Below are positions 1-64,000 of a stretch of 64,000 bases of DNA, one piece after another. The notes under the pieces are model-generated. The model did not search any database. It had not been told where the DNA came from and worked only from the letters and a program-made list of their open reading frames with translations. Every line of letters begins with the position of its first letter. Position 1 is the first letter of the stretch. The stretch is from positions 1,263,501 to 1,327,500 of the forward strand of contig NZ_LZEU01000001.1 of NCBI RefSeq assembly GCF_014490745.1. The letters run 5' to 3'. The DNA comes from Pseudomonas alcaligenes. Its GTDB lineage: Bacteria > Pseudomonadota > Gammaproteobacteria > Pseudomonadales > Pseudomonadaceae. The translations under genes and the position numbers were made by a program.

Positions 1-1
1 C

Positions 2-787
2 TCGGCCCACGGCATCCTCGGCTACGCCTTGCTGTCCAGCGCCAACCTGGGCAAGGCCATCCAGTTCGCCCTCAAGTACTACCGGGTGCTGGGGCTGACC
101 TTCGACCTGGAGCTGCACGAGCAGGCCGACTACCTGCAGCTGCGCGCCATCGAGTCGATTCCGCTGGGGCCGCTGGGGCGCTTTGCCGCCGAGGGCCTGT
201 TCGCCAGCCTCTACAGCATCGCCCAGTTCCTCCTGGGCGAGGCGCCACAAGGTATCTCTGTGGGGTTCGGCTACCCCGCACCGGGGCATGCGCAGCGCTA
301 CACCGAAGTGTTCGGCACGCCGGCGCAGTTCGAGCAACCCTGGCACTGGTTCAATCTGCCGCGGGCCTACCTGGATCGCCCCATGGCCCTGGCCAACCCG
401 GCCACCATGCAGATGTGCGAGCAGCAGTGCGAGGCGCTGCTGGCCAGCCTCGATGTGCAGGATGGCCTGCTCACTCGGGTACGCCGCCTGCTGCTGGCCC
501 GCCCCGGTGATTTTCCCGACCTGGATAGCGCGGCGCGTGCCCTGCACACCAGCGGGCGCAGCCTGCGCCGCCATCTGGCGGCGGCCGGTACCAGCTACCA
601 GCAGGTGCTCGACGAGGTACGCCGGCGCCTGGCCTTGCAGTACCTAGGTGCCACTCACCTGCCGCTGCATGAGATCGCCCTGTTACTGGGCTACAACGAC
701 CCCTCGAATTTCCGCCGCGCCTTCCGCAAATGGACGGGCAAGTCGCCGAGCGCATACCGGGCTGTGCCCGGAACCGCCTGGGAGTGA
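2..787 (+). CDS. AraC-family transcriptional regulator (5' partial)
   Basis: The reading frame is open from the first bases of the window, so the start codon lies upstream and only the C-terminal 261 codons are present. The visible N-terminal part (HGILGYALLSS, then FALKYYRVLGL) looks like the arabinose-binding-type sensing domain of the OruR/ArgR-like AraC branch. The last ~90 residues form a double helix-turn-helix: a first helix set around RSLRRHLAAAGTSYQQVL and a second around IALLLGYNDPSNFRRAF, ending with the usual WTGKSPSAYR. Such proteins bind promoter DNA and respond to a small ligand, often an amino acid. The TTG at 29 is an internal Leu codon, not the start. Because OmpA and pta neighbours further right resemble the P. 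aeruginosa oruR region, an OruR-like ornithine regulator is possible, but this is not demonstrated. Confidence 0.85.
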   Translation, partial: SAHGILGYALLSSANLGKAIQFALKYYRVLGLTFDLELHEQADYLQLRAIESIPLGPLGRFAAEGLFASLYSIAQFLLGEAPQGISVGFGYPAPGHAQRYTEVFGTPAQFEQPWHWFNLPRAYLDRPMALANPATMQMCEQQCEALLASLDVQDGLLTRVRRLLLARPGDFPDLDSAARALHTSGRSLRRHLAAAGTSYQQVLDEVRRRLALQYLGATHLPLHEIALLLGYNDPSNFRRAFRKWTGKSPSAYRAVPGTAWE

Positions 788-1093
788 CGCGGGGCGGGGG
801 CGCAGAGACCTTCCTCTGACTGCGTGCCGCTATTTGAGATAGGAGCTCAACAGCGCGGCCACCTGGTCGAGCTCATGCTGGCACTACGTCACCCTGGCCT
901 CTATCGGCGAGCTGAGTGCTGACGGTGTGCGTCAGCAGCTCAGCATTCACGAGGAACTGGTACACATCACGGTCGAGGTGAACCGTCTGCACGCGGCCTA
1001 GTGCGCCGCGGCACCGGCAAGGCAGGTGAAAGAAGTCCAGCTAAGCTTCTTGCCCATGGGAACCATAAGGCCTGGCCGGGGAGGGACGCCGCG
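788..1093. other. Intergenic region with an orphan open frame
   Basis: No convincing gene is seen here. On the + strand 843-1001 is open without a good start and ends in TAG; the last 35 codons (LASIGELSADGV, then EELVHITVEVNRLHAA) look protein-like, so a gene remnant is possible. The opposite strand shows a short frame ending HELDQVAALLSSYLK at about 836. The promoter and ribosome binding site of the following regulator must lie in 1002-1093; a purine-rich GGGGAGGGA sits just before its ATG. Confidence 0.4.
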
Positions 1094-2248
1094 ATGAGTG
1101 ACGAACAGAGCCACTACAGCCCGTCAACCATCCTGGTGGTCGACGATACACCCGACAACCTGATGCTGATGGCCGACCTGCTCAAGGACAAGTATCGGGT
1201 CAAGGCGGCCAACAGTGGCGAGAAGGCGCTGCACATCCTGCAGGGCACGCTACCCGACCTGATTCTGCTCGACATCATGATGCCGGGGCTGTCCGGTTAC
1301 GACGTGGCCGAGCGGCTGCAGGGCGACCCGCGCACCCGTAACATCCCGATCATCTTCCTCACCGCCATGGCCGCCACCGAGGACGAGATCCACGGCCTGC
1401 AGCTGGGGGCGGCCGACTACATCACCAAGCCGATCAGCCCGCCGGTCGTCCTGGCCCGGGTCGAGACCCAGCTCAAGGTCAAGGCGGCGGCGGATTTCCT
1501 GCGCGACCAGAACGACTACCTGGAGCAGGAAGTGCAGCGCCGCACGCGCGAGGTCATGGCCATCCAGGATGTCACCATCCAGGCCATGGCATCTTTGGCC
1601 GAGACCCGCGACAACGAGACCGGCAACCACATCCGCCGTACCCAGCACTACGTCAAGCTGCTAGCCGGGCTGTTGCGCGAACACCCGCGCTTCCGCCACT
1701 TCCTCGATGAGGAAACCATCAAGCTGCTGTTCAAGTCCGCGCCGCTGCACGACATCGGCAAGATCGGCATTCCCGATCGCATCCTGCTCAAGCCGGGTCG
1801 TTTTACTCCGGAAGAGTTCGAGATCATGAAGACCCACACCACCTTGGGGCGCGATGCCATCCAGCATGCCGAGAACCAGCTGGGGGTGAAGGTCGACTTC
1901 CTCCACTTCGCCAAGGAAATCGCCTACAGCCACCAGGAGAAATGGGACGGCAGCGGTTATCCGGAAGGGCTGGCCGCCGACGATATTCCCATCAGCGCCC
2001 GCCTGATGGCGGTGGCGGACGTGTATGACGCGCTGATCAGCCGCCGCGTCTACAAGCCCGGCATGCCCCACGAGCAGGCCGTGGCGATCATCCGCGAGGG
2101 CCGCGGCTCGCATTTCGACCCGGACATCTGCGATGCCTTCCTGGCCAATGCCGAGCAGTTCCATGCCATCGCCGAGCGCTTCGCCGACAGCGACAAAGAC
2201 ATGGCCAAGCAATTGGCCGCCCTGGAGCAGATTGCCCAGGAGCCTTGA
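1094..2248 (+). CDS. Response regulator with HD-GYP c-di-GMP phosphodiesterase domain
   Basis: A 384-residue two-domain protein. Residues ~12-130 are a receiver (ILVVDDTP; phosphoacceptor Asp60 in LLDIMMPG; Thr90 and Lys112 in place). Residues ~165-350 are an HD-GYP domain with HDIGK at 219-223, the second-helix HTTLG region and GYP at 288-290, the set expected for an active enzyme that opens c-di-GMP. The ATG at 1094 is chosen because the receiver fold begins just after it and GGGGAGGGA lies upstream; the GTG 93 nt earlier would add a non-homologous tail. The next gene, a hybrid kinase, starts 30 nt downstream in the same direction, so the two are probably one operon in which the kinase controls c-di-GMP breakdown. 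A Rpf-like pairing is inferred. Confidence 0.92.
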   Translation: MSDEQSHYSPSTILVVDDTPDNLMLMADLLKDKYRVKAANSGEKALHILQGTLPDLILLDIMMPGLSGYDVAERLQGDPRTRNIPIIFLTAMAATEDEIHGLQLGAADYITKPISPPVVLARVETQLKVKAAADFLRDQNDYLEQEVQRRTREVMAIQDVTIQAMASLAETRDNETGNHIRRTQHYVKLLAGLLREHPRFRHFLDEETIKLLFKSAPLHDIGKIGIPDRILLKPGRFTPEEFEIMKTHTTLGRDAIQHAENQLGVKVDFLHFAKEIAYSHQEKWDGSGYPEGLAADDIPISARLMAVADVYDALISRRVYKPGMPHEQAVAIIREGRGSHFDPDICDAFLANAEQFHAIAERFADSDKDMAKQLAALEQIAQEP

Positions 2249-2278
2249 GAGGCGACGCTAGCCAAGGAGTGCCCTGCC

Positions 2279-5200
2279 ATGAAGTTGCTCGCCCTGCTCG
2301 AGCGTCTGCCGCTGCGGCACAAGCTGGTGCTTGGTTTTGCCGTGCTGCTGGCGTTGTCCCTGTTCCTCGGCATGCAGAGCCTGCGTATCCAGTCTGAGCT
2401 GAAGAGCGACCTGCAGAACCTTTACAACCAGGATCTCCAAGGCGCCAATCATCTGCATGAAGTGCGGGTGCAGCTGCCGTATATCGTCCAGGCGCTGCAG
2501 CGGGCCGTGGCCACCAGCAGCGCCGACGTGCGCATCGCTTCGCTGCGTCAGCTGGAGGTTGCCAAGCAGCAGTTGCAGGAGTCCCTGGCCCTCGCCAAAC
2601 CGACCGTGTTCCGTGCCGAGAACCTGGAACGCCTCGCCGAATTCGAGCTGCTGCTCGAGCGCATCGAACAGACCGGCAGCGAGGCGATGGAGCTGGCGGG
2701 GCAGGGGCGCCAGGGCCAGGCCCTGTTACTGATCAGTAGCGAGGAATTCCAGCAGCTCGACAGCCGCGCCGATGCAGTGCTTGGCGAAATTGTGCAGACC
2801 AAGCAGGCCGCCTTGCGCGAGCTGGTCGGCGAGATCACCCGTAATACCGAGCACAGTAGCCTGCGCACCTACATCCTGCTGCTCGGCGGCCTGGCCCTGG
2901 CGATCATGCTCGCCTGGCTGGCCAGCCAGTCGATTCGCAAGCCGCTGGAGCGCGTGCGCAATGCGGTCGATCAGCTCACCGCGGGCAAACTCGACCAGCC
3001 GATTCCGCACACCGACCTGCAGAACGAGACCGGGGATCTGGCCCGGGCCATCGCCAAGCTGCAGATCGAGTCGCGCCAGCTCGAACGGCAGCGCTGGATC
3101 AAGGCCCAGGTGTCGCTGGTGCAGGTCGATATTCAGGCAGCGGAGACGCCGGAGCAGCTTGGCCAGTTTTTCCTGCAGCGACTCGTACCTATGCTCGGCG
3201 CCTGCCAGGGGGTGCTCTATGTGCTGTTCGAGGGTGCCAGCCACCTGCAGCTGCTGGGCGGCTATGCGCTGGATGGCGAGCGTCCACCGGCGCAGAAGGT
3301 GGCCCTCGGCGAGGGGTTGCTGGGCCAGTGCGCACTGGATCGTCAGCCCCGCCAGCTGACGGACATGCCGAGCGCGTTCTGGCGCATTCGTTCGCAGCTC
3401 GGCGAGGCGCCGGCCAGTCACCTGCTGGTACAGCCGGTGATGCGTGGCGAGCGCTTGCTCGGCGTGCTGGAGCTGGCCGGTTTCTGCCCGCTGGACGAGC
3501 GGGAGGCGCTGCTCCTGCAGGAGGTGCTGCCCAGGCTGGCCGGTGCCATGGCCATCATGGAGCGCAGCGAGGCGGCCCAGACTCTGCTGCAGGAGACCCG
3601 CCGCCAGGCGCAGGAGCTGGAGGATCAGCAGGCGGCGTTGCGTGCCACCGAGGCCTGGTACCGCGGCATCATCGAGGCGTCCCCGGACGGCATGCTGGTG
3701 CTGGGGGCCGACGGCAACATCCTGATGACCAACCCGCAGCTGGATGCGCTGTTCGGCTACGAGCGCGGCGAGCTGATCGGCGCCAGCGTTGAACACCTGG
3801 TGCCGCAGGCCGTCCGCGGACGGCATGTCGGGTTGCGCAACGGTTTCATCGCCAACGGCACAACCCGGCAGATGGGCGCCAACCTGGACGACCTGCGCGG
3901 GGTGCGCAAGGACGGCAGCCTGTTCTCCGTGGAAATCGGCCTTTCTCATCTGCCCCAACTGGAGGGGCGTGGCATCTGTGTCTGCGCCTCGGTGCGCGAT
4001 GTCAGCGAGCGCCGGGCGATGGAAAGCAAGCTGCGCACGGCCAGCGACCGCCTGAGCCTGGCGCAGGAGGCCGGCGACATCGGCCTGTTCGACGTCGACT
4101 TCGTCAGCGGCCAGGACTACTGGACGCCGCAGCTGGAGAAAATGTTCGGGCTCGAGCCGGGAGGCTTCGGCGGGACGATGGCGGCCTGGAAGGCCTTGCT
4201 GCACCCCGAGGACGCCGACGCAGCCGACCAGGCCTTTGCGGACGCGGTGGCCAGTGGTGCCGATCGCTTCGAGTCCTACTTCCGCATCGTGCGGCAGAAC
4301 GATGGCGTGGTGCGCACCTTCAGATCGCTGAGTCGCTTTACCCGCGGCCCTGACGGCACGCAGCTGCGCGCCACCGGGGTCAACATCGACGTTACGGAGC
4401 TGATCGAGGCCCGTGCCGCGGCCGAGGAAGCGACGCGGGCCAAAAGCGATTTCCTCGCCAACATGAGCCACGAGATCCGCACGCCGATGAACGCCATCAT
4501 CGGCATGAGCCATCTGGCGCTGCGTACCGGGCTGGACAACAAGCAGCGCAACTACATCGAGAAGGTGCATCGCTCGGCGGAGAACCTGCTGGGGATCATC
4601 AACGACATCCTCGATTTCTCCAAGATCGAGGCCGGCAAGATGAGCCTGGAGCAGGTGCCTTTCCGTCTGGAGGACGTGCTCGACAACTTTGCCAGCATGA
4701 TCGGCCTGAAAGCCGAGGATAAAGGCCTGGAGTTGCTGTTCCAGACCCAGCCGAACCTGCCGACCGCGCTACTGGGCGACCCGCTGCGTCTCGGCCAGAT
4801 CCTGATCAACCTGGGCAACAACGCGGCCAAGTTCACCGAGCGCGGCGAGATCGTGGTGGGCGTGGACGGCGCCCTCGAGGGCGAGGGGCAGGTGATGCTG
4901 CACTTCCGTGTGCGCGATACCGGCATCGGCATGACGGCGGAGCAATGTGAGCGCATGTTCCAGTCCTTCAGCCAGGCCGACAGCTCGATCACCCGCAAGT
5001 ACGGCGGCACGGGCCTGGGGCTGTCCATCTCGAAGAAACTGGTAGAGCTGATGGGCGGCAGGATCTGGGTGGAGAGCCAGCCCGGCCAGGGTTCCACCTT
5101 CCACTTCCAGGTGCACCTCGGCGTACAGCAGGATGCCCAGCCGCGGCGCATGTTCCAGGCCGATGAGCTGCTCGGCATGCGGGTGCTGGTGGTCGATGAC

Positions 5201-6652
5201 AATGCCAGCGCGCGGGAGATCCTCTCTGGCATGGCGCGCAACTTCGGCCTGGAAGTCGACGTGGCGGAGGGCGGCAGCATGGCCCTGCGCATGCTCGCCG
5301 AGGCTGGCACTCGGCAGCTGCCCTACGACCTGGTGTTGATGGACTGGAAGATGCCGGAGATGGACGGCATGGAGACGGTACGGCGGATGCGCCTGGCCAA
5401 CCCGGAGTGCACACCGTCGGTGATCATGGTCACCGCCTTCGGCCGCGAGGAGGCGCGCGAGGTGGCCGAGCAGTACGGTGTTTTGCTGCCGGTGGTGCTG
5501 ACCAAGCCGGTCACGCCCTCCACGCTGCTCGAGGCCATAGGCGTGGTGCTGGGCAAGGGCGTGCAGAGTGACACCCGCGCCAGTGAGCGCTCCGGGCAGA
5601 GCAGCAGCGCCATGGCCAGCCTGCAGGGCGCGCGGCTGCTGCTGGTGGAGGACAACGAGCTGAACCAGGAACTGGCCCGCGAGCTGCTGGAGAGCGCCGG
5701 GGTGCAGCTGAGCCTGGCCTGGCACGGTCAGGAGGCGCTGGACATCCTCGGTGCCGACAGCGCCTTCGACGGCGTGCTGATGGATTGCCAGATGCCGGTA
5801 ATGGACGGCTACACGGCGACCCGCAAGATTCGCCAGCAGGCGCATTTCAGCGCGCTGCCGGTGATCGCCATGACCGCCAACGCCATGGAGGGGGATCGGG
5901 AGCGGGCCCTGGCCTGCGGCATGAACGACCACATTTCCAAGCCGCTGAACATCGACAGCATGTTCATCACCCTGGCCAAGTGGATACACCCTGGCGCCGG
6001 CCGCGCCACTGCGACTCCGGCCGATATGCGGCTGGCAAGCTCTGCGCTCGACGGGCTGCCGGCCCAGCTGCCGGGCATCGACCTGGCGGCCGGGCTGGCC
6101 ACCTGCATGGGCAAGGCCGAGCTCTACCTGCGCCTGCTGCGCAAGTTCCGCGCGAGCCAGGCGGATTTTGCCGCGGCATTCCAGGCTGCCCGTAGCGACG
6201 CCGAAGCCAGCGCCGCGGCCCGCGTGGCCCATACCCTGCGCGGCACCGCCGGTAACCTGGGCGCGCGCGAGCTGGCGAGTGCGGCGGCGGCACTGGAGCA
6301 GGCCTGCCAGGCCGGAGCGGAGAGCGCCATTGCCAGCTGCCTGGCGCAGGTCGAGCGCTGCCTGGCGCCGGTGCTGGCCGGCCTGGAGAGCCTGCAGGAG
6401 GCTGTGGTTGCCACGCGGCCCGGGCCCGCAACGGCCAGCAGCGCGGAGTTCCGCCGGCAGCTGGCACGGGCCAGGCAGCTGCTGGCCGACAGTGATACCG
6501 AGGCGTTGAGCGCACTGCAGGCCCTGCACGGGCTGGCTGGCGGCGCGGCGCTGGGCGAGCTGCTGCGCCCGGTGATCCAGCGTGCCGAGCGTTTCGACTT
6601 CGACGAGGCCCTGGAGCTGCTCGGCAAGCTGGAGCAGAGCGCCGCTCTGTAG
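2279..6652 (+). CDS. Hybrid sensor histidine kinase (HAMP-GAF-PAS-PAS-HK-REC-REC-HPt)
   Basis: A very large (1457 aa) inner-membrane kinase. Order: membrane segment ~20-40, a ~155-residue extracytoplasmic helical sensor, second membrane segment ~195-222, HAMP ~220-275, GAF ~285-435, PAS ~460-585, second PAS ~590-715, HisKA with His731 in [11 protein letters not shown], ATPase domain ~835-950 (GGTGLGLSI), receiver 1 with Asp1022 ([11 protein letters not shown]), receiver 2 with Asp1169 ([11 protein letters not shown]), and a C-terminal HPt with His1318 in [12 protein letters not shown]. Every phosphorelay residue is present, so it looks active as a BarA/EvgS-type unorthodox kinase. AAGGAG precedes the ATG. 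It sits 30 nt after the HD-GYP regulator, the likely partner, and is followed convergently by the GFA gene. The signal is unknown. Confidence 0.93.
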
Positions 6653-6673
6653 GCGTCTCGGTCGCGCCGGCGG

Positions 6674-7066
6674 CTACTCCTCGCAGCGCCCTGTGTGGTT
6701 GCGGTCGTGCTGGTAGTGGTGGGCCAGCGGGAAGGGCGGCAGCCAGGATTCGCGGCGCACGACCCAGCTCTCGTAGGTGGGCTGCAGCTGATCCGGCGCA
6801 TCCAGCGAACCCAGGTGCACTTCGACTTCGTCGGCGCTGCGGGCAAACACCGAGGAGCCGCAGGTGGGGCAGAAGAAGCGCCCGGCGTAGCTGCTGGTCG
6901 CGCCGCTGATGGTCACGGCGCTTTCGGGGAAGATCGCCGAGGCGTGGAACAGCGCCCCGTGGTGCTTGCGGCAGTCGAGGCAGTGGCACAGGCCGACCCG
7001 GTACGGGGGCCCCTCCGCTACCAGCCGCACCTGGCCGCACAGGCAGCCGCCGGTGAATCTGTCCAT
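6674..7066 (-). CDS. GFA/Mss4-like zinc-binding protein
   Basis: A 130-residue protein of the GFA family (glutathione-dependent formaldehyde-activating enzyme / CENP-V fold). It shows the expected zinc cysteines: GGCLCGQVR near the N-terminus, CHCLDCRKHHG at ~27-37 and FCPTCGSSVF at ~65-75. Most Pseudomonas members are annotated only by fold; a role in glutathione S-hydroxymethyl adduct chemistry is known for one relative and cannot be assumed here. It ends 22 nt from the convergent hybrid kinase gene and is probably monocistronic. A terminator just upstream on the same strand (7142-7166) insulates it from the DUF1329 operon. Confidence 0.85.
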   Translation of the reverse strand: MDRFTGGCLCGQVRLVAEGPPYRVGLCHCLDCRKHHGALFHASAIFPESAVTISGATSSYAGRFFCPTCGSSVFARSADEVEVHLGSLDAPDQLQPTYESWVVRRESWLPPFPLAHHYQHDRNHTGRCEE

Positions 7067-7141
7067 GTTGCATCTCCTCTATGCCCGGCATCGGTGGCCG
7101 TGGGCTGACAGTAGCAGCTGCATAGGCAGGTGTTGGCCAGC

Positions 7142-7166
7142 AAAAAAGACCGCCCCGAAGGGCGGT
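7142..7166 (-). terminator. Intrinsic terminator at the end of the DUF1302/DUF1329 operon
   Basis: On the minus strand ACCGCCC-TTCG-GGGCGGT forms a 7-bp stem with a stable TTCG loop, directly followed by CTTTTTT. This is the usual rho-independent layout for transcripts coming from the DUF1329 gene at 7409. Confidence 0.8.
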
Positions 7167-7408
7167 AAAAATCCCGGGGTTCCAGCCGGCAACGAGGAGT
7201 AGCCCGTTGCCCCCGAGATGCCAGCGCGTGCGCGTGCGGGGGGGGGGGGGGAGGCCGCCGCCACGACGTCCCGCTACAGCCTGGGGAGAAAGCGCGCGAG
7301 GTGGTTCATCTCCCTGGCGCAGTGCTGCAGCAGGTCAAGCTCCATGCGGTCGCCGAGCAGCTGCGCGGCTTGCCGGCGGGAGGGCCGGGCGGCCCTGCGG
7401 GTGGCGTT
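7167..7408. other. Intergenic region with a run of 14 G
   Basis: Two things stand out. A homopolymer of 14 G lies at 7238-7251. On the minus strand the frame of the DUF1329 gene stays open for 44 codons beyond its stop, from 7408 to a TAG at 7274-7276, with protein-like content (QAAQLLGDRMELDLLQ, then AREMNHLARFLPRL). It may be a small open frame starting at an internal ATG, or a remnant. No ribosome binding site decides this. Confidence 0.4.
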
Positions 7409-8770
7409 TCAGCGCACGCCGGCATTGCGCAGTGCAGTGGGCGTGTACTCGGCGGGCGAAGTCTTGAAGCCGAACTCCAGCGGCTCGTGCTCCTCGTTGC
7501 GCATGCCCGCGACTATGTAGCGGCCGTTGATCAGGTCATACAGGGTCTCCACTCCCAGCCAGGGCACCTGCACGTCGTAGCGCGGCGTCATGAAACCCTC
7601 GGCGACCCGCCACAGGGTGCCGCGGGCATCGAAGTGGTCGAGCAGGACGATCTGCCAGCTGTCCTCGTCCAGGTAGGCCACCCGCTTGGCGTAGATATGG
7701 CGCTTGCCGGCCTTGAGCGTGCCTTCCACCGCCCACACCCGGTGCAGCTCGTAGCGCGTCAGGTCGGGGTTGATATGCCCCGCTTTGACGATGTCGGTGT
7801 AGCGCTGGCTAGGCGCTTCGAGCTGAAAGCTGTTGTAGGGGATGTACAGCTCGCGCTTGCCCAGCAGCTTCCAGTCGTAGCGATCCAGCGCGCCGTTGAA
7901 CATGTCCAGGTTGTCGGCGGTGCGCTGCCCTTCCGAGGCGGGGAAGGGGCCGTCATAGGAGATCTGCGGGGCGCGCCGCACGCGGCGTTGTCCGGCGTTG
8001 TAGATCCAGGCCTTGCGCGGCTCCTTCACCTGATCGAGGGTCTCGTGCACCAGCACCACGTCACCGGCCAGACGGGCCGGCGCGGTGATCAGCTCGCGGT
8101 AGTAGAACAGCACGTTGCTCGGTTTGGCCGGGTCGAAGTCGGTCAGATGGTCGCGGTAGGAGAACTGCTGCTGGAAGTACACCGGGGTGAAGGTGCCGTT
8201 GGCCAGGGGCGTGGCCAGCACATAGCTGCGTCGGGCGCTGCCGCCGCGATAGCGGGTGAGGTGGTTCCACATCACTTCCAGGCCGTTCTGCGGAATCGGG
8301 AAGGGGATGGCGGTGGCGAAGTCCTTGAGACCGTCGCCATTGGCCAGCAGCGTGGTGCTGACGGCGTTGCGCGCTGCCGCCTGCTGGATCGCCGCGGGCA
8401 CGCTGGCACTGCGGTGGCTGGGGAACACGCGCATGCGGTAGCTGTCCGGGTAGCGCTGGAACAGGGCCTGCTGGCCCGGAGTCAGGTGCTCGGCATACTG
8501 CGCCAGGTTCGCCGCGCTGATGGTGAAGAGCGGCTGCTCGTCGGCATAGGGATCTTGCAGCCGGCCGCTGGCCGCATCGACGTGACCGGCGGCCGGGCCG
8601 AGCCCGCCGTCCCAGGCCGGGATGCTGCCGTCGGCATTGCCGGCGCGCTGCGCCCCGATGGGGGTCAGGGTGCTGTTCAGCTGGGCCGCCTCGCCGGCCG
8701 AAACCGCCGCCTGGGCGCTGCACTGCAGGACGAGGGAGAGCGTCGCAAGGAGCAGGGATTGCTTGTTCAT
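7409..8770 (-). CDS. DUF1329 outer-membrane/periplasmic protein
   Basis: A 453-residue secreted protein: MNKQSLLLATLSLVL followed by an AQA-A type signal peptidase site, then the DUF1329 family body (GNADGSIPAWDGGLG; YPDSYRMRVFPSHRS; RGGSARRSYV; WLGVETLYDLINGRYIVAGMRNEE). The family has a LolA/LolB-like fold and is nearly always encoded next to a DUF1302 protein, as here (15 nt upstream). In Pseudomonas and other degraders the pair sits in clusters for hydrophobic substrates such as steroids, terpenoids or alkyl aromatics, where a role in moving substrate or lipid across the envelope is suspected but not settled. It is the last gene of the inferred operon 14726 to 7409. Confidence 0.88.
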   Translation of the reverse strand: MNKQSLLLATLSLVLQCSAQAAVSAGEAAQLNSTLTPIGAQRAGNADGSIPAWDGGLGPAAGHVDAASGRLQDPYADEQPLFTISAANLAQYAEHLTPGQQALFQRYPDSYRMRVFPSHRSASVPAAIQQAAARNAVSTTLLANGDGLKDFATAIPFPIPQNGLEVMWNHLTRYRGGSARRSYVLATPLANGTFTPVYFQQQFSYRDHLTDFDPAKPSNVLFYYRELITAPARLAGDVVLVHETLDQVKEPRKAWIYNAGQRRVRRAPQISYDGPFPASEGQRTADNLDMFNGALDRYDWKLLGKRELYIPYNSFQLEAPSQRYTDIVKAGHINPDLTRYELHRVWAVEGTLKAGKRHIYAKRVAYLDEDSWQIVLLDHFDARGTLWRVAEGFMTPRYDVQVPWLGVETLYDLINGRYIVAGMRNEEHEPLEFGFKTSPAEYTPTALRNAGVR

Positions 8771-8785
8771 GGGGAGGGCACTCGC

Positions 8786-10477
8786 TTAGAAGGCAACGCC
8801 GAAGCTCAGGGCGACGAAGTCACGGTCGATGTTGGTGTTGTAATCACCGCCGAAGAAGTCGGTGTAGGACAGGCTGGCGCTGTAGGTGCTGAGGAGGCTG
8901 GCATCGACGCCCAGGCTGATGGCCTTGGCGCCTTCGTTGAAGCCCGGCTCGGCGCCGTAGCCGTCGACATCGTGGGACCAGGCCAGATTCGGCCGCAGTT
9001 CCACGCCGGGGATCAGGTTGCTGTATTCCCAGATGGCACGGACGCGGTAGCCCCAGGCGCTGCGGGTGACGAAGCCGGCGTCGCTGCAGTTGGCCGGCGT
9101 GGCGCTGTTCGACAGGCTGGTGCACAGGCGGTTGTCCGGGTACAGCCGGCCCTGGCCGAAGACCGTGGGCCGGCCATAGCGCAGGTCGCCACGATCCTCC
9201 AGGCCGCCGACCCGCACCAGGCCGACTTCGCCGACCAGGGTCAGGCGATCGGCGCCCATCACCTGATCGAAGAAGTGGGTGGCGGTCACCTGGGCCTGGG
9301 TCACTTCCTTGCGCCGATAGCCGTGGATATCCATGCCGCTGCCGAACTGCACGGCGCCCGAGGACAGCACGGGGGACAGCGCTGCCGAGCCGCTGGCGGC
9401 GGTGACCAGATCCGGCGGGCTGATCTGCACCGGCATGTTCGGCCGGTAGCTGATCTCGCCGGCCAGGGTGGTGCCGCTGGCCAGCATGGTGCTGAAGCTG
9501 AGGCCGTACAGGCGGATGTCTTCCGGGTATTCGATGAAATAGCGGGCGCTGGCCAGGTCACCGGGAGTGGTGGCGCCGATGGTGCTGAAGTAGGGCTGGT
9601 TGCTGTGGTTGTTGATGAAGTAGGCGGCGAATTCGCTGTCCAGCTCGGGGGCGAACCAGCGCAGGGCGGCGCCCCACTGGCCGCTGTCGCGCGCATCGCG
9701 GTCGCCGGCCCGTTCCAGGCTGACGCCCAGCGCAGTGTCCAGCCCGCCGCAGCCGTCGGCAACGACATCGGACGAGGAGAAGAAGGTGCCGCAGTTGTCG
9801 ATGACGGTCTGATCCCACTCCAGCTGGTAGAAGCTCTCGACGGACAAGGTCTCGCTGAGGTTCTGCGAGAGGTAGAACATGTTGACCGGGATCAGCCCTT
9901 CCTTGATCTCCGAGCCGGGCCGGCGGAACGCCGCGACATCCACCGGGTTGATGCTGTTGATGCCGCCCTGGATGAAGGTGCTTTCGCCCCAGCTGACCAC
10001 CTGCTTGCCCAGGCGCGTGGTGCCCGGCAGCTCGCCGAGCTGGTAGTTGTGGTAGACGAAGGCATCCAGCAGCTGGGCGCCGGAGGACTGGGCGGCCTCC
10101 TTGCGGTTGTGTTCGTCGATGTCCTTGAACAGGCGGCTCTCGTCCTTCAGCTCGAAGTCGTACCAGTACTTGCCGCGCAGGAACAGGCCGCTCTCTGCGT
10201 ACTTGAGTTCGAGGTCATGGATGCCCTTGAACACCTTGGAGAAGGTTTCGCCCTTCTTGAAATTGTGCTTGCCGTCGTCCGAGGCCGGGCCGTGCAGCTG
10301 CTCGGGGTCGGGGTTGCGCAGCGCCCAGCTGGCGCCGACCGCGAGGCTCGAATCGAGCTGGCCGTCGATCTCGCCGAGCTGGAAGGTCACGGCTGCAGCC
10401 GGGTTGCCACCGAGCGTGGCCAGGGTGACGGCGGCTGCCAGGCTGGCCCGGCGCCATGGGGGTTGCTTGCGTGTCAT
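8786..10477 (-). CDS. DUF1302 outer-membrane beta-barrel-like protein
   Basis: A 563-residue DUF1302 family protein with a signal peptide (MTRKQPPWRRASLAAAVTL, cleavage after PAAA). It has many alternating aromatic/polar strands and ends SLSYTDFFGGDYNTN...ALSFGVAF with a terminal aromatic, as in outer-membrane barrels. The ATG at 10477 is preferred over the GTG at 10486 because AAGAGG stands 11 nt before the ATG but only 2 nt before the GTG. It is always partnered with DUF1329, here directly downstream. I infer that it is the outer-membrane channel or scaffold of the catabolic cluster. The 123-nt gap to the acyl-CoA synthetase upstream shows no clear terminator, so co-transcription is likely. 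Confidence 0.88.
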   Translation of the reverse strand: MTRKQPPWRRASLAAAVTLATLGGNPAAAVTFQLGEIDGQLDSSLAVGASWALRNPDPEQLHGPASDDGKHNFKKGETFSKVFKGIHDLELKYAESGLFLRGKYWYDFELKDESRLFKDIDEHNRKEAAQSSGAQLLDAFVYHNYQLGELPGTTRLGKQVVSWGESTFIQGGINSINPVDVAAFRRPGSEIKEGLIPVNMFYLSQNLSETLSVESFYQLEWDQTVIDNCGTFFSSSDVVADGCGGLDTALGVSLERAGDRDARDSGQWGAALRWFAPELDSEFAAYFINNHSNQPYFSTIGATTPGDLASARYFIEYPEDIRLYGLSFSTMLASGTTLAGEISYRPNMPVQISPPDLVTAASGSAALSPVLSSGAVQFGSGMDIHGYRRKEVTQAQVTATHFFDQVMGADRLTLVGEVGLVRVGGLEDRGDLRYGRPTVFGQGRLYPDNRLCTSLSNSATPANCSDAGFVTRSAWGYRVRAIWEYSNLIPGVELRPNLAWSHDVDGYGAEPGFNEGAKAISLGVDASLLSTYSASLSYTDFFGGDYNTNIDRDFVALSFGVAF

Positions 10478-10600
10478 GGATTGCACTACCTCTTGTTATT
10501 GTTGTGGTGAAGTCGTGGGGCCCTTTTCCTGGACACAGCAGGGCCCGTTGGCCGGCGTGGCACGGCGGCCATGAATGGGTGGACGGGTTAGTTCAGTGAC

Positions 10601-12529
10601 TCAGCCGGGCACGGGCGGGCTCGCGGCAGCGGGTAGCCATTCGACCGGGAAGCTGTAGCGCCCCAGCACCTGGGCCAGCGCGGCCTGCTGGGCGCCGGCG
10701 GCGATCTGCGCGACCAGGCCGCGGCGGGCATCCTGCACCACCTCCACATGCACTGCTGCGGCGCCCAGGGCGCGGGCTTCCTGCTGCACCACCCGGGCGA
10801 TCTCGCGCTGCTGCAGGGCTGGCTTGAAGATCTTGCCGACCGGGGTGACCGGCAGCGCCTCGAGGATCTCGATGCGCTTGGGAATCGCCGCGCGCTCGGC
10901 GATGTGGGCGCCGGCAAAGCTCAGCAGTTCGGCGCTGCTGGTGCTGTGCCCGGCGGCCAGCTGGACGTAGGCCACCGGCACCTCGCCGGCATGCGCATCC
11001 GGGCTGCCGACAGCGGCTACCAAGGCGACCGCGGCGTGGGCCTGCAGGGCTTCCTCGATCTGCTTGGGGTCGATGTTGTGGCCGCCGCGGATGATCAGTT
11101 CCTTCTTGCGCCCGGTCAGCCAGAAGTAGCCGTCCGCATCCTGGCGGCCGAGGTCGCCGGTATTGAGCCAGCGGCATTGTTCGATCTCGATCCAGATGCC
11201 CTGGTTGTGGCTGCCCTCCAGGTAGCCGGCAAACACATTGGGCCCGGTGATGGCGATCACCCCGACTTCGTCCACGGCGGCATCGCGCAGGTAGGCGCCG
11301 GCTTCGTCGAGGAGCACCGCGCGCATGTCCTGATAGGCCAGGCGCAGGCCGATGGAGCCGACCCGGCGCTCGCCATCCGGCGGGTTGCTGGACGACACGC
11401 AGGCGCCTTCGGTCAGCCCGTAGCCTTCGAGGATGCGTACCCCGACCCGGCGTTCGAACTCGCGGAACAGCTCCACCGGCATCGGCGCGGCGCCACACAG
11501 GGCATAGTCCAAGCTGGACAGGTCGTGGCCGTCGGCCGGCTGCTGCAGCAGGGCCGAATAGACGGTGGGCACGCCGGAGAAGGCGTTGATGCGAAAGTGC
11601 TGAACCATGGCCCAGAAATTGGCGATCACCCCCTCGCCGCGGTAGCCCTGGGGCGTGCCGATGATCACCCGGTCGCCCTGGCTCCAGGGCATCAGGCCGG
11701 TGACCAGCTGGCCGTTGACATGGAACAGCGGCAGGCCGCAGAAGAACACCTGACCGGCGATCCGCGGCTGGGTGTTGGCATCCATCGCCCAGGCGTTGAA
11801 CACCTCGGAACCATGGCTGCGGATGGCGATCTTCGGCAGGCCGGTGGTGCCGCCGGTGCAGAAGTAGGAGGAGTGTTCCTCGGGCCTGATCTGCCGGGCA
11901 CTGCACAGGCGTTCGGCCGGCTGGCGGCGCATCAGCGCGCGCAGCTCATGGATGCGCCGGCCCGGGTGGCGGGAGCGCTCACGCCAGGCCAGCCAGCGCA
12001 GGGCCAGGCCGGCCATGGTGCCCACGTAGGGCGTCATGCTTACCCACACCACATCCTGAACGCCGGGCAGGTGTTCCAGCTGGCTGGCGAGCTTGTCCCA
12101 CAGGTCGCTGCCCGGCGTCGGCGCCAGGCAGACCACTACCCGGGCGTTGGCCGCACGCAGTAGGTCGCCGATCTGCGCGGCTTCCAGCATCGGGTTGACC
12201 GCCATGACGATGCCCGCCGCCTCGCCGCCCCAGATGGTGAAGTGGGTTTCCGGCAGGTTCGGCAGGAGGAAGGCGATGACGTCGCCGGGGCCGATGCCCA
12301 GGCCGTGGAACGCATTGGCGGCGCGGGTGATATCGGCGAACAGCTCGCTGTAGTTCCAGTCGTGGGTGTTGCGAAAGTCCTTGGCGCTGAGAAAGAAGCT
12401 CAGCGCAGGGGCCTCGGCATGCTGCGCGGCACTGCGCTGCAGGGCGGCGTAGGTGCTGCTGGCCAGGCCACGGCGGTGCAGCGGCGTCTGTTCGAGGCTG
12501 CGGATATCGCCCAGGGATTGCACGGCCAT
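10601..12529 (-). CDS. AMP-forming acyl-CoA synthetase
   Basis: A 642-residue ANL-superfamily ligase that activates a carboxylic acid to its CoA thioester through an acyl-adenylate. It shows the P-loop YFCTGGTTGLPKIAIRSH, the A5 motif GYGLTEG, the A7 region TGDLGRQDADGYFWLTGRKKE split over the hinge, and the C-terminal lysine motif PVGKIFKP. It is longer than the usual ~550 residues: an extra N-terminal stretch and ~65 residues after PVGKIFKP match the long synthetase group often labelled only 'acyl-CoA synthetase'. Its ATG at 12529 shares one base with the TGA of the upstream FAH-like gene, so the two are translationally coupled. With dioxygenase- and hydrolase-like neighbours it probably activates a pathway product for beta-oxidation; the substrate is unknown. 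Confidence 0.88.
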   Translation of the reverse strand: MAVQSLGDIRSLEQTPLHRRGLASSTYAALQRSAAQHAEAPALSFFLSAKDFRNTHDWNYSELFADITRAANAFHGLGIGPGDVIAFLLPNLPETHFTIWGGEAAGIVMAVNPMLEAAQIGDLLRAANARVVVCLAPTPGSDLWDKLASQLEHLPGVQDVVWVSMTPYVGTMAGLALRWLAWRERSRHPGRRIHELRALMRRQPAERLCSARQIRPEEHSSYFCTGGTTGLPKIAIRSHGSEVFNAWAMDANTQPRIAGQVFFCGLPLFHVNGQLVTGLMPWSQGDRVIIGTPQGYRGEGVIANFWAMVQHFRINAFSGVPTVYSALLQQPADGHDLSSLDYALCGAAPMPVELFREFERRVGVRILEGYGLTEGACVSSSNPPDGERRVGSIGLRLAYQDMRAVLLDEAGAYLRDAAVDEVGVIAITGPNVFAGYLEGSHNQGIWIEIEQCRWLNTGDLGRQDADGYFWLTGRKKELIIRGGHNIDPKQIEEALQAHAAVALVAAVGSPDAHAGEVPVAYVQLAAGHSTSSAELLSFAGAHIAERAAIPKRIEILEALPVTPVGKIFKPALQQREIARVVQQEARALGAAAVHVEVVQDARRGLVAQIAAGAQQAALAQVLGRYSFPVEWLPAAASPPVPG

Positions 12530-13629
12530 CAGGCTTGCTCCACGACCAGGTTGCGCTGCACGCCGAGGTCGATGACCCCGTCGGCACTGCGGATGCTCGC
12601 CTCGACCCGGTCGCCGGCCTTCAGGTAGTAGTCGCTGCGGGCTTCCTGGGCCTTCATGAACACCTTCCATTTCACCGCCTCGGGCAGCAGGGCGCCGATC
12701 CGCTGTTTGGCCGGGGAGGGCACGGTCAGGGCGCAGCCGGCGGGAGTGCCGGTGGCGATCAGGTCGCCGGCGGCGAAATCGTGCACGGCGGACATTTCCG
12801 TCAGCGTCTCGGCCGGGCCGTACACCAGGTTGGCCGTGCTGTCCTTCTGGCGGGTCTGCTGGTTGACGCTCAGGTGCAGGTCGAGGCGCTTCAGGTAGCC
12901 CATGTCCTTGGCTTCCAGCAGGCACAGGTAGGGACCGACCGGGCCGAAGGTGCGGAAGCTCTTGCCCTTGTAGAACTGCATTTGCGGGATCTGCACGTCG
13001 CGCGCCGAGTAGTCGTTGACGATTACCAGGCCGGCGATGAACTCGTGCAGGTTGGCCTCGCTGACCTGTACCGGGCCGCTGATCGCGCGCTTGAGCACCA
13101 GGCCCAGCTCGATTTCATAGTCGAGGAAGCGCACCGCCCGCGGTTTGATCAGCGGGCTGTCGGCGGCGACCATGCAGCTGGTGGCCTTGGTGAAGATCAT
13201 GTTGAAGTTCTTCACATCGGGATCCATCCCGGACTCGATCATGTGCTGGCGGTAGTTGGCGCCCTGGCAGACGAACTGCTGGTTCTGCGTCACCGGCGAC
13301 AGCAGGCTGACCTCCTCCAGGCTCAGCTCGTCACCCTGCAGGGCGGCCAGCTCGGCGATGCGGGTCTGCCGGATCAGCTCGCCGGTGCTGGCGAAGTCGC
13401 CGGGGATGGGCGTGATGCGGTTCTGGCGGATGACCCCCCAGCGGGCTTGGTTCTGGTGTTCGAAGCGGACTACATGAACGGGCATGGCAAGGGCTCCCGA
13501 TGGGGCGGTTGGTGGCACTGAAACTGAGGGTTGTGGCGGCGCGGCTGGCCTGGCCGCGGCCGGTAGCAGCAGGCCGACGGCCAGGCTCAGGCCGGCCTTG
13601 AGGGCGCTGCGGCGGCTGCAGGCAGGCAT
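12529..13629 (-). CDS. Fumarylacetoacetate hydrolase family protein, possible Tat signal
   Basis: FAH-fold enzyme (hydrolysis of C-C bonds in acylpyruvates, hydration or decarboxylation of ring-cleavage products). Core motifs: metal-site DYEIELGLVLKR, VVNDYSARDVQ, KSFRTFGPVGPYL and GDLIATGTPAG near the C-terminus. Two starts are credible. The ATG at 13629, 5 nt after the VOC stop, gives 366 aa and begins with CSRRSALKAGLSLAVGLLLP, a good twin-arginine signal, but has no clear ribosome site. The ATG at 13485 (MPVHVVRFEH) gives 318 aa, a normal cytosolic length, and has GGGAG 8 nt upstream. The longer form is given because the signal-like tail is unlikely by chance. Either way it is third-last in the operon and coupled to the synthetase. 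Confidence 0.8.
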   Translation of the reverse strand: MPACSRRSALKAGLSLAVGLLLPAAARPAAPPQPSVSVPPTAPSGALAMPVHVVRFEHQNQARWGVIRQNRITPIPGDFASTGELIRQTRIAELAALQGDELSLEEVSLLSPVTQNQQFVCQGANYRQHMIESGMDPDVKNFNMIFTKATSCMVAADSPLIKPRAVRFLDYEIELGLVLKRAISGPVQVSEANLHEFIAGLVIVNDYSARDVQIPQMQFYKGKSFRTFGPVGPYLCLLEAKDMGYLKRLDLHLSVNQQTRQKDSTANLVYGPAETLTEMSAVHDFAAGDLIATGTPAGCALTVPSPAKQRIGALLPEAVKWKVFMKAQEARSDYYLKAGDRVEASIRSADGVIDLGVQRNLVVEQA

Positions 13630-13634
13630 GGTCG

Positions 13635-14726
13635 CTAGCCGAACAGGCGGGCCAGCATCACCAGCTTGCGCCAGGTCAGATCCGGGCTGCGCCGCAGGTT
13701 GCGCAGCAGCAGGCGCAGGTTGGTGAAATTGATGGCCGGTTTGGTGAAACTCTTGGGCATGCGCTGGCCCCACTGCGCCATGGCTTCCGGGCTGACGCCG
13801 TGCAGCCCGGTGGGCTGCGCGGCGGTGAACAGGTCGCCATCGCAGTAGTGCTCGTGCTTGTCGCCCCAGGGGTCTTGCCAGTAATCGAAGATCTGGCTGC
13901 CGAGGATGTGCCGGCCGATGCCCCAGGCATGCTTCCAGCCACGCTCGCGGAGGATGCGCTGACCGACGCCGACGGCATCGGCATCGACCACTTCGAAGGC
14001 GCTGTGGCTGTAGGTCGCCATAAAGCCCTGGGCGATGGCCAGGGTGTGGTGGTCGGCTGGTGTTTCGCCCAGATCCAGGCGCAGGAAGGCCACTGCTGGC
14101 GAGCCATCGGGCAACACCTGGATGTCGCTGGGGATGAAGCCGAAATGCTCGCTGTACCAGGCGCAGGTGGCCTGGAAGTCGGCTACTTCCAGCACCACGT
14201 GGCCCAGTTTGATCACTTCAGGCGGAGCAATCGGTGGGCGCTGGGTGTCATTGATACGCGGGCTGCTGTCGACCTGGTTGAGCGGCAGGGCCGGGCGATG
14301 GGCGACGGCTGCGGCCGGCGTCTGGCCATACAGGGCCTCCACCAGGAAGCCGGACGGGTCGCGCAGGCGCACCCGCTCGCCGCCGCCCGGTGCCTGCACG
14401 TTCTCGATGGCGGAGGCGCCGGGCAGGTTGGCTAGACGTTGCAGATCGGCTCGTGAGGCCAGGCTAAGGGCGAAGCCGAGAAAGCGCGCCTGGTTGCCGC
14501 GCTGCACCTGGTAGCAGTAGGGCGCGCTACCGGTACCGCGCAGGTACAGGCTGTCGGCGTCGCGCTGCGCTACGCGCAGGCCGAAGTCGCCCAGGAAACG
14601 CTCGGCGCGCTGCAGATCCGGGCGCTCGAAAATCAGGTGCGCCAGGGCCTGTGCCTTCACTGTCGGCCGGGCGTGCCTGGCCGGCTGCGGGGTGGCCAGC
14701 CGGGGTTGCGAGGTGGGTATTGTCAT
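13635..14726 (-). CDS. Two-domain VOC protein, extradiol-dioxygenase-like
   Basis: A 363-residue protein with two vicinal-oxygen-chelate halves. The second half carries a complete 2-His-1-carboxylate set: His in IKLGHVVLEV, His in TYSHSAFEV and Glu in DKHEHYCDGD, the pattern of type I extradiol (catechol 2,3-dioxygenase-like) iron enzymes. Metal ligands are not evident in the first half (ALAHLIFERPDLQ), also normal for this class. An extra ~60-residue tail (LRLLLRNLRRSPDLTW) follows. The ATG at 14726 has GGAG 7 nt upstream; upstream in-frame codons lack one. The protein probably opens a catecholic ring made by the FAD hydroxylase at 16358-17947. The substrate cannot be read from sequence. Confidence 0.82.
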   Translation of the reverse strand: MTIPTSQPRLATPQPARHARPTVKAQALAHLIFERPDLQRAERFLGDFGLRVAQRDADSLYLRGTGSAPYCYQVQRGNQARFLGFALSLASRADLQRLANLPGASAIENVQAPGGGERVRLRDPSGFLVEALYGQTPAAAVAHRPALPLNQVDSSPRINDTQRPPIAPPEVIKLGHVVLEVADFQATCAWYSEHFGFIPSDIQVLPDGSPAVAFLRLDLGETPADHHTLAIAQGFMATYSHSAFEVVDADAVGVGQRILRERGWKHAWGIGRHILGSQIFDYWQDPWGDKHEHYCDGDLFTAAQPTGLHGVSPEAMAQWGQRMPKSFTKPAINFTNLRLLLRNLRRSPDLTWRKLVMLARLFG

Positions 14727-14806
14727 TGTTGTACTCCACAGCTTTTTTACGGCAAGGCTTCGCCCTCGACCCCGCATGGCGGGATCGTCGGCAGTCCGGT
14801 CAATCG

Positions 14807-15421
14807 TCAGTCCACGGCGGGTAGCGGGGGCAGGTCGAGCCCGGCCAGCCGGTGCGCCTCCTCGGCGGGGATGCCCAGTGCGCGCAGCACCAGTTCCACG
14901 GTTTCACTCCCGGCTTCACGCCAGGTCTTGATGCCTTCGAGCACCAGGAACATCGCGCCCAGGGTGGCGCTGGCAATCAGCGAGATGACGCTGGTCAGGT
15001 TCTCCTGGCGAATCTGGTAGCGGCCGATCTTGAGCCCCTGCAGCAGGTCGACGGTGACCTGGCTGTAGAGCAGCTCGCGCATGGCCGCGTTGCTCATGGC
15101 GAAGCGGTTGAGGAAGGTGCCCCAGTGCGGCTCTTCATGGGTGCGCCGAATGAAGTGGCGCATGCCTTTGGACAGGCGCTCGGCCGGGTCTTCGACAGTG
15201 GCGAAGCTCGCCGCGATGCGCTGGTGCATCTCGCCGCTCAGCTGGCTGGCCACCTGGCCGAACAGCTGATCCATGGTCTCCACGTTGTTGTAGATGGTGC
15301 CGCGGGCCACGCCGGCCTCTTCGGCCAGGTCGCTGATGTTCAGCTGGGTGACGCCCTTCTCGGCGAAGAGGCGCAGGGCGGCCTTGTGGATGCGGCGCTG
15401 AGCTTGGTTGAGCCGGGTCAA
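14807..15421 (-). CDS. TetR-family regulator of the catabolic operon
   Basis: A ~204-residue TetR-type repressor: helix-turn-helix at the N-terminus (ALRLFAEKGVTQLNISDLAEEAGVARGTIYN, quoted in pieces as AEKGVTQLNISDLAEEAGV and RGTIYNNVETMDQLF) and a helical ligand-binding C-terminal part. The TTG at 15421 is favoured: GGAGA stands 8 nt upstream, whereas the TTG at 15469 has no ribosome site and would place coding sequence over an operator. It precedes the VOC gene by 80 nt on the same strand, and three copies of one operator lie upstream (15448-15544), so autoregulation and control of the downstream operon are likely. The inducer is unknown, plausibly the pathway substrate. Confidence 0.82.
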   Translation of the reverse strand: MTRLNQAQRRIHKAALRLFAEKGVTQLNISDLAEEAGVARGTIYNNVETMDQLFGQVASQLSGEMHQRIAASFATVEDPAERLSKGMRHFIRRTHEEPHWGTFLNRFAMSNAAMRELLYSQVTVDLLQGLKIGRYQIRQENLTSVISLIASATLGAMFLVLEGIKTWREAGSETVELVLRALGIPAEEAHRLAGLDLPPLPAVD

Positions 15422-15447
15422 CGGAATGTCTCCAGAATCGGTATGAG

Positions 15448-15544
15448 CAAATTGAACACTGGTGTCCAAGATTGGTCAACAGAGTTTTATTTTGCCCGAT
15501 AAATGGACATTTGTATTCTGTATTGGACGCTTGTGTTCAATTTG
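15448..15544. promoter_or_regulatory. Three-site operator upstream of the TetR gene
   Basis: The motif GGAC-N6-TTC type occurs three times: GGACATTTGTATTC at 15505-15518, GGACGCTTGTGTTC at 15525-15538 (same orientation, exactly 20 bp apart, two helical turns), and the reverse orientation GAACACTGGTGTCC at 15454-15467. The first and last are embedded in 22-bp blocks that match at 18 positions as inverted repeats. Each site is itself a near palindrome (GGACA-N4-TGTTC). This arrangement is typical of cooperative TetR dimers covering a promoter. Confidence 0.7.
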
Positions 15545-15651
15545 TGGCGGCAGGCCAGGCACCGCAGGCCCGGCGCTGGGCCGGGCGACTGTTGTGGGGA
15601 GGGGGATGGGGCGGAGGTGCGGGGGGGCTGGCGCTCAGGCGGGCGCGCGGC

Positions 15652-16293
15652 CTAGCCCGGCAGGGCCTGGTAGGCCAGCTTGCGCGCCTTGGCGGGAGTG
15701 GCGCCAAGCGCGCGCAGGATCATCTCGCTGACCTTGCTGTCGTGCTCGCTGCTGGCACGGCCTTCCACGGCGCTGCGCATGGCGCCGACCGTGCAGGACA
15801 CCAGTAGATCGAGGGCGAGGCTTTCCTCGGCATAGGCGAGCGCGCCTTCGGCGAGGCCGGCACGCAGGTCGCCGAGGGCGGTGGCGGCGATCTGCGAGCG
15901 CATGGCCTGGTCGAAATGCGCCACGCGGATCACCGCGCTGGCCCAGTCGGGGTCGGCGAGGGCGCGGCGGACGAACATGCGCACGCCGATGCACAGGCGC
16001 AGGGCGCCGCTCTGGATGCCGGCGCTCTGCAGCGTGATGGCGGCGGAAAACTCGTCGGCCAGGGCCAGGCCGACAGCTTCGACCACCTCGTCGCGGCTGC
16101 GGAAGTAGTTGTAGATGGTGCCGCTGGCTACTTCGGCTTCCGTGGCCACATCGAGCAGGGCGATCTCACCCACGTCCTTGCGGGCGAACAGGCGCACTGC
16201 CGCATCGATCAGGCCACGGCGGGTGCGCTCACGCTTCTTGTGCCCGCGGCTCAGCGGCGCGGGGGCGGGCTCAGGAGGGGTGGCTCGGCTCAT
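15652..16293 (-). CDS. TetR-family regulator
   Basis: A 213-residue TetR protein distinct from the neighbouring one. The DNA-binding helices are in KKRERTRRGLIDAAVRLFA and LDVATEAEVASGTIYNYF; the rest is the usual all-alpha ligand domain. The ATG at 16293 has GAGG 6 nt upstream. It lies 64 nt downstream of the FAD hydroxylase gene on the same strand and probably belongs to its transcript, giving each half of the cluster its own repressor. A near-palindrome at 18012-18025 upstream of the hydroxylase is a candidate target. There is a 230-nt gap to the next TetR gene. Confidence 0.82.
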   Translation of the reverse strand: MSRATPPEPAPAPLSRGHKKRERTRRGLIDAAVRLFARKDVGEIALLDVATEAEVASGTIYNYFRSRDEVVEAVGLALADEFSAAITLQSAGIQSGALRLCIGVRMFVRRALADPDWASAVIRVAHFDQAMRSQIAATALGDLRAGLAEGALAYAEESLALDLLVSCTVGAMRSAVEGRASSEHDSKVSEMILRALGATPAKARKLAYQALPG

Positions 16294-16357
16294 GGCAGAC
16301 CTCGGAGGAAACTGGCTGCCGATGATAGAGCAGTGCCGGGCGTGGGTGGAGCACCAA

Positions 16358-17947
16358 TCAGTGCCCCAGCAGCGCCAGGCATTCGGCAACCAAGGCCTCG
16401 GCGTGGGCGTGGCTGGCGTCGTGCATGATGATGCGATCCGGACGCACCACCAGCAGGCTATGGGGCGCCCCGAGGGGCATCAGGCACTGGCCCAGATCCT
16501 CGGCGAAGGGCGATGAGCTGGTGCTCACCTGTCCCTGCAGGCCGATCTGCAGATAGCCGCCACCGGCCGCTTGCCAGCGCGACTGCAGTTGCGTGCTCAG
16601 CCCGGCGCGCGGGTCGCTGCCGAGGCCGACCAGGGTCAGCTGTTCACCGAGAAGCTCGTCGCTGAGAATGATGCGTCCGTCCGCCGTACGCACCAGGCCC
16701 TGGGGCAGCAGGCCGCCGCGCTGGATGCGCGCGCGCCAGGCCTGGCGCGCGAATAGGCCGCGCTTGAAGATATTCTTCGGCTTGATCTCGAGCTCCTCGA
16801 AGTGCCGACGGGCCGCGGGAATCAGCCGCAGTGTGCGCATCAGGCCATGGCCGAGGGCGGCCAGCAGGGCATTGCGCGGCATGATCAGCAGGCCCATGAG
16901 CCTGGCCAGGCGGATCATTTCCTGGGCGTGGGGACGGCGCTCCTGGTCATAGCTGGCGAGGATTGCCGGTGCGGCCCGGCCCTGCAGCACCCAGGCCAGC
17001 TTCCAGGCCAGGTTGGCGGCATCGCGCAGGCCGGCGACCAGGCCCTGGCCGACAAAGGGCGGGGTGATATGGGCGGCATCGCCGACCAGGAACACCCGGC
17101 CCTGCTGGAAGCGCTTGCAGCAGCGGGCGTGGAAGCGGTAGACGGCTTTGCGTTCGATCTGCAGCTGCGCGGGGGCGATCCACGGCGCCAGCAGCTGGCT
17201 GATGCGTTCGTCGGCCTCCATCTGCTCGCGGGTTTCCCCAGGACGCAGCATGAACTCCCAGCGTTCCCGGCCGCCCGGCGCTGGCATATGCGGCGTGGGG
17301 CGGCGGTGGTCGCAAATGAACTCGACGTGGTCGATGGACTGGCCCTGGCGCTCGCAGGCATCGACGATCAGCCAGTCCTCGCTATAACTGCGCCCGTCGA
17401 ACTCCTGGCCGATCAGGCCACGTACCACCGAGCTGGCACCGTCGGCGCCGACCAGATAGCGGGCATGAATCCGCCGGATCTGGCCGCTGGCGCCGTGCAG
17501 CAGGGCGTGCACGCCGCTGTCGTCCTGCTGCAGTTCCTGCAACGTCCAGCCGCCCTGGCTGGTGACGCTGGGCTGGCGCAGGGCCTGGCTGCGCATCGCC
17601 CGTTCCAGATCCGGCTGGTAGAAGGTCACCAGCTTCGGGTGGCCATCGATGCTGCCGGCCGTGTTGGCCCGGCCGAAGGGGCCTACCAGCGGGCAATGCA
17701 TCCGCACCTCGGGAATCACGATCTTGGCGAACGCGTCCTCGGCCAGGCCGGCCAGCTGCAGGATGCGCAGCGCCTCGTTGTCGAGGGCGATGGCGCGCGG
17801 CATCAGCAGGATGTCATGGGCCTTGTCGATCACCACGACTCGCACGCCGTAGCGCCCGAGCAGGGCGGCCAGGGTGGCTCCGACCGGGCCGTTACCGACT
17901 ATCAGTACATCTGCTGCTTCCGGGAGTTCGTTGTTGTTCTGCTGCAT
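16358..17947 (-). CDS. FAD-dependent aromatic hydroxylase (MhpA-like)
   Basis: A 529-residue class A flavoprotein monooxygenase. The dinucleotide fold is at the N-terminus (LIVGNGPVGATLA, residues ~15-27), the DG motif at 169-170 (LVGADGASSVVRG) and the GD motif at 289-290 (FLVGDAAHITPPF). Length and the long C-terminal thioredoxin-like tail match 3-(3-hydroxyphenyl)propionate hydroxylase and phenol-hydroxylase relatives, which add a hydroxyl next to an existing ring hydroxyl using NAD(P)H and O2. It would supply a catechol to the VOC protein. It is read away from the metallo-hydrolase at 18212 from a 264-nt divergent region. Specificity is not predictable; no mhpB, C, D, E or F homologues lie beside it. 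Confidence 0.87.
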   Translation of the reverse strand: MQQNNNELPEAADVLIVGNGPVGATLAALLGRYGVRVVVIDKAHDILLMPRAIALDNEALRILQLAGLAEDAFAKIVIPEVRMHCPLVGPFGRANTAGSIDGHPKLVTFYQPDLERAMRSQALRQPSVTSQGGWTLQELQQDDSGVHALLHGASGQIRRIHARYLVGADGASSVVRGLIGQEFDGRSYSEDWLIVDACERQGQSIDHVEFICDHRRPTPHMPAPGGRERWEFMLRPGETREQMEADERISQLLAPWIAPAQLQIERKAVYRFHARCCKRFQQGRVFLVGDAAHITPPFVGQGLVAGLRDAANLAWKLAWVLQGRAAPAILASYDQERRPHAQEMIRLARLMGLLIMPRNALLAALGHGLMRTLRLIPAARRHFEELEIKPKNIFKRGLFARQAWRARIQRGGLLPQGLVRTADGRIILSDELLGEQLTLVGLGSDPRAGLSTQLQSRWQAAGGGYLQIGLQGQVSTSSSPFAEDLGQCLMPLGAPHSLLVVRPDRIIMHDASHAHAEALVAECLALLGH

Positions 17948-18010
17948 GGCGGACTTCTGCTGATGGGCGCGCTGGCGCGGGTGACAGAATTAATGCCATG
18001 TTTGTCAAAA

Positions 18011-18044
18011 ATGAGCAATTACTCAATATTGGTGTTTTGTTCAT
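18011..18044. promoter_or_regulatory. Candidate operator upstream of the FAD hydroxylase
   Basis: TGAGCAATTACTCA at 18012-18025 is a 14-bp near palindrome (one mismatched pair). ATGAGCAA at 18011-18018 also faces TTGTTCAT at 18037-18044. On the minus strand a TTGACA hexamer lies just inside (~18002-18007), about 55 nt before the hydroxylase ATG. A TetR target is plausible. Confidence 0.4.
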
Positions 18045-18211
18045 CTGTGGGTGCCGGCGCCGAGGTGGGTCGAGGGTGTCGTCCTGCTGTGGGGGCTGTG
18101 CTGGGCGGGGCTGGCGGCTCTGTCTGCCCGCCTGGGGCAAATCGGACGAAGGCCCTCCGCCCGGCAATTCAACTGTGACAAAATTGCCGCAAACAGCCTG
18201 AAGGAAGCCCG

Positions 18212-18856
18212 ATGGACGCCGCAAAACCTGCCCTGATCCGTGAAACCTTCCCCGTCGGCCCGTTGCAGTGCAACTGCACCATCATCGGCGACCCGGTGAG
18301 CAAGCAGGCCATAGTGGTCGATCCGGGCGGCAACCCGGAGCTGATCATGGCGCGTCTGGAGGCCCATGGCCTGAAGGTGGTGAGCATCGTGCACACCCAT
18401 GCCCATCTGGATCATTTCCTCGCCTCGGGCCAGCTCAAGGAGCTGACCGGCGCCAGCCTGCATCTGCACAAGGACGACCAGTTCCTCTGGGACAACCTGG
18501 AGATGCAGTGCCGCATGTTCGGCGTGCCCTACACGCCGGTGCCAGCGCCGGATCAGTGGCTGGCCGACGACGAGGCGCTGGCCTGCGGTTGCGGCGTGGC
18601 CCTGCACACGCCGGGGCATACGCCGGGTTCGACCAGCTTCTGGTTCCCTGAGGCCAAGCTGCTGATTGCCGGCGATACCCTGTTCCGCCGTGGCATCGGC
18701 CGTACCGACCTGTGGGGCGGCGACTACGCCACCATCGAACGCTCGATCCGCCAGCGCCTGTACCGCCTGGACGAAGACGCCACAGTGGTCACCGGTCATG
18801 GCCCGGACACTCGACTGGGCGACGAAATGCGCGAAAATCCTTTTGTGCGGGCCTGA
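18212..18856 (+). CDS. MBL-fold metallo-hydrolase (glyoxalase II-like)
   Basis: A 214-residue metallo-beta-lactamase fold protein. The metal motif HTHAHLDH occupies residues 61-68, followed by the His of LHTPGHTPGS, the Asp of IAGDTLF and the His of VTGHGPDT, so a complete binuclear site is present. This GloB-like/YcbL-type subgroup hydrolyses thioesters such as S-lactoylglutathione in some members; the activity of this protein is not known. It is shorter than true GloB (~255 aa) and lacks its C-terminal substrate helix domain. It precedes the OmpA-like gene by 122 nt, with a small perfect hairpin (18891-18907) between. Confidence 0.88.
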   Translation: MDAAKPALIRETFPVGPLQCNCTIIGDPVSKQAIVVDPGGNPELIMARLEAHGLKVVSIVHTHAHLDHFLASGQLKELTGASLHLHKDDQFLWDNLEMQCRMFGVPYTPVPAPDQWLADDEALACGCGVALHTPGHTPGSTSFWFPEAKLLIAGDTLFRRGIGRTDLWGGDYATIERSIRQRLYRLDEDATVVTGHGPDTRLGDEMRENPFVRA

Positions 18857-18890
18857 GTGGTACAGCCTGCAAATATTTGGCGGGGCGCAG

Positions 18891-18907
18891 GGTTCCCCTC
18901 GGGAACC
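18891..18907. repeat. Short perfect hairpin between metallo-hydrolase and OmpA-like genes
   Basis: GGTTCCC-CTC-GGGAACC, a 7-bp stem with a 3-nt loop. No U-run follows, so it may be a weak terminator or a 5' leader structure rather than a standard rho-independent terminator. Confidence 0.4.
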
Positions 18908-18978
18908 GTTCGTCCGCGCTGTGTTCCAACTGTCAGCAGCCGTTCTGGCTGAGTAACAATCCCCCGGGAGTCCAATCC

Positions 18979-19653
18979 ATGTTTACCCCTTCGCGTCTGG
19001 TGATCGCCGCTACCCTGGCGGCGCTGATGACTGGCTGTGCCTCGCAGAACCCCTATGACAACCAGAGCTCCGGTGGCATGAGCAAGACAGCCAAGTACGG
19101 TGGTCTCGGCGCGCTCGCCGGTGCGGTCGCCGGTGCGGCGATCAACCACGACAACCGCGGCAAGGGTGCGCTGATCGGCGCGGCAGTGGCTGGTGCGGCT
19201 GGTGCCGGTTACGGCTATTACGTCGACAAGCAGGAAGCCGAACTGCGCCGCAGCATGGAAGGCACCGGCGTGCAGGTCGAGCGCCAGGGCGACACCATCC
19301 AGCTGGTCATGCCGGGCAACATCACCTTCGCCACCGACTCGGCGGATATCGCCAGCAGCTTCTATACCCCGCTGAACAACCTGGCCAGCTCGTTCCGCCA
19401 GTACAACCAGAACAGCATCGAGGTGGTCGGTCACACCGACAGCACCGGCAGCCACCAGTACAACATGAGCCTGTCCCAGCGCCGGGCGCAGAGTGTGGCC
19501 AACTACCTGAGCGCCCAGGGTGTGGATGCCTCGCGCCTGAGCAGCCGCGGTGTCGGCCCCGACCAGCCGATCGCCAGCAACGCCACGGCGGATGGCCGGG
19601 CACAGAACCGTCGGGTCGAGGTCACGTTGCGACCACTTCCCAATCAGCAATAA
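18979..19653 (+). CDS. OmpA-family lipoprotein (YiaD-like)
   Basis: A 224-residue outer-membrane lipoprotein. The signal peptide ends in the lipobox LMTGC with Cys20 as the lipidated residue. A glycine-zipper segment follows (GGLGALAGAVAGAA and ALIGAAVAGAAGAGYG, ~43-80), then an OmpA C-terminal peptidoglycan-binding domain (~105-220) with ITFATDSADI, VVGHTDSTGS and the motif RRAQSVANYLSAQGV with NRRVEV near the end. It ties the outer membrane to the cell wall. GGGAG lies before the ATG at 18979. It is monocistronic, closed by the terminator at 19663. From memory the P. aeruginosa counterpart sits near pta, as here. Confidence 0.9.
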   Translation: MFTPSRLVIAATLAALMTGCASQNPYDNQSSGGMSKTAKYGGLGALAGAVAGAAINHDNRGKGALIGAAVAGAAGAGYGYYVDKQEAELRRSMEGTGVQVERQGDTIQLVMPGNITFATDSADIASSFYTPLNNLASSFRQYNQNSIEVVGHTDSTGSHQYNMSLSQRRAQSVANYLSAQGVDASRLSSRGVGPDQPIASNATADGRAQNRRVEVTLRPLPNQQ

Positions 19654-19662
19654 GCCCCTCCG

Positions 19663-19693
19663 GAAAGCCCTCGTTTGAGGGCTTTCTGCTTTC
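19663..19693 (+). terminator. Intrinsic terminator of the OmpA-like gene
   Basis: GAAAGCCCTC-GTTT-GAGGGCTTTC, a perfect 10-bp stem with a tetraloop, followed by TGCTTTCT. It sits 10 nt after the stop codon. Confidence 0.8.
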
Positions 19694-19818
19694 TGGCACC
19701 GCCCGTCGAGCGAGTGGTGCAGTTCCGATTCCTGACTAGACTCTCAACAGATTTCCCTCTGTCGCGGGTTGACTCGGCGCATTGCAGGTGAGCGATGACC
19801 GCCGGCGAAGGATGAAGA

Positions 19819-22800
19819 ATGCCCATGGACGACCCCGTTCCTCTCGTACACGCGCGCAAACCCTGGATTCCGCTGCTGGTTTCGGTTCTGCTGATGCTGG
19901 GCTTCGGTGCCCTGGTGACCTGGCAGTGGCAGATCCTCAGCGCCAACAGCAAGGCTGAGCAGCAGCGGCGCTTCGCTCTGGAAGTAGCTGGCATCGAGCA
20001 GAGCGTGCGCGAACGCATGCTGGCCTATGAAATGGTGCTGCGTGGCATGTCCGGGCTGGTGGCCGGCAGCGACGATGTGTCCTTTGAGGAGTGGCGTCGC
20101 GCCAGCGAGCAGCTGCAGCTGCAGGAACGCTACCCGGGCATCCAGGCGCTGAGCTGGAACAGCTACCTCCACAGTGGCGGTGTGGAGTCCTTTGTCGAGC
20201 GTACTCGGGCCCAGGGGCGTCCGGAGTTCCAGGCTTTCCCACCGGGGGAACGCGACGACTACCTGGTGGTCAACTTCATCTACCCGCTGGACTGGCGCAA
20301 TCGCCGGGCGATCGGCTTCGACATGTACAGCGAGGCCACCCGCCGCGAGGCCATCAGCCGCGCGCGTGACAGTGGCGAGGCGGTGCTCACCGGCCCGCTG
20401 CACCTGCGTCAGGAAACCGAGCAGGATGTGCAGACCGGCCTGCTGCTGTACCTGCCGGTGTATCGCCAGGACATCCCGCAAACCAGCCTGGACGAGCGGC
20501 GTACGGCGGTGCTGGGGATGGTAGCCGGCACCTTCCGCGTGGCCGACCTGATGCGCGGTATCCTCGGGCGCAGCAGCGAGTTGTTCGAGATCGGCCTGGT
20601 GGATGCCGGGGATACCGGCAATCCGCTGCTCAAGGCGGACGGCGAGCAGGCGCATGAGGCGCGCTTCCAGGTGACCCGCGAGCTGGATATCTACGGGCGT
20701 ACCTGGCAGTTGCAGGTCAGCAGCACGCCACGCTACGAAGCCTCGATGCACAACAGCGATCTCAGCTTCAGTCTGTTCAGCGGCCTGCTGGCAGCGCTGC
20801 TGCTGTCCGTCTCGGTGGGCGGCTACCTGTTCCTGCGTGAGCGCACACTCAGCCGTAGTGAAAGTCAGAGCCGCATGGTGCGCGAGCGCGAGGAGCGCTT
20901 TCGCCTGGTGGTGGAGGCTTCGCCCAACGCCATAGTGCTGGCCGACCAGAAAGGGCGGATCAGCATGGTCAACCGACAGACCGAACTGCTGTTCGGCTAC
21001 GCGCGCGACGAGCTGCTCGGCGAGCCGGTGGAAAAACTGCTGCCCGAGGCCATCCGCGCGGCCCACGTCGGTTTGCGTGCGGGCTATCAGGCGGCGCCGG
21101 AGCCGCGGCGCATGGGTGGCAACCGCGAGCTGTTCGGCCAGCACCGCGATGGCCGGATGATTCCGCTGGAAGTGGGCCTGTCGCCACTGCGCAGCGGTGA
21201 CGAGCTGCTGGTGCAGGCGGTGATCATCGACATCAGTGCGCGCAAGGCCGCCGAGGAGCGCTTCCGTCAGGTGGTGGAGGCCTCGCCCAACGCCATCCTG
21301 CTGGTCGACAGCCAGGGCCGGGTGGCCATGGTCAACCGCCAGACCGAATTGATGTTCGGCTATACCCGCGCCGAGCTGCTGGGCCAGGCGGTGGAGATGC
21401 TGCTGCCGGAGTCATTGCGCGGCGCGCATCCGGGGCTGCGCCAGGGCTTCTTCCGCGACCCGTCGCCACGCAGCATGGGCAGCAACCGCGAGCTGTTCGG
21501 CCAGCACCGCGATGGCCAGCTGATCCCGCTTGAGGTGGGCCTGTCGCCGTTGCGCAGTGGCGACGAGCTGCTGGTGCAGGCGGTGATCATCGATATCAGC
21601 GAGCGCCGCGCCGCCGAGCAGCGTCTGCGCGAGCAGGCCGAGCAGCTGGCGCTGGCCAACCGCTACAAGTCCGAGTTCCTGGCCAACATGTCCCATGAGC
21701 TGCGCACGCCGCTCAACAGCATCCTGATCCTCAGCGAACAGCTGAAGCAGAACATGGCCGGCAATCTCACCGAGAAGCAGGTCAAGCACGCCGACATCAT
21801 CTACAAGGCCGGCAACGACCTGCTGCAGCTGATCAACGACGTGCTCGACCTGGCCAAGATCGAGGCCGGGCGGGTGCAGCTCAAGCTGGAACCGTTGAAC
21901 GTCCATGACATGCTGGTGGAGCTGGATTCCAGCCTGCGTCCGATGGCCGAGATCAAGGGCCTGCGCCTGCTCAGCAACCTGGAGCCCGGGGTGCCGCGGA
22001 TGATCCATACGGATCGCGGCCGCCTGCACCAGATCCTGCGCAACCTGCTGTCCAATGCCCTGAAATTCACCGAGAAGGGCGAGGTGGAGCTGTCCATCAG
22101 CCGCTCGGATACTTCCCTGGACGACGAGCGCGAAACCCTGGAGATCGTGGTGCGCGATACCGGCATTGGCATTGCCGCTGAGCAGCACGAGCGGATCTTC
22201 CAGGCCTTCCAGCAGATCGATGGCTCCACCAGCCGGCGCTTCGGCGGCACCGGCCTGGGCCTGGCCATCACCCGCCAACTGGTCGAAGTGCTCGGCGGGC
22301 AGATCCGCCTGGACAGCGTGCTCGGCGGCGGCTCGCGCTTCACCGTGCTGTTGCCGGTGGTAGCGCTGGCCCATAGCGAAACCGACGACTCGCTCAGCAG
22401 TGCGCCGCTGCGCAGCGGCCAGGGGCCGGCGGTGCTGGTGGTCGAGGACGACCTGAATTTCGCCTCGGTGATCGCCGAAGAGGCGCAGGCCCATGGTTTC
22501 TCCTGCGTGCTGTGCCGCAGCGGCAAGCAGGCGATCGGCCTGCTGCAGGGCGAGCGTTTCGTCGCGGTGATCCTCGATATCCTGCTGCCGGACATCAGTG
22601 GCTGGCAGATCTACCGGCGCCTGCGCAGCCTGGTGCAGTACCGCGATATCCCGGTGCATATCGTCTCCTGTGTGCCGCAGCCACAGGACTGGCAGGAGGA
22701 CGGCACCCGCTACCTGGTCAAGCCGATCGGCCGCAGTGAGCTGGAGCAGGTATTCCAGGATATCGGCATGGCCGAGGTCGGCAGTTTCCCGCTGCTGCTG

Positions 22801-23577
22801 GTGGAAGACGTCGAGGTCGAGCGCGAGCACTACCGCGAGCATCTGCAGCAGCTCGGTTTCGGCGTGACTGCGGTGGGTACGGCCGAGGCCGCGCGCGATG
22901 CTTACCTGAGCCGCAACTTCGGCGCGCTGGTGATCGACCTGGATTTGCCCGACCAGGATGGCTTCGACCTGCTCGAGGCCCTGCACCGCGAGCGGCCGCT
23001 GCAGGCTACCCAGGTGGTAATCAACACCGGCGTCGATATCACCCGCAGCGACCTGCAGCGCCTGCGCCGCTATTCGGCAGTGGTGGTGCGCAAGAGTGGC
23101 GACGACCTGCAGCCGCTCAGCGCGGCCCTGCAGCGCTTCCTCTCCACCGTACGCGAGCCGCAGCTGGACAGCAGTGGGCTGAGCGGCAAGCGTGTGCTGC
23201 TGGTGGACGACGATGTACGCAACATCTACGCGATGACCGCGCTGCTTGATGAGGTGGGGCTGGCCATAGTGCCTGCCCGCGACGGCCTGGAGGCGCTGGC
23301 GTGCTTCGCCCGCGAACCCTTCGACCTGGTGCTGATGGACATGGCCATGCCCAACATGGACGGCTACACCGCCACCCGCATCCTCAAGGAGGAACGCGAC
23401 TGCCAGATTCCGGTAATTGCCCTGACGGCCCATGCGATGAAGGGCGACCGCGAGAAATGCATCACCGCTGGGGCCGATGACTACCTGGCCAAGCCGGTAG
23501 GGCGCCAGGAGCTGCTGGAAATGCTCCATCGCTGGCTCAGCGATGCGAGCGAGCCGCAGCTGCAGGCGCGTGGCTGA
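19819..23577 (+). CDS. Hybrid sensor histidine kinase (CHASE-PAS-PAS-HK-REC-REC-REC)
   Basis: A 1252-residue membrane kinase. Membrane segment ~15-38, CHASE sensor ~75-280 (ERYPGIQALSWNSYL; RRAIGFDMYSE), second membrane segment ~315-340, PAS domains ~360-475 and ~480-596 that are near copies of each other, HisKA with His626 (NMSHELRTPLNS), ATPase domain ~730-850 (GGTGLGLAITRQL), then three receivers with Asp920 (VILDILLPD), Asp1040 (LVIDLDLPDQDG) and Asp1174 (LMDMAMPNMDG). No HPt is present, so a separate phosphotransfer protein may be needed. The ATG at 19819 is used; a second in-frame ATG lies 6 nt on. The REC-GGDEF-EAL gene follows on the same strand and is the likely output. Confidence 0.93.
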   Translation: MPMDDPVPLVHARKPWIPLLVSVLLMLGFGALVTWQWQILSANSKAEQQRRFALEVAGIEQSVRERMLAYEMVLRGMSGLVAGSDDVSFEEWRRASEQLQLQERYPGIQALSWNSYLHSGGVESFVERTRAQGRPEFQAFPPGERDDYLVVNFIYPLDWRNRRAIGFDMYSEATRREAISRARDSGEAVLTGPLHLRQETEQDVQTGLLLYLPVYRQDIPQTSLDERRTAVLGMVAGTFRVADLMRGILGRSSELFEIGLVDAGDTGNPLLKADGEQAHEARFQVTRELDIYGRTWQLQVSSTPRYEASMHNSDLSFSLFSGLLAALLLSVSVGGYLFLRERTLSRSESQSRMVREREERFRLVVEASPNAIVLADQKGRISMVNRQTELLFGYARDELLGEPVEKLLPEAIRAAHVGLRAGYQAAPEPRRMGGNRELFGQHRDGRMIPLEVGLSPLRSGDELLVQAVIIDISARKAAEERFRQVVEASPNAILLVDSQGRVAMVNRQTELMFGYTRAELLGQAVEMLLPESLRGAHPGLRQGFFRDPSPRSMGSNRELFGQHRDGQLIPLEVGLSPLRSGDELLVQAVIIDISERRAAEQRLREQAEQLALANRYKSEFLANMSHELRTPLNSILILSEQLKQNMAGNLTEKQVKHADIIYKAGNDLLQLINDVLDLAKIEAGRVQLKLEPLNVHDMLVELDSSLRPMAEIKGLRLLSNLEPGVPRMIHTDRGRLHQILRNLLSNALKFTEKGEVELSISRSDTSLDDERETLEIVVRDTGIGIAAEQHERIFQAFQQIDGSTSRRFGGTGLGLAITRQLVEVLGGQIRLDSVLGGGSRFTVLLPVVALAHSETDDSLSSAPLRSGQGPAVLVVEDDLNFASVIAEEAQAHGFSCVLCRSGKQAIGLLQGERFVAVILDILLPDISGWQIYRRLRSLVQYRDIPVHIVSCVPQPQDWQEDGTRYLVKPIGRSELEQVFQDIGMAEVGSFPLLLVEDVEVEREHYREHLQQLGFGVTAVGTAEAARDAYLSRNFGALVIDLDLPDQDGFDLLEALHRERPLQATQVVINTGVDITRSDLQRLRRYSAVVVRKSGDDLQPLSAALQRFLSTVREPQLDSSGLSGKRVLLVDDDVRNIYAMTALLDEVGLAIVPARDGLEALACFAREPFDLVLMDMAMPNMDGYTATRILKEERDCQIPVIALTAHAMKGDREKCITAGADDYLAKPVGRQELLEMLHRWLSDASEPQLQARG

Positions 23578-23682
23578 AGCGGGCAGGAGGGACGGCGACT
23601 ATGGCGGATGGACGCGGACAGCCACAGGGCGGATGCGCGCGAGGCGGGCAGCAGGCGTCGGCTGACGCCCGGGGAGGAAGGG

Positions 23683-25818
23683 ATGGCGTGGGTGCCGCTT
23701 GAAACGCCGGCCGACAGCCAGGTGCTGTTGGTGGTGGATGATCGCGAGGAAAACCTGGTGGCCATGGAGGCTCTGCTCGGCGACGGCCAGTGGGATGTAC
23801 GCACGGTCAATTCCGGCGAGGCGGCCCTGCGCTGCATGCAGGACGAGGACGTTGGCCTGGTGCTGCTCGACGTGCAGATGCCGAAGATGGACGGCTTCGA
23901 AGTGGCCCGCCTGATGCGTGGCAACCCGCATACCCGCTACACGCCGATCATCTTCCTCTCCGCCATCGCCCATACCGAGGACTCGGTGTTGCACGGCTAT
24001 GCCATTGGCGCGGTGGACTTCATTCTCAAGCCGTTCGACCCCAAGGTGCTGCGGCACAAGATCAATGCCCTGCTCGAGCACGAGCGCCATCGTCACGAGC
24101 TGCAGGTGCTCAGCCAGCAGCTGGACAACGCCCGGGCCTTCAACGCCTCGGTGCTGGAGAACGCCTCCGAGGGCATCCTGGTGATCGGCCAGGACGGCCT
24201 GATCACCTTCGCCAACCCGGCCATGGCGCAGATGCTCCATGGCAGCGTCGCCGAGCTGCAGGGTACCCAGCTGCTCTCCTATCTGAAGGCGCCAGAGATG
24301 TCGCAGAACTGGCAGGACACCGAGTTCTACCGGCACTGGCGGGCCGGTCAGACCTACCGCCTGCACGACGCAGTGCTCAAGACCTTCAGTGGCAGTGTGC
24401 TGCCGGTGGCGCTGTCCTGTTCGCCCCTGCCGCAGTACCAGAATTCCATGGTGCTGATCGCCCTGGACATGTCGGTGGTGAGCAACCTGCATGCCCAGCT
24501 GGAATCCCAGGCGGTGACCGATGCCCTGACCGGCCTGCACAACCGCCGCGGTTTTCACCAGGCGCTGGAGACGGCCCTGTCGCGCATCGACCGCAGCGGC
24601 AAGCGCATGGCCGTGCTCTATCTGGATCTCGATGGCTTCAAACGGATCAACGACTCCCTCGGCCATGCCGCCGGTGATGTGGTGCTGCGCCGGGTCGCCG
24701 AGCAGTTGAAGAGTTGCCTGCGCCCCTACGACATACTGGCGCGCATGGGCGGCGACGAGTTCACCGCGCTGCTCGACTCCCTCGACCACCCGGAGGATGC
24801 CGCGCGGGTGGCGGAGAAGCTGATCGAGCTGGTCTCGGTGCGGCACAAGCTCGATGGCATCGAGTTCACCGTCGGCGCCAGCGTCGGCATCGCCTGCTAC
24901 CCGGAGTGCGGGCAGACCGTGGACGGCCTGCTGCGCTCGGCGGACATGGCGATGTACGAGGCCAAGCGCGCAGGGCGCCAGCAGTACCGTTTCTTCTCGC
25001 CGGAAATGAACGGTCGCGCGCGCTCGCGGATGATGCTCGAAGAGAGCCTGCGCCTGGCCATCGAACAGAAGGATTTCGTGCTGTTCTACCAGCCGCAGAT
25101 CGACCTCGCCAGCGGCCGCCTGCGCGGTTTCGAGGCCTTGCTGCGCTGGCAGCACCGGGTGGCCGGCACCGTCGCGCCAGGGGTGTTCATCCCGCTGCTG
25201 GAGGAGACCCGCCTGATCAACCGCCTCGGTGGCTGGATCTTCCGCGAGGGCATCAGCCAGTGTCGGCAGTGGCAGGCGCAGTTCGGCGACAAGCTGCTGC
25301 TCAGCCTCAACGTCAGCCCGGTGCAGTTCGGCATGCCGCAGCTGGTGGAAGACCTCTATCAACTGCTGGAGGAGCTGCAGCTCGATCCGGCGCAGCTGGA
25401 GGTGGAGGTGACCGAGAGCGCACTGATGCAGAATCTCGACAACACCCGCGAGCAGCTGCAGCAGCTGCGTGCGTTAGGCGTGCGCATCGCCATCGACGAT
25501 TTCGGCACCGGCTACTCGTCGCTGGCTTATCTGCGCCACTTCGAGCTGGATACCCTGAAGATCGACCGCCTGTTCATCGCCAGCATGCTCGACTCGCGCA
25601 AGGATGCGGCCATCGTCAGCACCATCATCGATCTGGGCCACCACCTCGACCTGGAGGTGATCGCCGAGGGGGTGGAGACGGTAGAGCAGCGCGACTGGCT
25701 GATCGCCCATGGCTGCACCACCATGCAGGGCTTCCTGGTCGCGCCGGGCCTGCCGGTCGAGCAGGCCAGCGGCTTCCCGCAGCAGCTCGACTGGGCGACC
25801 TGGCGCGCGCGCGAGTGA
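23683..25818 (+). CDS. REC-PAS-GGDEF-EAL response regulator (c-di-GMP turnover)
   Basis: A 711-residue protein with a receiver (LLVVDDREEN; phosphoacceptor Asp63 in LLDVQMPKMDG), a PAS domain ~155-275, GGDEF at residues 356-360 with an inhibitory RxxD site (RPYD) five residues before it, and EAL at 484-486 (FEALLRW) with the downstream DDFGTGYSS and EGVE motifs. Both catalytic halves look intact, so it could make and break c-di-GMP under phosphorylation control. The ATG at 23683 is chosen over that at 23608 because GGGGAGGAA ends a few bases before it; the upstream ATG has no site at proper distance. It lies 105 nt after the three-receiver kinase, its probable partner. Confidence 0.92.
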   Translation: MAWVPLETPADSQVLLVVDDREENLVAMEALLGDGQWDVRTVNSGEAALRCMQDEDVGLVLLDVQMPKMDGFEVARLMRGNPHTRYTPIIFLSAIAHTEDSVLHGYAIGAVDFILKPFDPKVLRHKINALLEHERHRHELQVLSQQLDNARAFNASVLENASEGILVIGQDGLITFANPAMAQMLHGSVAELQGTQLLSYLKAPEMSQNWQDTEFYRHWRAGQTYRLHDAVLKTFSGSVLPVALSCSPLPQYQNSMVLIALDMSVVSNLHAQLESQAVTDALTGLHNRRGFHQALETALSRIDRSGKRMAVLYLDLDGFKRINDSLGHAAGDVVLRRVAEQLKSCLRPYDILARMGGDEFTALLDSLDHPEDAARVAEKLIELVSVRHKLDGIEFTVGASVGIACYPECGQTVDGLLRSADMAMYEAKRAGRQQYRFFSPEMNGRARSRMMLEESLRLAIEQKDFVLFYQPQIDLASGRLRGFEALLRWQHRVAGTVAPGVFIPLLEETRLINRLGGWIFREGISQCRQWQAQFGDKLLLSLNVSPVQFGMPQLVEDLYQLLEELQLDPAQLEVEVTESALMQNLDNTREQLQQLRALGVRIAIDDFGTGYSSLAYLRHFELDTLKIDRLFIASMLDSRKDAAIVSTIIDLGHHLDLEVIAEGVETVEQRDWLIAHGCTTMQGFLVAPGLPVEQASGFPQQLDWATWRARE

Positions 25819-25819
25819 A

Positions 25820-26728
25820 TCAGCCGCGGGGTGGATACTGGCGGTGCAGTTCGGCCAGTTCGGCGTCCTTGGCTTCCCACAGCTGGTTGACCCACTGCTG
25901 GAACTGCAGGCGGTATTCCTCGTCCTGGTCATAGTTGCGGCCGATGAACTGGGCGGGGATTTCCAGGCGGGCGAAGCGCACCACCACCTCGCCGACGCGG
26001 CCGCAGAGCAGATCCCAGAAACCCGGGTTGCCATCGGGATAGTGGATGGTGACGTTGACGATGGCATCCAGTTGCTCGCCCATGGCATCCAGCACGAAGG
26101 CGATGCCGCCGGCCTTGGGCTTGAGCAGGTACTGGAACGGCGAGTTCTGCTGGGCGTGTTTCTGCGCGGTCAGGCGGGTGCCTTCGAGGAAGTTGAACAC
26201 CGACACCGGGTTGCTCTTGTAGCGCGCGCAGGCCTTGCGCGTGGTGGCCAGATCCTGGCCGCGCTTCTCCGGGTGCTTGGCCAGGTATTCCTTGCTGTAG
26301 CGCTTCATGAAGGGGAACTCCAGCGCCCACCAGCACAGGCCGATCACCGGCACCCAGATCAGCTCCTGCTTGAGGAAGAACTTGAGCAGCGGCATGCGCC
26401 GGTTGAGCAGGTACTGCAGCACCAGGATGTCTACCCAGCTCTGGTGGTTGCTGGTCACCAGGTAGGAATGGCGCTTGTCGAAACCTTCGCGGCCGCTGAC
26501 GTGCCACTGGGTGCTGCGCACCAGGTTCATCCAGAACTTGTTCACCCCGATCCAGAACTCGGCGATGCCGTGCATGACGAAGCGCAGCGCGCGCTGGATC
26601 GGCGGGATCGGCAGGAGCAGTTTGAGCAGCGCCACGGCGAACAGCGGCCAGCAGCAGAGCAGGGTGTTCAGGGCCAGCATCAGGCCGGCAAGCAGGCCGC
26701 GCAACGGGGCAGGCAGAAAATGCAGCAT
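25820..26728 (-). CDS. Membrane acyltransferase (PlsC/LPLAT family, YihG-like)
   Basis: A 302-residue 1-acylglycerol-3-phosphate-type acyltransferase. An N-terminal hydrophobic hairpin (LLAGLMLALNTLLCCWPLFA; FAVALLKLLLPI) anchors it, followed by the catalytic NHQSWVD (His-x4-Asp) and the acceptor motif VFNFLEGTR. The ATG at 26728 is preceded by AGAAGG at 10 nt. Relatives make lysophosphatidate into phosphatidate or tune phospholipid acyl chains; E. coli YihG is the closest in length. It is convergent with the GGDEF-EAL gene, the stop codons being about 1 nt apart, and shares no operon with pta. Confidence 0.88.
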   Translation of the reverse strand: MLHFLPAPLRGLLAGLMLALNTLLCCWPLFAVALLKLLLPIPPIQRALRFVMHGIAEFWIGVNKFWMNLVRSTQWHVSGREGFDKRHSYLVTSNHQSWVDILVLQYLLNRRMPLLKFFLKQELIWVPVIGLCWWALEFPFMKRYSKEYLAKHPEKRGQDLATTRKACARYKSNPVSVFNFLEGTRLTAQKHAQQNSPFQYLLKPKAGGIAFVLDAMGEQLDAIVNVTIHYPDGNPGFWDLLCGRVGEVVVRFARLEIPAQFIGRNYDQDEEYRLQFQQWVNQLWEAKDAELAELHRQYPPRG

Positions 26729-27037
26729 GGGGCTAAAGCCTTCTGGCAGAGGGGCATGCGATGTGCCCCGGATCGCTCGAAATACCTGCCGCAGCTCCCT
26801 TGTGGCAAGTCGGTTCGGTGCAAAGGTTAACGCTTGTACACTGAACGGCAAGTGCCGAGTCGGACTGGTCGGTCGCATCGGCGTGCCGCTGCAGGACGGC
26901 GGTGGCGTGCGGCGGATTCTAGCGCAAGCCATTGGCCGGGCGGGGAAAGCTGCATGCCGACGGCACGGTCGTGCTCATGCATAGGGCGGGTGAAACCCGG
27001 GTAACCGAGCAACGTGGGTTTCCCCGCCTTGGGTCTT
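26729..27037. other. Intergenic region between acyltransferase and pta
   Basis: No gene is supported; short open frames on the minus strand look like chance. A broken inverted repeat (GGCGGGTGAAACCC at 26985-26998 facing GGGTTTCCCCGCC at 27014-27026) lies within ~40 nt of the pta stop and may act in 3'-end formation, though no U-run follows. The acyltransferase promoter must lie in 26729-26850, which holds an AT-rich stretch around AAAGGTTAACGCTTGTACACT. Confidence 0.4.
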
Positions 27038-29092
27038 TCAGCCCTGACTGGCCGCTTGCACGGCGGTAAGGGCGATGGTGTAGACGATGTCATCCACCAG
27101 GGCGCCGCGCGACAGGTCGTTCACCGGCTTGCGCAGGCCCTGCAGCATGGGGCCGACGCTGACGCAGTCGGCGCTGCGCTGTACCGCCTTGTAGGTGGTG
27201 TTGCCGGTGTTCAGGTCGGGGAACACGAACACCGTGGCGCGCCCGGCCACCGGGCTGCCCGGAGCCTTCTGCTGGCCGACGCCGAGGTTGGCGGCGGCGT
27301 CGTACTGCAGCGGGCCGTCGATCGGCAGCTGCGGGTTCTGCGCGCGGGCCAGGCGGGTGGCCTCGCGCACTTTCTCCACCTCGGCGCCGCTGCCGGAGTC
27401 GCCGGTCGAGTAGCTGATCATCGCCACCCGCGCCGGTACGCCGAAGGCCTCGGCCGAGGCGGCGCTCTGCCGGGCGATCTCCGCCAGTTCGGCGGCCGTC
27501 GGCTCGGGGTTCACCGCGCAGTCGCCATACACCAGCACCTGATCCGGCAGGAGCATGAAGAACACCGAAGACACCAGGCTGTAGCCGGGCGCGGTCTTGA
27601 TCAGCTGTAGCGCCGGGCGGATGGTGTTGGCGGTGGTGTGGATGGCGCCGGAAACCAGGCCGTCGACCTCGTCCAGGGCCAGCAGCATGGTGCCCAGCAC
27701 CACGTTGTCCTCCAGCTGCGAGCGGGCCATGGGCGCGTTCAGCCCCTTGCCCTTGCGCAGTTCGATCATCGGCTCGACATAGCGCTCGCGGATCAGATCC
27801 GGATCGAGGATTTCCAGGCCGGGCGGCAGCTCGATGCCCTGCGCCCGGGCCACCGCCTGCACGTCATCCGGCTTGGCCAGCAGCACGCAGCGGGCGATGC
27901 CGCGGGCCTGGCAGATGGCGGCGGCCTGCACGGTGCGCGGCTCGCTGCCTTCGGGCAGGACGATACGCTTGTTCGCCGCCACTGCCCGGCGCACCAGCTG
28001 GTAGCGGAACAGCGCCGGCGACAGGCGCGGCTCGCCGGGCTGGCCGCAGCGCTGGCGGAACCAGTCTGGCGACAGGTGATCCGCGACGAAATCGCTGACC
28101 TGCTCGGCGCGGCTCAGGTCATCGGCGGGGATTTCCCGGTTCAGCTGACTCAGGGCCAGCAGGGCCTGGCCGGCATCGAGCGCAGTGGCCAGCAACGGCA
28201 GGCCGGCCTGCAGGGCCGGGGCGCAGAGTTCGAGGATGGCCGCCGGCGGTTGCAGGTCGTCGCACAGCAGGACGCCGGCCAACGGCATGCCGTTCATGCT
28301 GGCCAGGCCGGCGGCGAGCAGGATATCGCCGCGGTCGCCCGGCACTAGCAGCAGGCTGCCGGCCTGCAGACGCGCGGCCAGCGGGCCGGCGCCACTGGCG
28401 CAGAGCAGTGGCTGGAGCATGCGCCGCTGGCGATAGTCACCGGCATGCAGCACGCGGGCGCCGAGCTGTTCGGCGATGTCGCAGGTGCGCGCGGCGTTGA
28501 GCTCGTCGCGCCAGGGAATGCAGCCGAGCAGGGGCAGGCCGCTGTCGCCCAAGCGCGCGTCGCGCTGCTGCAGCCATTGCGGATCGCGCACCTTGTTCAG
28601 CACCACCCCGGCGATGCGCACCCCTTCGAGCAGGTGGGCCTGGATGTCCAGACGCTCGCACAGCTCGGACGGGCTGGCGTTGTCCGGGGTAGACACCAGG
28701 ATGGCCTCGGCATCCAGGCTGCGCGCCAGCTTGCCGTTGAGGCGGTTGGCGTAGCCAACATGCCGCGACGGCACCAGGCCCTCGATGATCAGCACATCCT
28801 GGCCGGCGCCGGCCTGCTGCTGCAGGCTGACCAGTTCTTCCAGCAGTTCGTCCAGCTGGTCGTCGCCCAGGCGCCGTTCGACCTGGGCCAGGGGCAGCGG
28901 TGGAGGCGGGGTGAGGCCGTGGGTGCGGGCGATCAGGGCATTGGCCAGGTGCGCTTCCTGTTCGCCGGACTGGGCCACTGCCTTGAGGTAGCCGACCTTC
29001 AGCCCGGCGCGCTGCAGGGCGCGCACCAGGCCGAGGCTGATGGAGGTGAGGCCGACGCCGTAGCCCGAGGAGATCAGCAGGAAACTGTGCAT
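27038..29092 (-). CDS. pta: Phosphate acetyltransferase
   Basis: A 684-residue long-form Pta: an N-terminal BioD-like P-loop-fold domain (FLLISSGYGVGLTSISLGL), a central DRTGG domain and a C-terminal phosphotransacetylase domain from ~360 (RIVLPEGSEPRTVQAA; SYSTGDSGSGAEVEKV; PDLNTGNTTYKAVQR). It converts acetyl-CoA and phosphate to acetyl phosphate and CoA in the cytosol. Its ATG follows the ackA stop codon with no gap, so the two are translationally coupled, and together they run acetate overflow and acetate or pyruvate fermentation, setting the acetyl-phosphate pool. The size matches the family (~700 aa). Confidence 0.95.
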   Translation of the reverse strand: MHSFLLISSGYGVGLTSISLGLVRALQRAGLKVGYLKAVAQSGEQEAHLANALIARTHGLTPPPPLPLAQVERRLGDDQLDELLEELVSLQQQAGAGQDVLIIEGLVPSRHVGYANRLNGKLARSLDAEAILVSTPDNASPSELCERLDIQAHLLEGVRIAGVVLNKVRDPQWLQQRDARLGDSGLPLLGCIPWRDELNAARTCDIAEQLGARVLHAGDYRQRRMLQPLLCASGAGPLAARLQAGSLLLVPGDRGDILLAAGLASMNGMPLAGVLLCDDLQPPAAILELCAPALQAGLPLLATALDAGQALLALSQLNREIPADDLSRAEQVSDFVADHLSPDWFRQRCGQPGEPRLSPALFRYQLVRRAVAANKRIVLPEGSEPRTVQAAAICQARGIARCVLLAKPDDVQAVARAQGIELPPGLEILDPDLIRERYVEPMIELRKGKGLNAPMARSQLEDNVVLGTMLLALDEVDGLVSGAIHTTANTIRPALQLIKTAPGYSLVSSVFFMLLPDQVLVYGDCAVNPEPTAAELAEIARQSAASAEAFGVPARVAMISYSTGDSGSGAEVEKVREATRLARAQNPQLPIDGPLQYDAAANLGVGQQKAPGSPVAGRATVFVFPDLNTGNTTYKAVQRSADCVSVGPMLQGLRKPVNDLSRGALVDDIVYTIALTAVQAASQG

Positions 29093-30295
29093 TCAGCGGC
29101 CCTCCCGGGCATCGAGCAGGGCCAGGGTGTCCTCGGCGATCTGCTTCTCCTCGTTGGTTGGCACCACCAGGATGCGCGGGCTGCCTGCGGTGTGGATGCT
29201 GCCGGTGACACCGCCGATGCAGCGGGCGTTGGCAGTCTTGTCGATGGCCAGGCCGAGCAGGCCGAGGTAGCCGACGCTCTTGGCCCGCACCAGCGCCGAG
29301 TTCTCGCCGATGCCACCGGTGAATACCAGGCCGTCCAGGCGCGGCAGGGCGCAGGCGAGGGCAGCCAGGGACTTGGCCAGGCGGTAGCAGAACACTTCGA
29401 TGGCCAGGGTTGCGGCCCGGTGTCCGCGCTGGCGCGCCTGCTCCAGGCTGCGCATGTCGTTGGACAGGCCGGACAGGCCGAGCAGGCCGCTTTCGCTGTT
29501 CAGCAGGCGTTCGATCTCCTCCAGACTCCAGCCCAGCGAGCGGGCCAGGTGGCCGTGCAGGTTGGGGTCGACGTCGCCGCTGCGCGAGCCCATCACCAGG
29601 CCCTCCAGCGGGGTCAGGCCCATGCTGGTGTCGCGGCTCTGCCCGTCGACCACCGCGCAGGTCGAACAGCCGTTACCCAGGTGTGCGGTCAGCCAGCTGC
29701 TGTCGCCCGCCGCCAGCCCGCAGAGCTGGGCGGCGCGCAGGCTGACATAGCGGTGGCTGGTGCCGTGGAAGCCGTAGCGGCGCACGCTGTGCTCGCGGTA
29801 CAGGTGCTCGGGGATGGCATAGCGGAAGGCGTGCTCGGGCATGCTCTGGTGAAAGGCGGTGTCGAACACGGCGATGTGCGGCAGCTGCGGATACAGGCGC
29901 ATGGCCGCCTCGATGCCGAGCAGGTGTGCCGGGTTGTGCAGCGGCGCCAGTGGCACCGTGGCCTGGATCGCGGCCAGGGTGGCTGCGTCGATCAGCGCGG
30001 CCTGGGTGAAATGCTCGCCGCCGTGCACCACGCGATGGCCGATGCCGTGCAGGGTGCCGCCGCAGGCCTCGTCGACCAGCGGCAGCACCCGCTCCAGGGC
30101 CTCGGTATGGCCGGCGCCGGGCAGGGCCAGCTGCTTGCGGATGCTGCCGCCGTGCCACCAGGCCAGGCTCGCCTCGGCGCTCCCCAGGCGATCGGCCAGG
30201 CCGCTGATCAGCGGGCTGGAATGGGCCTGGCTGATCAGGGCGAATTTCAGCGAGGAACTGCCGCAGTTGATCACCAGAATATTGCGTGCCGACAT
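29093..30295 (-). CDS. ackA: Acetate kinase
   Basis: A 400-residue acetokinase-family protein: [13 protein letters not shown] at the N-terminus, VVHGGEHF, the catalytic Asp in [20 protein letters not shown], the phosphate loop [11 protein letters not shown] and [12 protein letters not shown] near the C-terminus. It transfers phosphate between acetyl phosphate and ADP. AAGGAG stands 5 nt before the ATG at 30295. It is first of a pair with pta, and a small zinc protein gene lies 2 nt upstream, so all three may be one transcript. Family length and all signature motifs are normal. Confidence 0.95.
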
Positions 30296-30297
30296 GA

Positions 30298-30558
30298 CTA
30301 CTCCTTGGCTTCGGGTTCCACTGCGGCGCCTGCCTGGCGCTCTGCGGCGCACCAGCCACAGGCGAACGGCTGACCCAGGCGGCTCTGGCGCTGTTCGGCG
30401 TCGGTGACCCAGGCACGGTTCTGCCAGGGCGGCTGGTGGCGCAGGTGCTGGGTATGGCCGCAGGACAGCTCGGCCACCCAGTGGCCGTCCTCGTCCTGGT
30501 GGAAGCCCAGCAGGCGTGGCGGGCCGTCCGGCTGCTCGCGGTCGCTTTCACCCGGCAT
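30298..30558 (-). CDS. DUF3565 small zinc-ribbon-like protein
   Basis: An 86-residue protein of the DUF3565 family. The visible core is [20 protein letters not shown], then [13 protein letters not shown] and FACGWC, with Cys/His pairs (CGH...CGWC) that could hold a metal. Function is unknown. The ATG at 30558 is preferred to the TTG at 30594, because the longer form would leave only 13 bp for the divergent slyD promoter. It ends 2 nt before ackA, which suggests co-transcription with acetate metabolism genes. Confidence 0.75.
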
Positions 30559-30607
30559 GGCAGGTAAACTCGCGCGTTCTTCACTCTCTTGCAAAGGTTA
30601 AAACCCC

Positions 30608-31093
30608 ATGCTCATCGCCGCCAACAAGGCTGTGTCCATCGACTATACCCTGACCAACGATGCCGGTGAGGTGATCGACAGTTCCGCCGGTGGCGCACCG
30701 CTGGTGTACCTGCACGGTGCCGGCAATATCATCGTCGGCCTGGAGAAGGCCCTCGAAGGCAAGCAGGCCGGTGACGAGCTGAGCGTGGCCATCGAGCCGG
30801 CCCAGGCCTACGGCGAATACAGCGCCGAGCTGGTTGCCACCCTCAACCGCAGCATGTTCGAAGGCGTCGACGAACTGGAAGTGGGCATGCAGTTCCACGC
30901 TTCCGGCCCGGACGGCGGCATGCAGATCGTCACCATCCGCGACATCGAAGGCGATGACGTGATCGTCGACGGCAACCACCCGCTGGCTGGCCAGCGCCTG
31001 AACTTCCAGGTCAAAGTGGTCAACGTGCGTGAAGCCAGTGCCGAAGAAGTGGCCCATGGTCACATCCACGGCGAAGGCGGCCACCACCACTGA
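30608..31093 (+). CDS. slyD: FKBP-type peptidyl-prolyl isomerase SlyD
   Basis: A 161-residue SlyD-like FKBP. It starts MLIAANKAVSIDYTL, has the split FKBP fold with an inserted IF chaperone flap (residues ~70-125, AYGEYSAELV...), and ends in a His-rich tail (AHGHIHGEGGHHH) as in metal-binding SlyD proteins that help nickel or zinc handling and hydrogenase maturation. It acts in the cytosol on proline bonds and as a chaperone. It is monocistronic, closed by a strong terminator, and divergent from the DUF3565/ackA/pta set. Confidence 0.92.
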   Translation: MLIAANKAVSIDYTLTNDAGEVIDSSAGGAPLVYLHGAGNIIVGLEKALEGKQAGDELSVAIEPAQAYGEYSAELVATLNRSMFEGVDELEVGMQFHASGPDGGMQIVTIRDIEGDDVIVDGNHPLAGQRLNFQVKVVNVREASAEEVAHGHIHGEGGHHH

Positions 31094-31183
31094 GTGGCGT
31101 CGCCTGGCAGCCTGAATGACGAGTGCGCAATACGACTTATGGTCGTTCCAAGCGCGGCTCCGGCTGCTAAGCTGAGCTAACCG

Positions 31184-31208
31184 AAAAGGCGCCCACGGGC
31201 GCCTTTTT
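31184..31208 (+). terminator. Intrinsic terminator of slyD
   Basis: AAAAGGCGCC-CACG-GGCGCCTTTT, a perfect 10-bp stem with a run of five T at its 3' side; the A-run on the left makes it potentially bidirectional. Confidence 0.85.
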
Positions 31209-31251
31209 CGTCCCCGCTGTGGCCTTTTTCTGCATGCTCAAGGAGTTAGCC

Positions 31252-31734
31252 ATGAGTGCCTTCCACGACCTCAACCTGCGCACCCTGGATGGCCAGGATC
31301 TGCCTTTGGCGCCGTTCAAGGGCCAACTGGTGCTGGTGGTCAATGTGGCCTCCAAATGCGGCCTGACTCCGCAATATGCGGGCCTGGAAAAACTCCATCA
31401 GGAGTACCTCGAGCGCGGTTTCACCGTGCTGGGGCTGCCGTGCAACCAGTTCGCCGGCCAGGAGCCGGGCACGGAAGAGGAAATCCGCGAATTCTGCAGC
31501 CTCAACTACGGGGTGACCTTCCCGCTGGGCAGCAAGCTGGACGTCAACGGGCCGAACCGGCATCCGTTGTACCGCCTGCTGGCGGGTGAGGGCGCCGAGT
31601 TCCCCGGCGACATCACCTGGAACTTCGAGAAGTTCCTGGTCGGGCGCGACGGCCGCGTGCTGGCGCGCTTCTCGCCGCGCACCACGCCGGATGATCCGGC
31701 CCTGCTGCTGGCCATCGACAAGGCCCTCGGCTGA
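31252..31734 (+). CDS. Glutathione/thioredoxin peroxidase (GPx family)
   Basis: A 160-residue thioredoxin-fold peroxidase with the catalytic Cys36 in NVASKCGLTPQY, Gln in PCNQFAGQEPG and Trp/Asn in TWNFEKFLV, so the full Cys-Gln-Trp-Asn set is present. Bacterial Cys-type members (BtuE-like) reduce hydrogen and lipid peroxides, often with thioredoxin rather than glutathione. AAGGAG stands 6 nt before the ATG at 31252; an ATG further upstream lacks one. It lies between slyD and the nitroreductase, each with its own signals. Confidence 0.92.
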   Translation: MSAFHDLNLRTLDGQDLPLAPFKGQLVLVVNVASKCGLTPQYAGLEKLHQEYLERGFTVLGLPCNQFAGQEPGTEEEIREFCSLNYGVTFPLGSKLDVNGPNRHPLYRLLAGEGAEFPGDITWNFEKFLVGRDGRVLARFSPRTTPDDPALLLAIDKALG

Positions 31735-31741
31735 CCGGCAG

Positions 31742-31770
31742 GCATTTGCCCGCCAGCTGCGGGCAAATGC
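31742..31770. repeat. Perfect 12-bp inverted repeat after the peroxidase gene
   Basis: GCATTTGCCCGC at 31742-31753 and GCGGGCAAATGC at 31759-31770 with a 5-nt loop, starting 8 nt after the stop codon. No T-run follows, so it is a 3'-stabilising hairpin or a non-canonical terminator. Confidence 0.55.
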
Positions 31771-31856
31771 GCCAATGCTCCGGCTGTTTTGCCCTCGCGG
31801 CTTGTCGCCGTGCTGCTCGCGCTGCTTAATCGGACGACTTGCCGAGGAGCAGCGCG

Positions 31857-32594
31857 ATGACCAGTTTCCCCCATGACGAAACCGTGGCTCATGCTTCGCC
31901 GGCCGCCTTGCGCGCGCTGATCGAGAGCCGCCGCTCGGTGCGTCGCTTCAGCACCGAGCCGGTGCCGGATGCGGTAGTACGCGACTGCCTGGAACTGGCC
32001 GTGCTCGCGCCCAATTCCTGCAACCTGCAGCCCTGGAGCTTTCAGGTGATTCGCGATCCGGCCCTGCTGGCGCGCCTGCATCCGGTGTGCATGAGCCAGA
32101 ACGCGGCCAAGGCGCCACTGCTGATCGCTGTGCTGGCCCGTCCGGACACCTGGAAGCAGGCCTGCGCCAATGTCATCGAATACTGGCCAGAGGCCGAGGT
32201 GCCGGGGCGTATCCGCAGCTTCTACCGCAAGACTGCACCCTTCCAGTACAACCAGGGCCCGCTGGGCCTGCTCGGCCTGTTCAAGCGCCAGCTGGTGCGC
32301 CTGGTCGCCCTGCGCAAACCGCTGATGCGCACCCCCAACAGCCGCGCCGACATGCGCATCTGGGCGGTGAAGTCCACCGCGCTGGCCGCCGAGAACCTGA
32401 TGCTGGCCTTCCAGAGCCATGGTTACGCAACCTGCCCGATGGAGGGCTTCGACGAGGTACGCCTGCGCAAGGTGCTCGACATTCCGCGTCAGGCCATCCC
32501 GATCATGCTGCTGGCGGTCGGCCGGCAGGGCGAGAAGGGCGTGTACAACCCGCGCCTGCGCTTTCCCCTGGAGCAGCACGTCACCTGGCTCTAG
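31857..32594 (+). CDS. Nitroreductase-family protein
   Basis: A 245-residue FMN nitroreductase-fold protein: IESRRSVRRFSTEPV with the phosphate-binding arginines, LAPNSCNLQPWSFQVI, and in the C-terminal half MAFQSHGYATCPMEGFDEVR-type residues (quoted in part: SHGYATCPMEGF). An insert at ~110-160 (SFYRKTAPFQYNQGPLGLLG) is larger than in NfsB. The family reduces nitro-aromatics, quinones or flavins with NAD(P)H. GAGGAG is 7 nt before the ATG at 31857. A long palindromic element begins on the very next base after the stop codon. Confidence 0.88.
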   Translation: MTSFPHDETVAHASPAALRALIESRRSVRRFSTEPVPDAVVRDCLELAVLAPNSCNLQPWSFQVIRDPALLARLHPVCMSQNAAKAPLLIAVLARPDTWKQACANVIEYWPEAEVPGRIRSFYRKTAPFQYNQGPLGLLGLFKRQLVRLVALRKPLMRTPNSRADMRIWAVKSTALAAENLMLAFQSHGYATCPMEGFDEVRLRKVLDIPRQAIPIMLLAVGRQGEKGVYNPRLRFPLEQHVTWL

Positions 32595-32734
32595 AAATCT
32601 ATTTAGGATCTCTTGATCGTCGGCCATGCGGCGTTGAAATGGGGCTCGGACTGCTCATTTACACTGCGTAAACTCCGCGTCCTCGCCCCATTTCGCCTTG
32701 CCTGGCTCTAGCTCAAAAGATCCTAAACAGATTT
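32595..32734. repeat. Intergenic palindromic repeat element, copy 1
   Basis: A 140-bp element with 22-bp terminal inverted repeats (32595-32616 against 32713-32734, 20 of 22 pairs), an inner perfect 10-bp stem (GAAATGGGGC at 32636-32645 with GCCCCATTTC at 32685-32694) and a small central palindrome TTTACACTGCGTAAA. It can fold as one long hairpin. A second copy is at 49429-49556: the ~89-bp cores align without gaps at about four in five positions, while the paired arms differ but still pair. It resembles the non-autonomous intergenic repeats common in Pseudomonas; no transposase is inside. Confidence 0.8.
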
Positions 32735-32788
32735 TTCGCGTGTCCGCTTCTGGAGCTAAATCACCGTAATCAATAGTGCTGGGCGGGG

Positions 32789-32804
32789 CGAGACGACCGG
32801 TCAT
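32789..32804. promoter_or_regulatory. Operator of the NemR-like regulator, site 1
   Basis: CGAGACGACCGGTCAT, centred on the palindrome GACCGGTC, ends immediately before the first ATG of the TetR gene. The same 16 bp recur at 33430-33445 before the old yellow enzyme gene, which marks a shared repressor site. Confidence 0.75.
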
Positions 32805-32816
32805 ATGCTCGCCGCC

Positions 32817-33410
32817 ATGAACAGCACTATCCGACTCGACAAGCGTGACCTGATCCTGGCCAAGGGCTCGGACGTGATGACCCGTCGCGGTTACCACGGC
32901 ACCGGCGTGCAGGAGATCGTCCAGGCCGCGGGCATCCCCAAGGGCAGCTTCTACCACTACTTCGCCAGCAAGGAAGACTTCGCCCTGCAGGCCCTGGAGT
33001 TCGTCTACCAGCCGCGCCTGGCGCGCTACGCCGAGGCCCTGAGCAACACGGCGCTGAGCCCGCGGGCACGCATCCTGGCCTACTACCGCGACCTGCAGGC
33101 GCACTTCGCTCGCCAGGACAAGGGCCAGTACCACTGCTTCATCGGCAGCCTGAGCTTCGAAATGGCCGAGCTGCTGCCCGCCATCGGCCAGCAGGTGGAA
33201 AGCATCCAGCAGGCTTCGGTGGACATTCTCCAGCAATGCCTGGAGCAGGCCCGCCAGGTCGGCGAGCTGAGTGCCGACGAAGACTGCGGCAACCTGGCGA
33301 TATTCATCAGCAATGCCTGGCAAGGCGTGCTGGCGCGGCTCAAGGTCGGTGGCAACACGCAGACCCTGGATGCCTTCATCACCCGTCTGGAGCTGCTCCT
33401 GCAGCCCTGA
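32817..33410 (+). CDS. TetR-family regulator, NemR-like
   Basis: A 197-residue TetR repressor with helix-turn-helix in VMTRRGYHGTGVQEIVQAAG and PKGSFYHYFASKEDFA. A cysteine at 107 (GQYHCFIG) falls where NemR has its redox-sensing Cys106, so response to electrophiles or hypochlorous acid is plausible. The ATG at 32817 is used; the ATG at 32805 directly abuts the operator, and neither has a clear ribosome site, so the start is uncertain. The old yellow enzyme gene follows after 56 nt and carries the same operator, matching the nemR-nemA arrangement of enterobacteria. Confidence 0.85.
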   Translation: MNSTIRLDKRDLILAKGSDVMTRRGYHGTGVQEIVQAAGIPKGSFYHYFASKEDFALQALEFVYQPRLARYAEALSNTALSPRARILAYYRDLQAHFARQDKGQYHCFIGSLSFEMAELLPAIGQQVESIQQASVDILQQCLEQARQVGELSADEDCGNLAIFISNAWQGVLARLKVGGNTQTLDAFITRLELLLQP

Positions 33411-33429
33411 TTTTTTAACCGCCTTTCAA

Positions 33430-33445
33430 CGAGACGACCGGTCAT
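33430..33445. promoter_or_regulatory. Operator of the NemR-like regulator, site 2
   Basis: Exact 16-bp copy of the site at 32789-32804 (CGAGACGACCGGTCAT), placed 21 nt before the start codon of the old yellow enzyme, ahead of its AAGGAG ribosome site. It implies a separate regulated promoter, or a site for blocking read-through, at the second gene. Confidence 0.75.
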
Positions 33446-33466
33446 CTGCCGGTTCAAGGAGACTTC

Positions 33467-34576
33467 ATGAGCGCCCCGACACAAGCCCTGTTCCAACCCT
33501 TCCGCCTGGGCAACCTGGAACTGCCGACCCGCGTGGTGATGGCGCCGATGACCCGTTCCTTCTCCCCGGGCGGCGTGCCCAATGCGCTGGTCGTCGAGTA
33601 CTACCGTCGTCGCGCCGCTGCCGGCGTCGGCCTGATCGTCACCGAAGGCACCACCGTCGGCCACAAGGCCGCCAACGGCTACCCGAATGTGCCGCGCTTC
33701 TACGGTGAAGACGCCCTGGCCGGCTGGAAGCAGGTGGTCGATGCGGTGCACGCCGAAGGCGGCAAGATCGTTCCGCAGCTGTGGCACGTGGGCAACGTGC
33801 GCAAGCTGGGCACCGAGCCGGACGCCAGCGTGCCGGGCTACGGCCCGAGCGAAAAAGTGAAAGATGGCAACGTGGTCGTCCACGGCATGACCAAGCAGGA
33901 CATTGACGAAGTCATCGCCGCCTTCGCCCAGGCTGCCCGCGACGCCAAGGCTATCGGCATGGACGGCGTGGAGATCCACGGCGCCCACGGCTACCTGGTC
34001 GACCAGTTCTTCTGGGCCGGCAGCAACCAGCGCACCGACGAATACGGCGGCGACCTGGCCCAGCGTTCGCGCTTCGCCATCGAGCTGATCCAGGCCGTAC
34101 GCGCCGCCGTCGGCCCGGACTTCCCGATCATCTTCCGCTTCTCGCAGTGGAAGCAGCAGGACTACACCGCACGTCTGGTGCAGACCGCCGAGGAACTGGG
34201 CGCCTTCCTCAAGCCGCTGGCCGATGCTGGCGTGGACATCTTCCACTGCTCGACCCGTCGTTTCTGGGAGCCGGAATTCGAAGGCAGCGACCTCAACCTG
34301 GCCGGCTGGACCCGCCAGCTCACTGGCAAGCCGACCATCACCGTGGGCAGCGTCGGCCTGGACGGCGAGTTCCTGCAGTTCATGGTCAACACCGACAAGG
34401 TCGCCGAGCCGGCCAGCCTGGAAAATCTGCTGGAGCGCCTGAACAAGCAGGAGTTCGACCTGGTAGCTGTGGGCCGCGCCCTGCTGGTCGACCCGGACTG
34501 GGCGGTGAAGGTGCGCGACAGCCGCGAGCAGGACATCCTGCCGTTCAGCCGCGAAGCCCTCAAGCAGCTGGTCTGA
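33467..34576 (+). CDS. Old yellow enzyme family alkene reductase
   Basis: A 369-residue FMN (beta/alpha)8 barrel: FQPFRLGNLELPTRVVMAPM, the substrate-binding His/Asn-type pair in VEIHGAHGYLVDQFF, SNQRTDEYGGDL and GRALLVDPDWAVKV near the end. Such enzymes reduce activated C=C bonds (N-ethylmaleimide, enones) and some nitro compounds with NADPH. CAAGGAG precedes the ATG. It forms a detoxification unit with the NemR-like regulator. Two terminators follow. The nearest named relatives are NemA and XenB-type reductases, and which one cannot be decided by eye. Confidence 0.92.
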   Translation: MSAPTQALFQPFRLGNLELPTRVVMAPMTRSFSPGGVPNALVVEYYRRRAAAGVGLIVTEGTTVGHKAANGYPNVPRFYGEDALAGWKQVVDAVHAEGGKIVPQLWHVGNVRKLGTEPDASVPGYGPSEKVKDGNVVVHGMTKQDIDEVIAAFAQAARDAKAIGMDGVEIHGAHGYLVDQFFWAGSNQRTDEYGGDLAQRSRFAIELIQAVRAAVGPDFPIIFRFSQWKQQDYTARLVQTAEELGAFLKPLADAGVDIFHCSTRRFWEPEFEGSDLNLAGWTRQLTGKPTITVGSVGLDGEFLQFMVNTDKVAEPASLENLLERLNKQEFDLVAVGRALLVDPDWAVKVRDSREQDILPFSREALKQLV

Positions 34577-34593
34577 TTCCCCGCTTTACCCCT

Positions 34594-34620
34594 GTGCGCC
34601 GAGTGAGTCGGCGCACTTTT
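34594..34620 (+). terminator. First terminator after the old yellow enzyme gene
   Basis: GTGCGCCGA-GTGAG-TCGGCGCAC, a perfect 9-bp stem followed by TTTT. Confidence 0.7.
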
Positions 34621-34623
34621 CGA

Positions 34624-34647
34624 GCCCCGGCACACCGGGGCTTTTTT
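34624..34647 (+). terminator. Second terminator after the old yellow enzyme gene
   Basis: GCCCCGG-CACA-CCGGGGC followed by TTTTTT. The T-run overlaps the TAA stop of the convergent glycosyltransferase gene. Confidence 0.85.
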
Positions 34648-35803
34648 ATGCCGGCGGCAAACCCGGGTGGCGGGCCTGCAGCAGCTGCGCCTCGAAGCGC
34701 TCGATGATCTCTTCCCAGCCCTGGCGGCCGGCATGTTGGCGGGCGTTCAGGCGCACCCGGCGGCGGGTTTCGCTGTCTTCCAGCAGCCACTGCGCCGCTT
34801 CGATAAAAGCGCGTTCGTCCCCCGGAATGGCCAGTGCACCATTGTGCCCGTGGCGGATGTGCTGGGCAGCGGCGGCCTGGTCGTAGGCCACCACCGCCAG
34901 GCCCGAGGCCAGGGCTTCGAGCACCACGTTGCCGAAGGTCTCCGACAGGCTGGGAAAGAGAAACAGGTCGCCGCTGGCATAGTGTTCGGCCAGTGCCTCG
35001 CCGCGCTGCACGCCGCAGAACAGGGCGTCCGGCAGCTGCGCCTGGAGTTCCGTCCGGCTCGGCCCGTCGCCCACCAGCACCAGCTTCAGGCGCTGTTGCG
35101 GGTAATGCTGCTGCAGTTGCTGGAAGCTCTTCACCAGCAGCGCCAGGTTCTTCTCCGGAGCCAGGCGGCCGACATGCAGCACGGCCAGTTCGTCGTCACC
35201 CAGGCCCCAGTGGCTGCGCAGCGCGGGCGAACGCCGGGTGGGGTGGAACAGCTGGCCGTCGACCCCGCGCGCGAGCAGTTCCAGGCGCTCGAAGCCGCGG
35301 CGCTGCAGCTCGAGCTGCTGGCTGGCGCTGGGCACCAGGGTCATGCGCGTGCGGTTGTGGAACCAGCGCAGGTAGCCGGTGAGCAGGCGGCTGAGCAGGC
35401 CGAAGCCGTAGTGATCGCTGTACTGCTGGAAGTTGGTGTGAAAGCCGCTGACCACCGGAATCCCCAGGCGCCGCGCAGCGCGCAGGGCGGACAGGCCGAG
35501 TGGGCCTTCGGTGGCGATGTACAGCACGTCCGGGCGGTTGCGCTGCCAGCGGCGCAGCAGCTTGTGCAGCGCCGACTGACCCCATTGCAAACCCGCGTAA
35601 CCGGGCAGCGGCCAGCCGCGGGTGAGCAGCAGCTGGTCGTCGCTGGCCTGCAGGTCGCCGGGCTGGCGTGGGCGGATCAGTTGCAGGCGATGGCCGCGGC
35701 TGAGCAGGCCCTGATACAGACGGCCGAGGGTGTTGGCGACGCCATTGACCTCGGGGGGGAAGGTTTCGCTGACCAGGGCGATATGCAGGCTTGTGACATT
35801 CAT
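34646..35803 (-). CDS. Glycosyltransferase family 1/4-like
   Basis: A 385-residue GT-B fold glycosyltransferase. The N-terminal acceptor domain starts LHIALVSETFPPEVNGVANT; the C-terminal donor domain has HVGRLAPEKNLALLV, LVGDGPSRTEL and FLFPSLSETFGNVVLEALAS, the E-x7-E sugar-nucleotide motif. Members of this subgroup (MgtA/PimB-like) add sugars to diacylglycerol or lipid acceptors; P. aeruginosa and others use one for glycolipid remodelling at low phosphate, but that is only a suggestion here. The start is ambiguous between ATG 35803 and ATG 35827, because a perfect palindrome covers both and neither has a clear ribosome site. Confidence 0.87.
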   Translation of the reverse strand: MNVTSLHIALVSETFPPEVNGVANTLGRLYQGLLSRGHRLQLIRPRQPGDLQASDDQLLLTRGWPLPGYAGLQWGQSALHKLLRRWQRNRPDVLYIATEGPLGLSALRAARRLGIPVVSGFHTNFQQYSDHYGFGLLSRLLTGYLRWFHNRTRMTLVPSASQQLELQRRGFERLELLARGVDGQLFHPTRRSPALRSHWGLGDDELAVLHVGRLAPEKNLALLVKSFQQLQQHYPQQRLKLVLVGDGPSRTELQAQLPDALFCGVQRGEALAEHYASGDLFLFPSLSETFGNVVLEALASGLAVVAYDQAAAAQHIRHGHNGALAIPGDERAFIEAAQWLLEDSETRRRVRLNARQHAGRQGWEEIIERFEAQLLQARHPGLPPA

Positions 35804-35828
35804 GGCGCCAGTCTGGGCTGGCGCCATG
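35801..35828. repeat. Perfect 11-bp hairpin over the glycosyltransferase start
   Basis: CATGGCGCCAG-TCTGGG-CTGGCGCCATG. Both possible start codons of the minus-strand gene lie in the two arms, so in the mRNA the start would be base paired. It could limit translation. Confidence 0.7.
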
Positions 35829-35848
35829 TAGCCACGGTGACGGCGAGG

Positions 35849-36598
35849 TTACCGGGTTGTGACGGCGCCAGCCTCGCGCTCGCGCACCCAGAACAGAGTA
35901 GCGCCGGCCACCGCAGCCGGCATCACCAGTATGTTGACGAAGGGGATCAGCAGCGCCACATATACCGCGCCGCCGAAGCCCAGGCTCTGCCAGCGTTTCT
36001 CGCGCAGCCAGGCGAGCATATCGTCCCAGCTGACCTTGTTGTTGTCGCAGGGGTAGTCGATGTATTGCACAGCCATCATCCACACGCCGAACAGGATCCA
36101 CAACGGCGCGGCGATCAAGTTGAGCACTGGGACAAAGGTGAGAATCAGCAGGGGAATGGCGCGTGGCAGGAAGTAGGCCAGCTTGCGCAGCTCGCGGCCG
36201 AGGGTGCGCGGCACCATGGCGGTCAGTTCGGCCCAGCTGAAGGGCGGGAAGTCGTCGCGCCCGCGCAGCACCACTTCGACCTTCTCGGCGAGGAAGCCGT
36301 TGAACGGCGCGGCGATGATGTTGGCCAGCAGGGTGAAGCTGAAGAACATCACCAGCAGTACCAGCAGCACGAACAGCGGCCAGATGATGTAGGCGAGGAA
36401 GCTCAGCCAGTCCGGCAGGCTGGGCATGAAGGCGTCGACCCAGCCGCCGAACTGCTGGACGGCGAGACCGATCAGGCCGATGAACAGCAGGGTATTGATC
36501 GCCAGCGGCAGCAGCACGAACAGGCGCAGGCCGGGGCTCATAACCAGTTTCAGGCCTTCGCCCAGGTAGTGCGGGCCGGAGAGGGCGGGAGCGGGCAT
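35849..36598 (-). CDS. cysZ: CysZ/EI24-type sulfate uptake membrane protein
   Basis: A 249-residue inner-membrane protein of the EI24 family with several long hydrophobic segments (~25-48, ~68-95, ~145-175, ~205-235) and the family signatures [28 protein letters not shown] and [12 protein letters not shown]. CysZ takes sulfate into the cytosol for cysteine synthesis. It lies 45 nt upstream of the glycosyltransferase start and downstream of the cyclase gene, all on the minus strand, so read-through is possible. Length equals E. coli CysZ (~253). Confidence 0.87.
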
Positions 36599-36631
36599 GG
36601 GGGTCTTCCTTGCGACGAGTTCGCGCCGACC

Positions 36632-38605
36632 TTACCGGCTTTGCGAAGTCGAAGAAAGTGGCTCCGGCTGGTACAGGCAGGCGCGGTTGCGCTGCTGCTT
36701 GGCCTGGTACATGGCGCGGTCGGCGGCCTTGTTGAGAGTCTCCGCGGTGTCGGCATGCTCGGGGAACAGGGCGATGCCGATACTCGGGGTTACAAAGTCG
36801 ATGCACAGCTCGCCGAGCTGGGCCGGGGTCTGCAGCACGGCGAGCAGGCGCTCGGCCAGTTTCAGCGCTACCTCACGGCCGGTGTCCGGCAGGAGCAGGG
36901 TGAACTCGTCGCCGCCCAGGCGGTAGACCCGGTCGGGTTGGCGCATGGCACCGCGCAGGCGCTCGGCGATGTTCTGCAGCAGGGCGTCGCCGACATCGTG
37001 GCCGTACTGGTCGTTGACCTGCTTGAAGCGATCCAGATCCAGGTACAGCAGGGCCAGCGGGCTATCCAGGTGGCGGCTCTGTTCGAGCAGCAGGCTCAGG
37101 CGTTCGGCGAAGGCCTTGCGGTTGCCCAGGCCGGTCAGCGAGTCCCGGTAGGCCATGTCGAGCAGCTGGTTCTGGTAGACCATCTGGTCGGTGATGTCGC
37201 GCAGGATGCCGCGGTAGCCGATGAACTGGCCGCTGCTGTCGTGGATCAGCGATAGCCGGGCCTCGTAGTGGCCCCAGCTGCCGTCGCGGCGTTCCAGGGG
37301 CGCGGCGAAACGGTCGTTGCCGTCGAGGTCGCCGCTGCGCGCCTTGACCAGCCGCTCGCGGGCGCGGGGGATGTCGTCCTGCAACAGCAGTTTCTCGAAG
37401 GACTGCTGCAGCAACTCCGTTTCGCTGTAGCCGAGCATCTGGCACAGGGCGCGGTTGGCGGCGAGGATGACCCCGATCGCATCCAGTTCGAAGTAGCCAT
37501 CCTGGATCGCATCGAGGATCTGGCGGTCGCGTGCTTCGCTCTGTTCCAGGCGTTCGAGCATGCGGTTGGCCTCGCTGGCCAGTTGGCCGAGTTCGTCCTG
37601 GCCGTTGTCGCTGAGGCGCTGGTGCGCGGAATCCGGGCCGATGGCATTCATCTCGCGGTTCATCCGCAATACCCGGTGCAGGATCAGGCGCTCCAGGCCC
37701 AGGTAGATCAGCAACCAGGCGAGCAGGCCGATGCCGCTGCTCAACAGCAGGAAAATGGCGATGGTTTGGCGCCCATCCTGGTAGAGGCGGCGCTCCTTGG
37801 TCAGCTCCAGCAGCAGCTCGGGTTCACCGAGGTTGTTGCTGAACAGCAGGCGCCGCTGTTGTTGCTTGTCGTCGGGCAGCAGCCGGGGGCTGACCTGGAG
37901 CGGATTAAGGTTGTGCTCGCTGGCGGGGAGCTGCTGCCAGCCGGCCTGCGTACCATCCGGCAGGAGAAAGCGCAGCTCGGCATTGATCCGTGATTGCACC
38001 TGTTCGACGCGTTCCCTGTCGATGAAGTAGCCGGCAATCAGGGTGCCGCGCGGTTTCAGGCTGCCTTCGCTGTTGCTGATCGGGCTCATGGCCAGCACCA
38101 CGGGCACGCCTTGCACCACGACGAATTGCCCGGTGAGCCCGCCGCTACCGTGCTGGCGCAAGCGTTTGCTCAGGCTGAGGATATTGGCGCGTAGTGTCTG
38201 ATGGTCGTCCGGGCGTTGGTTGCCGAGCACCCATAGCTCCGGCAGATCCGGCGGCTGCCATTGTTCGGCGTAGACCCGCTCCTGCACGTCGAGGAAGACC
38301 ATGAAGTCCAGATCCATCAGGCGCATGGCCTCGGTGTCCATGTTGCTGCGCATGAAGTCCGGGTTGTAGTTCTGCAGGAAGGCGTAGCTGTCATCCCACT
38401 GGCCATAGCCGAGCACCAGGTCGCGGGTACGTTTGAGATTGTCTTCCAGCAGGTTGCGCAGGCGTTTGACTTCGGTGTCCAGCAGGGCGCTGTCCTGGCG
38501 ATCGAAGCGGTTGAGCAGGAGTTGTTGCGAGAGCACAAGGGCGCTGCTCAAGACCAGCACAAGCAAAGGGCCAAACAACCAGAACAGACGTTTGCGCAGG
38601 GTCAT
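36632..38605 (-). CDS. CHASE4-HAMP-PAS-GGDEF diguanylate cyclase
   Basis: A 657-residue inner-membrane cyclase. Membrane segment ~8-28, CHASE4 periplasmic sensor ~45-265 (LGYGQWDDSYAFLQNYNPDF), second membrane segment ~285-305, HAMP, PAS ~365-480, and a C-terminal GGDEF domain with GGDEF at 564-568 and the product-inhibition site RQPD five residues before it. It should make c-di-GMP. The ATG at 38605 is preferred to a TTG 9 nt upstream. It resembles the diguanylate cyclase found near trxB2 and ahpB in P. aeruginosa (from memory). Expressed divergently from trxB. Confidence 0.9.
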   Translation of the reverse strand: MTLRKRLFWLFGPLLVLVLSSALVLSQQLLLNRFDRQDSALLDTEVKRLRNLLEDNLKRTRDLVLGYGQWDDSYAFLQNYNPDFMRSNMDTEAMRLMDLDFMVFLDVQERVYAEQWQPPDLPELWVLGNQRPDDHQTLRANILSLSKRLRQHGSGGLTGQFVVVQGVPVVLAMSPISNSEGSLKPRGTLIAGYFIDRERVEQVQSRINAELRFLLPDGTQAGWQQLPASEHNLNPLQVSPRLLPDDKQQQRRLLFSNNLGEPELLLELTKERRLYQDGRQTIAIFLLLSSGIGLLAWLLIYLGLERLILHRVLRMNREMNAIGPDSAHQRLSDNGQDELGQLASEANRMLERLEQSEARDRQILDAIQDGYFELDAIGVILAANRALCQMLGYSETELLQQSFEKLLLQDDIPRARERLVKARSGDLDGNDRFAAPLERRDGSWGHYEARLSLIHDSSGQFIGYRGILRDITDQMVYQNQLLDMAYRDSLTGLGNRKAFAERLSLLLEQSRHLDSPLALLYLDLDRFKQVNDQYGHDVGDALLQNIAERLRGAMRQPDRVYRLGGDEFTLLLPDTGREVALKLAERLLAVLQTPAQLGELCIDFVTPSIGIALFPEHADTAETLNKAADRAMYQAKQQRNRACLYQPEPLSSTSQSR

Positions 38606-38820
38606 ACCGGTCAACTGCCTGCGTGGCGGGTGTTCGTTCAGTATAGCAAGGGGGGTAGCGGCTCCCGCCGGGATAGCGGTGGTCTATCGGCGGCATAAGC
38701 AATCGCCATTTTCGCAATGGCGGGGGCCTGGGTAGGCTGGCGGCCATTCACTTCCCGGGGCCGTTCGCGTCTATCCAGCCCTCCCCAGGGCTGGGCACGC
38801 TGCCCTTCTATCTGGAGTAG

Positions 38821-39771
<951 letters not shown>

Positions 39772-39787
39772 TTAGTCTTGCGGGCAC

Positions 39788-39817
39788 AAAAAAAGCGGGC
39801 CAGTGGCCCGCTTTTTT
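39788..39817. terminator. Bidirectional terminator between trxB and pirin
   Basis: A7-GCGGGCC-AGT-GGCCCGC-T6: a strong GC stem flanked by A- and T-runs, so it can end both trxB (+) and pirin (-) transcripts. Confidence 0.88.
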
Positions 39818-39833
39818 GTCGTTGCGCCCGGGA

Positions 39834-40532
39834 TCAGGCGACTTCCACCAGGATCACTTCACTGTCTTCGACGGCGGTGACCCGTACCACTTCCTCGCCG
39901 GCGATAGCTACGCCATCACGCTCGGCGGCGCGCACGCCGTTGACCTCGATCAGGCCTTTGGCTGGCACCAGGTAGCCTTTGCGCAGGCGGCCCAGCGGGT
40001 ACTCGGCGCTTTGCCCGGCCTGCAGCGTGGCAGCTACCAGACGGGCGTCGGCACGGATGCGCAGGGCGTCGCCGTCATCCTCGCTGCCGCTGGCCAGTAC
40101 CACGAACTGCCCGGCCCGCTCGCCTTTGGGGAACGGCTTGGCGCCCCAGGACGGCGCCTTGCCGAACTGATCGGGGATGACCCAGATCTGGAAGATCTTG
40201 GTGGTCACGTCCTCCAGGTTGTACTCGGAGTGGGCGATACCGGTGCCGGCGCTCATCACCTGCACGTCACCGGCCTCGGTGCGACCCTGGTTGCCCAGGT
40301 TGTCGCGGTGAGTGATGGCGCCTTCACGGACATAGGTGATGATTTCCATGTCGTGGTGCGGGTGCGGCGGGAAGCCGCTGTGCGGGGCGATCTCGTCGTC
40401 GTTCCACACGCGCAGCTTGCCCCAGTTGGCCCGCTGGGCGTTGTGGTACTCGGCGAAGGAGAAGTGGTGGCGAGCGTTCAGCCAACCGTGCTGGGCATGG
40501 CCCAGGCTGTTGAAAGGACGTACGTCGATCAT
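39834..40532 (-). CDS. Pirin-family bicupin
   Basis: A 232-residue pirin/YhhW-like bicupin. The metal-site cluster PHSGFPPHPHHDMEII and the later HSEYN supply the His/Glu ligands of the N-terminal cupin; RGREG-type residues appear as VREGAITHRDN. YhhW has quercetinase activity in vitro; the natural substrate is unknown and a redox-sensing role is possible. The ATG at 40532 follows an AT-rich leader with repeated elements (40594-40653). It is downstream of the symporter kinase gene on the same strand, but the 141-nt AT-rich gap suggests its own promoter. Confidence 0.9.
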   Translation of the reverse strand: MIDVRPFNSLGHAQHGWLNARHHFSFAEYHNAQRANWGKLRVWNDDEIAPHSGFPPHPHHDMEIITYVREGAITHRDNLGNQGRTEAGDVQVMSAGTGIAHSEYNLEDVTTKIFQIWVIPDQFGKAPSWGAKPFPKGERAGQFVVLASGSEDDGDALRIRADARLVAATLQAGQSAEYPLGRLRKGYLVPAKGLIEVNGVRAAERDGVAIAGEEVVRVTAVEDSEVILVEVA

Positions 40533-40593
40533 GACGGTGCTCCATCTGCTGCAACGTGGAATTACGCTGCAGTGGCGTTGGAGTGAATGATCT

Positions 40594-40653
40594 ATCGATT
40601 TTGTATTGATAAAAAGCGCAAAAACTCCGTCATTAAAATCGATTTAATTGATA
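40594..40653. promoter_or_regulatory. AT-rich repeated operator upstream of pirin
   Basis: Two related near-palindromes in the same orientation: ATCGATTTTGTATTGATA at 40594-40611 and ATCGATTTAATTGATA at 40638-40653 (ATCGAT, spacer, ATTGAT). They stand out in a GC-rich genome and lie 62 and 106 nt before the pirin ATG, a layout typical for LysR-type or other dimeric regulators. No regulator gene is adjacent. Confidence 0.5.
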
Positions 40654-40673
40654 CTTTTCGGCGCGACTCAGGC

Positions 40674-43600
40674 TCAGGCCAGCGGCAGATGGCGGCTGAT
40701 CAGCGCGCGCAGCACCGCCGGCTTGACCGGTTTGGCCAGGTAATCGAGACCGGCGGCGTGCACTGCGGCGACCAGCTCCGGGCGGCCGTCGGCGCTGATC
40801 ACCACGCCGGGCAGCGGCTCGCCCAGGCGCGTGCGTAGCCAGGCCATCAGCTCGGTGCCGGTGTCACCTTCGTCCAGGTGGTAGTCGACCAGGGCCAGTT
40901 GCGGGCGCACGTCCTCGTCCAGCAGGTGCTCGCATTCCAGGCGGTTGCGCGCTGTCCACACCTGGCAACCCCAGCGCGACAGCAGGCTGTGCATACCGGT
41001 GAGGATGCTGTCCTCGTTGTCGATGCACAGCACCTGGGCGCCGCTCAGGGCATGGCCATTGGTTTCCGCAGCTGGGCGTGGCGCGGCGACGGCAGCCTGC
41101 CGGGCCAGTGGCACGCTGACGCTGAATACGCTGCCCTTGCCCGGCCAGGAGCGCACGTCGAGGCGGTGGCCGAGCACCCGGCACAGTCCGTCGGCAATCG
41201 CCAGGCCCAGGCCCAGGCCTTTCTCGGCGCGGGTCTGGTGGCTGTCCAGGCGCTTGAACTCCTCGAAGATCACCTTGCGCTTGTCCTCGGGGATGCCGAG
41301 GCCGCGATCCCAGACTTCCAGGCGCAGGTTGCCGCCCTCGCGGCGCACGCCGAGCAATACGTGGCCCTTGGCGTAGCGGAAGGCATTGGTGAGGAAGTTC
41401 TGCAGCACCCGGCGCAGCAGGCGCGGGTCGCTTTCGATGCGCAGGCGGCTGCCGCGCAGGCGGAAGTCGACGCCCTGTTCCTGGGCCAGCACCTTGAATT
41501 CGGCACCGAGGGCGTCGAACAGGCTGCCGAGAGCAAAGGCGCTGATATCCGGGGCGATACGGCCGTTTTCCAGGCGCGAGATATCCAGCAGGTCGGTAAT
41601 CAGGTCTTCGGCCGAACGCAGCGAGCTGTCCAGGTGGCGCACCAGTTCCTGGGCCTCGCGCGGCAGGGCTTCCTGCTGGTGGGAGAGGGCGGCGGAGAAC
41701 AGCCGCGCAGCGTTCAGTGGCTGCATCAGGTCGTGGCTGACGGCGGCGAGGAAGCGGCTCTTCGACTGGTTGGCGCTTTCCGCCACGCCCTTGGCCTCGC
41801 CCAGTTCCTGGTTGAGCTGGGACAGCTCGCGAGTGCGCTCGTCGACCCGCTGTTCGAGGCCTTCGTTGGCTTCCTTGAGGTCGTGCTCAGCGCGGCGGAA
41901 GGCGGTGATGTCGGTGAAGCTCATGACGAAACCGCCGCCGGGCATGGGGTTGCCGATCAGCTCGATGACCCGGCCATTGGGAAACAGCCGCTCGGAGGTG
42001 TGCGCCTTGCCCTGGCGCATCCAGTACAGGCGCTTGCTGACGTGCGCCTCGACATCGCCGGGGCCACACAGGCCGCGCTCGGCGTTGTAGCGGATGATGT
42101 CGGCGATCGGCCGGCCGACGCCGATCAGCCCTTCGGGGTACTCGAACAACTCCTGGTAGCGGCGGTTCCAGGCCACCAGGCGCAGCGACTGGTCGACCAC
42201 GCTGATGCCCTGGGTGATGTTCTCGATCGCCCCCTGCAGCAGGGCGCGGTTGAACTGCAGCACCTCGCTGGCCTCGTCGACGATGCGCACCACATCCTCG
42301 ACCTGCATCTCGCGGCCTTCGATGGCCGCGCGCACCACGGCGCGAGTGCTGGAGGCACCGAGCACGCCGGCGAGCAGGCGCTCGGTGTGGGCGATCCATT
42401 CGCTGTCGGCGTTCTGGCTGGGGTTGAAGGGCCTGTCCTGCTGGTAGGCGAAGCGCACGAAGCTCTGCCGCGTGCGGTCTTCACCGACGAAGCGCGCGGC
42501 CAGCTGCATCAGGTCGGCCACCTGCACGGCCAGCAGGTTGCGCGAGCTGGGCTTGGCCGCCAGTTCCTGGCCGATGAAGCGCCCGGCCTGCCAGTGCTCG
42601 GAAACCCGCGAGCGGGTGAACCAGGACACCCAGGCGAACAGCAGGAAGTTGCCGGTCAGCGACAGCACCACGCCGCGGGTCAGCGGGTCGATGTCGAAGC
42701 CGACCGGGTAATACAGCAGCTCCGGCAGCAGCGGGAAGCTGTCCAGCGACCAGCGCAGGCCGCCGGCCACCAGCGGCAGCACCAGGGTGTAGAACCACAG
42801 CGCGCAGCCGGCGGCCAGGCCGGCGAACACGCCGCGGCGGTTGGCCTGCTTCCACAGCAGGGCGCCGAGCATGGCCGGGGCCAGCTGGCTGATGGCGGCG
42901 AACGACAGCTGGCCGATGGTGGCCAGGCTGGCGTTGGTGCCGAGCAGGCGGTAGCACACGTAGGCCAGCAGCAGGATCACCACGATGCTCACCCGCCGCG
43001 CACTGAGCATCCAGTGGCGGAAGGCCTCGAACGGCCGCTCGGCGCTCTGCCGGCGCAGCAGCACCGGCAGCAGCATGTCGTTGGAGACCATGGTCGACAG
43101 CGCCACCGCCTCGACGATGACCATGCCGGTGGCCGCCGAGGCACCGCCGATAAAGGCCAGCAGGGCCAGGGCCGGATGCGCTTCGGCCAGCGGCAGGCTG
43201 ATGACGAAGGAGTCCGGCGCCACGCCAGCCGGCAGCAACAGTTGGCCGGCCAGGGCGATGGGAATGACGAACAACGCGGCCAGCAGCAGGTACGTCGGGA
43301 ACACCCAGCGTGCCAGGCGCAGATCCTTGGACTCGATGTTTTCCACCACGGCGACGTGGAACTGGCGTGGCAGGCAGACGATGGCGGTCATCGCCAGGCC
43401 GGTCTGCACCAGCATCGCCGGCCAGCTCAGGGTCTGCTGCCAGAAGTCCTGCAGGGCGGGAGCCTGGCGGGCCTGGCCAAGCAGGTCGTCGAAGCCGTCG
43501 AACAGGCCCCAGGTGACGAAGGCGCCGACGGCGAGGAAGGCCAGCAGCTTGACCAGCGATTCGAAGGCGATGGCCAGCACCATGCCACGGTGGTGCTCGG

Positions 43601-44144
43601 TGACATCCAGGCTGCGGGTGCCGAACAGCACGGTGAACAGGGCCAGCACCAGCGACACGATCAGCGCGGTGTCCTGGGCGCGGGTCGGGCTCGGCGTGGC
43701 GCCGATCAGCAGGTTGACGCCGAGCACGATGCCCTTCAGCTGCAGGGCGATGTAGGGCAGCACGCCGACCAGGCAGATCAGCGCCACCACCACCGCCAGG
43801 GCCTGCGACTTGCCGTAGCGGGCGGCGATGAAGTCGGCGATCGAGGTGATGTTCTCCTGCTTGCTGATCATCACCATCTTCTGCACCACCCAGGGGGCGA
43901 ACAGCAGCAGCAGGATCGGCCCCAGGTAGATCGGCAGGAACGACCACAGCTCGCCGGCGGACTGGCCGACCGCGCCGAAGAAGGTCCAGCTGGTGCAGTA
44001 CACCGCCAGCGACAGGCTGTAGACCCAGGCGCGCATGCGCGGCGGCAGGGGCGTGCGGCGGCGGTCGCCATAGAAGGCGATACTGAACAGGGTGGCCATG
44101 TAGGTCATGGCGACCAGGGCGATCAATCCGCCGGACAGCGACAT
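40674..44144 (-). CDS. mxtR: Symporter-fused hybrid histidine kinase (MxtR/CrbS type)
   Basis: A 1156-residue protein. Residues ~1-500 are a sodium:solute-symporter (SLC5) domain with about 13 membrane segments (VYCTSWTFFGAVGQSAGELW; SIADFIAARYGKS). A PAS domain follows (~650-760), then HisKA with His804 (AAVSHDLMQPLN), ATPase domain ~905-1015 (GLGLGLAI) and a terminal receiver with Asp1087 (LALVDYHLD). CbrA has the same front but no receiver; the receiver and length fit CrbS/MxtR, which with ErdR/CrbR controls acetyl-CoA synthetase and acetate use. GGAG precedes the ATG at 44144 by 5 nt. The cognate regulator is not in this window. Confidence 0.85.
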   Translation of the reverse strand: MSLSGGLIALVAMTYMATLFSIAFYGDRRRTPLPPRMRAWVYSLSLAVYCTSWTFFGAVGQSAGELWSFLPIYLGPILLLLFAPWVVQKMVMISKQENITSIADFIAARYGKSQALAVVVALICLVGVLPYIALQLKGIVLGVNLLIGATPSPTRAQDTALIVSLVLALFTVLFGTRSLDVTEHHRGMVLAIAFESLVKLLAFLAVGAFVTWGLFDGFDDLLGQARQAPALQDFWQQTLSWPAMLVQTGLAMTAIVCLPRQFHVAVVENIESKDLRLARWVFPTYLLLAALFVIPIALAGQLLLPAGVAPDSFVISLPLAEAHPALALLAFIGGASAATGMVIVEAVALSTMVSNDMLLPVLLRRQSAERPFEAFRHWMLSARRVSIVVILLLAYVCYRLLGTNASLATIGQLSFAAISQLAPAMLGALLWKQANRRGVFAGLAAGCALWFYTLVLPLVAGGLRWSLDSFPLLPELLYYPVGFDIDPLTRGVVLSLTGNFLLFAWVSWFTRSRVSEHWQAGRFIGQELAAKPSSRNLLAVQVADLMQLAARFVGEDRTRQSFVRFAYQQDRPFNPSQNADSEWIAHTERLLAGVLGASSTRAVVRAAIEGREMQVEDVVRIVDEASEVLQFNRALLQGAIENITQGISVVDQSLRLVAWNRRYQELFEYPEGLIGVGRPIADIIRYNAERGLCGPGDVEAHVSKRLYWMRQGKAHTSERLFPNGRVIELIGNPMPGGGFVMSFTDITAFRRAEHDLKEANEGLEQRVDERTRELSQLNQELGEAKGVAESANQSKSRFLAAVSHDLMQPLNAARLFSAALSHQQEALPREAQELVRHLDSSLRSAEDLITDLLDISRLENGRIAPDISAFALGSLFDALGAEFKVLAQEQGVDFRLRGSRLRIESDPRLLRRVLQNFLTNAFRYAKGHVLLGVRREGGNLRLEVWDRGLGIPEDKRKVIFEEFKRLDSHQTRAEKGLGLGLAIADGLCRVLGHRLDVRSWPGKGSVFSVSVPLARQAAVAAPRPAAETNGHALSGAQVLCIDNEDSILTGMHSLLSRWGCQVWTARNRLECEHLLDEDVRPQLALVDYHLDEGDTGTELMAWLRTRLGEPLPGVVISADGRPELVAAVHAAGLDYLAKPVKPAVLRALISRHLPLA

Positions 44145-44396
44145 GCGAACTCCACGGGCAGGGCGCAGGCAACCGACGGGCGCAGTGGCCGGCCGGTTCG
44201 GCAAAGGGGCCGGAGGCTTCCGGCTTTTATCCAGTCTCGCACGTCATGGCCATGGCGTCAGGACGACCAAGGTCGCACTGGCCTTGAGCGGCCTGCCGCG
44301 GCCTGTTAGCGTGCGCGATCCTGGCCTGTCGGCCAGCATTTGTCCCGCGATCTTTTTGCCGTCAGCCTGTCTGATGTTGTTTTACGGAGCCTGACG

Positions 44397-44966
44397 ATGT
44401 TCAACCCGCATCCCATTACCTTGCAGCAGGGCGCCTTGCGCCTAGAGCCGCTGCGCGAAGCCGATCTGCCGGGCTTGCTGGCGCTGGCCGAGGCCAACCG
44501 CGAGGCCCTGCAGTTCATCAGTGGCGCCTCGCGCCCGGATTGGTACCGCGATGCACTGGCTGGGCAGCGTGCTCAGCGCGCCGTGGTCTTCACCATTCGC
44601 CTGGCCGGCCAGCTGGTTGGCACCACGCGCTTCTGCGCCTTCGACGCCACCCTGCCGGCTGCCGAGCTGGGCTACACCTGGCTGGACAGCCGCGAGCACG
44701 GCCGCGGCCTCAACGCCATGATCAAGTACCTGTTGCTGCGCTACGCCTTCGAGGAGTGGCAACTGGTGCGGGTGCAGCTGCAGACGGCGGCGAGCAATGG
44801 CCGCGCCCAGGCGGCTCTGGACAAGCTCGGTGCCAGCCGCGAAGGCGTGCTGCGCAATCACTGCCGGCTGGCCGACGGCCGCCTCGACGACAGCCTGCTG
44901 TACAGCATCACCGACCGCGAGTGGCCGCAGGTCAAACGTCAGCTGGAGGCGCGCTTCGGCGCCTGA
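44397..44966 (+). CDS. GNAT-family N-acetyltransferase
   Basis: A 189-residue RimJ/RimL-like acetyltransferase: ITLQQGALRLEPLREADLPG at the start, AELGYTWLDSREHGRGLNAM carrying the acetyl-CoA loop, and ALDKLGASREGVLRNHCRLA near the end. Such enzymes acetylate amino groups of proteins or small molecules with acetyl-CoA; no target can be named. GGAG precedes the ATG at 44397. It is divergent from mxtR across a 252-nt gap and is followed after 2 nt by an AraC gene, so the two are co-transcribed. Confidence 0.88.
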   Translation: MFNPHPITLQQGALRLEPLREADLPGLLALAEANREALQFISGASRPDWYRDALAGQRAQRAVVFTIRLAGQLVGTTRFCAFDATLPAAELGYTWLDSREHGRGLNAMIKYLLLRYAFEEWQLVRVQLQTAASNGRAQAALDKLGASREGVLRNHCRLADGRLDDSLLYSITDREWPQVKRQLEARFGA

Positions 44967-44968
44967 AC

Positions 44969-45796
44969 ATGGCCGCGACGCGCGAGCAGACCCGTTTCTG
45001 GCAGGCCGAGGGCGTGACCGGCGTCGAGCTGTTGCACGCCCACTATGTGCAGCAGCGCTTCGCCCCGCATGTGCACGAGGGCTTCGTATTCACCGTGATC
45101 GAGGCCGGTGCCCAGCGCTTTCGCCATCGTGGCAGCGACCACCTGGCGCCGGTGGGCAGCATGGTGCTGATCAACCCGGATGAGTTGCACACCGGTTCCA
45201 AGGCCCATGACGAAGGCTGGCGCTACCGCGCCTTCTACCCGGACAACCGCCAGGTGCTGGGCGTGCTCGACGAACTGGGCCTGGCCGCTGGCGGCATGCC
45301 GGCATTCGCCGCCAGCGTGCTGCAGGATCCCGAACTGCATGCCTGTTTCGCCGGCCTGCACCGTCTGCTGGATGGCGGCGCCAGTGTGTTGCAGCAGCAG
45401 ACCGCCTGGCGCGAGGCGATCCTGCTGCTGTTCCAGCGCCATGCGCGCATTGCCACGCCGGCAGCGGCGGGGCGCGAGCCGCAGGCGGTGGCCTTGGCCA
45501 AGGAGCTGCTGGGCAGCTGCCTGGCCGAGCCGCCGTCGCTGGAGGAGCTGGCGACGGCGGTCAATCTGTCGCCGTTCCACTTCGCCCGGGTGTTCCGCCG
45601 TGCCACCGGCCTGCCGCCGCACGCCTGGCTCAAGCAGCGCCGCCTGGAGCAGGCGCGCGCGCTGCTCAAGTCCGGCTGCGCGCCGTTGGCGGTGGCCATG
45701 CAGCTGGGCTTTGCCGACCAGAGCCACCTGAACCGCCAGTTCAAGCAGGCCTATGGCGTTGCCCCGGGCGAGTACCGCAAGGCCTGCCTCGGCTGA
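44969..45796 (+). CDS. AraC-family regulator of the AzlCD exporter (inferred)
   Basis: A 275-residue AraC protein with an N-terminal cupin sensor (HYVQQRFAPHVHEGFVFTVI; INPDELHTGSK) and a C-terminal double helix-turn-helix (LEELATAVNLSPFHFARVF; PLAVAMQLGFADQSHLNRQF). The ATG at 44969 lies 2 nt after the GNAT stop. The AzlC/AzlD exporter genes start 73 nt downstream on the same strand; AraC genes of this type are often found beside AzlCD, so amino-acid-responsive control is likely but inferred from position. Confidence 0.88.
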   Translation: MAATREQTRFWQAEGVTGVELLHAHYVQQRFAPHVHEGFVFTVIEAGAQRFRHRGSDHLAPVGSMVLINPDELHTGSKAHDEGWRYRAFYPDNRQVLGVLDELGLAAGGMPAFAASVLQDPELHACFAGLHRLLDGGASVLQQQTAWREAILLLFQRHARIATPAAAGREPQAVALAKELLGSCLAEPPSLEELATAVNLSPFHFARVFRRATGLPPHAWLKQRRLEQARALLKSGCAPLAVAMQLGFADQSHLNRQFKQAYGVAPGEYRKACLG

Positions 45797-45869
45797 GCAC
45801 ACGCTGCGCAAGATTGTTCAATACCGCGACTGCTGCGGCGGGCTAGCCTTCTTCGCTCAAGGAGGTTCC

Positions 45870-46580
45870 ATGTCCCGTCACCACGAATTCTTCCAGGCCA
45901 TGCGCGATATGCTGCCGATGCTGCTCGGCGCCATGCCGTTCGGCATCATCTATGGCAGCCTGGCCGGCGCCGCCGGGCTCACGCCCTGGCAGACCCTCGG
46001 CATGTCGGTGCTGGTGTTCGCCGGCTCGGCGCAGTTCATCGCCATCAGCCTGCTCGGCGGCGGCGCCACCCTGGCCGTGCTGTGGCTGACCACCCTGGTG
46101 GTCAACCTGCGCCACGCCCTGTACAGCGCCAGCCTGCAGCCCTTCGTGCGCCACCTGCCCAAGCGCTGGCGGGTGCCGCTGGCCTTCTGGCTGACCGACG
46201 AGGCCTTCGCCGTGGTGCAGCAGCGCTATGCCGAGAGCGATACCTCGCCGCACAAGCACTGGTATTTCCTCGGAGCGGCGCTGGCGATGTACATCAACTG
46301 GCTGGCCTGCACTCTGATCGGCCTGGTATTCGGCCAGGCGGTGCCGAACATCGCTGCCTGGGGCCTGGACTTCGCCATGCTCGCCACCTTCATCGGCATC
46401 GTCGTGCCGGTGCTGCGCAACCGCCCGCAGGTGGCGGCGGCGCTGGTGGCTGGCGGCGTGGCCCTGGCCTGCCACGCGCTGCCCTACAAACTCGGCCTGA
46501 TGGCCGCCGCCTGCGCCGGCATTGTCGTCGGCGTGGTGCTGGAGCGTCGTTACCGTCTGCTGCAGGATGAGGTGTTCTGA
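45870..46580 (+). CDS. azlC: AzlC-family amino-acid exporter, large subunit
   Basis: A 236-residue inner-membrane protein of the AzlC/YgaZ family with ~7 hydrophobic segments and the signature MLPMLLGAMPFGIIYGSLAG, VFAGSAQFIAISLL and NLRHALYSAS. With AzlD it forms an exporter of branched-chain or related amino acids. AAGGAGG stands before the ATG at 45870. Its TGA overlaps the ATG of azlD, so the subunits are made together. Confidence 0.9.
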   Translation: MSRHHEFFQAMRDMLPMLLGAMPFGIIYGSLAGAAGLTPWQTLGMSVLVFAGSAQFIAISLLGGGATLAVLWLTTLVVNLRHALYSASLQPFVRHLPKRWRVPLAFWLTDEAFAVVQQRYAESDTSPHKHWYFLGAALAMYINWLACTLIGLVFGQAVPNIAAWGLDFAMLATFIGIVVPVLRNRPQVAAALVAGGVALACHALPYKLGLMAAACAGIVVGVVLERRYRLLQDEVF

Positions 46581-46909
46581 TGGACAACTGGCTACTGATC
46601 TTCGGCATGCTGGCGATCACCTTCGCCACCCGCTACAGCCTGTTCGCCTTCCCCGACCTGCGCTTCCCGCCGCTGGTGCGCCAGGGCCTGCATTACGTGC
46701 CCACCGCCGTGCTCACCGCCATCGTGGTGCCCGGCATGCTGCTGCCGGATGGCAAGACCTTGGCCCTGACGCTGGACAACGCCTACCTGCTGGCCGGCCT
46801 GGTGACCATCGCCATCGCCGCCCTGAGCCGCAATCTGCTGGCGACCATCGGCGGCGGTTTGTTGGTGTTCTTCCTGCTGCGCTGGGCGCTGGGGCAGATG
46901 CCGCTCTAG
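46580..46909 (+). CDS. azlD: AzlD-family exporter small subunit
   Basis: A 109-residue protein with four hydrophobic segments and the family start LLIFGMLAITFATRYSLF and HYVPTAVLTAIVVPGML. It is the small partner of AzlC (YgaH-like). Its ATG shares a base with the azlC stop (TGATG). A 107-nt gap with no evident terminator separates it from the next gene. Confidence 0.9.
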   Translation: MDNWLLIFGMLAITFATRYSLFAFPDLRFPPLVRQGLHYVPTAVLTAIVVPGMLLPDGKTLALTLDNAYLLAGLVTIAIAALSRNLLATIGGGLLVFFLLRWALGQMPL

Positions 46910-47016
46910 TCCTTTGGCAGGCACTGCCGAAAGCCGCACGCGGGTGTGGCTTTGTCAGGGGCAGATGCTGTCCAATGCAGGACGGTGTTTGCCTCTCTGA
47001 CACAGGTACAAGGACG

Positions 47017-48891
47017 ATGACCCAACACTCGCAATTCGCCCTGCTCGGCACTCGGCGTTTCCTGCCGTTCTTCGTGACCCAGCTGCTCGGCGCCTTCAAC
47101 GACAACGTGTTCAAGCAGGGCCTGATCTTCGTCGTGCTGTTCGGCATGGCGTTCTCCGACAAGCAGGGCAGCCTGCTGGTGAACTTCTGCCACCTGCTGT
47201 TCATCCTGCCGTTCTTCCTGTTCTCCGCCCTGGGCGGGCAGTTCGGCGAGAAGTTCGCCAAGGACGCGCTGATCCGCATGATCAAGCTGGCCGAGATCGG
47301 CATCATGCTGGTCGGCGCCCTGGGCTTCTTCTACAACAACCTCTACCTGCTGTTGCTGGCGCTGTTCGGCATGGGTACCCACTCGGCGCTGTTCGGCCCG
47401 GTGAAGTACTCGATCCTGCCGGCGACCCTGCGTGAAGAGGAGCTGGTGGGCGGCAACGCCCTGGTGGAGATGGGCACCTTCCTGGCCATCCTGGCTGGCA
47501 CCATCAGTGCCGGGCTGATCATGTCCGACAGCCATTCCGCCGGCCTGGTGTCGACCGCCATCGTGCTGGTGGCCGGCCTCGGCTACGCCGCCAGCCGGCA
47601 GATCCCGCGGGCAGCGGCGGCCATGCCGGAGCTGCCGCTGGACTGGAACATCTTCCGCCAGACCTGGGCTACCGTGCGCCTGGGCCTCGGCCAGCGTCCG
47701 GCGGTGTCGCGCTCGCTGCTGGGCAACTCCTGGTTCTGGTTCCTTGGCTCGATCTACCTGGCGCAGATCCCGGCCTACGCCAAGGAGCTGCTGCACGGCG
47801 ACAAGAGCGTGATCACCCTGATCCTCACCGTGTTCTCGGTGGGTATAGCCCTAGGTTCGGTGCTGTGCGAGAAGCTCTCCGGACGCAAGGTGGAGATCGG
47901 CCTGGTGCCGTTCGGCTCGATCGGCATGACCCTGTTCGGCGTGCTGCTGTGGTGGCACTCCAGCGGCTTCCCGGCAGCCGAGGCGGCTCATGACTGGCTG
48001 GGCCTGCTGGGCATTGGTCAGGCCTGGTGGATTCTCGCCGACATCTTCGGCATCGGCGTGTTCGGCGGCTTCTACATCGTGCCGCTGTATGCGCTGATCC
48101 AGTCGCGCACGGCGGAGACCGAGCGAGCCCGGGTGATCGCCGCCAACAACATCCTCAACGCGCTGTTCATGGTGGTCTCGGCGCTGGTTGCCATGCTCCT
48201 GCTGAGCGTGGCCGGGCTGAGCATCCCCGAGCTGTTCCTGGTGGTGTCGCTGATGAACCTGGCGGTCAACACCTACATCTTCAAGATCGTTCCCGAGTTC
48301 ACCATGCGCTTCCTCATCTGGATGCTCAGCCACTCGATGTACCGGGTGCGCCACGAGGGCCTGGAGGCGATCCCCGACGAGGGCGCGGCGGTACTGGTGT
48401 GTAACCACGTGTCCTTCGTCGATGCGTTGCTGATCGGCGGGGCAGTGCGCCGCCCGGTGCGTTTCGTCATGTACTACAAGATCTACCAGCTGCCGGTGCT
48501 CAACTTCATCTTCCGTACCGCCGGCACCGTGCCGATCGCCGGACGCAGCGAGGACGAGCAGATCTACGAGCAGGCTTTCGCGCGCATCGCCGAATATCTG
48601 GCGGCAGGCGAGGTGGTGTGCATCTTCCCCGAAGGCAAGCTGACCACCAGCGGCGAGATCGACGAGTTCAAGGCCGGGGTGGAGCGCATCCTCGCGGCCA
48701 ACCCGGTGCCGGTGATTCCCATGGCGCTGCAGGGCTTGTGGGGCAGCTTCTTCAGCCGCGACCCGAGCAAGGGGCTGTTCCGCCGTTTCTGGTCGCGCGT
48801 CACCCTGGTGGCGGGCCAGCCGCTACCGGCGGACACTGGCCGACTGGTGCTGCAGGAGCAGGTCAGCCAGCTGCGTGGTGCTGTTCGTTGA
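47017..48891 (+). CDS. MFS transporter fused to a PlsC-type acyltransferase
   Basis: A 624-residue fusion. Residues ~10-400 are a major facilitator with ~12 membrane segments (FVTQLLGAFNDNVFKQGLIF at the start, as in lysophospholipid flippase LplT). Residues ~425-624 are a PlsC acyltransferase with NHVSFVDALL (His-x4-Asp) and FPEGKLTTSGEI. In enterobacteria LplT flips lysophospholipid inward and Aas reacylates it; this protein joins flippase and acyltransferase but lacks the acyl-ACP synthetase part of Aas. A role in lysophospholipid repair is therefore inferred. The ATG at 47017 follows ACAAGGACG; an open frame continues upstream but is antisense-free shadow of azlCD. Confidence 0.9.
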   Translation: MTQHSQFALLGTRRFLPFFVTQLLGAFNDNVFKQGLIFVVLFGMAFSDKQGSLLVNFCHLLFILPFFLFSALGGQFGEKFAKDALIRMIKLAEIGIMLVGALGFFYNNLYLLLLALFGMGTHSALFGPVKYSILPATLREEELVGGNALVEMGTFLAILAGTISAGLIMSDSHSAGLVSTAIVLVAGLGYAASRQIPRAAAAMPELPLDWNIFRQTWATVRLGLGQRPAVSRSLLGNSWFWFLGSIYLAQIPAYAKELLHGDKSVITLILTVFSVGIALGSVLCEKLSGRKVEIGLVPFGSIGMTLFGVLLWWHSSGFPAAEAAHDWLGLLGIGQAWWILADIFGIGVFGGFYIVPLYALIQSRTAETERARVIAANNILNALFMVVSALVAMLLLSVAGLSIPELFLVVSLMNLAVNTYIFKIVPEFTMRFLIWMLSHSMYRVRHEGLEAIPDEGAAVLVCNHVSFVDALLIGGAVRRPVRFVMYYKIYQLPVLNFIFRTAGTVPIAGRSEDEQIYEQAFARIAEYLAAGEVVCIFPEGKLTTSGEIDEFKAGVERILAANPVPVIPMALQGLWGSFFSRDPSKGLFRRFWSRVTLVAGQPLPADTGRLVLQEQVSQLRGAVR

Positions 48892-48904
48892 TCATGCCGG
48901 CATG

Positions 48905-48933
48905 AAAAAGCCCGCCAATCGGCGGGCTTTTTT
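48905..48933. terminator. Bidirectional terminator between the MFS-acyltransferase gene and sugE
   Basis: AAAAAGCCCGCC-AATC-GGCGGGCTTTTTT: a 7-bp GC stem extended by A/T pairs with T-runs on both strands. It serves both convergent genes. Confidence 0.88.
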
Positions 48934-48942
48934 GTGCCTGAC

Positions 48943-49257
48943 TCAATGGCTGAGCTTGAGGCCGAGTAGCCCGGCGACGATCAGGCCGACGCTGAGCAGG
49001 CGCATGAGCGCCATGGACTCGCCGAACAGGATGATCCCGGCGATCACCGTGCCGATGGCGCCGACGCCGGTCCAGATCGCATAGGCGGTGCCCAGCGGCA
49101 GTTCCTTCATGGCTAGGCCGAGCAGGGCCAGGCTGAGGATCATGGCGCCCACGGTGAGCAGGGTAGGGATGGGGCGAGTGAAACCGTCGGTGTATTTCAG
49201 GCCGACGGCCCAGCCGACTTCGAACAGGCCGGCGAGAAACAGGATGATCCAGGACAT
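48943..49257 (-). CDS. sugE: Guanidinium exporter SugE (Gdx), SMR family
   Basis: A 104-residue four-helix small multidrug resistance protein. It has the essential Glu in [20 protein letters not shown] and the SugE-type signatures [20 protein letters not shown]. The SugE/Gdx branch exports guanidinium in exchange for protons, distinct from EmrE drug pumps. The ATG at 49257 is preceded by GCGGAG. A guanidine-II riboswitch lies in the leader (49262-49334), which supports the guanidinium role independently of the protein sequence. Confidence 0.93.
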
Positions 49258-49261
49258 AAGG

Positions 49262-49334
49262 TGCTCCGCGTACTGCTAAGGGATAGCGGGCCGTCCCGGA
49301 TGAATACTCGAAAGGAGTCGCAGGGTCGTCCCTG
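49262..49334 (-). promoter_or_regulatory. Guanidine-II (mini-ykkC) riboswitch in the sugE leader
   Basis: In the minus-strand RNA two hairpins with ACGR loops occur: CAGGG-ACGA-CCCTG (49334-49321) and, 22 nt on, CGGG-ACGG-CCCG (49298-49287). This two-stem ACGR layout defines the mini-ykkC/guanidine-II class. The CCGC that starts in the 3' arm of the second stem can instead pair with GCGG of the GCGGAG Shine-Dalgarno (49269-49266 and on). Ligand-stabilised stem formation would thus free the ribosome site and turn on sugE. Pairings were read by eye. Confidence 0.9.
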
Positions 49335-49428
49335 CTCTGTGCGTTATTTTGCACAAGCCCCTGCACAGGGCAAGCTCAGTGGGATGAGCGGGCCCTGGCA
49401 GGTGTTGCCAAAGGTCTCCGCAGACCCC

Positions 49429-49556
49429 GTCTACGGCCTCCTGACTGTCGGCCAGGCAGCGTTAAAAGCAGCCTCGGAATGCTCATTTACAGCTCGTAAA
49501 CTGCGCTTCCTCGGCCGCTTTTTCCTTGCCTGGCTTTAATTCAGAAGGCCGTAAAC
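49429..49556. repeat. Intergenic palindromic repeat element, copy 2
   Basis: A 128-bp element homologous to 32595-32734. Terminal arms GTCTACGGCCTCCTGA (49429-49444) and TCAGAAGGCCGTAAAC (49541-49556) pair at 14 of 16 positions; the inner stem AAAAGCAGCC (49464-49473) with GGCCGCTTTT (49513-49522) pairs at 9 of 10. The arms differ in sequence from copy 1 but keep pairing. It begins 10 nt beyond the rdgC stop and lies upstream of the riboswitch, so it may end rdgC transcripts. Confidence 0.8.
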
Positions 49557-49566
49557 AGGTTCTGGG

Positions 49567-50487
49567 TCAGATACCCTCGGGGATTTCCTCGCCGCCCAGG
49601 GCCTCGAACAGCGCCGGCAGGAAGTCGCAGAAGGTCAGCATCATCAGGGTGAAGCTGGCATCCAGTTGGCCGAGGTTGTCGTCGCCGCCATCCTGGGCCG
49701 CCTGATCCTGCAGCAGGTCTTCGAAGCGCAGGCGCTTGACCACCAGCTTGTCGTCGAGGACGAAGGACAGCTTGTCCTGCCAGGCCAGGGACAGCTGGGT
49801 AACCAGCTTGCCGGCCGACAGGTGCAGCTGGATTTCCTCGCTGGTCAGATCCTGGCGCTTGCAGCGCACCACGCCGCCATCTTCGTTGACGTCGCGCAGT
49901 TCGCACTCGTCGAGCACGAAGAAGTCCGCGGCGGCCTGCTGCGCCTTGACCCAGTCGGTCATGGTGGCGGTCGGTGCCATCTTCACGCTCAGCGGGCGCA
50001 CCGGCAGCGAGCCCATGACTTCACGCAGGGTCGACAGCAGGTCTTCGGCACGCTTGGCGCTGGCCGAGTCGACCAGAATCAGGCCGAGCTTGGGGGCGAT
50101 GGCGGCGAAGGTGGCCGAGCGGCGCACGAAGGCGCGTGGCAGGAAGGACATGACGATCTCGTCCTTGAGCTGATCGCGCTCCTTCTTGTAGACCTTGCGC
50201 ATCTGCTCGGCTTCGATCTGCTCGACCTTTTCCTTCAGGGCATCGCGCACCACGCTACCGGGGAGGATGCGTTCTTCCTTGCGCGCGGCCACCAGCAGGA
50301 AGTCGCCACTGACATGCACCAGCGGGGCGTCACCGCCCTTGCCGAAGGGCGCGATAAAGCCGTAGGTGGTCAGCTCCTGGCTGGCGCAGGAACGGGCCAG
50401 TTTGGTGGCCAAGGCCGCCTCGAGCGCTTCGGCGTCGAACGGCACGTCCTGGGTCAGGCGATAGACAAGCAGGTTGCGGAACCACAT
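49567..50487 (-). CDS. rdgC: Recombination-associated protein RdgC
   Basis: A 306-residue Rdg[21 protein letters not shown] at the start, [37 protein letters not shown], and a C-terminal [20 protein letters not shown]. RdgC forms a ring around DNA and restrains RecA; it coats the nucleoid as a non-specific DNA-binding dimer. The ATG at 50487 is the family start; the frame runs further upstream into the tRNA promoter region and should not be extended. The repeat element lies just downstream. Confidence 0.95.
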
Positions 50488-50596
50488 GGGGGCGACACTC
50501 CAATTACGCAAAGCGCGCATTATTCTCTGCCGGGGGCGATTGGCCAACCCATCGCTAAGCCTTTGGAACGCCTGCAAAATTTTTTTAAAAAAGAGC

Positions 50597-50625
50597 TTGC
50601 CAAGGTTCGGGTCGCTCTCTAGAAT
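50597..50625 (+). promoter_or_regulatory. Sigma-70 promoter of the tRNA operon
   Basis: TTGCCA at 50597-50602 and TAGAAT at 50620-50625 with a 17-nt spacer, followed by a GC-rich discriminator (GCGCCCC), 21 nt before the tRNA-Val. The discriminator suggests growth-rate or stringent control. An A/T-run (AAAATTTTTTTAAAAAAG) lies just upstream as a UP-like element. Confidence 0.8.
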
Positions 50626-50646
50626 GCGCCCCACTTCGAGAGTGAA

Positions 50647-50722
50647 GGGTGATTAGCTCAGCCGGGAGAGCATCTGCCTTACAAGCAGAGGGTCGGCGGT
50701 TCGATCCCGTCATCACCCACCA
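50647..50722 (+). tRNA. tRNA-Val (anticodon TAC)
   Basis: A 76-nt cloverleaf with a 7-bp acceptor stem (GGGTGAT/ATCACCC), D arm TAGCTCAGCCGGGAGAGC, anticodon stem-loop CTGCCTTACAAGCAG, T arm with GGTTCGATCC and an encoded CCA end. Confidence 0.96.
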
Positions 50723-50736
50723 TCTCGCAGTTACGC

Positions 50737-50813
50737 GCAGCGGTAGTTCAGTCGGTTAGAATACCGGCCTGTCACGCCGGGGGTCGCGGGTTCGAGTCCC
50801 GTCCGCTGCGCCA
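50737..50813 (+). tRNA. tRNA-Asp (anticodon GTC)
   Basis: A 77-nt cloverleaf with acceptor stem GCAGCGG/CCGCTGC, D arm AGTTCAGTCGGTTAGAAT, anticodon loop CTGTCAC, T arm GGGTTCGAGTCCC and an encoded CCA. It follows tRNA-Val by 14 nt and shares its promoter. Confidence 0.96.
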
Positions 50814-50853
50814 TATATAAGCCTTGGTTAGACTGAAGACCAAGACTGGAAGA

Positions 50854-50878
50854 AACGACCGAAAGGTCGTTTTTTTTT
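50854..50878 (+). terminator. Intrinsic terminator of the tRNA operon
   Basis: AACGACC-GAAA-GGTCGTT followed by a run of T; preceded by a second small hairpin CTTGGT...ACCAAG (50823-50843). Confidence 0.88.
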
Positions 50879-51037
50879 GCCTGCGATTTTTCCCCGCCAT
50901 CAGGCCGCCGACTTTCGTCGTCGCCGGCTGAACTAATCCGTTTGCCAGGGTTCCTAAAGTGCCGTAGCCAGTGCTTGGCGCAGACTGCTAAGCTCGCGCT
51001 TTCTCTCCGGCCCTCGCGGCTATAACAAGGATCAAGC

Positions 51038-51754
51038 ATGAAACAACATCGTCTGGCGGCTGCGGTTGCCCTGGTGGGCCTGGTACTGGCTGGTTGCGAC
51101 TCGCAGACCAGCAATGTGGAACTCAAGACCCCGGCGCAGAAAGCCTCCTACGGCATCGGCCTGAATATGGGCAAGAGCCTGTCCCGCGAAGGCATGGACG
51201 ATCTGGATCCCAAGGCTGTGGCCCTGGGCATCGAAGATGCCATCGGCAAGAAAGACGCGAAGATCAAGGATGAGGAGCTGGCCGAGGCCTTCGCCTTCCT
51301 GCAGAAGCGTTCCGAAGAACGCATGGCCAAGCTCAACGAGGAGTCGGCCCAGGCTGGCAAGAAGTTCCTCGAAGAAAACGGCAAGAAAGAGGGCGTGGTA
51401 ACCACCAAGTCCGGCCTGCAGTATGAAGTCGTGAAGAAAGCCGACGGCGCCCAGCCGAAAGCCACCGACGTGGTGACCGTTCACTACGAAGGCAAGCTGA
51501 CTGACGGTACCGTGTTCGACAGCTCCATCGAGCGTGGCAGCCCGATCGACCTGCCGGTCAGCGGCGTGATCCCGGGTTGGGTCGAAGGCTTGCAACTGAT
51601 GCACGTTGGCGAGAAGTACAAGCTGTACATCCCCAGCGAACTGGCCTACGGCGCCCAGAGCCCGAGTCCGCAGATTCCGGCCAACTCGGTACTGGTCTTC
51701 GACCTCGAGCTGATCGCGATCAAGGATCCGGCCGCTGCCCCGGCTGCCCAGTAA
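51038..51754 (+). CDS. FKBP-type peptidyl-prolyl isomerase lipoprotein (Mip/FkpA-like)
   Basis: A 238-residue envelope isomerase. The signal peptide ends in the lipobox LVLAGC (Cys20), giving a lipoprotein. The N-terminal dimerisation helix domain (~30-125: KASYGIGLNMGKSL; long charged helix) is followed by a C-terminal FKBP domain (~130-230: VVTVHYEGKLTDGTVFDSS; GWVEGLQLMHVGEKYKLYIP; LAYGAQ). It catalyses proline isomerisation and chaperones proteins in the periplasm. CAAGGATC precedes the ATG. A GC hairpin follows the stop. Confidence 0.92.
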   Translation: MKQHRLAAAVALVGLVLAGCDSQTSNVELKTPAQKASYGIGLNMGKSLSREGMDDLDPKAVALGIEDAIGKKDAKIKDEELAEAFAFLQKRSEERMAKLNEESAQAGKKFLEENGKKEGVVTTKSGLQYEVVKKADGAQPKATDVVTVHYEGKLTDGTVFDSSIERGSPIDLPVSGVIPGWVEGLQLMHVGEKYKLYIPSELAYGAQSPSPQIPANSVLVFDLELIAIKDPAAAPAAQ

Positions 51755-51777
51755 GCCTTAGCATGCTGTTTTGCCAG

Positions 51778-51806
51778 CGCCCCGCTTAGTCGGGGCGTTG
51801 TCGTTT
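51778..51806 (+). terminator. Terminator of the FKBP lipoprotein gene
   Basis: CGCCCCG-CTTAGT-CGGGGCG, a 7-bp GC stem followed by TTGTCGTTT. The U-run is interrupted, so strength is moderate. Confidence 0.7.
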
Positions 51807-52126
51807 ATGGGGTTCGGCAAAGGCTGGGGGCGCTCGACCTAGCAGTCGAAAAAGGGGGCTTATGCTGTGTGGGTGTTACGCTTATGCACATTGTGCCGGT
51901 TACCTGCCTTGTCACGACTGTTACAGTTTTCCCGAGCAATGCTCGGTCAGTAACCATTTGATTTTAATGATTTTTTTAGAGTGAGCAAAAAGTATCCGAT
52001 CTGTCGTAAGGCCGCGTGGCGTGGGCATTTGCCAGGCGTGTTAGTGTTCTGTGCACAGGGTTATCCACAGCATTGGTGGATAACCAGGGCGGGCCCTTAA
52101 GGCATGCGGTTTGGCGGAGTGTGGGC
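51807..52126. other. Intergenic region upstream of the DUF1232 gene
   Basis: No gene is seen in this 320-nt stretch. It holds a small hairpin CCGAGC-AAT-GCTCGG near 51943-51957, an AT-rich segment (TTGATTTTAATGATTTTTTT, ~51958-51978) that could serve as a promoter, and the inverted DnaA-box pair at 52059-52085. Confidence 0.5.
52059..52085. promoter_or_regulatory. Inverted pair of DnaA boxes
   Basis: GGTTATCCAC-AGCATTG-GTGGATAACC is a perfect 10-bp inverted repeat. It contains the consensus DnaA box TTATCCACA (52061-52069) and, on the other strand, TTATCCACC. It lies ~40 nt before the DUF1232 start codon. DnaA binding is inferred from sequence only. Confidence 0.6.
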
Positions 52127-52537
52127 ATGAATATTGGCGAAAACCTGACGCGTTACCTGGCACCGGCCTCCCGCCTGCTAGCGGGGCGGCGGCTGCCCGT
52201 TTTGCTCTTGGCGGTGGCGCGCAAGGCGCGGGATGCGGGGCAGTTGCGTAGCGATCTGCAGCGTCTGTTGGGGCTGTGCATGGCCTGGTGGCGAGGCGAG
52301 TATCGCGCGATCAATGCGCAGGCCTTGCTCAGCGTGGTGGCCGGCCTGGTGTATTTCCTCACGCCGCTGGATGCCGTGCCGGACTGGCTGCTGGGTGCCG
52401 GGCTGCTCGACGATCTCGCCGTGCTGGCCTGGATCATGCGCACCTGGGCGGCAGAGCTGCAGGCCTATGAGGACTGGCGTGCGCAGCAGGACGCCACGCA
52501 GCTGCAACGTATCGAGCGTCTGCCGGCTGCGGGATAA
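52127..52537 (+). CDS. DUF1232 (YkvA-type) membrane-associated protein
   Basis: A 136-residue protein of the YkvA/DUF1232 family, recognised by the core LLSVVAGLVYFLTPLDAVPD and WLLGAGLLDDLAVLAWIMRTW, a hydrophobic hairpin with conserved Asp/Pro. Function is unknown for the family. GGAG is 7 nt before the ATG at 52127. The inverted DnaA boxes sit in its leader. It is followed after 136 nt by an XRE-type regulator gene. Confidence 0.82.
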   Translation: MNIGENLTRYLAPASRLLAGRRLPVLLLAVARKARDAGQLRSDLQRLLGLCMAWWRGEYRAINAQALLSVVAGLVYFLTPLDAVPDWLLGAGLLDDLAVLAWIMRTWAAELQAYEDWRAQQDATQLQRIERLPAAG

Positions 52538-52673
52538 GGGCGGCGGCCGAGGAGCGTGGCATGGCTCGCACGGCTGCACGGCAGGGCTGACCCAAGCCGG
52601 GGCAGGACTGTTAAGATGGCCTCTAGCAAGGGAGTGCCGGGTCAATCGGCACTGCTGTCCACGGAGAGTGGTA

Positions 52674-52991
52674 ATGAGTGTGCAAGTGATCACCCGCAAC
52701 GGTGAGCCCGAATATGCGGTATTACCCTGGAGCGAGTACCAGGCCCTGTTACAAGCTGCCGATCAAGGCCAGTGCGAGGTCGCAGAGCTGACAGACAGCG
52801 TGGCGGCCTTCAGTGAGCTGGCCAACCTGCGCGAAGCGCGGGGCATGTCCCAGGCCGACCTGGCGCGTGCGGTAGGGATCAGCCCGCACTACCTCAATCT
52901 GTTCGAGAGCGGCGAGCGTGTCCCCGACGGCGCTGTGCTGCGCGCCCTGGGACGAGTGCTCGGCGTGGCATCCTGGGAGCAGGCTTCTTGA
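52674..52991 (+). CDS. XRE-type regulator with an antitoxin-like N-terminus
   Basis: A 105-residue protein. The first ~35 residues (VQVITRNGEPEYAVLPWSEY) resemble the beta-strand and helix start of Phd/YefM-type antitoxins; residues ~48-100 are a HTH_3 domain (REARGMSQADLARAVGIS, LFESGERVPDGAVLRALGRV). No toxin-like RelE or HipA gene is beside it. GGAG precedes the ATG at 52674. Its stop overlaps the start of the next gene, so the trio up to 53820 is translationally coupled. Confidence 0.8.
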   Translation: MSVQVITRNGEPEYAVLPWSEYQALLQAADQGQCEVAELTDSVAAFSELANLREARGMSQADLARAVGISPHYLNLFESGERVPDGAVLRALGRVLGVASWEQAS

Positions 52992-53353
52992 GCGTGCGCA
53001 TCCACCGCCAGCATTGGCAGGCGCTGCTGGGTGAGCTCGAGGATGCCCGTCGCCAGCGCCATCTGCTGACCTACCGTGCCCTGGTCGAGCGCCTGCAGCT
53101 GCCGACCCCGGCGATGCAGACCCTGACTGCCGCCCTCGAACACCTGGCGGCCCTGGATGCCAAGGCCGAGCGCCCGCTGCGCAGTGCCCTGGTAATCAGT
53201 CAGGGGGCCAGTCGCCTGCCGCGTACCGGCTTCTTCGAATGTGCCGCCCGCCTCGGGCGCTTTGCCGGGCCGTCCGACGGCATCGCCGCCGCCTCCTGGC
53301 ATGCGGCCGAAGTGGCGCGGGTCTTCGAGTTCAGTTACCCCGAGGAAGCCTGA
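52988..53353 (+). CDS. Conserved hypothetical small protein
   Basis: A 121-residue protein with no recognised domain. The first half is helical and basic (RRQRHLLTYRALVERLQLPT), which could be a winged-helix-like fold (LPTPAMQTLTAALEHLAALD); the second has LRSALVISQGASRLPRTGFF. The start is TTG at 52988, overlapping the upstream TGA by two bases, with GGGAG 8 nt before; GTG at 52994 is an alternative. Its TGA overlaps the ATG of the next gene. Function unknown. Confidence 0.7.
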   Translation: MSVRIHRQHWQALLGELEDARRQRHLLTYRALVERLQLPTPAMQTLTAALEHLAALDAKAERPLRSALVISQGASRLPRTGFFECAARLGRFAGPSDGIAAASWHAAEVARVFEFSYPEEA

Positions 53354-53820
53354 TGCTCTGGCGTATCCGGGCCCGCTGCGGCTACTGGCTGGCACGGCGC
53401 CTGCTGGGCTGGGGCTGGCTGGTGCGCCAGCCGCGGGCCTGGGCCTGGATGCAGGGGCAGTACGCGCGCATGGCTGCCTTGGGTGATGTGCCGGCGCAAA
53501 GTTTCTACGGTCATCTGCTGCTGTTTCGCGGCCACGGCCTGGGGGCTCGCGAGGAAGGCCTGCGCCTGCTGCGTGAGGCGGCCAAGGCTGGCGATGGCAA
53601 GGCCGCTTACCAGGTCGGGCAGTCTGCCCTGGTCGGGGACACCCGCCAGGCAGCGGATGCCGCCGAAGCGGCGCGCTGGTGGCAGCTGGCCGCCGCGGCT
53701 GGCCATCCCCTGGCGGCACAAAGACTGGCCCGGCTCTACCGCGAAGGTGGCCCTGGCCTGGCAGCTGACGCACAACTGGCCGAGCAGTTCGCCCGCCAGG
53801 CCAGCGCCCTGGGGCTGTGA
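53353..53820 (+). CDS. Sel1-like repeat protein
   Basis: A 155-residue protein with an N-terminal basic/hydrophobic segment (IRARCGYWLARRLLGWGWLV) and two to three Sel1-type helix pairs (AREEGLRLLREAAKAGDGKA; AAEAARWWQLAAAAGHPLAA; DAQLAEQFARQASALG). Sel1 repeats are protein-interaction scaffolds. The ATG overlaps the preceding stop (TGATG). It ends 2 nt from the convergent EAL gene. Target and role are not known. Confidence 0.8.
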   Translation: MLWRIRARCGYWLARRLLGWGWLVRQPRAWAWMQGQYARMAALGDVPAQSFYGHLLLFRGHGLGAREEGLRLLREAAKAGDGKAAYQVGQSALVGDTRQAADAAEAARWWQLAAAAGHPLAAQRLARLYREGGPGLAADAQLAEQFARQASALGL

Positions 53821-53822
53821 AC

Positions 53823-55583
53823 TCAGGCCGACAGACTGAGGCTGTCGAGAATATGCAGGCTGTAGCCGGGAATCGCCTTGGCGTGGCGCTTGGCTTCCGA
53901 GGCCAGGCCGGCCAGTTGGCTGGCATCGAGCTGCGCACAGCTCTGCGGATGCAGGTGCACCACGCCGATCGACAGTGACAGCAGCGGGAACTCCTCGCGC
54001 CGGCCCTGGCGGTTGTGGGCGACAAAGCAGCCGGCCTGCAGATGTTCGTCACGGTAGAAGCGCCGGCACTGGCCCTGGAAGTCTTCCAGCAGGTGGTTGA
54101 GGCGCTTGCGCCAGTCCGCCGAGCCCAGTACCAGCAGGAAGTCGTCGCCGCCGATATGGCCGACGAAGTCGCGGCTGGGGTCGACCCGTTCGCTCAGGCA
54201 CTGCGCCAGGCACAGCAGCACCTCGTCGCCCTTGGCGTAGCCGTAGAGGTCATTGAACGGCTTGAAGCTGTCGATATCCACGTAGCACACCACCGCCTCG
54301 CGCCCCTGCTGCAACAGGCGGCTAAGGCACTGCTGGATCGGCACGTTGCCCGGTAGCAGGGTCAGCGGATTGGCGTGGCGGGCCTGCTGGATCTTGCGCT
54401 CGGTGATCAGCTTGAGCACGTCGATCACCCGGCCGAGGCCACGGTAACGGCCGTGCTGGGTGATGATGAAGTCTTCCTCCATGCGTTGCCGGGCGCGGCT
54501 GGTGAGCAGGCGGCTGACCTGCTGCAGTGACTGGCCGATATCCACGGCGAGGAAGTCGCTGCTCATCAGTCGGCTGATCGGCTTGCGCGCGAACAGGTCG
54601 GTGGCGAAGGGCTTGAGCAGCGCCTCGGAGAGCGAGTGGCGGTGCACGATGCCGACCGGCTGATCCTGTTCGTCGAGCACCGCCAGGGAGTTGAGGTTGG
54701 CCTGGGCGCGGAAGGCTTCCAGCACCTCGGCGGTGGCGGTGGCCTGGCTCACTGCCAGTTGCTCGTTGAGCAGGGCACTGAGGTCGGTGTTGTCTTCGCT
54801 GAGCGCCGTAGCAGTGCTTTCCAGGCGCGGCAGCAGCTTGTGCGCATCGCGCGGCGGCTGCTCCAGCGGGCGGCTGAGCAGGTAGCCCTGCACCAGATCC
54901 ACGCCCATCTCGGTGAGCACGGCCAGCTCTTCCACCAGTTCGATGCCTTCGGCGATCACCTGGGCGCGCGAGGCCTTGGCCATCTTCAGGATCGAGCCGA
55001 CGAACTCGCGCTTGACCGCATCCAGGTGAATGCCGTCGATGAAGTGGCGGTCGATCTTCACATAGTCCGGGCGCAGCTCCGACCACAGGCGCAGGCTGGA
55101 GTAGCCGGCGCCGAGGTCGTCGAGGGCGATGGAGAAGCCCATGGCGCGATAGTGGTGCAGGGCCGTGTCGAGCAGGCTGAAGTCATCGATCGGCGCCTGT
55201 TCGGTCAGCTCGATCACCACCTGATCCGGGCTGATGCCGAGATCCTGCAGCAGGCGCAGGGTGCGCCCCGGCTGGTGGCTGGGTTCCAGTAGGGATTCCG
55301 GCGAGACGTTGAGGAACAGCTTGCCGTCCAGTTGCAGCTCGCGGAAACGCCGGCAGGCGCTCTTGCGCGCGGCCAGTTCCAGCTCGCTCAGGCGCCCGGC
55401 ATTGCGCGCCACGCTGAACAGGGCGATGGGAGCGTGCAGCGGGCTGTTGGACGGGCCGCGGGTCAGGGCCTCGTAGCCGAGGATGCGTCGCTCGGAGAGC
55501 GAGACTATGGGTTGGAACAGGCTGTGCAAGTCGCCGTGAGCGAGGATCAGACCCAGTGCGCTCAACTGCTCGGTGACGGTCAT
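53823..55583 (-). CDS. EAL-CBS-GGDEF protein with degenerate GGDEF
   Basis: A 586-residue cytosolic protein: EAL domain first (EAL at 38-40 in LGYEALTRG; later LDDLGAGYSSL and AEGIE), a CBS pair ~265-400 (LAVLDEQDQPVGIVHRHSL; RYRGLGRVIDVLKL), and a C-terminal GGDEF domain whose active site reads GGDDF (478-482). EAL residues look complete, so phosphodiesterase activity is likely; the Glu-to-Asp change may weaken or abolish cyclase activity, with the CBS pair sensing nucleotides. The ATG at 55583 is preferred to a TTG 21 nt upstream. It starts just after the prc terminator. Confidence 0.9.
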   Translation of the reverse strand: MTVTEQLSALGLILAHGDLHSLFQPIVSLSERRILGYEALTRGPSNSPLHAPIALFSVARNAGRLSELELAARKSACRRFRELQLDGKLFLNVSPESLLEPSHQPGRTLRLLQDLGISPDQVVIELTEQAPIDDFSLLDTALHHYRAMGFSIALDDLGAGYSSLRLWSELRPDYVKIDRHFIDGIHLDAVKREFVGSILKMAKASRAQVIAEGIELVEELAVLTEMGVDLVQGYLLSRPLEQPPRDAHKLLPRLESTATALSEDNTDLSALLNEQLAVSQATATAEVLEAFRAQANLNSLAVLDEQDQPVGIVHRHSLSEALLKPFATDLFARKPISRLMSSDFLAVDIGQSLQQVSRLLTSRARQRMEEDFIITQHGRYRGLGRVIDVLKLITERKIQQARHANPLTLLPGNVPIQQCLSRLLQQGREAVVCYVDIDSFKPFNDLYGYAKGDEVLLCLAQCLSERVDPSRDFVGHIGGDDFLLVLGSADWRKRLNHLLEDFQGQCRRFYRDEHLQAGCFVAHNRQGRREEFPLLSLSIGVVHLHPQSCAQLDASQLAGLASEAKRHAKAIPGYSLHILDSLSLSA

Positions 55584-55600
55584 GGTGATTTCCGCTGAAA

Positions 55601-55630
55601 ACAAAAGGGCCGGTATCGCTACCGGCCCTT
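55601..55630 (-). terminator. Intrinsic terminator of prc
   Basis: On the minus strand AAGGGCCGGTA-GCGA-TACCGGCCCTT (perfect 11-bp stem) runs into TTTTGTTTT. It separates prc from the EAL gene starting 18 nt further on. Confidence 0.88.
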
Positions 55631-55665
55631 CATTTCACGACAACGCTGTGACGCTTTGATGACCG

Positions 55666-57744
55666 TCAGTGCTTGGCCACCGAAGTGTGCAGGCCGAGGA
55701 AGTCGAGCAGGATATGGCCGCTCTCGGTGAGGTAGGCGTCGTCTTCCGGTTTGGTCTTCACCGGTTCCACGGGCGTGTCCTCGTCGGTCTCTTCCTTGAT
55801 CTCCTTGAGCAGCTCCTTGCCCTTGGCCTTGCGGTTGGCATTCTCCAGGGCCAGCTGACGGGCTTCGATGTCGGCGTGCTGGGCACGGCGCTTCTGCTCG
55901 TTGAGGCTGACGCTGGTCTGCTTCAGCAGCTCCTGGGCCAGGGCCATGCGCTCGCGGGTCAGGACGAAGTCCGGATCGGTCTGGGTGCGGGCCTCATGGC
56001 GGTTCTGCAGTTCGGTGAGGAACGGCTTGTACGGATTGCTCTCCGGGCCGATGGCTGGCTTGATGCTGTCCCAGGGCATGGCCTCGGGCAGGGCGCTCTC
56101 GCCAATTTCCTTGGTGTCGACGGTGTTCGGGTAGGCGATGTCCGGCAGTACGCCCTGGTGCTGGGTGCTCTGCCCGGAAACCCGGTAGAACTTGGCCAGG
56201 GTCAGTTTCAGCTCGCCATGGTTGAGCGGCTGGATGGTCTGCACGGTGCCCTTGCCGAAGGTCTGGCCACCGAGGATCAGCGCGCGGTGGTAGTCCTGCA
56301 TGGCGCCGGCGAAGATTTCCGAGGCGGAGGCGGACAGGCGATCGACCAGCACGGCCATCGGGCCGTCGTAGAACACGCCGGGTTCTTCGTCGGCCAGCAC
56401 GTCGACCTCGCCGTCGCTGTTGCGTACCAGCACGGTCGGGCCCTGGTCGATGAACAGGCCGGTCAGTTCGGTGGCTTCCTGCAGGGAACCGCCGCCGTTG
56501 TCGCGCAGGTCGATGACCACGCCGTCGACCTGCTCCTTCTTCAGCTCGCCGAGCAGGCGCTTCACGTCGCGGGTGGTGCTCTTGTAGTTGGGATCCTGGG
56601 CGCGGTACGCCTTGAAGTCCAGGTAGAAGGCCGGGATGTGGATGATGCCGAGCTTGTAGTCGCGGCCTTCATGCTTGAGGGTGAGCACCGACTTCTGTGC
56701 GGCCTGGTCTTCCAGCTTGACCTCTTCGCGTACCAGCGAGACCACCTTGCTGGTCATGTCGTTGGGCGCGTTGCTGGCCGGGATCACTTCCACCCGTACC
56801 TTGGAGCCTTTCGGCCCGCGGATCAGCTTGACCACTTCGCCCAGGCGCCAGCCGATCACGTCAACCATTTCGCCATCGCCCTGGGCCACGCCGATGATCT
56901 TGTCGGCCGGGGCCAGCTGCTTGCTCTTCTCGGCCGGGCTGGCCGGGATCAGGCGGGCAATCTTGACGTACTCGTTGCCGCCTTCGAGGGCCGCGCCGAT
57001 GCCCTGCACCGACAGGCTCATGTTGATGTCGAAGTTCTCCGCGCTTTCCGGAGACAGGTAGTTGGTGTGCGGGTCGTAGGTTTCCGAGAAGGCGTTGATA
57101 TAAGCCTGGAACACGTCCTCGCTGTTGCTCTGGTCGAGGCGCTTGCGCTGGTTCTGGTAGCGCTTGAGCAGCAGCTCCTGGATGGCCTTGGGTTCCTTGC
57201 CGGCAATCTTCAGGCGCAGCACTTCGTCTTTCACGCGCTTGCGCCAGAGGTCGTCGAGTTCGGCGTTGTCCTTGGCCCAGGGCGCTTTCTCGCGGTCGAC
57301 CAGCAGGTCTTCGTCGATGCTGAAGTCGAAATGCTCGACGCCGCTCTCGAGCAGGGCGATCGAATAGTCCAGGCGCTCCTGGGCACGCTGCAGGTAGCGC
57401 CGGTAGATGGTGAAACCGGGCTTCAGGTTGCCGCTCTTGAGGAAGTCGTCGAACTTGGTCTGCCACAGGTCGAATTCGGCGATGTCGGCGGCGTTGAAGT
57501 AGCTGCGCGCGGGGTCGAGCATCTTCAGGTAGCCGGCGTAGATCTTGGCCGAGCGGGCGTCATCCAGCGGCGGCTTGCTGTAGTGGTGCAGGCGCAGCAG
57601 CTCCACGACGTTCTGGCTGGCCCGTACCTGTTCGGCGGTGGGCTGCAGGTATTCCCAGTTTTCCGGGCCGGTCTTGGCCACCGCTGGCAGGGCCTGCAGG
57701 CCGATGAACAGGGCGAGTGCGCTGGTAGGAAGAAGACGCAGCAT
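55666..57744 (-). CDS. prc: Tail-specific periplasmic protease Prc
   Basis: A 692-residue S41 protease with signal peptide (LRLLPTSALALFIGLQALPA). N-terminal helical domain, PDZ domain ~225-330 (SLSVQGIGAALEGGNEYVKI; PADKIIGVAQGDGE), then the catalytic core with Ser473 in DRLSASASEIFAGAM and Lys498 in GQTFGKGTVQ, and a charged C-terminal DUF3340-like helix region. It degrades proteins from hydrophobic C-termini in the periplasm; in P. aeruginosa the homologue AlgO works on the MucA anti-sigma factor and alginate control. ATG 57744 is used; ATG 57777 (MRYQLPSRR) would lengthen the signal n-region and is possible. Confidence 0.93.
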   Translation of the reverse strand: MLRLLPTSALALFIGLQALPAVAKTGPENWEYLQPTAEQVRASQNVVELLRLHHYSKPPLDDARSAKIYAGYLKMLDPARSYFNAADIAEFDLWQTKFDDFLKSGNLKPGFTIYRRYLQRAQERLDYSIALLESGVEHFDFSIDEDLLVDREKAPWAKDNAELDDLWRKRVKDEVLRLKIAGKEPKAIQELLLKRYQNQRKRLDQSNSEDVFQAYINAFSETYDPHTNYLSPESAENFDINMSLSVQGIGAALEGGNEYVKIARLIPASPAEKSKQLAPADKIIGVAQGDGEMVDVIGWRLGEVVKLIRGPKGSKVRVEVIPASNAPNDMTSKVVSLVREEVKLEDQAAQKSVLTLKHEGRDYKLGIIHIPAFYLDFKAYRAQDPNYKSTTRDVKRLLGELKKEQVDGVVIDLRDNGGGSLQEATELTGLFIDQGPTVLVRNSDGEVDVLADEEPGVFYDGPMAVLVDRLSASASEIFAGAMQDYHRALILGGQTFGKGTVQTIQPLNHGELKLTLAKFYRVSGQSTQHQGVLPDIAYPNTVDTKEIGESALPEAMPWDSIKPAIGPESNPYKPFLTELQNRHEARTQTDPDFVLTRERMALAQELLKQTSVSLNEQKRRAQHADIEARQLALENANRKAKGKELLKEIKEETDEDTPVEPVKTKPEDDAYLTESGHILLDFLGLHTSVAKH

Positions 57745-57979
57745 GGTGATTCGACGCGATGGCAGTTGATAACGCATATTAGGCCGTATGTTCGGGCGCC
57801 GGTTCCATTCGAGCCTGGCGGCGCTAATGCAGAAACCCGGCGGCCAGCGAACTCCGGGAAGACCGCGGCAAGTGGGGGCGGGAACGAGGGAAAACTCTTG
57901 TCTCGACCCGGCCAATCCTGCTGCGACAGTCTTCCCCGGGCCTTGGCGTGCCGGGGGCTCAACTCACTATGGAGGCAGC

Positions 57980-58942
57980 ATGAAGGCATTGCAAGGCGTT
58001 GAAGGGCACTTGGAGTGGGGTAACAGGCCGAGTCCTGCGTGTGATGTGGGCCAAGTCCGTATTCGGGTGGCCGCCGCCGGGCTGAACCGCGCTGATCTGC
58101 TGCAGCGCGCCGGTCTGTATCCGCCGCCGCCGGGGGCCAGCGACATTCTCGGCCTGGAGTGCTCCGGGGTGATCAGCGAGGTCGGCGCGGGCAGTGCCTG
58201 GAAGGTTGGCGACCGGGTCTGCAGCCTGCTCGCCGGCGGTGGTATGGCCGAGGAAGTGGTGGTCGATGCCAGCCATGTGCTGCCGGTGCCGGAAGGGTTG
58301 TCGCTGGCCGAGGCGGCGGCGCTGCCGGAGGTCTACGCCACCGCCTGGCTCAACCTGTACCAGTTGGCTGGGCTGAAGCCCGGCGAGAGGGTGCTGTTGC
58401 ACGCCGGTGCCAGCGGCGTCGGCTCGGCGGCGATCCAGCTGTGCAAGGCCTTTGGCAATCCGTGCTGGGTCAGCGTCGGTTCGGCCGAGCGCCTGGCCTA
58501 CTGCGAGGCGCTCGGTGCCCAGGGTGGTGCGTTGCGCGGCGAAAGCCTGGAGAGCCTGCGCGACCTGGGGCCATTCGACGTGATCCTCGACCCGGTCGGT
58601 GCCAACTACGCCGAGCTCAACCTGCAGTTGCTGGCGCGCGACGGACGCTGGGTGAATATCGGCCTGATGGGCGGCAGCAAGGCGCAGCTGGACATGGCGC
58701 TGCTGCTGGGCAAGCGCATCCAGCTGATCGGCTCGACCCTGCGCAACCGCGACGAGCAGTTCAAGGCCGACCTGCTGGCCGACCTGGGGCGCCAGGTCTG
58801 GCCGCTGTTCACCGAGGGTCGGCTCAAGCCGCAGCTGGAGCAGAGCTTCGCTGCCAGCGATGCCGAGGCCGCGTTTGCCGCGCTGGCGAGCAACCAGGTA
58901 TCCGGCAAGCTGGTGCTGCTGCTCGACGAAAGCCTGGCGTAG
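57980..58942 (+). CDS. NAD(P)H quinone oxidoreductase (MDR, PIG3-like)
   Basis: A 320-residue medium-chain dehydrogenase/reductase without catalytic zinc ligands. Typical residues: VAAAGLNRADLLQRAGLYPP (PIG3 signature), LGLECSGVISEVG, nucleotide-binding LLHAGASGVGSAAIQL and VILDPVGANYAEL. It reduces quinones by one or two electrons using NADPH. GGAGG is 4 nt before the ATG. It is transcribed away from prc and ends in a long perfect hairpin shared with the convergent HAD gene. Confidence 0.9.
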   Translation: MKALQGVEGHLEWGNRPSPACDVGQVRIRVAAAGLNRADLLQRAGLYPPPPGASDILGLECSGVISEVGAGSAWKVGDRVCSLLAGGGMAEEVVVDASHVLPVPEGLSLAEAAALPEVYATAWLNLYQLAGLKPGERVLLHAGASGVGSAAIQLCKAFGNPCWVSVGSAERLAYCEALGAQGGALRGESLESLRDLGPFDVILDPVGANYAELNLQLLARDGRWVNIGLMGGSKAQLDMALLLGKRIQLIGSTLRNRDEQFKADLLADLGRQVWPLFTEGRLKPQLEQSFAASDAEAAFAALASNQVSGKLVLLLDESLA

Positions 58943-58951
58943 CCGGCGCTG

Positions 58952-58989
58952 TAACGCACAAGGCCCGCTTTTGCGGGCCTTGTGCGTTA
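58952..58989. terminator. Perfect 17-bp hairpin between convergent genes
   Basis: TAACGCACAAGGCCCGC, a TTTT loop, then its exact complement. It lies 9 nt after the quinone reductase stop and 8 nt from the HAD stop. There is no U-run, so it may end both transcripts by structure alone or block convergent read-through. Confidence 0.65.
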
Positions 58990-58997
58990 TGCCGGGT

Positions 58998-59651
58998 TCA
59001 TTTCCAGGCGAGGATTTCCCACCCCGCCTGCTCGGCATGGGCGCGCAGGGTCGGATCCGGGTTGACCGCGTGCGGGTGCGGCACCAGGGCTAGCAGCGGC
59101 AGGTCGTTGCGCGAGTCGGAGTAGAAGTGCGCGCCGTCCAGGCTTTCACCCTCGGCCGCCAGCCACTCGTGCAGGCGGGTCACCTTGCCTTCGCGGTAGG
59201 TCAGCACGCCACGGGTCTTGCCGCTGTAGCAGCCGTGCTGCTGTTCGGTGTCGATGGCCAGCACTTCCTCTATCCCGAGGCGCTCGGCGATGGCGCTGAC
59301 CAGGAAGTGCGCCGAGGCGGAGATTACCAGCAGGCGATCGCCTGCCGCGCGATGTTGGGCCAGGCAGCGCATGGCGTCGCTGTAGATGATCGGCTCGATG
59401 ACATCCTCGACGAAGGGGCCGACGACGAACTCGATTTCCTCCTCGGTGCGCCCCACCAGTGGTGACAGGGTGTAGGCCATGTAGTCTTCCATAGCCAGCT
59501 TGCCTTGGGAGTAAAGCGCCATCAGCTCCTGCTCGCGCTGCAGGAACGACTCGCCGTCGACCCACTGGATGTCGGCCATGTGCTGCGCCCAGAGTGAGGC
59601 ACAGTCGCCGTGGATCAGGGTTTCATCAAGATCGAATATCGCCAGGGGCAT
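58998..59651 (-). CDS. HAD-superfamily phosphatase (SerB/PSPase-like, subfamily IB)
   Basis: A 217-residue HAD hydrolase: nucleophile motif FDLDETLIHGD (Asp7, Asp9), motif II VISASAHF and motif IV YSDSRNDLPLL, with the IB-type helical cap (QREQELMALYSQGKLAMEDY). Such enzymes hydrolyse phosphoserine or related phosphomonoesters. The ATG at 59651 overlaps the stop of the ABC ATPase (TGATG), so it belongs to the import operon and probably acts on the imported compound or its product. Confidence 0.88.
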   Translation of the reverse strand: MPLAIFDLDETLIHGDCASLWAQHMADIQWVDGESFLQREQELMALYSQGKLAMEDYMAYTLSPLVGRTEEEIEFVVGPFVEDVIEPIIYSDAMRCLAQHRAAGDRLLVISASAHFLVSAIAERLGIEEVLAIDTEQQHGCYSGKTRGVLTYREGKVTRLHEWLAAEGESLDGAHFYSDSRNDLPLLALVPHPHAVNPDPTLRAHAEQAGWEILAWK

Positions 59652-60640
59652 CAAGCCACCTCCCGGATTGCGCTGCTGTCGATGCTCAGGCCGATGCGTT
59701 GGCCCTTGCCGTGCAGATTGTCGCCGCAGCGGTTGAGCACATCCACCACCAGTTCCACACCGTGGGCCTCAACGCGGTAGCGGATGACATTGCCGAGCAG
59801 GCTGTGGCCGCGTACCTCGGCCTCGATGCCACCCTGGGCGCCGAGCTGGATGGCTTCCGGGCGGATGGCGATACGGCCCTGCACCGGGCGTTGCAGCAGG
59901 CGGCTGGCGGCGTCGGCGTCGAGCAGGTTGTAGTTGCCGATGAAGCCGGCGGCAAAGGCATCCACCGGAGCGGTGTAGAGGGTTTCGGCATCGCCGCTCT
60001 GGACGATCTTGCCGGCGTTCATCAGGAAGATGCGGTCGCTCATGGTCAGCGCCTCTTCCTGATCGTGGGTGACGAAGATGGTGGTCAGGCCAAGGGTTTG
60101 CTGGATGCTGCGGATCTGCTCGCGCAGGAGTTTGCGGATGCGCGCATCCAGCGCCGACAGCGGCTCGTCGAGCAGCAGCAGGCGCGGGCGGGTGACCAGC
60201 GAGCGGGCCAGGGCCACGCGCTGGCACTGGCCGCCGGACAGCTGGTGCGGGTAGCGTGCGGCGAAGTCGCCCAGTTCGACCATGGCCAGGGCGTCCTGCA
60301 CACGCTGGGCGCTTTCTTCCTTGCTGACCTTCTGCATGCGCAGGCCGAAGGCGACGTTCTGTGCAGCGGTCATGTTGGGGAATAGCGCGTAGCTCTGGAA
60401 CACCATGCCGATGTCGCGCTTCTGCGGCGACAGCGGCACCAGATCCTGGCCGTCGAGGAGGATCTGCCCGCCGTCGACTTCGGTGAGGCCGGCGATGCAG
60501 CGCAGCAGGGTGGATTTGCCGCAGCCGGAAGGGCCGAGCAGGGTGACGAACTCGCCCTTGCCGATCTCGCAGTTGATGTCGCTGAAGATCGGTGTGTCGC
60601 CGTAGCTTTTGTGCAGGCCGCGGATACTCAGGTAACTCAT
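59651..60640 (-). CDS. ABC importer ATP-binding protein
   Basis: A 329-residue ATPase of the polyamine/Fe(III)/2-aminoethylphosphonate group. Walker A LLGPSGCGKSTLLR, Q-loop MVFQSYALFPN, signature LSGGQCQRVALARSL, Walker B LLLLDEPLSALD and the switch His in VTHDQEEALTM; a TOBE-like regulatory domain fills ~240-329. Its ATG overlaps the preceding permease stop (ATGA), and its TGA overlaps the HAD start. Confidence 0.93.
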   Translation of the reverse strand: MSYLSIRGLHKSYGDTPIFSDINCEIGKGEFVTLLGPSGCGKSTLLRCIAGLTEVDGGQILLDGQDLVPLSPQKRDIGMVFQSYALFPNMTAAQNVAFGLRMQKVSKEESAQRVQDALAMVELGDFAARYPHQLSGGQCQRVALARSLVTRPRLLLLDEPLSALDARIRKLLREQIRSIQQTLGLTTIFVTHDQEEALTMSDRIFLMNAGKIVQSGDAETLYTAPVDAFAAGFIGNYNLLDADAASRLLQRPVQGRIAIRPEAIQLGAQGGIEAEVRGHSLLGNVIRYRVEAHGVELVVDVLNRCGDNLHGKGQRIGLSIDSSAIREVA

Positions 60641-61434
60641 GCTTTGTCCTTGTTCAGGCGGCTGGCCGCCCAGGTGAAGACCAGTACGAAGAAGAAGTAG
60701 GAAATCACCAGCGCGCTGTTGAAGTGGCCGCTGCTGTTTTTCATGTTGTTCAGGTACACCTGCAGGGTCTCGTAGCGCGTGCCGACCAGCAGGTTGGCGA
60801 AGACGAACTCGCCGAACAGGAAGCTGAAGGAGAGGAACAGCGAGACCATCAGGCCCTTGCGCAGGTTGGGCAGCACCACCAGGAAGGCCGCCTGCCAGGT
60901 GCTGGCGCCGAGCAGGTGGGCGGCGTCCATCAGGTCGCGCAGGTTGATCGCCTGCAGGTTGTTGGTGATGGCCCGGTACATGAACGGCAGGGCCACGGTG
61001 AAGTAGCAGCCGATCAGAATCCACGGCGTGCCGACCATCGCCAGCGGGCCCGAGCCGTAGACCTGCAGCAGGCCGACAGAGGACACCACCGGCGGCACGG
61101 CGAACGGCAGCAGGATGAGGATGTTCATCAGCCCGTCCAGGCGCGGGAAGTGGTAATGCACCACGAACAGCAGCGGCAGGATCAGCACGCTGGCCAGCAG
61201 CAGGGCGCCGAAGCACACCAGCAGCGACTGGCCGAAGGCAGCGAGGAAACGGACGTCGCTCCATAGCGCCAGGTACCACTTGAGGGTCAGACCGTCCGGC
61301 AGGATGGTCGCCGACCAACTGGTGGACAGCGAGTAGACCAGGGTGCCGGCCAGCGGCAGCAGCAGGATCAGGAACAGCAGCCAGACCACCACGCGGTGAT
61401 ACAGCGCCGCCGGCTTGGCTTCAGTGCGCGACAT
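60637..61434 (-). CDS. ABC importer permease 2
   Basis: A 265-residue inner-membrane permease with six hydrophobic segments and the cytoplasmic EAA-like loop DAAHLLGASTWQAAFLVVLP that contacts the ATPase. It belongs to the binding-protein-dependent permease family of spermidine/AEP/Fe type. It overlaps the ATPase start by 4 nt and the first permease stop by ~14 nt, which is strong translational coupling. Confidence 0.92.
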   Translation of the reverse strand: MSRTEAKPAALYHRVVVWLLFLILLLPLAGTLVYSLSTSWSATILPDGLTLKWYLALWSDVRFLAAFGQSLLVCFGALLLASVLILPLLFVVHYHFPRLDGLMNILILLPFAVPPVVSSVGLLQVYGSGPLAMVGTPWILIGCYFTVALPFMYRAITNNLQAINLRDLMDAAHLLGASTWQAAFLVVLPNLRKGLMVSLFLSFSFLFGEFVFANLLVGTRYETLQVYLNNMKNSSGHFNSALVISYFFFVLVFTWAASRLNKDKA

Positions 61435-62275
61435 GGTAGCTCCTCTTCAGCAGCCACTGGTGCACGGCGGTGATCACCACCATCAGGCCGACCAGCAGCA
61501 TGGCCAGGGCGCTGGCCATGTCCGGGTTGAGGCTGATGTCGCCGGCGACCATGGCGGCGATGCGGATCGGCAGCACGTTGAAGTTGCCGGTGGTCAGCGC
61601 ATACACCGTGGCGTAGGCGCCCAGGGCATTGGCCAGCAGGATGACGAAGGTGCCGAGCAGCGCCGGGGTCAGTACCGGCAGGCCGATATGCCGCCAGAAC
61701 TCCCAGGTGCCGGCACCGAGCAGCGCGGCGGACTCGCGCCAGTCCTCGCGCAGGGCGTCGAAGGCCGGGTAGAGCAACAGCACGCCGAGGGGGATCTGGA
61801 AGTAGGTGTAGAGCACGATCAGCCCGGTCTTGGAGTACAGGTTGAAGTCCTCGATCAGTCCGGCCTGCTTGAGCAGCAGGGTCAGCGCGCCGTTGAAACC
61901 GAGGATGATGATGAAGGCGAAGGCCAGCGGCACCCCGGCGAAGTTGCTGGTCATGTTGGAAAAGGCCATGACGAAGTCGCGCAGCTTCGAGTCCACCTGG
62001 CGCAGCGAGTAGCTGCCAAGCACGGCGATGAGGATGCCGAACAGGCTCGACCAGAAGGCGATCTGCAGGCTGTGCTCGATGGCCTGCAGGTAGAACTTGG
62101 AGCCGAAGGCCTTGGCGAAATTGCCCAGGCCCCAGCTGTCGCCGACGCGCAGGCTGTGCACGGCGACCCACACCAGCGGGGCGATCTGGAAGGCGATGAA
62201 GAAGACGGCGAATGGCAGCAGGCACAACAGGGCCAGCCATTTGCCGCGCAGTACGCCGGGTTTGCCAGCTGTCAC
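61421..62275 (-). CDS. ABC importer permease 1
   Basis: A 284-residue inner-membrane permease, six hydrophobic segments, with the coupling loop ESAALLGAGTWEFWRHIGLP. The start is GTG at 62275, overlapping the TGA of the upstream hydrolase in GTGA, with AAGGAA upstream; the frame continues upstream but would run antisense-free through the hydrolase gene. It forms the heterodimeric channel with permease 2. Confidence 0.9.
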   Translation of the reverse strand: MTAGKPGVLRGKWLALLCLLPFAVFFIAFQIAPLVWVAVHSLRVGDSWGLGNFAKAFGSKFYLQAIEHSLQIAFWSSLFGILIAVLGSYSLRQVDSKLRDFVMAFSNMTSNFAGVPLAFAFIIILGFNGALTLLLKQAGLIEDFNLYSKTGLIVLYTYFQIPLGVLLLYPAFDALREDWRESAALLGAGTWEFWRHIGLPVLTPALLGTFVILLANALGAYATVYALTTGNFNVLPIRIAAMVAGDISLNPDMASALAMLLVGLMVVITAVHQWLLKRSYHVAH

Positions 62276-63078
62276 TTGAGCAGTTCCTTGCACCAGGGTT
62301 TGTCGTGGGCCGCGCCGAGCAGGGTGCAGACGGTGCCGCACAGCTCGGTCTGCCGCGGCAGGGCGGCGGGATTGCGGCTGAAGGCATCGCCGACCACGAA
62401 CAGCGGCACTTCGCGCTCTTCGGGTAGCAGGCCGTTGTGCGAGCGGTCGTTGTTCATGCCGTGGTCGGCGGTCACCAGTACCTGGTAGCCGGCGTCGAGC
62501 CAGCGTTGCAGGTATTCGGCCAGCAACAGGTCGGCGACGCGTGCGCTGTTGCGGTATTGCGGCGAGTCGAGGCCGTGCTTGTGCCCGGCGTCGTCGATGT
62601 TCATCGGGTGCACCAGGAGGAAGTCCGGGTTGTGCCGCTGGCGCAGGTGCTCCGCGTCGGCGAACAGGTGCGAGTCCGGGTAGTGGTCGGCGTAGTAGAA
62701 GTGACCATGCTGGATCGGCAGGGTCGGGTTGCTGGTGTGACGGTCGCGGGCGGCATCGAAGGGCGCGTGGTTATACAGCTCGCTCATCCAGTGATAGGCC
62801 GCGGCAGCGGTGGTCAGGCCAGCCGTGCGGGCGTAGTGGAAGATGCTGCGCTGGTTGGACAGGCGCACCACGTCGTTGTGCACGATGCCGCTGTCGATCG
62901 GCGCCACGCCGGTCATGATGCATTCGTAGAGCGGCCGCGACAGGGCCGGCAGCTCGCAGTCGAGCTGGTACAGCGCGGCGCGTCCGGCTCCGCAGTAGGC
63001 CTGCAGATGGCCGAGGGCGTGCCGGGCCACCTGATAGTTGAGGCCGTCGAGCACCACCAGGATGACTTTGTGCTTCAT
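62272..63078 (-). CDS. Alkaline-phosphatase-superfamily hydrolase
   Basis: A 268-residue member of the nucleotide pyrophosphatase/phosphodiesterase-like branch. Metal and nucleophile positions: VVLDGLN, nucleophile Thr in CIMTGVAPIDSG, HPMNIDDAGHKHGLDS, TADHGMNNDRSHNG. No signal peptide, so it acts in the cytosol. It is short for the family (NPPs ~400), like phosphonoacetate hydrolase-type enzymes. The ATG at 63078 has AGGAA 8 nt upstream. Placed between the binding protein and the permeases, it probably hydrolyses the imported phosphoester or phosphonate. Confidence 0.87.
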   Translation of the reverse strand: MKHKVILVVLDGLNYQVARHALGHLQAYCGAGRAALYQLDCELPALSRPLYECIMTGVAPIDSGIVHNDVVRLSNQRSIFHYARTAGLTTAAAAYHWMSELYNHAPFDAARDRHTSNPTLPIQHGHFYYADHYPDSHLFADAEHLRQRHNPDFLLVHPMNIDDAGHKHGLDSPQYRNSARVADLLLAEYLQRWLDAGYQVLVTADHGMNNDRSHNGLLPEEREVPLFVVGDAFSRNPAALPRQTELCGTVCTLLGAAHDKPWCKELLK

Positions 63079-63138
63079 CACGCGGATTCCTGAATGAAGA
63101 ATGCGGGGCCTGGCGGCTGCCAGACCCCGCAAGGTCGA

Positions 63139-64000
63139 TCACTGCATCTCGATGATCACGTTTTCCTGCCACAGCTGTGGCAGCGCTTTCGAGGTGGCTT
63201 CCCAGGCGGCGGCATCCTTGATCGGCTGCACCTTGGCGTACTGCGCGTTCGGCAGCAGCTTGGCCTGCACTTCGGCCGGCAGGGTCAGGTGCTCGGCGCG
63301 GATCGGGCGGGCGTTGCCTTTGGCCAGGTTGATCTGCCCGGCGTCGCTCAGAATGTACTCGCGGGCCAGCTTGGCGGCGTTCGGGTTCTTGGCGTACTTG
63401 TTGATCACCGTGGTGTAGCCGGAGATCACCGAACCATCGGACGGGATCAGCACCTCGAAGCGGCTCGGGTCGATCTGGTCGCGGTAGGAGAGACCGTTGA
63501 AGTCCCAGACCACGCCGACTTCCACTTCGCCTTTTTCCAGGGTCTGGATGGTCGGGTTGGACAGGCCCAGGCGGCCCTGCTTGGCGATCTCGGCGAAGAA
63601 GTCCAGGCCCGGCTGGATGTTCTTCTCGTCACCGCCGTTGGCGATGGCGGCAGCCAGCACGCCGTTGACCGCCTGGGCGGCGGCGCTGACGTCACCGATG
63701 GCGACCTTGTACTTGCCCTTCTTCAGGTCGGCCCAGGAGTGCGGCACGTCCTTGACCAGCTGCTTGTTGACGATAAAGGCGATGGAACCGGTGTAGGCCA
63801 GCATCCAGTGGCCGTCCTGATCCTTGGCCCAGGCCGGGATCTGCTCCCAGGTGGTCGGTTTGTAAGGCTGGGTCACGCCCTGCTGCACGGCGATGGGGCC
63901 GAAGGCGGCGCCGACGTCACCGATATCGGCGGTGGCGTTGTCTTTCTCGGCGGCGAACTTGGCGATTTCCTGCGCCGAGCTCATGTCGGTGTCCATGTGC
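63139..64000 (-). CDS. ABC importer substrate-binding protein (5' partial)
   Basis: The C-terminal 287 codons of an extracellular solute-binding protein; the start and signal peptide lie beyond the window. The visible part (DIGDVGAAFGPIAVQQGV; WMLAYTGSIAFIVNKQL; SWADLKKGKYKVAIGDVS; VGVVWDFNGLSYRDQI) fits the SBP_bac_6/8-type group that includes Fe(III), thiamine, polyamine and 2-aminoethylphosphonate binders. It heads the operon binding protein, hydrolase, permease, permease, ATPase, HAD phosphatase. The internal Met at 63996 is not the start. Confidence 0.88.
   Translation of the reverse strand, partial: HMDTDMSSAQEIAKFAAEKDNATADIGDVGAAFGPIAVQQGVTQPYKPTTWEQIPAWAKDQDGHWMLAYTGSIAFIVNKQLVKDVPHSWADLKKGKYKVAIGDVSAAAQAVNGVLAAAIANGGDEKNIQPGLDFFAEIAKQGRLGLSNPTIQTLEKGEVEVGVVWDFNGLSYRDQIDPSRFEVLIPSDGSVISGYTTVINKYAKNPNAAKLAREYILSDAGQINLAKGNARPIRAEHLTLPAEVQAKLLPNAQYAKVQPIKDAAAWEATSKALPQLWQENVIIEMQ

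Follow-up and report, generated by a model that had tools for sequence, protein, structure and literature searches.

ERIC repeats, long in use for strain typing, duplicate a TA target, and those at stop codons reportedly share one orientation, an observation that De Gregorio is said to have made in 2005. We know of no enzyme that moves them. GTAG is the mark of REP sequences, integron attC sites keep structure over sequence and prefer one strand for folding, and IS5-family MITEs have short inverted ends and TNA or TA targets. A table in a 2007 review gives the ERIC termini as TA, and a passage of the same review describes the mobility of such repeats by a transposase as still without experimental support (PMC2229807). 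Where another paper names the ERIC hosts, they are Enterobacteriaceae and Vibrionaceae (PMC10969869). In Pseudomonas fluorescens, the passages on the repeat R178 (Silby 2009, PMC2718517) describe an intergenic sequence of 101 bp with low copy number (18, 28 and 9) and an internal 11-bp inverted repeat, and those passages make no link to ERIC.

We analysed a 64,000-nucleotide stretch of Pseudomonas alcaligenes DNA, the window, which holds two copies of a palindrome that seems to be related to the ERIC repeats of gut bacteria, with a wide range of its own. Taken as a whole, the data are best explained, with good probability, if both repeats are copies of one mobile, non-autonomous ~140-bp palindrome, from a branch of an ERIC superfamily reaching well beyond enterobacteria, and are moved by way of their fold. 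The two palindromic copies had been recognised in the first-pass annotation of this DNA, which drew no link to ERIC.

Copy A lies on the + strand at 32595-32734 (G000:C1:1296090-1296238; covariance model 161.7 bits), exactly as annotated. Copy B, also on the + strand, had been given as 49429-49556, but the covariance model sets it better at 49423-49562 (G000:C1:1312918-1313066; 150.5 bits). The ungapped similarity of their cores held, with 77% identity across 124 aligned bases and no gaps, and the stem pairs quoted for them were correct. On the + strand of copy A, the left arm of the hypervariable inner stem, GAAATGGGGC (32636-32645, alignment columns 57-66), pairs fully with the right arm GCCCCATTTC (32685-32694). 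In copy B, arms AAAAGCAGCC (49464-49473, + strand) and GGCCGCTTTT (49513-49522, + strand), located by sequence and alignment, pair at 9 of 10 positions. The conserved apical hairpin was found by pattern match on the + strand as GCTCATTTAC-N5-GTAAACTCCGC at 32653-32678 and as GCTCATTTAC-N5-GTAAACTGCGC at 49481-49506, and the core pattern has 2 matches in the window versus 0 expected from 100 shuffles. Folded as a 146-nt stretch, each copy forms a single long hairpin far below 200 shuffles, with z values of -8.90 (A) and -7.80 (B) on the + strand and of -10.66 (A) and -10.05 (B) on the - strand. An Rfam scan of the window returned two tRNAs and nothing else; at the copy A locus there was one match with E 4.6, under the gathering score, and no family match.

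Both copies lie within 0-10 nt of a stop codon, as annotated, although this holds at opposite ends of the element and not at both starts, with copy B in the reverse arrangement. The left end of copy A comes immediately after the TAG (32592-32594) of a nitroreductase-like gene (ORF 31857-32594, + strand). In copy B it is the right end that lies near a stop codon, at 4 nt from the TGA (49567-49569, - strand) of an rdgC-like gene (ORF 49567-50634, - strand). Both family names come from the first-pass annotation.

The genome contains at least about 92 copies. Of 2749 first-look candidates, 150 were scored with the covariance model, which gave at least 99 matches at E<=0.01; the 92 copies used are what was left of these 99 once the 3 weakest matches and 4 duplicates on the opposite strand had been removed. 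Copy number differs between genomes, from dozens in some to none in others. The bulges GCGTT / GCCTTG and CTC / TCG are conserved, as is the apex, and the stems between them vary but pair. Among the own-genome copies, 33 of 47 stem pairs are altered on both sides. Their covariation score was 0.385, compared with 0.158 after shuffling and at most 0.122 in slid controls, and double-change cells numbered 278 versus 91 in shuffles (0 of 500 shuffles as high), judged against these shuffled and slid controls. Alignment A2 excluded 25 of 67 exact-core copies for stem inserts or decay. The alignment of distant copies (A3) has 111 rows, including the opposite-strand duplicates L102, L178 and L204 and some partial rows. 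Since these copies were located via the apex, apex conservation in A3 is built in, and the outer motifs alone were tested free of that selection. The earlier claim that structure is under selection, for which a covariance analysis of all genome copies had been proposed, is supported in own-genome copies, in distant genomes and at one true orthologous locus, with arm-copying mutation as a live alternative.

The palindrome is mobile and inserts as a discrete unit. Copy A is missing from the orthologous spacer of a relative (G434), and more filled/empty pairs were found; seven such displays were made, with no clean junction for the two of L360/L081 and the one of L406's own copy. In one pair of convergent genes the element sits at the stop of one gene here but at that of its partner in G404, where TGA lies on both flanks. 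Identical flanking 3-mers occurred in 30 of 82 copies (12.9 expected; 0 of 5000 shuffles reached it), a larger set filtered for recognisable ends; in 42 copies alone the signal was weak (8 versus 3.3, p 0.0125). Fewer than half of the copies still have their target-site duplications. TNA stands at the left flank in 67 of the 82 GAACC-type copies, and the CTAG-ended type looks compatible with a TA target, judging by its sequence. Of 189 copies, 76 abut the stop of a co-oriented upstream gene with their left end, compared with 16 at the right end (p 2e-10), in pooled counts that hold some orthologous copies twice. These stops are often TAA or TGA, the + strand of the element reads along the upstream gene, and 3 of the 189 copies were called as gene-internal. 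With a cruder test, Bacteroidota MAGs gave 14 versus 3, and two mixed sets showed no bias (35 versus 34 and 12 versus 12); G200, with 6 copies, was too small a set to inform on orientation. One further copy set was reduced from 108 to 97 by removing 9 opposite-strand duplicates and the partial L396 and L400. The first-pass suggestion of a mobile element with structure-guided ends therefore gains from the empty sites, the TNA flank repeats and the insertion at stop codons mostly in one orientation, a backing that concerns mobility only.

The - strand is the better folder in all 42 own copies, in 85 of the 92 distant rows and in all 8 ERICs. AC outnumbers GT by 109 to 42 in own copies and by 199 to 95 in distant rows. 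This asymmetry bears on the strongest alternative, namely that the palindrome is an ordinary MITE of a DDE insertion sequence whose pairing is kept by mutation, when template switching during replication copies one arm onto the other. The own-genome changes are often from one Watson-Crick pair to another with few intermediates, as such copying would leave them, and the orthologues L028/L357 differ by three paired changes, all inside one short helix. TNA or TA flanks with inverted ends also fit DDE elements, and the element shares both with IS5-family MITEs. Arm copying should be strand-neutral, but the ratio of AC to GT is about 2:1 and the better fold is almost always that of the same strand, and the outer motifs are conserved instead of being erased. 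In contrast to IS5-family MITEs, the internal core and outer motifs stay the same from phylum to phyla with ends that vary from group to group. Nor is there a PF01609 gene in three relatives (G404, G434 and G314) that each have many copies. We noticed no lone GAACC-type end with a transposase at up to 2 mismatches, and we consider this alternative unlikely, if a serious one.

PF01609, a candidate mover, has one gene in the window's genome; being missing from the three copy-rich relatives, it is unlikely as the only mover. When matches to the element ends with 0-2 mismatches were set by eye against the list of copies, two proved to be no copies (419825 and 3548916). By its ends, no autonomous partner was found in the window's genome (by eye) or in G200, and at 30 loci no exact + end stood 300-3000 bp before an exact - end.

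The palindrome might instead be a host 3'-end RNA element, an mRNA stabiliser or a processing or termination hairpin retained for gene expression. Its location directly after stop codons and the very stable RNA fold agree with this, and Yersinia ERICs are cited second-hand as influencing mRNA decay (PMC2229807, PMC10969869). Against it, presence varies among close species at the same gene, the better-folding strand is antisense to the gene most often abutted by copies, and inspection of the sequence found no T-run as part of either window copy. Since copies come and go and the better strand is antisense, the purely structural 3'-end RNA offered in the first-pass annotation became less likely, and we regard it as rather unlikely.

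A mobile palindrome related to ERIC accounts better for these features. Like the element, ERIC is one long imperfect palindrome with many extragenic copies, about 127 bp as against a ~140-bp hairpin here. The apical core, TCA-TTTAC-N5-GTAAA-CTNC in the element, aligns block by block with ERIC CTTAC-loop-GTAAG and its TCA / CTCC, so that both have a YTTAC-loop-GTAAR apex and a TCA / CTCC internal loop. In the spaced-motif profile, the outer GTT ... GCCTT motifs and the CTC/TCG flanks also have matching spacing. The preference for one orientation at stop codons (76 versus 16, absent in two mixed distant sets) is a further shared trait, and the E. coli ERICs at cusC and ybhI adjoin or overlap a stop codon in the orientation of the element. 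The element differs in its longer, freely variable inner stem, in its TNA flanks (GAACC type) where ERIC has TA, and in its hosts, which are Pseudomonas and many others.

We scored ERIC-type loci with a spaced-motif profile built from the family of the element, its motif blocks and gap ranges having been picked after sight of an ERIC alignment. The cusC ERIC of E. coli reached 47.3 bits, compared with 19.7 for the runner-up place in 50 kb (both strands, overlapping places masked) and at most 29.8 for 3000 structure-preserving shuffles of itself. It thus tops the 50 kb by 27 bits, or 29 bits with narrower gap ranges. ERIC was the top-scoring place in 10 of 10 ERIC-type loci, and 7 of 8 ERIC-type sequences were each matched by at most 1 of 3000 such shuffles; these sequences are not independent because several are near-copies of one another. 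With a covariance model (R2), the full-length ERIC was the top match in 6 of 8 enterobacterial ERIC loci (17.8-22.5 bits). In the 50-kb control an AT-rich palindrome with no relation to ERIC came near, with 16.4 bits against 17.8. ERIC was second in L434 (11.0 versus 11.7), and in L436 the ERIC apex alone was matched (9.8 bits, E 1.7). An ERIC-like locus of G482 scored 28.0 bits with R2 (E 2e-5).

Two long palindromes could have arrived at the same apical hairpin by convergence. Sequence-only profiles of the element (nhmmer, hmmsearch) did not detect ERIC, and the reciprocal model R3, built from 8 ERIC-type sequences and shallow (effective number 2.05), did not match the window copies, as convergence would have it. 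However, six motif blocks share order, spacing and strand beyond structure-preserving shuffles, and the E. coli ERIC has the same folding-strand bias, which makes convergence improbable. On these motifs and the predicted fold we place the element in an ERIC superfamily. R178, also intergenic and in Pseudomonas, may be of the same family as the element, a comparison by description and not by sequence.

It is very improbable that the element is a repeat of the REP/REPIN type with a RAYT transposase as its mover: in Pseudomonas, short extragenic palindromes often belong to this class (PMC3116915), but the element is ~140 bp, the A2 alignment has no conserved GTAG beside the ends, and PF01797 (Y1, RAYT/IS200) has 0 matches at E<=0.001 in the window's genome with its about 92 copies and none in G013 despite 27 exact-core copies, so that the RAYT-like transposase proposed in the first pass is unsupported.

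For an ERIC-type palindrome moved through its fold, we suggest that what a putative enzyme recognises is the fold together with the unpaired motifs rather than the stem sequence, so that the stems would drift in pairs. The recognised form would be the - strand, antisense to the usual neighbour gene, as single-stranded DNA or RNA. Among insertions into TNA targets, those in which TNA is a stop codon would have the best survival, since target duplication restores the stop. The attC sites offer an analogy in structure kept over sequence and in a one-strand folding preference; no cassette array was seen, and the core sites differ. More tentatively, and on the doubtful side, ERIC and the element could be branches of one ancient class of mobile hairpins in Pseudomonadota and Bacteroidota. 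They would share a single-stranded - strand form, a putative non-RAYT enzyme reading shape and loop motifs, and a preference for stop codons in the sense of transcription; with the stem sequence free, stems would evolve like those of a structural RNA.

A deep, co-varying relative across phyla opens the ERIC mover and ERIC folding to test. Conserved loops point to the recognition site and strand asymmetry to the strand, the target can be read from the empty sites, and the enzyme might be named from its co-occurrence with copies across genomes. The relationship would widen the range of ERIC-type elements to include Pseudomonas, Halomonas, Marinobacter, Alistipes and others. In a literature search by topic, no paper among those listed appeared to join an ERIC-like or co-varying repeat to Pseudomonas, and among the matches listed for the printed core sequence all were unrelated by title. 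Two queries from the family of the element matched 1 and 3 of 72,556 plasmid records and ERIC 341, a comparison skewed by the hosts represented in the plasmid collection. ERIC DNA was found in 1 of 369 genomes of the class. The core of the element is present in 27 of the 222 gammaproteobacterial genera sampled and also in Bacteroidota MAGs.

The element is real, mobile and structurally constrained, and it is a new branch of the ERIC (enterobacterial repetitive intergenic consensus) kind. Its two copies in the window, copy A (32595-32734, + strand) behind a nitroreductase-like gene and copy B (49423-49562, + strand) beside an rdgC-like gene, are related as the first-pass annotation had claimed, with 77% identity across 124 bases without gaps. 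Each forms a single hairpin far outside its shuffle range, and the stem partners quoted in that annotation do pair in both copies. The core pattern occurred twice in the window against 0 expected. A spaced-motif profile of the family scored the copies at 65.8 and 59.3 bits, with 20.2 for the next-best place. In an Rfam scan of the window, the only matches at gathering score were two tRNA genes next to the gene resembling rdgC (50647-50719 and 50737-50810). In genome G361 the nitroreductase-like gene that precedes copy A is likewise followed by a copy of the element, there in the opposite orientation (L298).

DNA comparison against the whole genome gave at least 44 matches (40 of 102 candidates scored), and among the loci retrieved the core CATTTAC-N5-GTAAACT was matched exactly by 67 distinct copies. 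A covariance model made from 42 own copies (R1) found at least 99 matches at E<=0.01, a lower bound because 150 of 2749 first-look candidates were scored. Removing four opposite-strand duplicates and the three weakest left 92 own copies. The + strand consensus, read by eye from the alignment of the 42 copies, is GAACCTGTTTACGATCTnCTGnnCGTCGGCCATnCnGCGTTRAAA-nnn-GGCTCGGAnTGCTCATTTACAnnnCGTAAACTCCGCnTCCTCGCC-nnn-TTTYGCCTTGYCTGGCTCTAGnnCnnRAGATCGTAAACAGGTTC, with TNA immediately outside either end. Extra hairpin-rich modules were inserted in one or both stem arms at own-genome loci L009, L012, L013, L020, L051, L053, L054, L055, L063, L064, L069, L070 and L077, and likewise in other Pseudomonas (L168, L169, L181, L184, L206, L209, L222, L238); one right-arm insert has CTCACCCTTCGGGCCAGCC...GGCTGTTACT. 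These insert-bearing copies, with modules common to several species, are extended forms of the element. A second own-genome subtype (L043, L052, L053, L076) has ends resembling CTAGGTTCTGTACGAAAAG...CTTTTCGTACAGAACCTAG and possibly a TA target.

Co-variation of the stems above expectation, as first proposed for the two copies, was borne out genome-wide. The covariation score of the 42-copy alignment was 0.385, where shuffling gave 0.158 and sliding no more than 0.122; the slid control corrects for relatedness of the copies, the shuffled one does not. Pairing held in 89.4% of cells (76.2% shuffled, at most 46.1% slid), with double-sided change in 33 of 47 pairs. Differences in the inner helix were mostly swaps between Watson-Crick pairs, for example at pair 65-108 (GC 24, CG 16, AT 1, other 1). 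The orthologous copies L028 and L357, at 91% identity, have an identical apical core and an inner stem with three paired swaps and zero unpaired changes. Over six same-place pairs of copies, both sides had changed from one Watson-Crick pair to another in 27 cases and in some other way in 9, and a single change had turned a Watson-Crick pair into a non-Watson-Crick one in 24; the three pairs with 91-92% identity contributed 6 of these double swaps and 6 of the single changes. The remaining three (77, 73 and 69% identity) are probably not simple orthologues. In L018/L344 and in L015/L377 a single stop codon seems to be occupied by different subtypes, so one copy may have replaced the other or the element may have inserted anew. 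Mutation that copies one arm into the other remains an alternative source of the stem pairing.

Mobility was seen in filled and empty sites. In the relative G434 the orthologous spacer lacks copy A and reads stop TAG, A, 6 unaligned bases and the common flank; in five more relatives both genes are neighbours, separated by different spacers with 20-77 unaligned bases. As judged by eye from the flanks, the further filled/empty pairs L015/L339, L317/L406 and L398/L078 are at stop codons, and the pair for L339's own copy is in a 5' leader. At the L002/L362 gene pair the element follows the right-hand gene in the own genome, whereas in the relative G404 it follows the left-hand one, both times with its left end toward the stop codon; the G404 copy has TGA on both sides. 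One stop codon holds different-looking subtypes in the own genome (L015) and G404 (L377) and is empty in G314 (L339), a pattern suggesting that this site was hit more than once or that one copy there replaced another.

Among the 82 copies whose ends could be recognised, 30 have the same 3-mer on both flanks, where 12.9 would be expected; 0 of 5000 shuffles reached this number. Orientation was counted in 92 own and 97 relatives' copies, orthologous copies being counted twice and gene ends from a home-made gene caller being a weak point. On the left, 136 copies had a co-oriented gene, which abutted exactly in 76 and ended within -15..+6 in 123. A - strand gene was present on the right in 89 copies (16 exact, 26 within that range). 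The exact adjacency of 76 versus 16 gave p 2e-10. Among 19 Bacteroidota copies, a stop codon lay on the left arm in 14 and on the right arm in 3, and two other sets showed no side bias (12/12 in 27 copies; 35/34 in a mixed-type set of 79 copies). Of the 253 intergenic TNA sites in the window, 33 (13%) are stop codons, yet exact abutment on a stop codon was seen for 36 of the 92 own copies. A function for the host at gene 3' ends remains as a further reading.

The minus-strand apex GNAG-TTTAC-N5-GTAAA-TGA, which resembles the ERIC primers, suggested ERIC as a relative. On 2 kb around the E. coli cusC/cusF ERIC, R1 placed the ERIC top (11.4 bits, E 0.048), spanning the entire palindrome on the expected strand. 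A model built on 111 distant rows (R2) scored it at 17.8 bits, two ERIC-like loci of genome G482 at 28.0 and 15.4 bits, and five of seven further enterobacterial loci at 18.5-22.5 bits; at locus L434 the ERIC came second (11.0 versus 11.7 bits), and at L436 the apex alone matched (9.8 bits, E 1.7). R2 also ranked the ERIC first in a 50-kb stretch of E. coli, with an AT-rich palindrome close at 16.4 bits. Because of this near-tie we made the spaced-motif test, unwinnable by pairing alone, from six motif blocks and gap ranges weighted on the element family only. The cusC ERIC scored 47.3 bits, while 3000 shuffles preserving its pairs and composition averaged 2.5 (maximum 29.8); the blocks and ranges were picked after viewing an ERIC alignment, so some tuning is possible. 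Six of eight ERIC-type sequences exceeded all 3000 shuffles (L426 was reached by 1, the decayed L434 by 9), all eight scored higher on the same strand, and the ERIC was the highest-scoring place in 10 of 10 ERIC-type loci. The next-best place in the 50 kb had 19.7 bits (overlaps masked, both strands); with gaps narrowed to about ±3 around the family's own spacing, the values were 45.2 and 16.1. A model of the eight ERIC-type sequences (R3) did not detect copies A and B, plain sequence profiles of the family did not match ERIC, and convergence remains an alternative to kinship. The literature drawn on was PMC10969869, PMC2229807, PMC3116915 and PMC2864571. The R178 repeat known from P. fluorescens (PMC2718517) could be identical with this element.

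Folding of the + strand would predict more G-T than A-C pairs; we observed the reverse, in own copies (AC 109, GT 42) and in the distant set (199 and 95; AC excess in 61 rows, deficit in 15). By group, AC versus GT was 74 to 37 in Pseudomonadaceae, 116 to 52 in others and 9 to 6 in Bacteroidota. The - strand RNA was more stable in 42/42 own copies, 85/92 distant rows (121-169 nt) and 8/8 ERIC-type sequences, with a mean gain of about 10 kcal/mol. Strand-biased mutation is a possible cause of the AC-over-GT asymmetry.

The suggested RAYT-like mover found no support, as the Y1 family PF01797 had no match in the own genome or in genome G013 (27 exact cores). PF01609 matched one gene in the own genome and zero in G404, G434 and G314. 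Among end matches in the own genome and in 30 loci of genome G200, we noticed no solitary element end accompanied by a transposase. For such repeats in general, PMC2229807 likewise describes the mobilising enzyme as unknown.

With the own genome counted among positives, all 21 fixed bases of the core were matched in 12 of 38 genomes of the relatives set; for the class the figures were 31 of 274 genomes and 27 of 222 genera, and the reversed pattern gave zero throughout. A species-genome scan gave at least 119 stretches; the matches listed include Pseudomonas, Stutzerimonas, Halomonas, Salinicola, Marinobacter, Marinospirillum, Methylophaga, Nitrosomonadales and Desulfobacterales, and also Alistipes, Bacteroidaceae and Rikenellaceae MAGs, where host assignment rests on MAG binning. 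With a profile from the own genome only, outer motifs exceeded the 95% shuffle level in 16/21 Bacteroidota, 28/29 other-family and 8/8 Nitrosomonadales/Desulfobacterales cases. Plasmids were nearly free of the element (1 and 3 of 72,556 records in two queries). In G200 the exact core is present 66 times and the end AACAGGYTGTTGAAAAA is matched 142 times when up to one mismatch is allowed; many of these sites lie close to contig ends, as if recently amplified. One contig of a Pseudomonas MAG (L218) has four model matches inside 5 kb.
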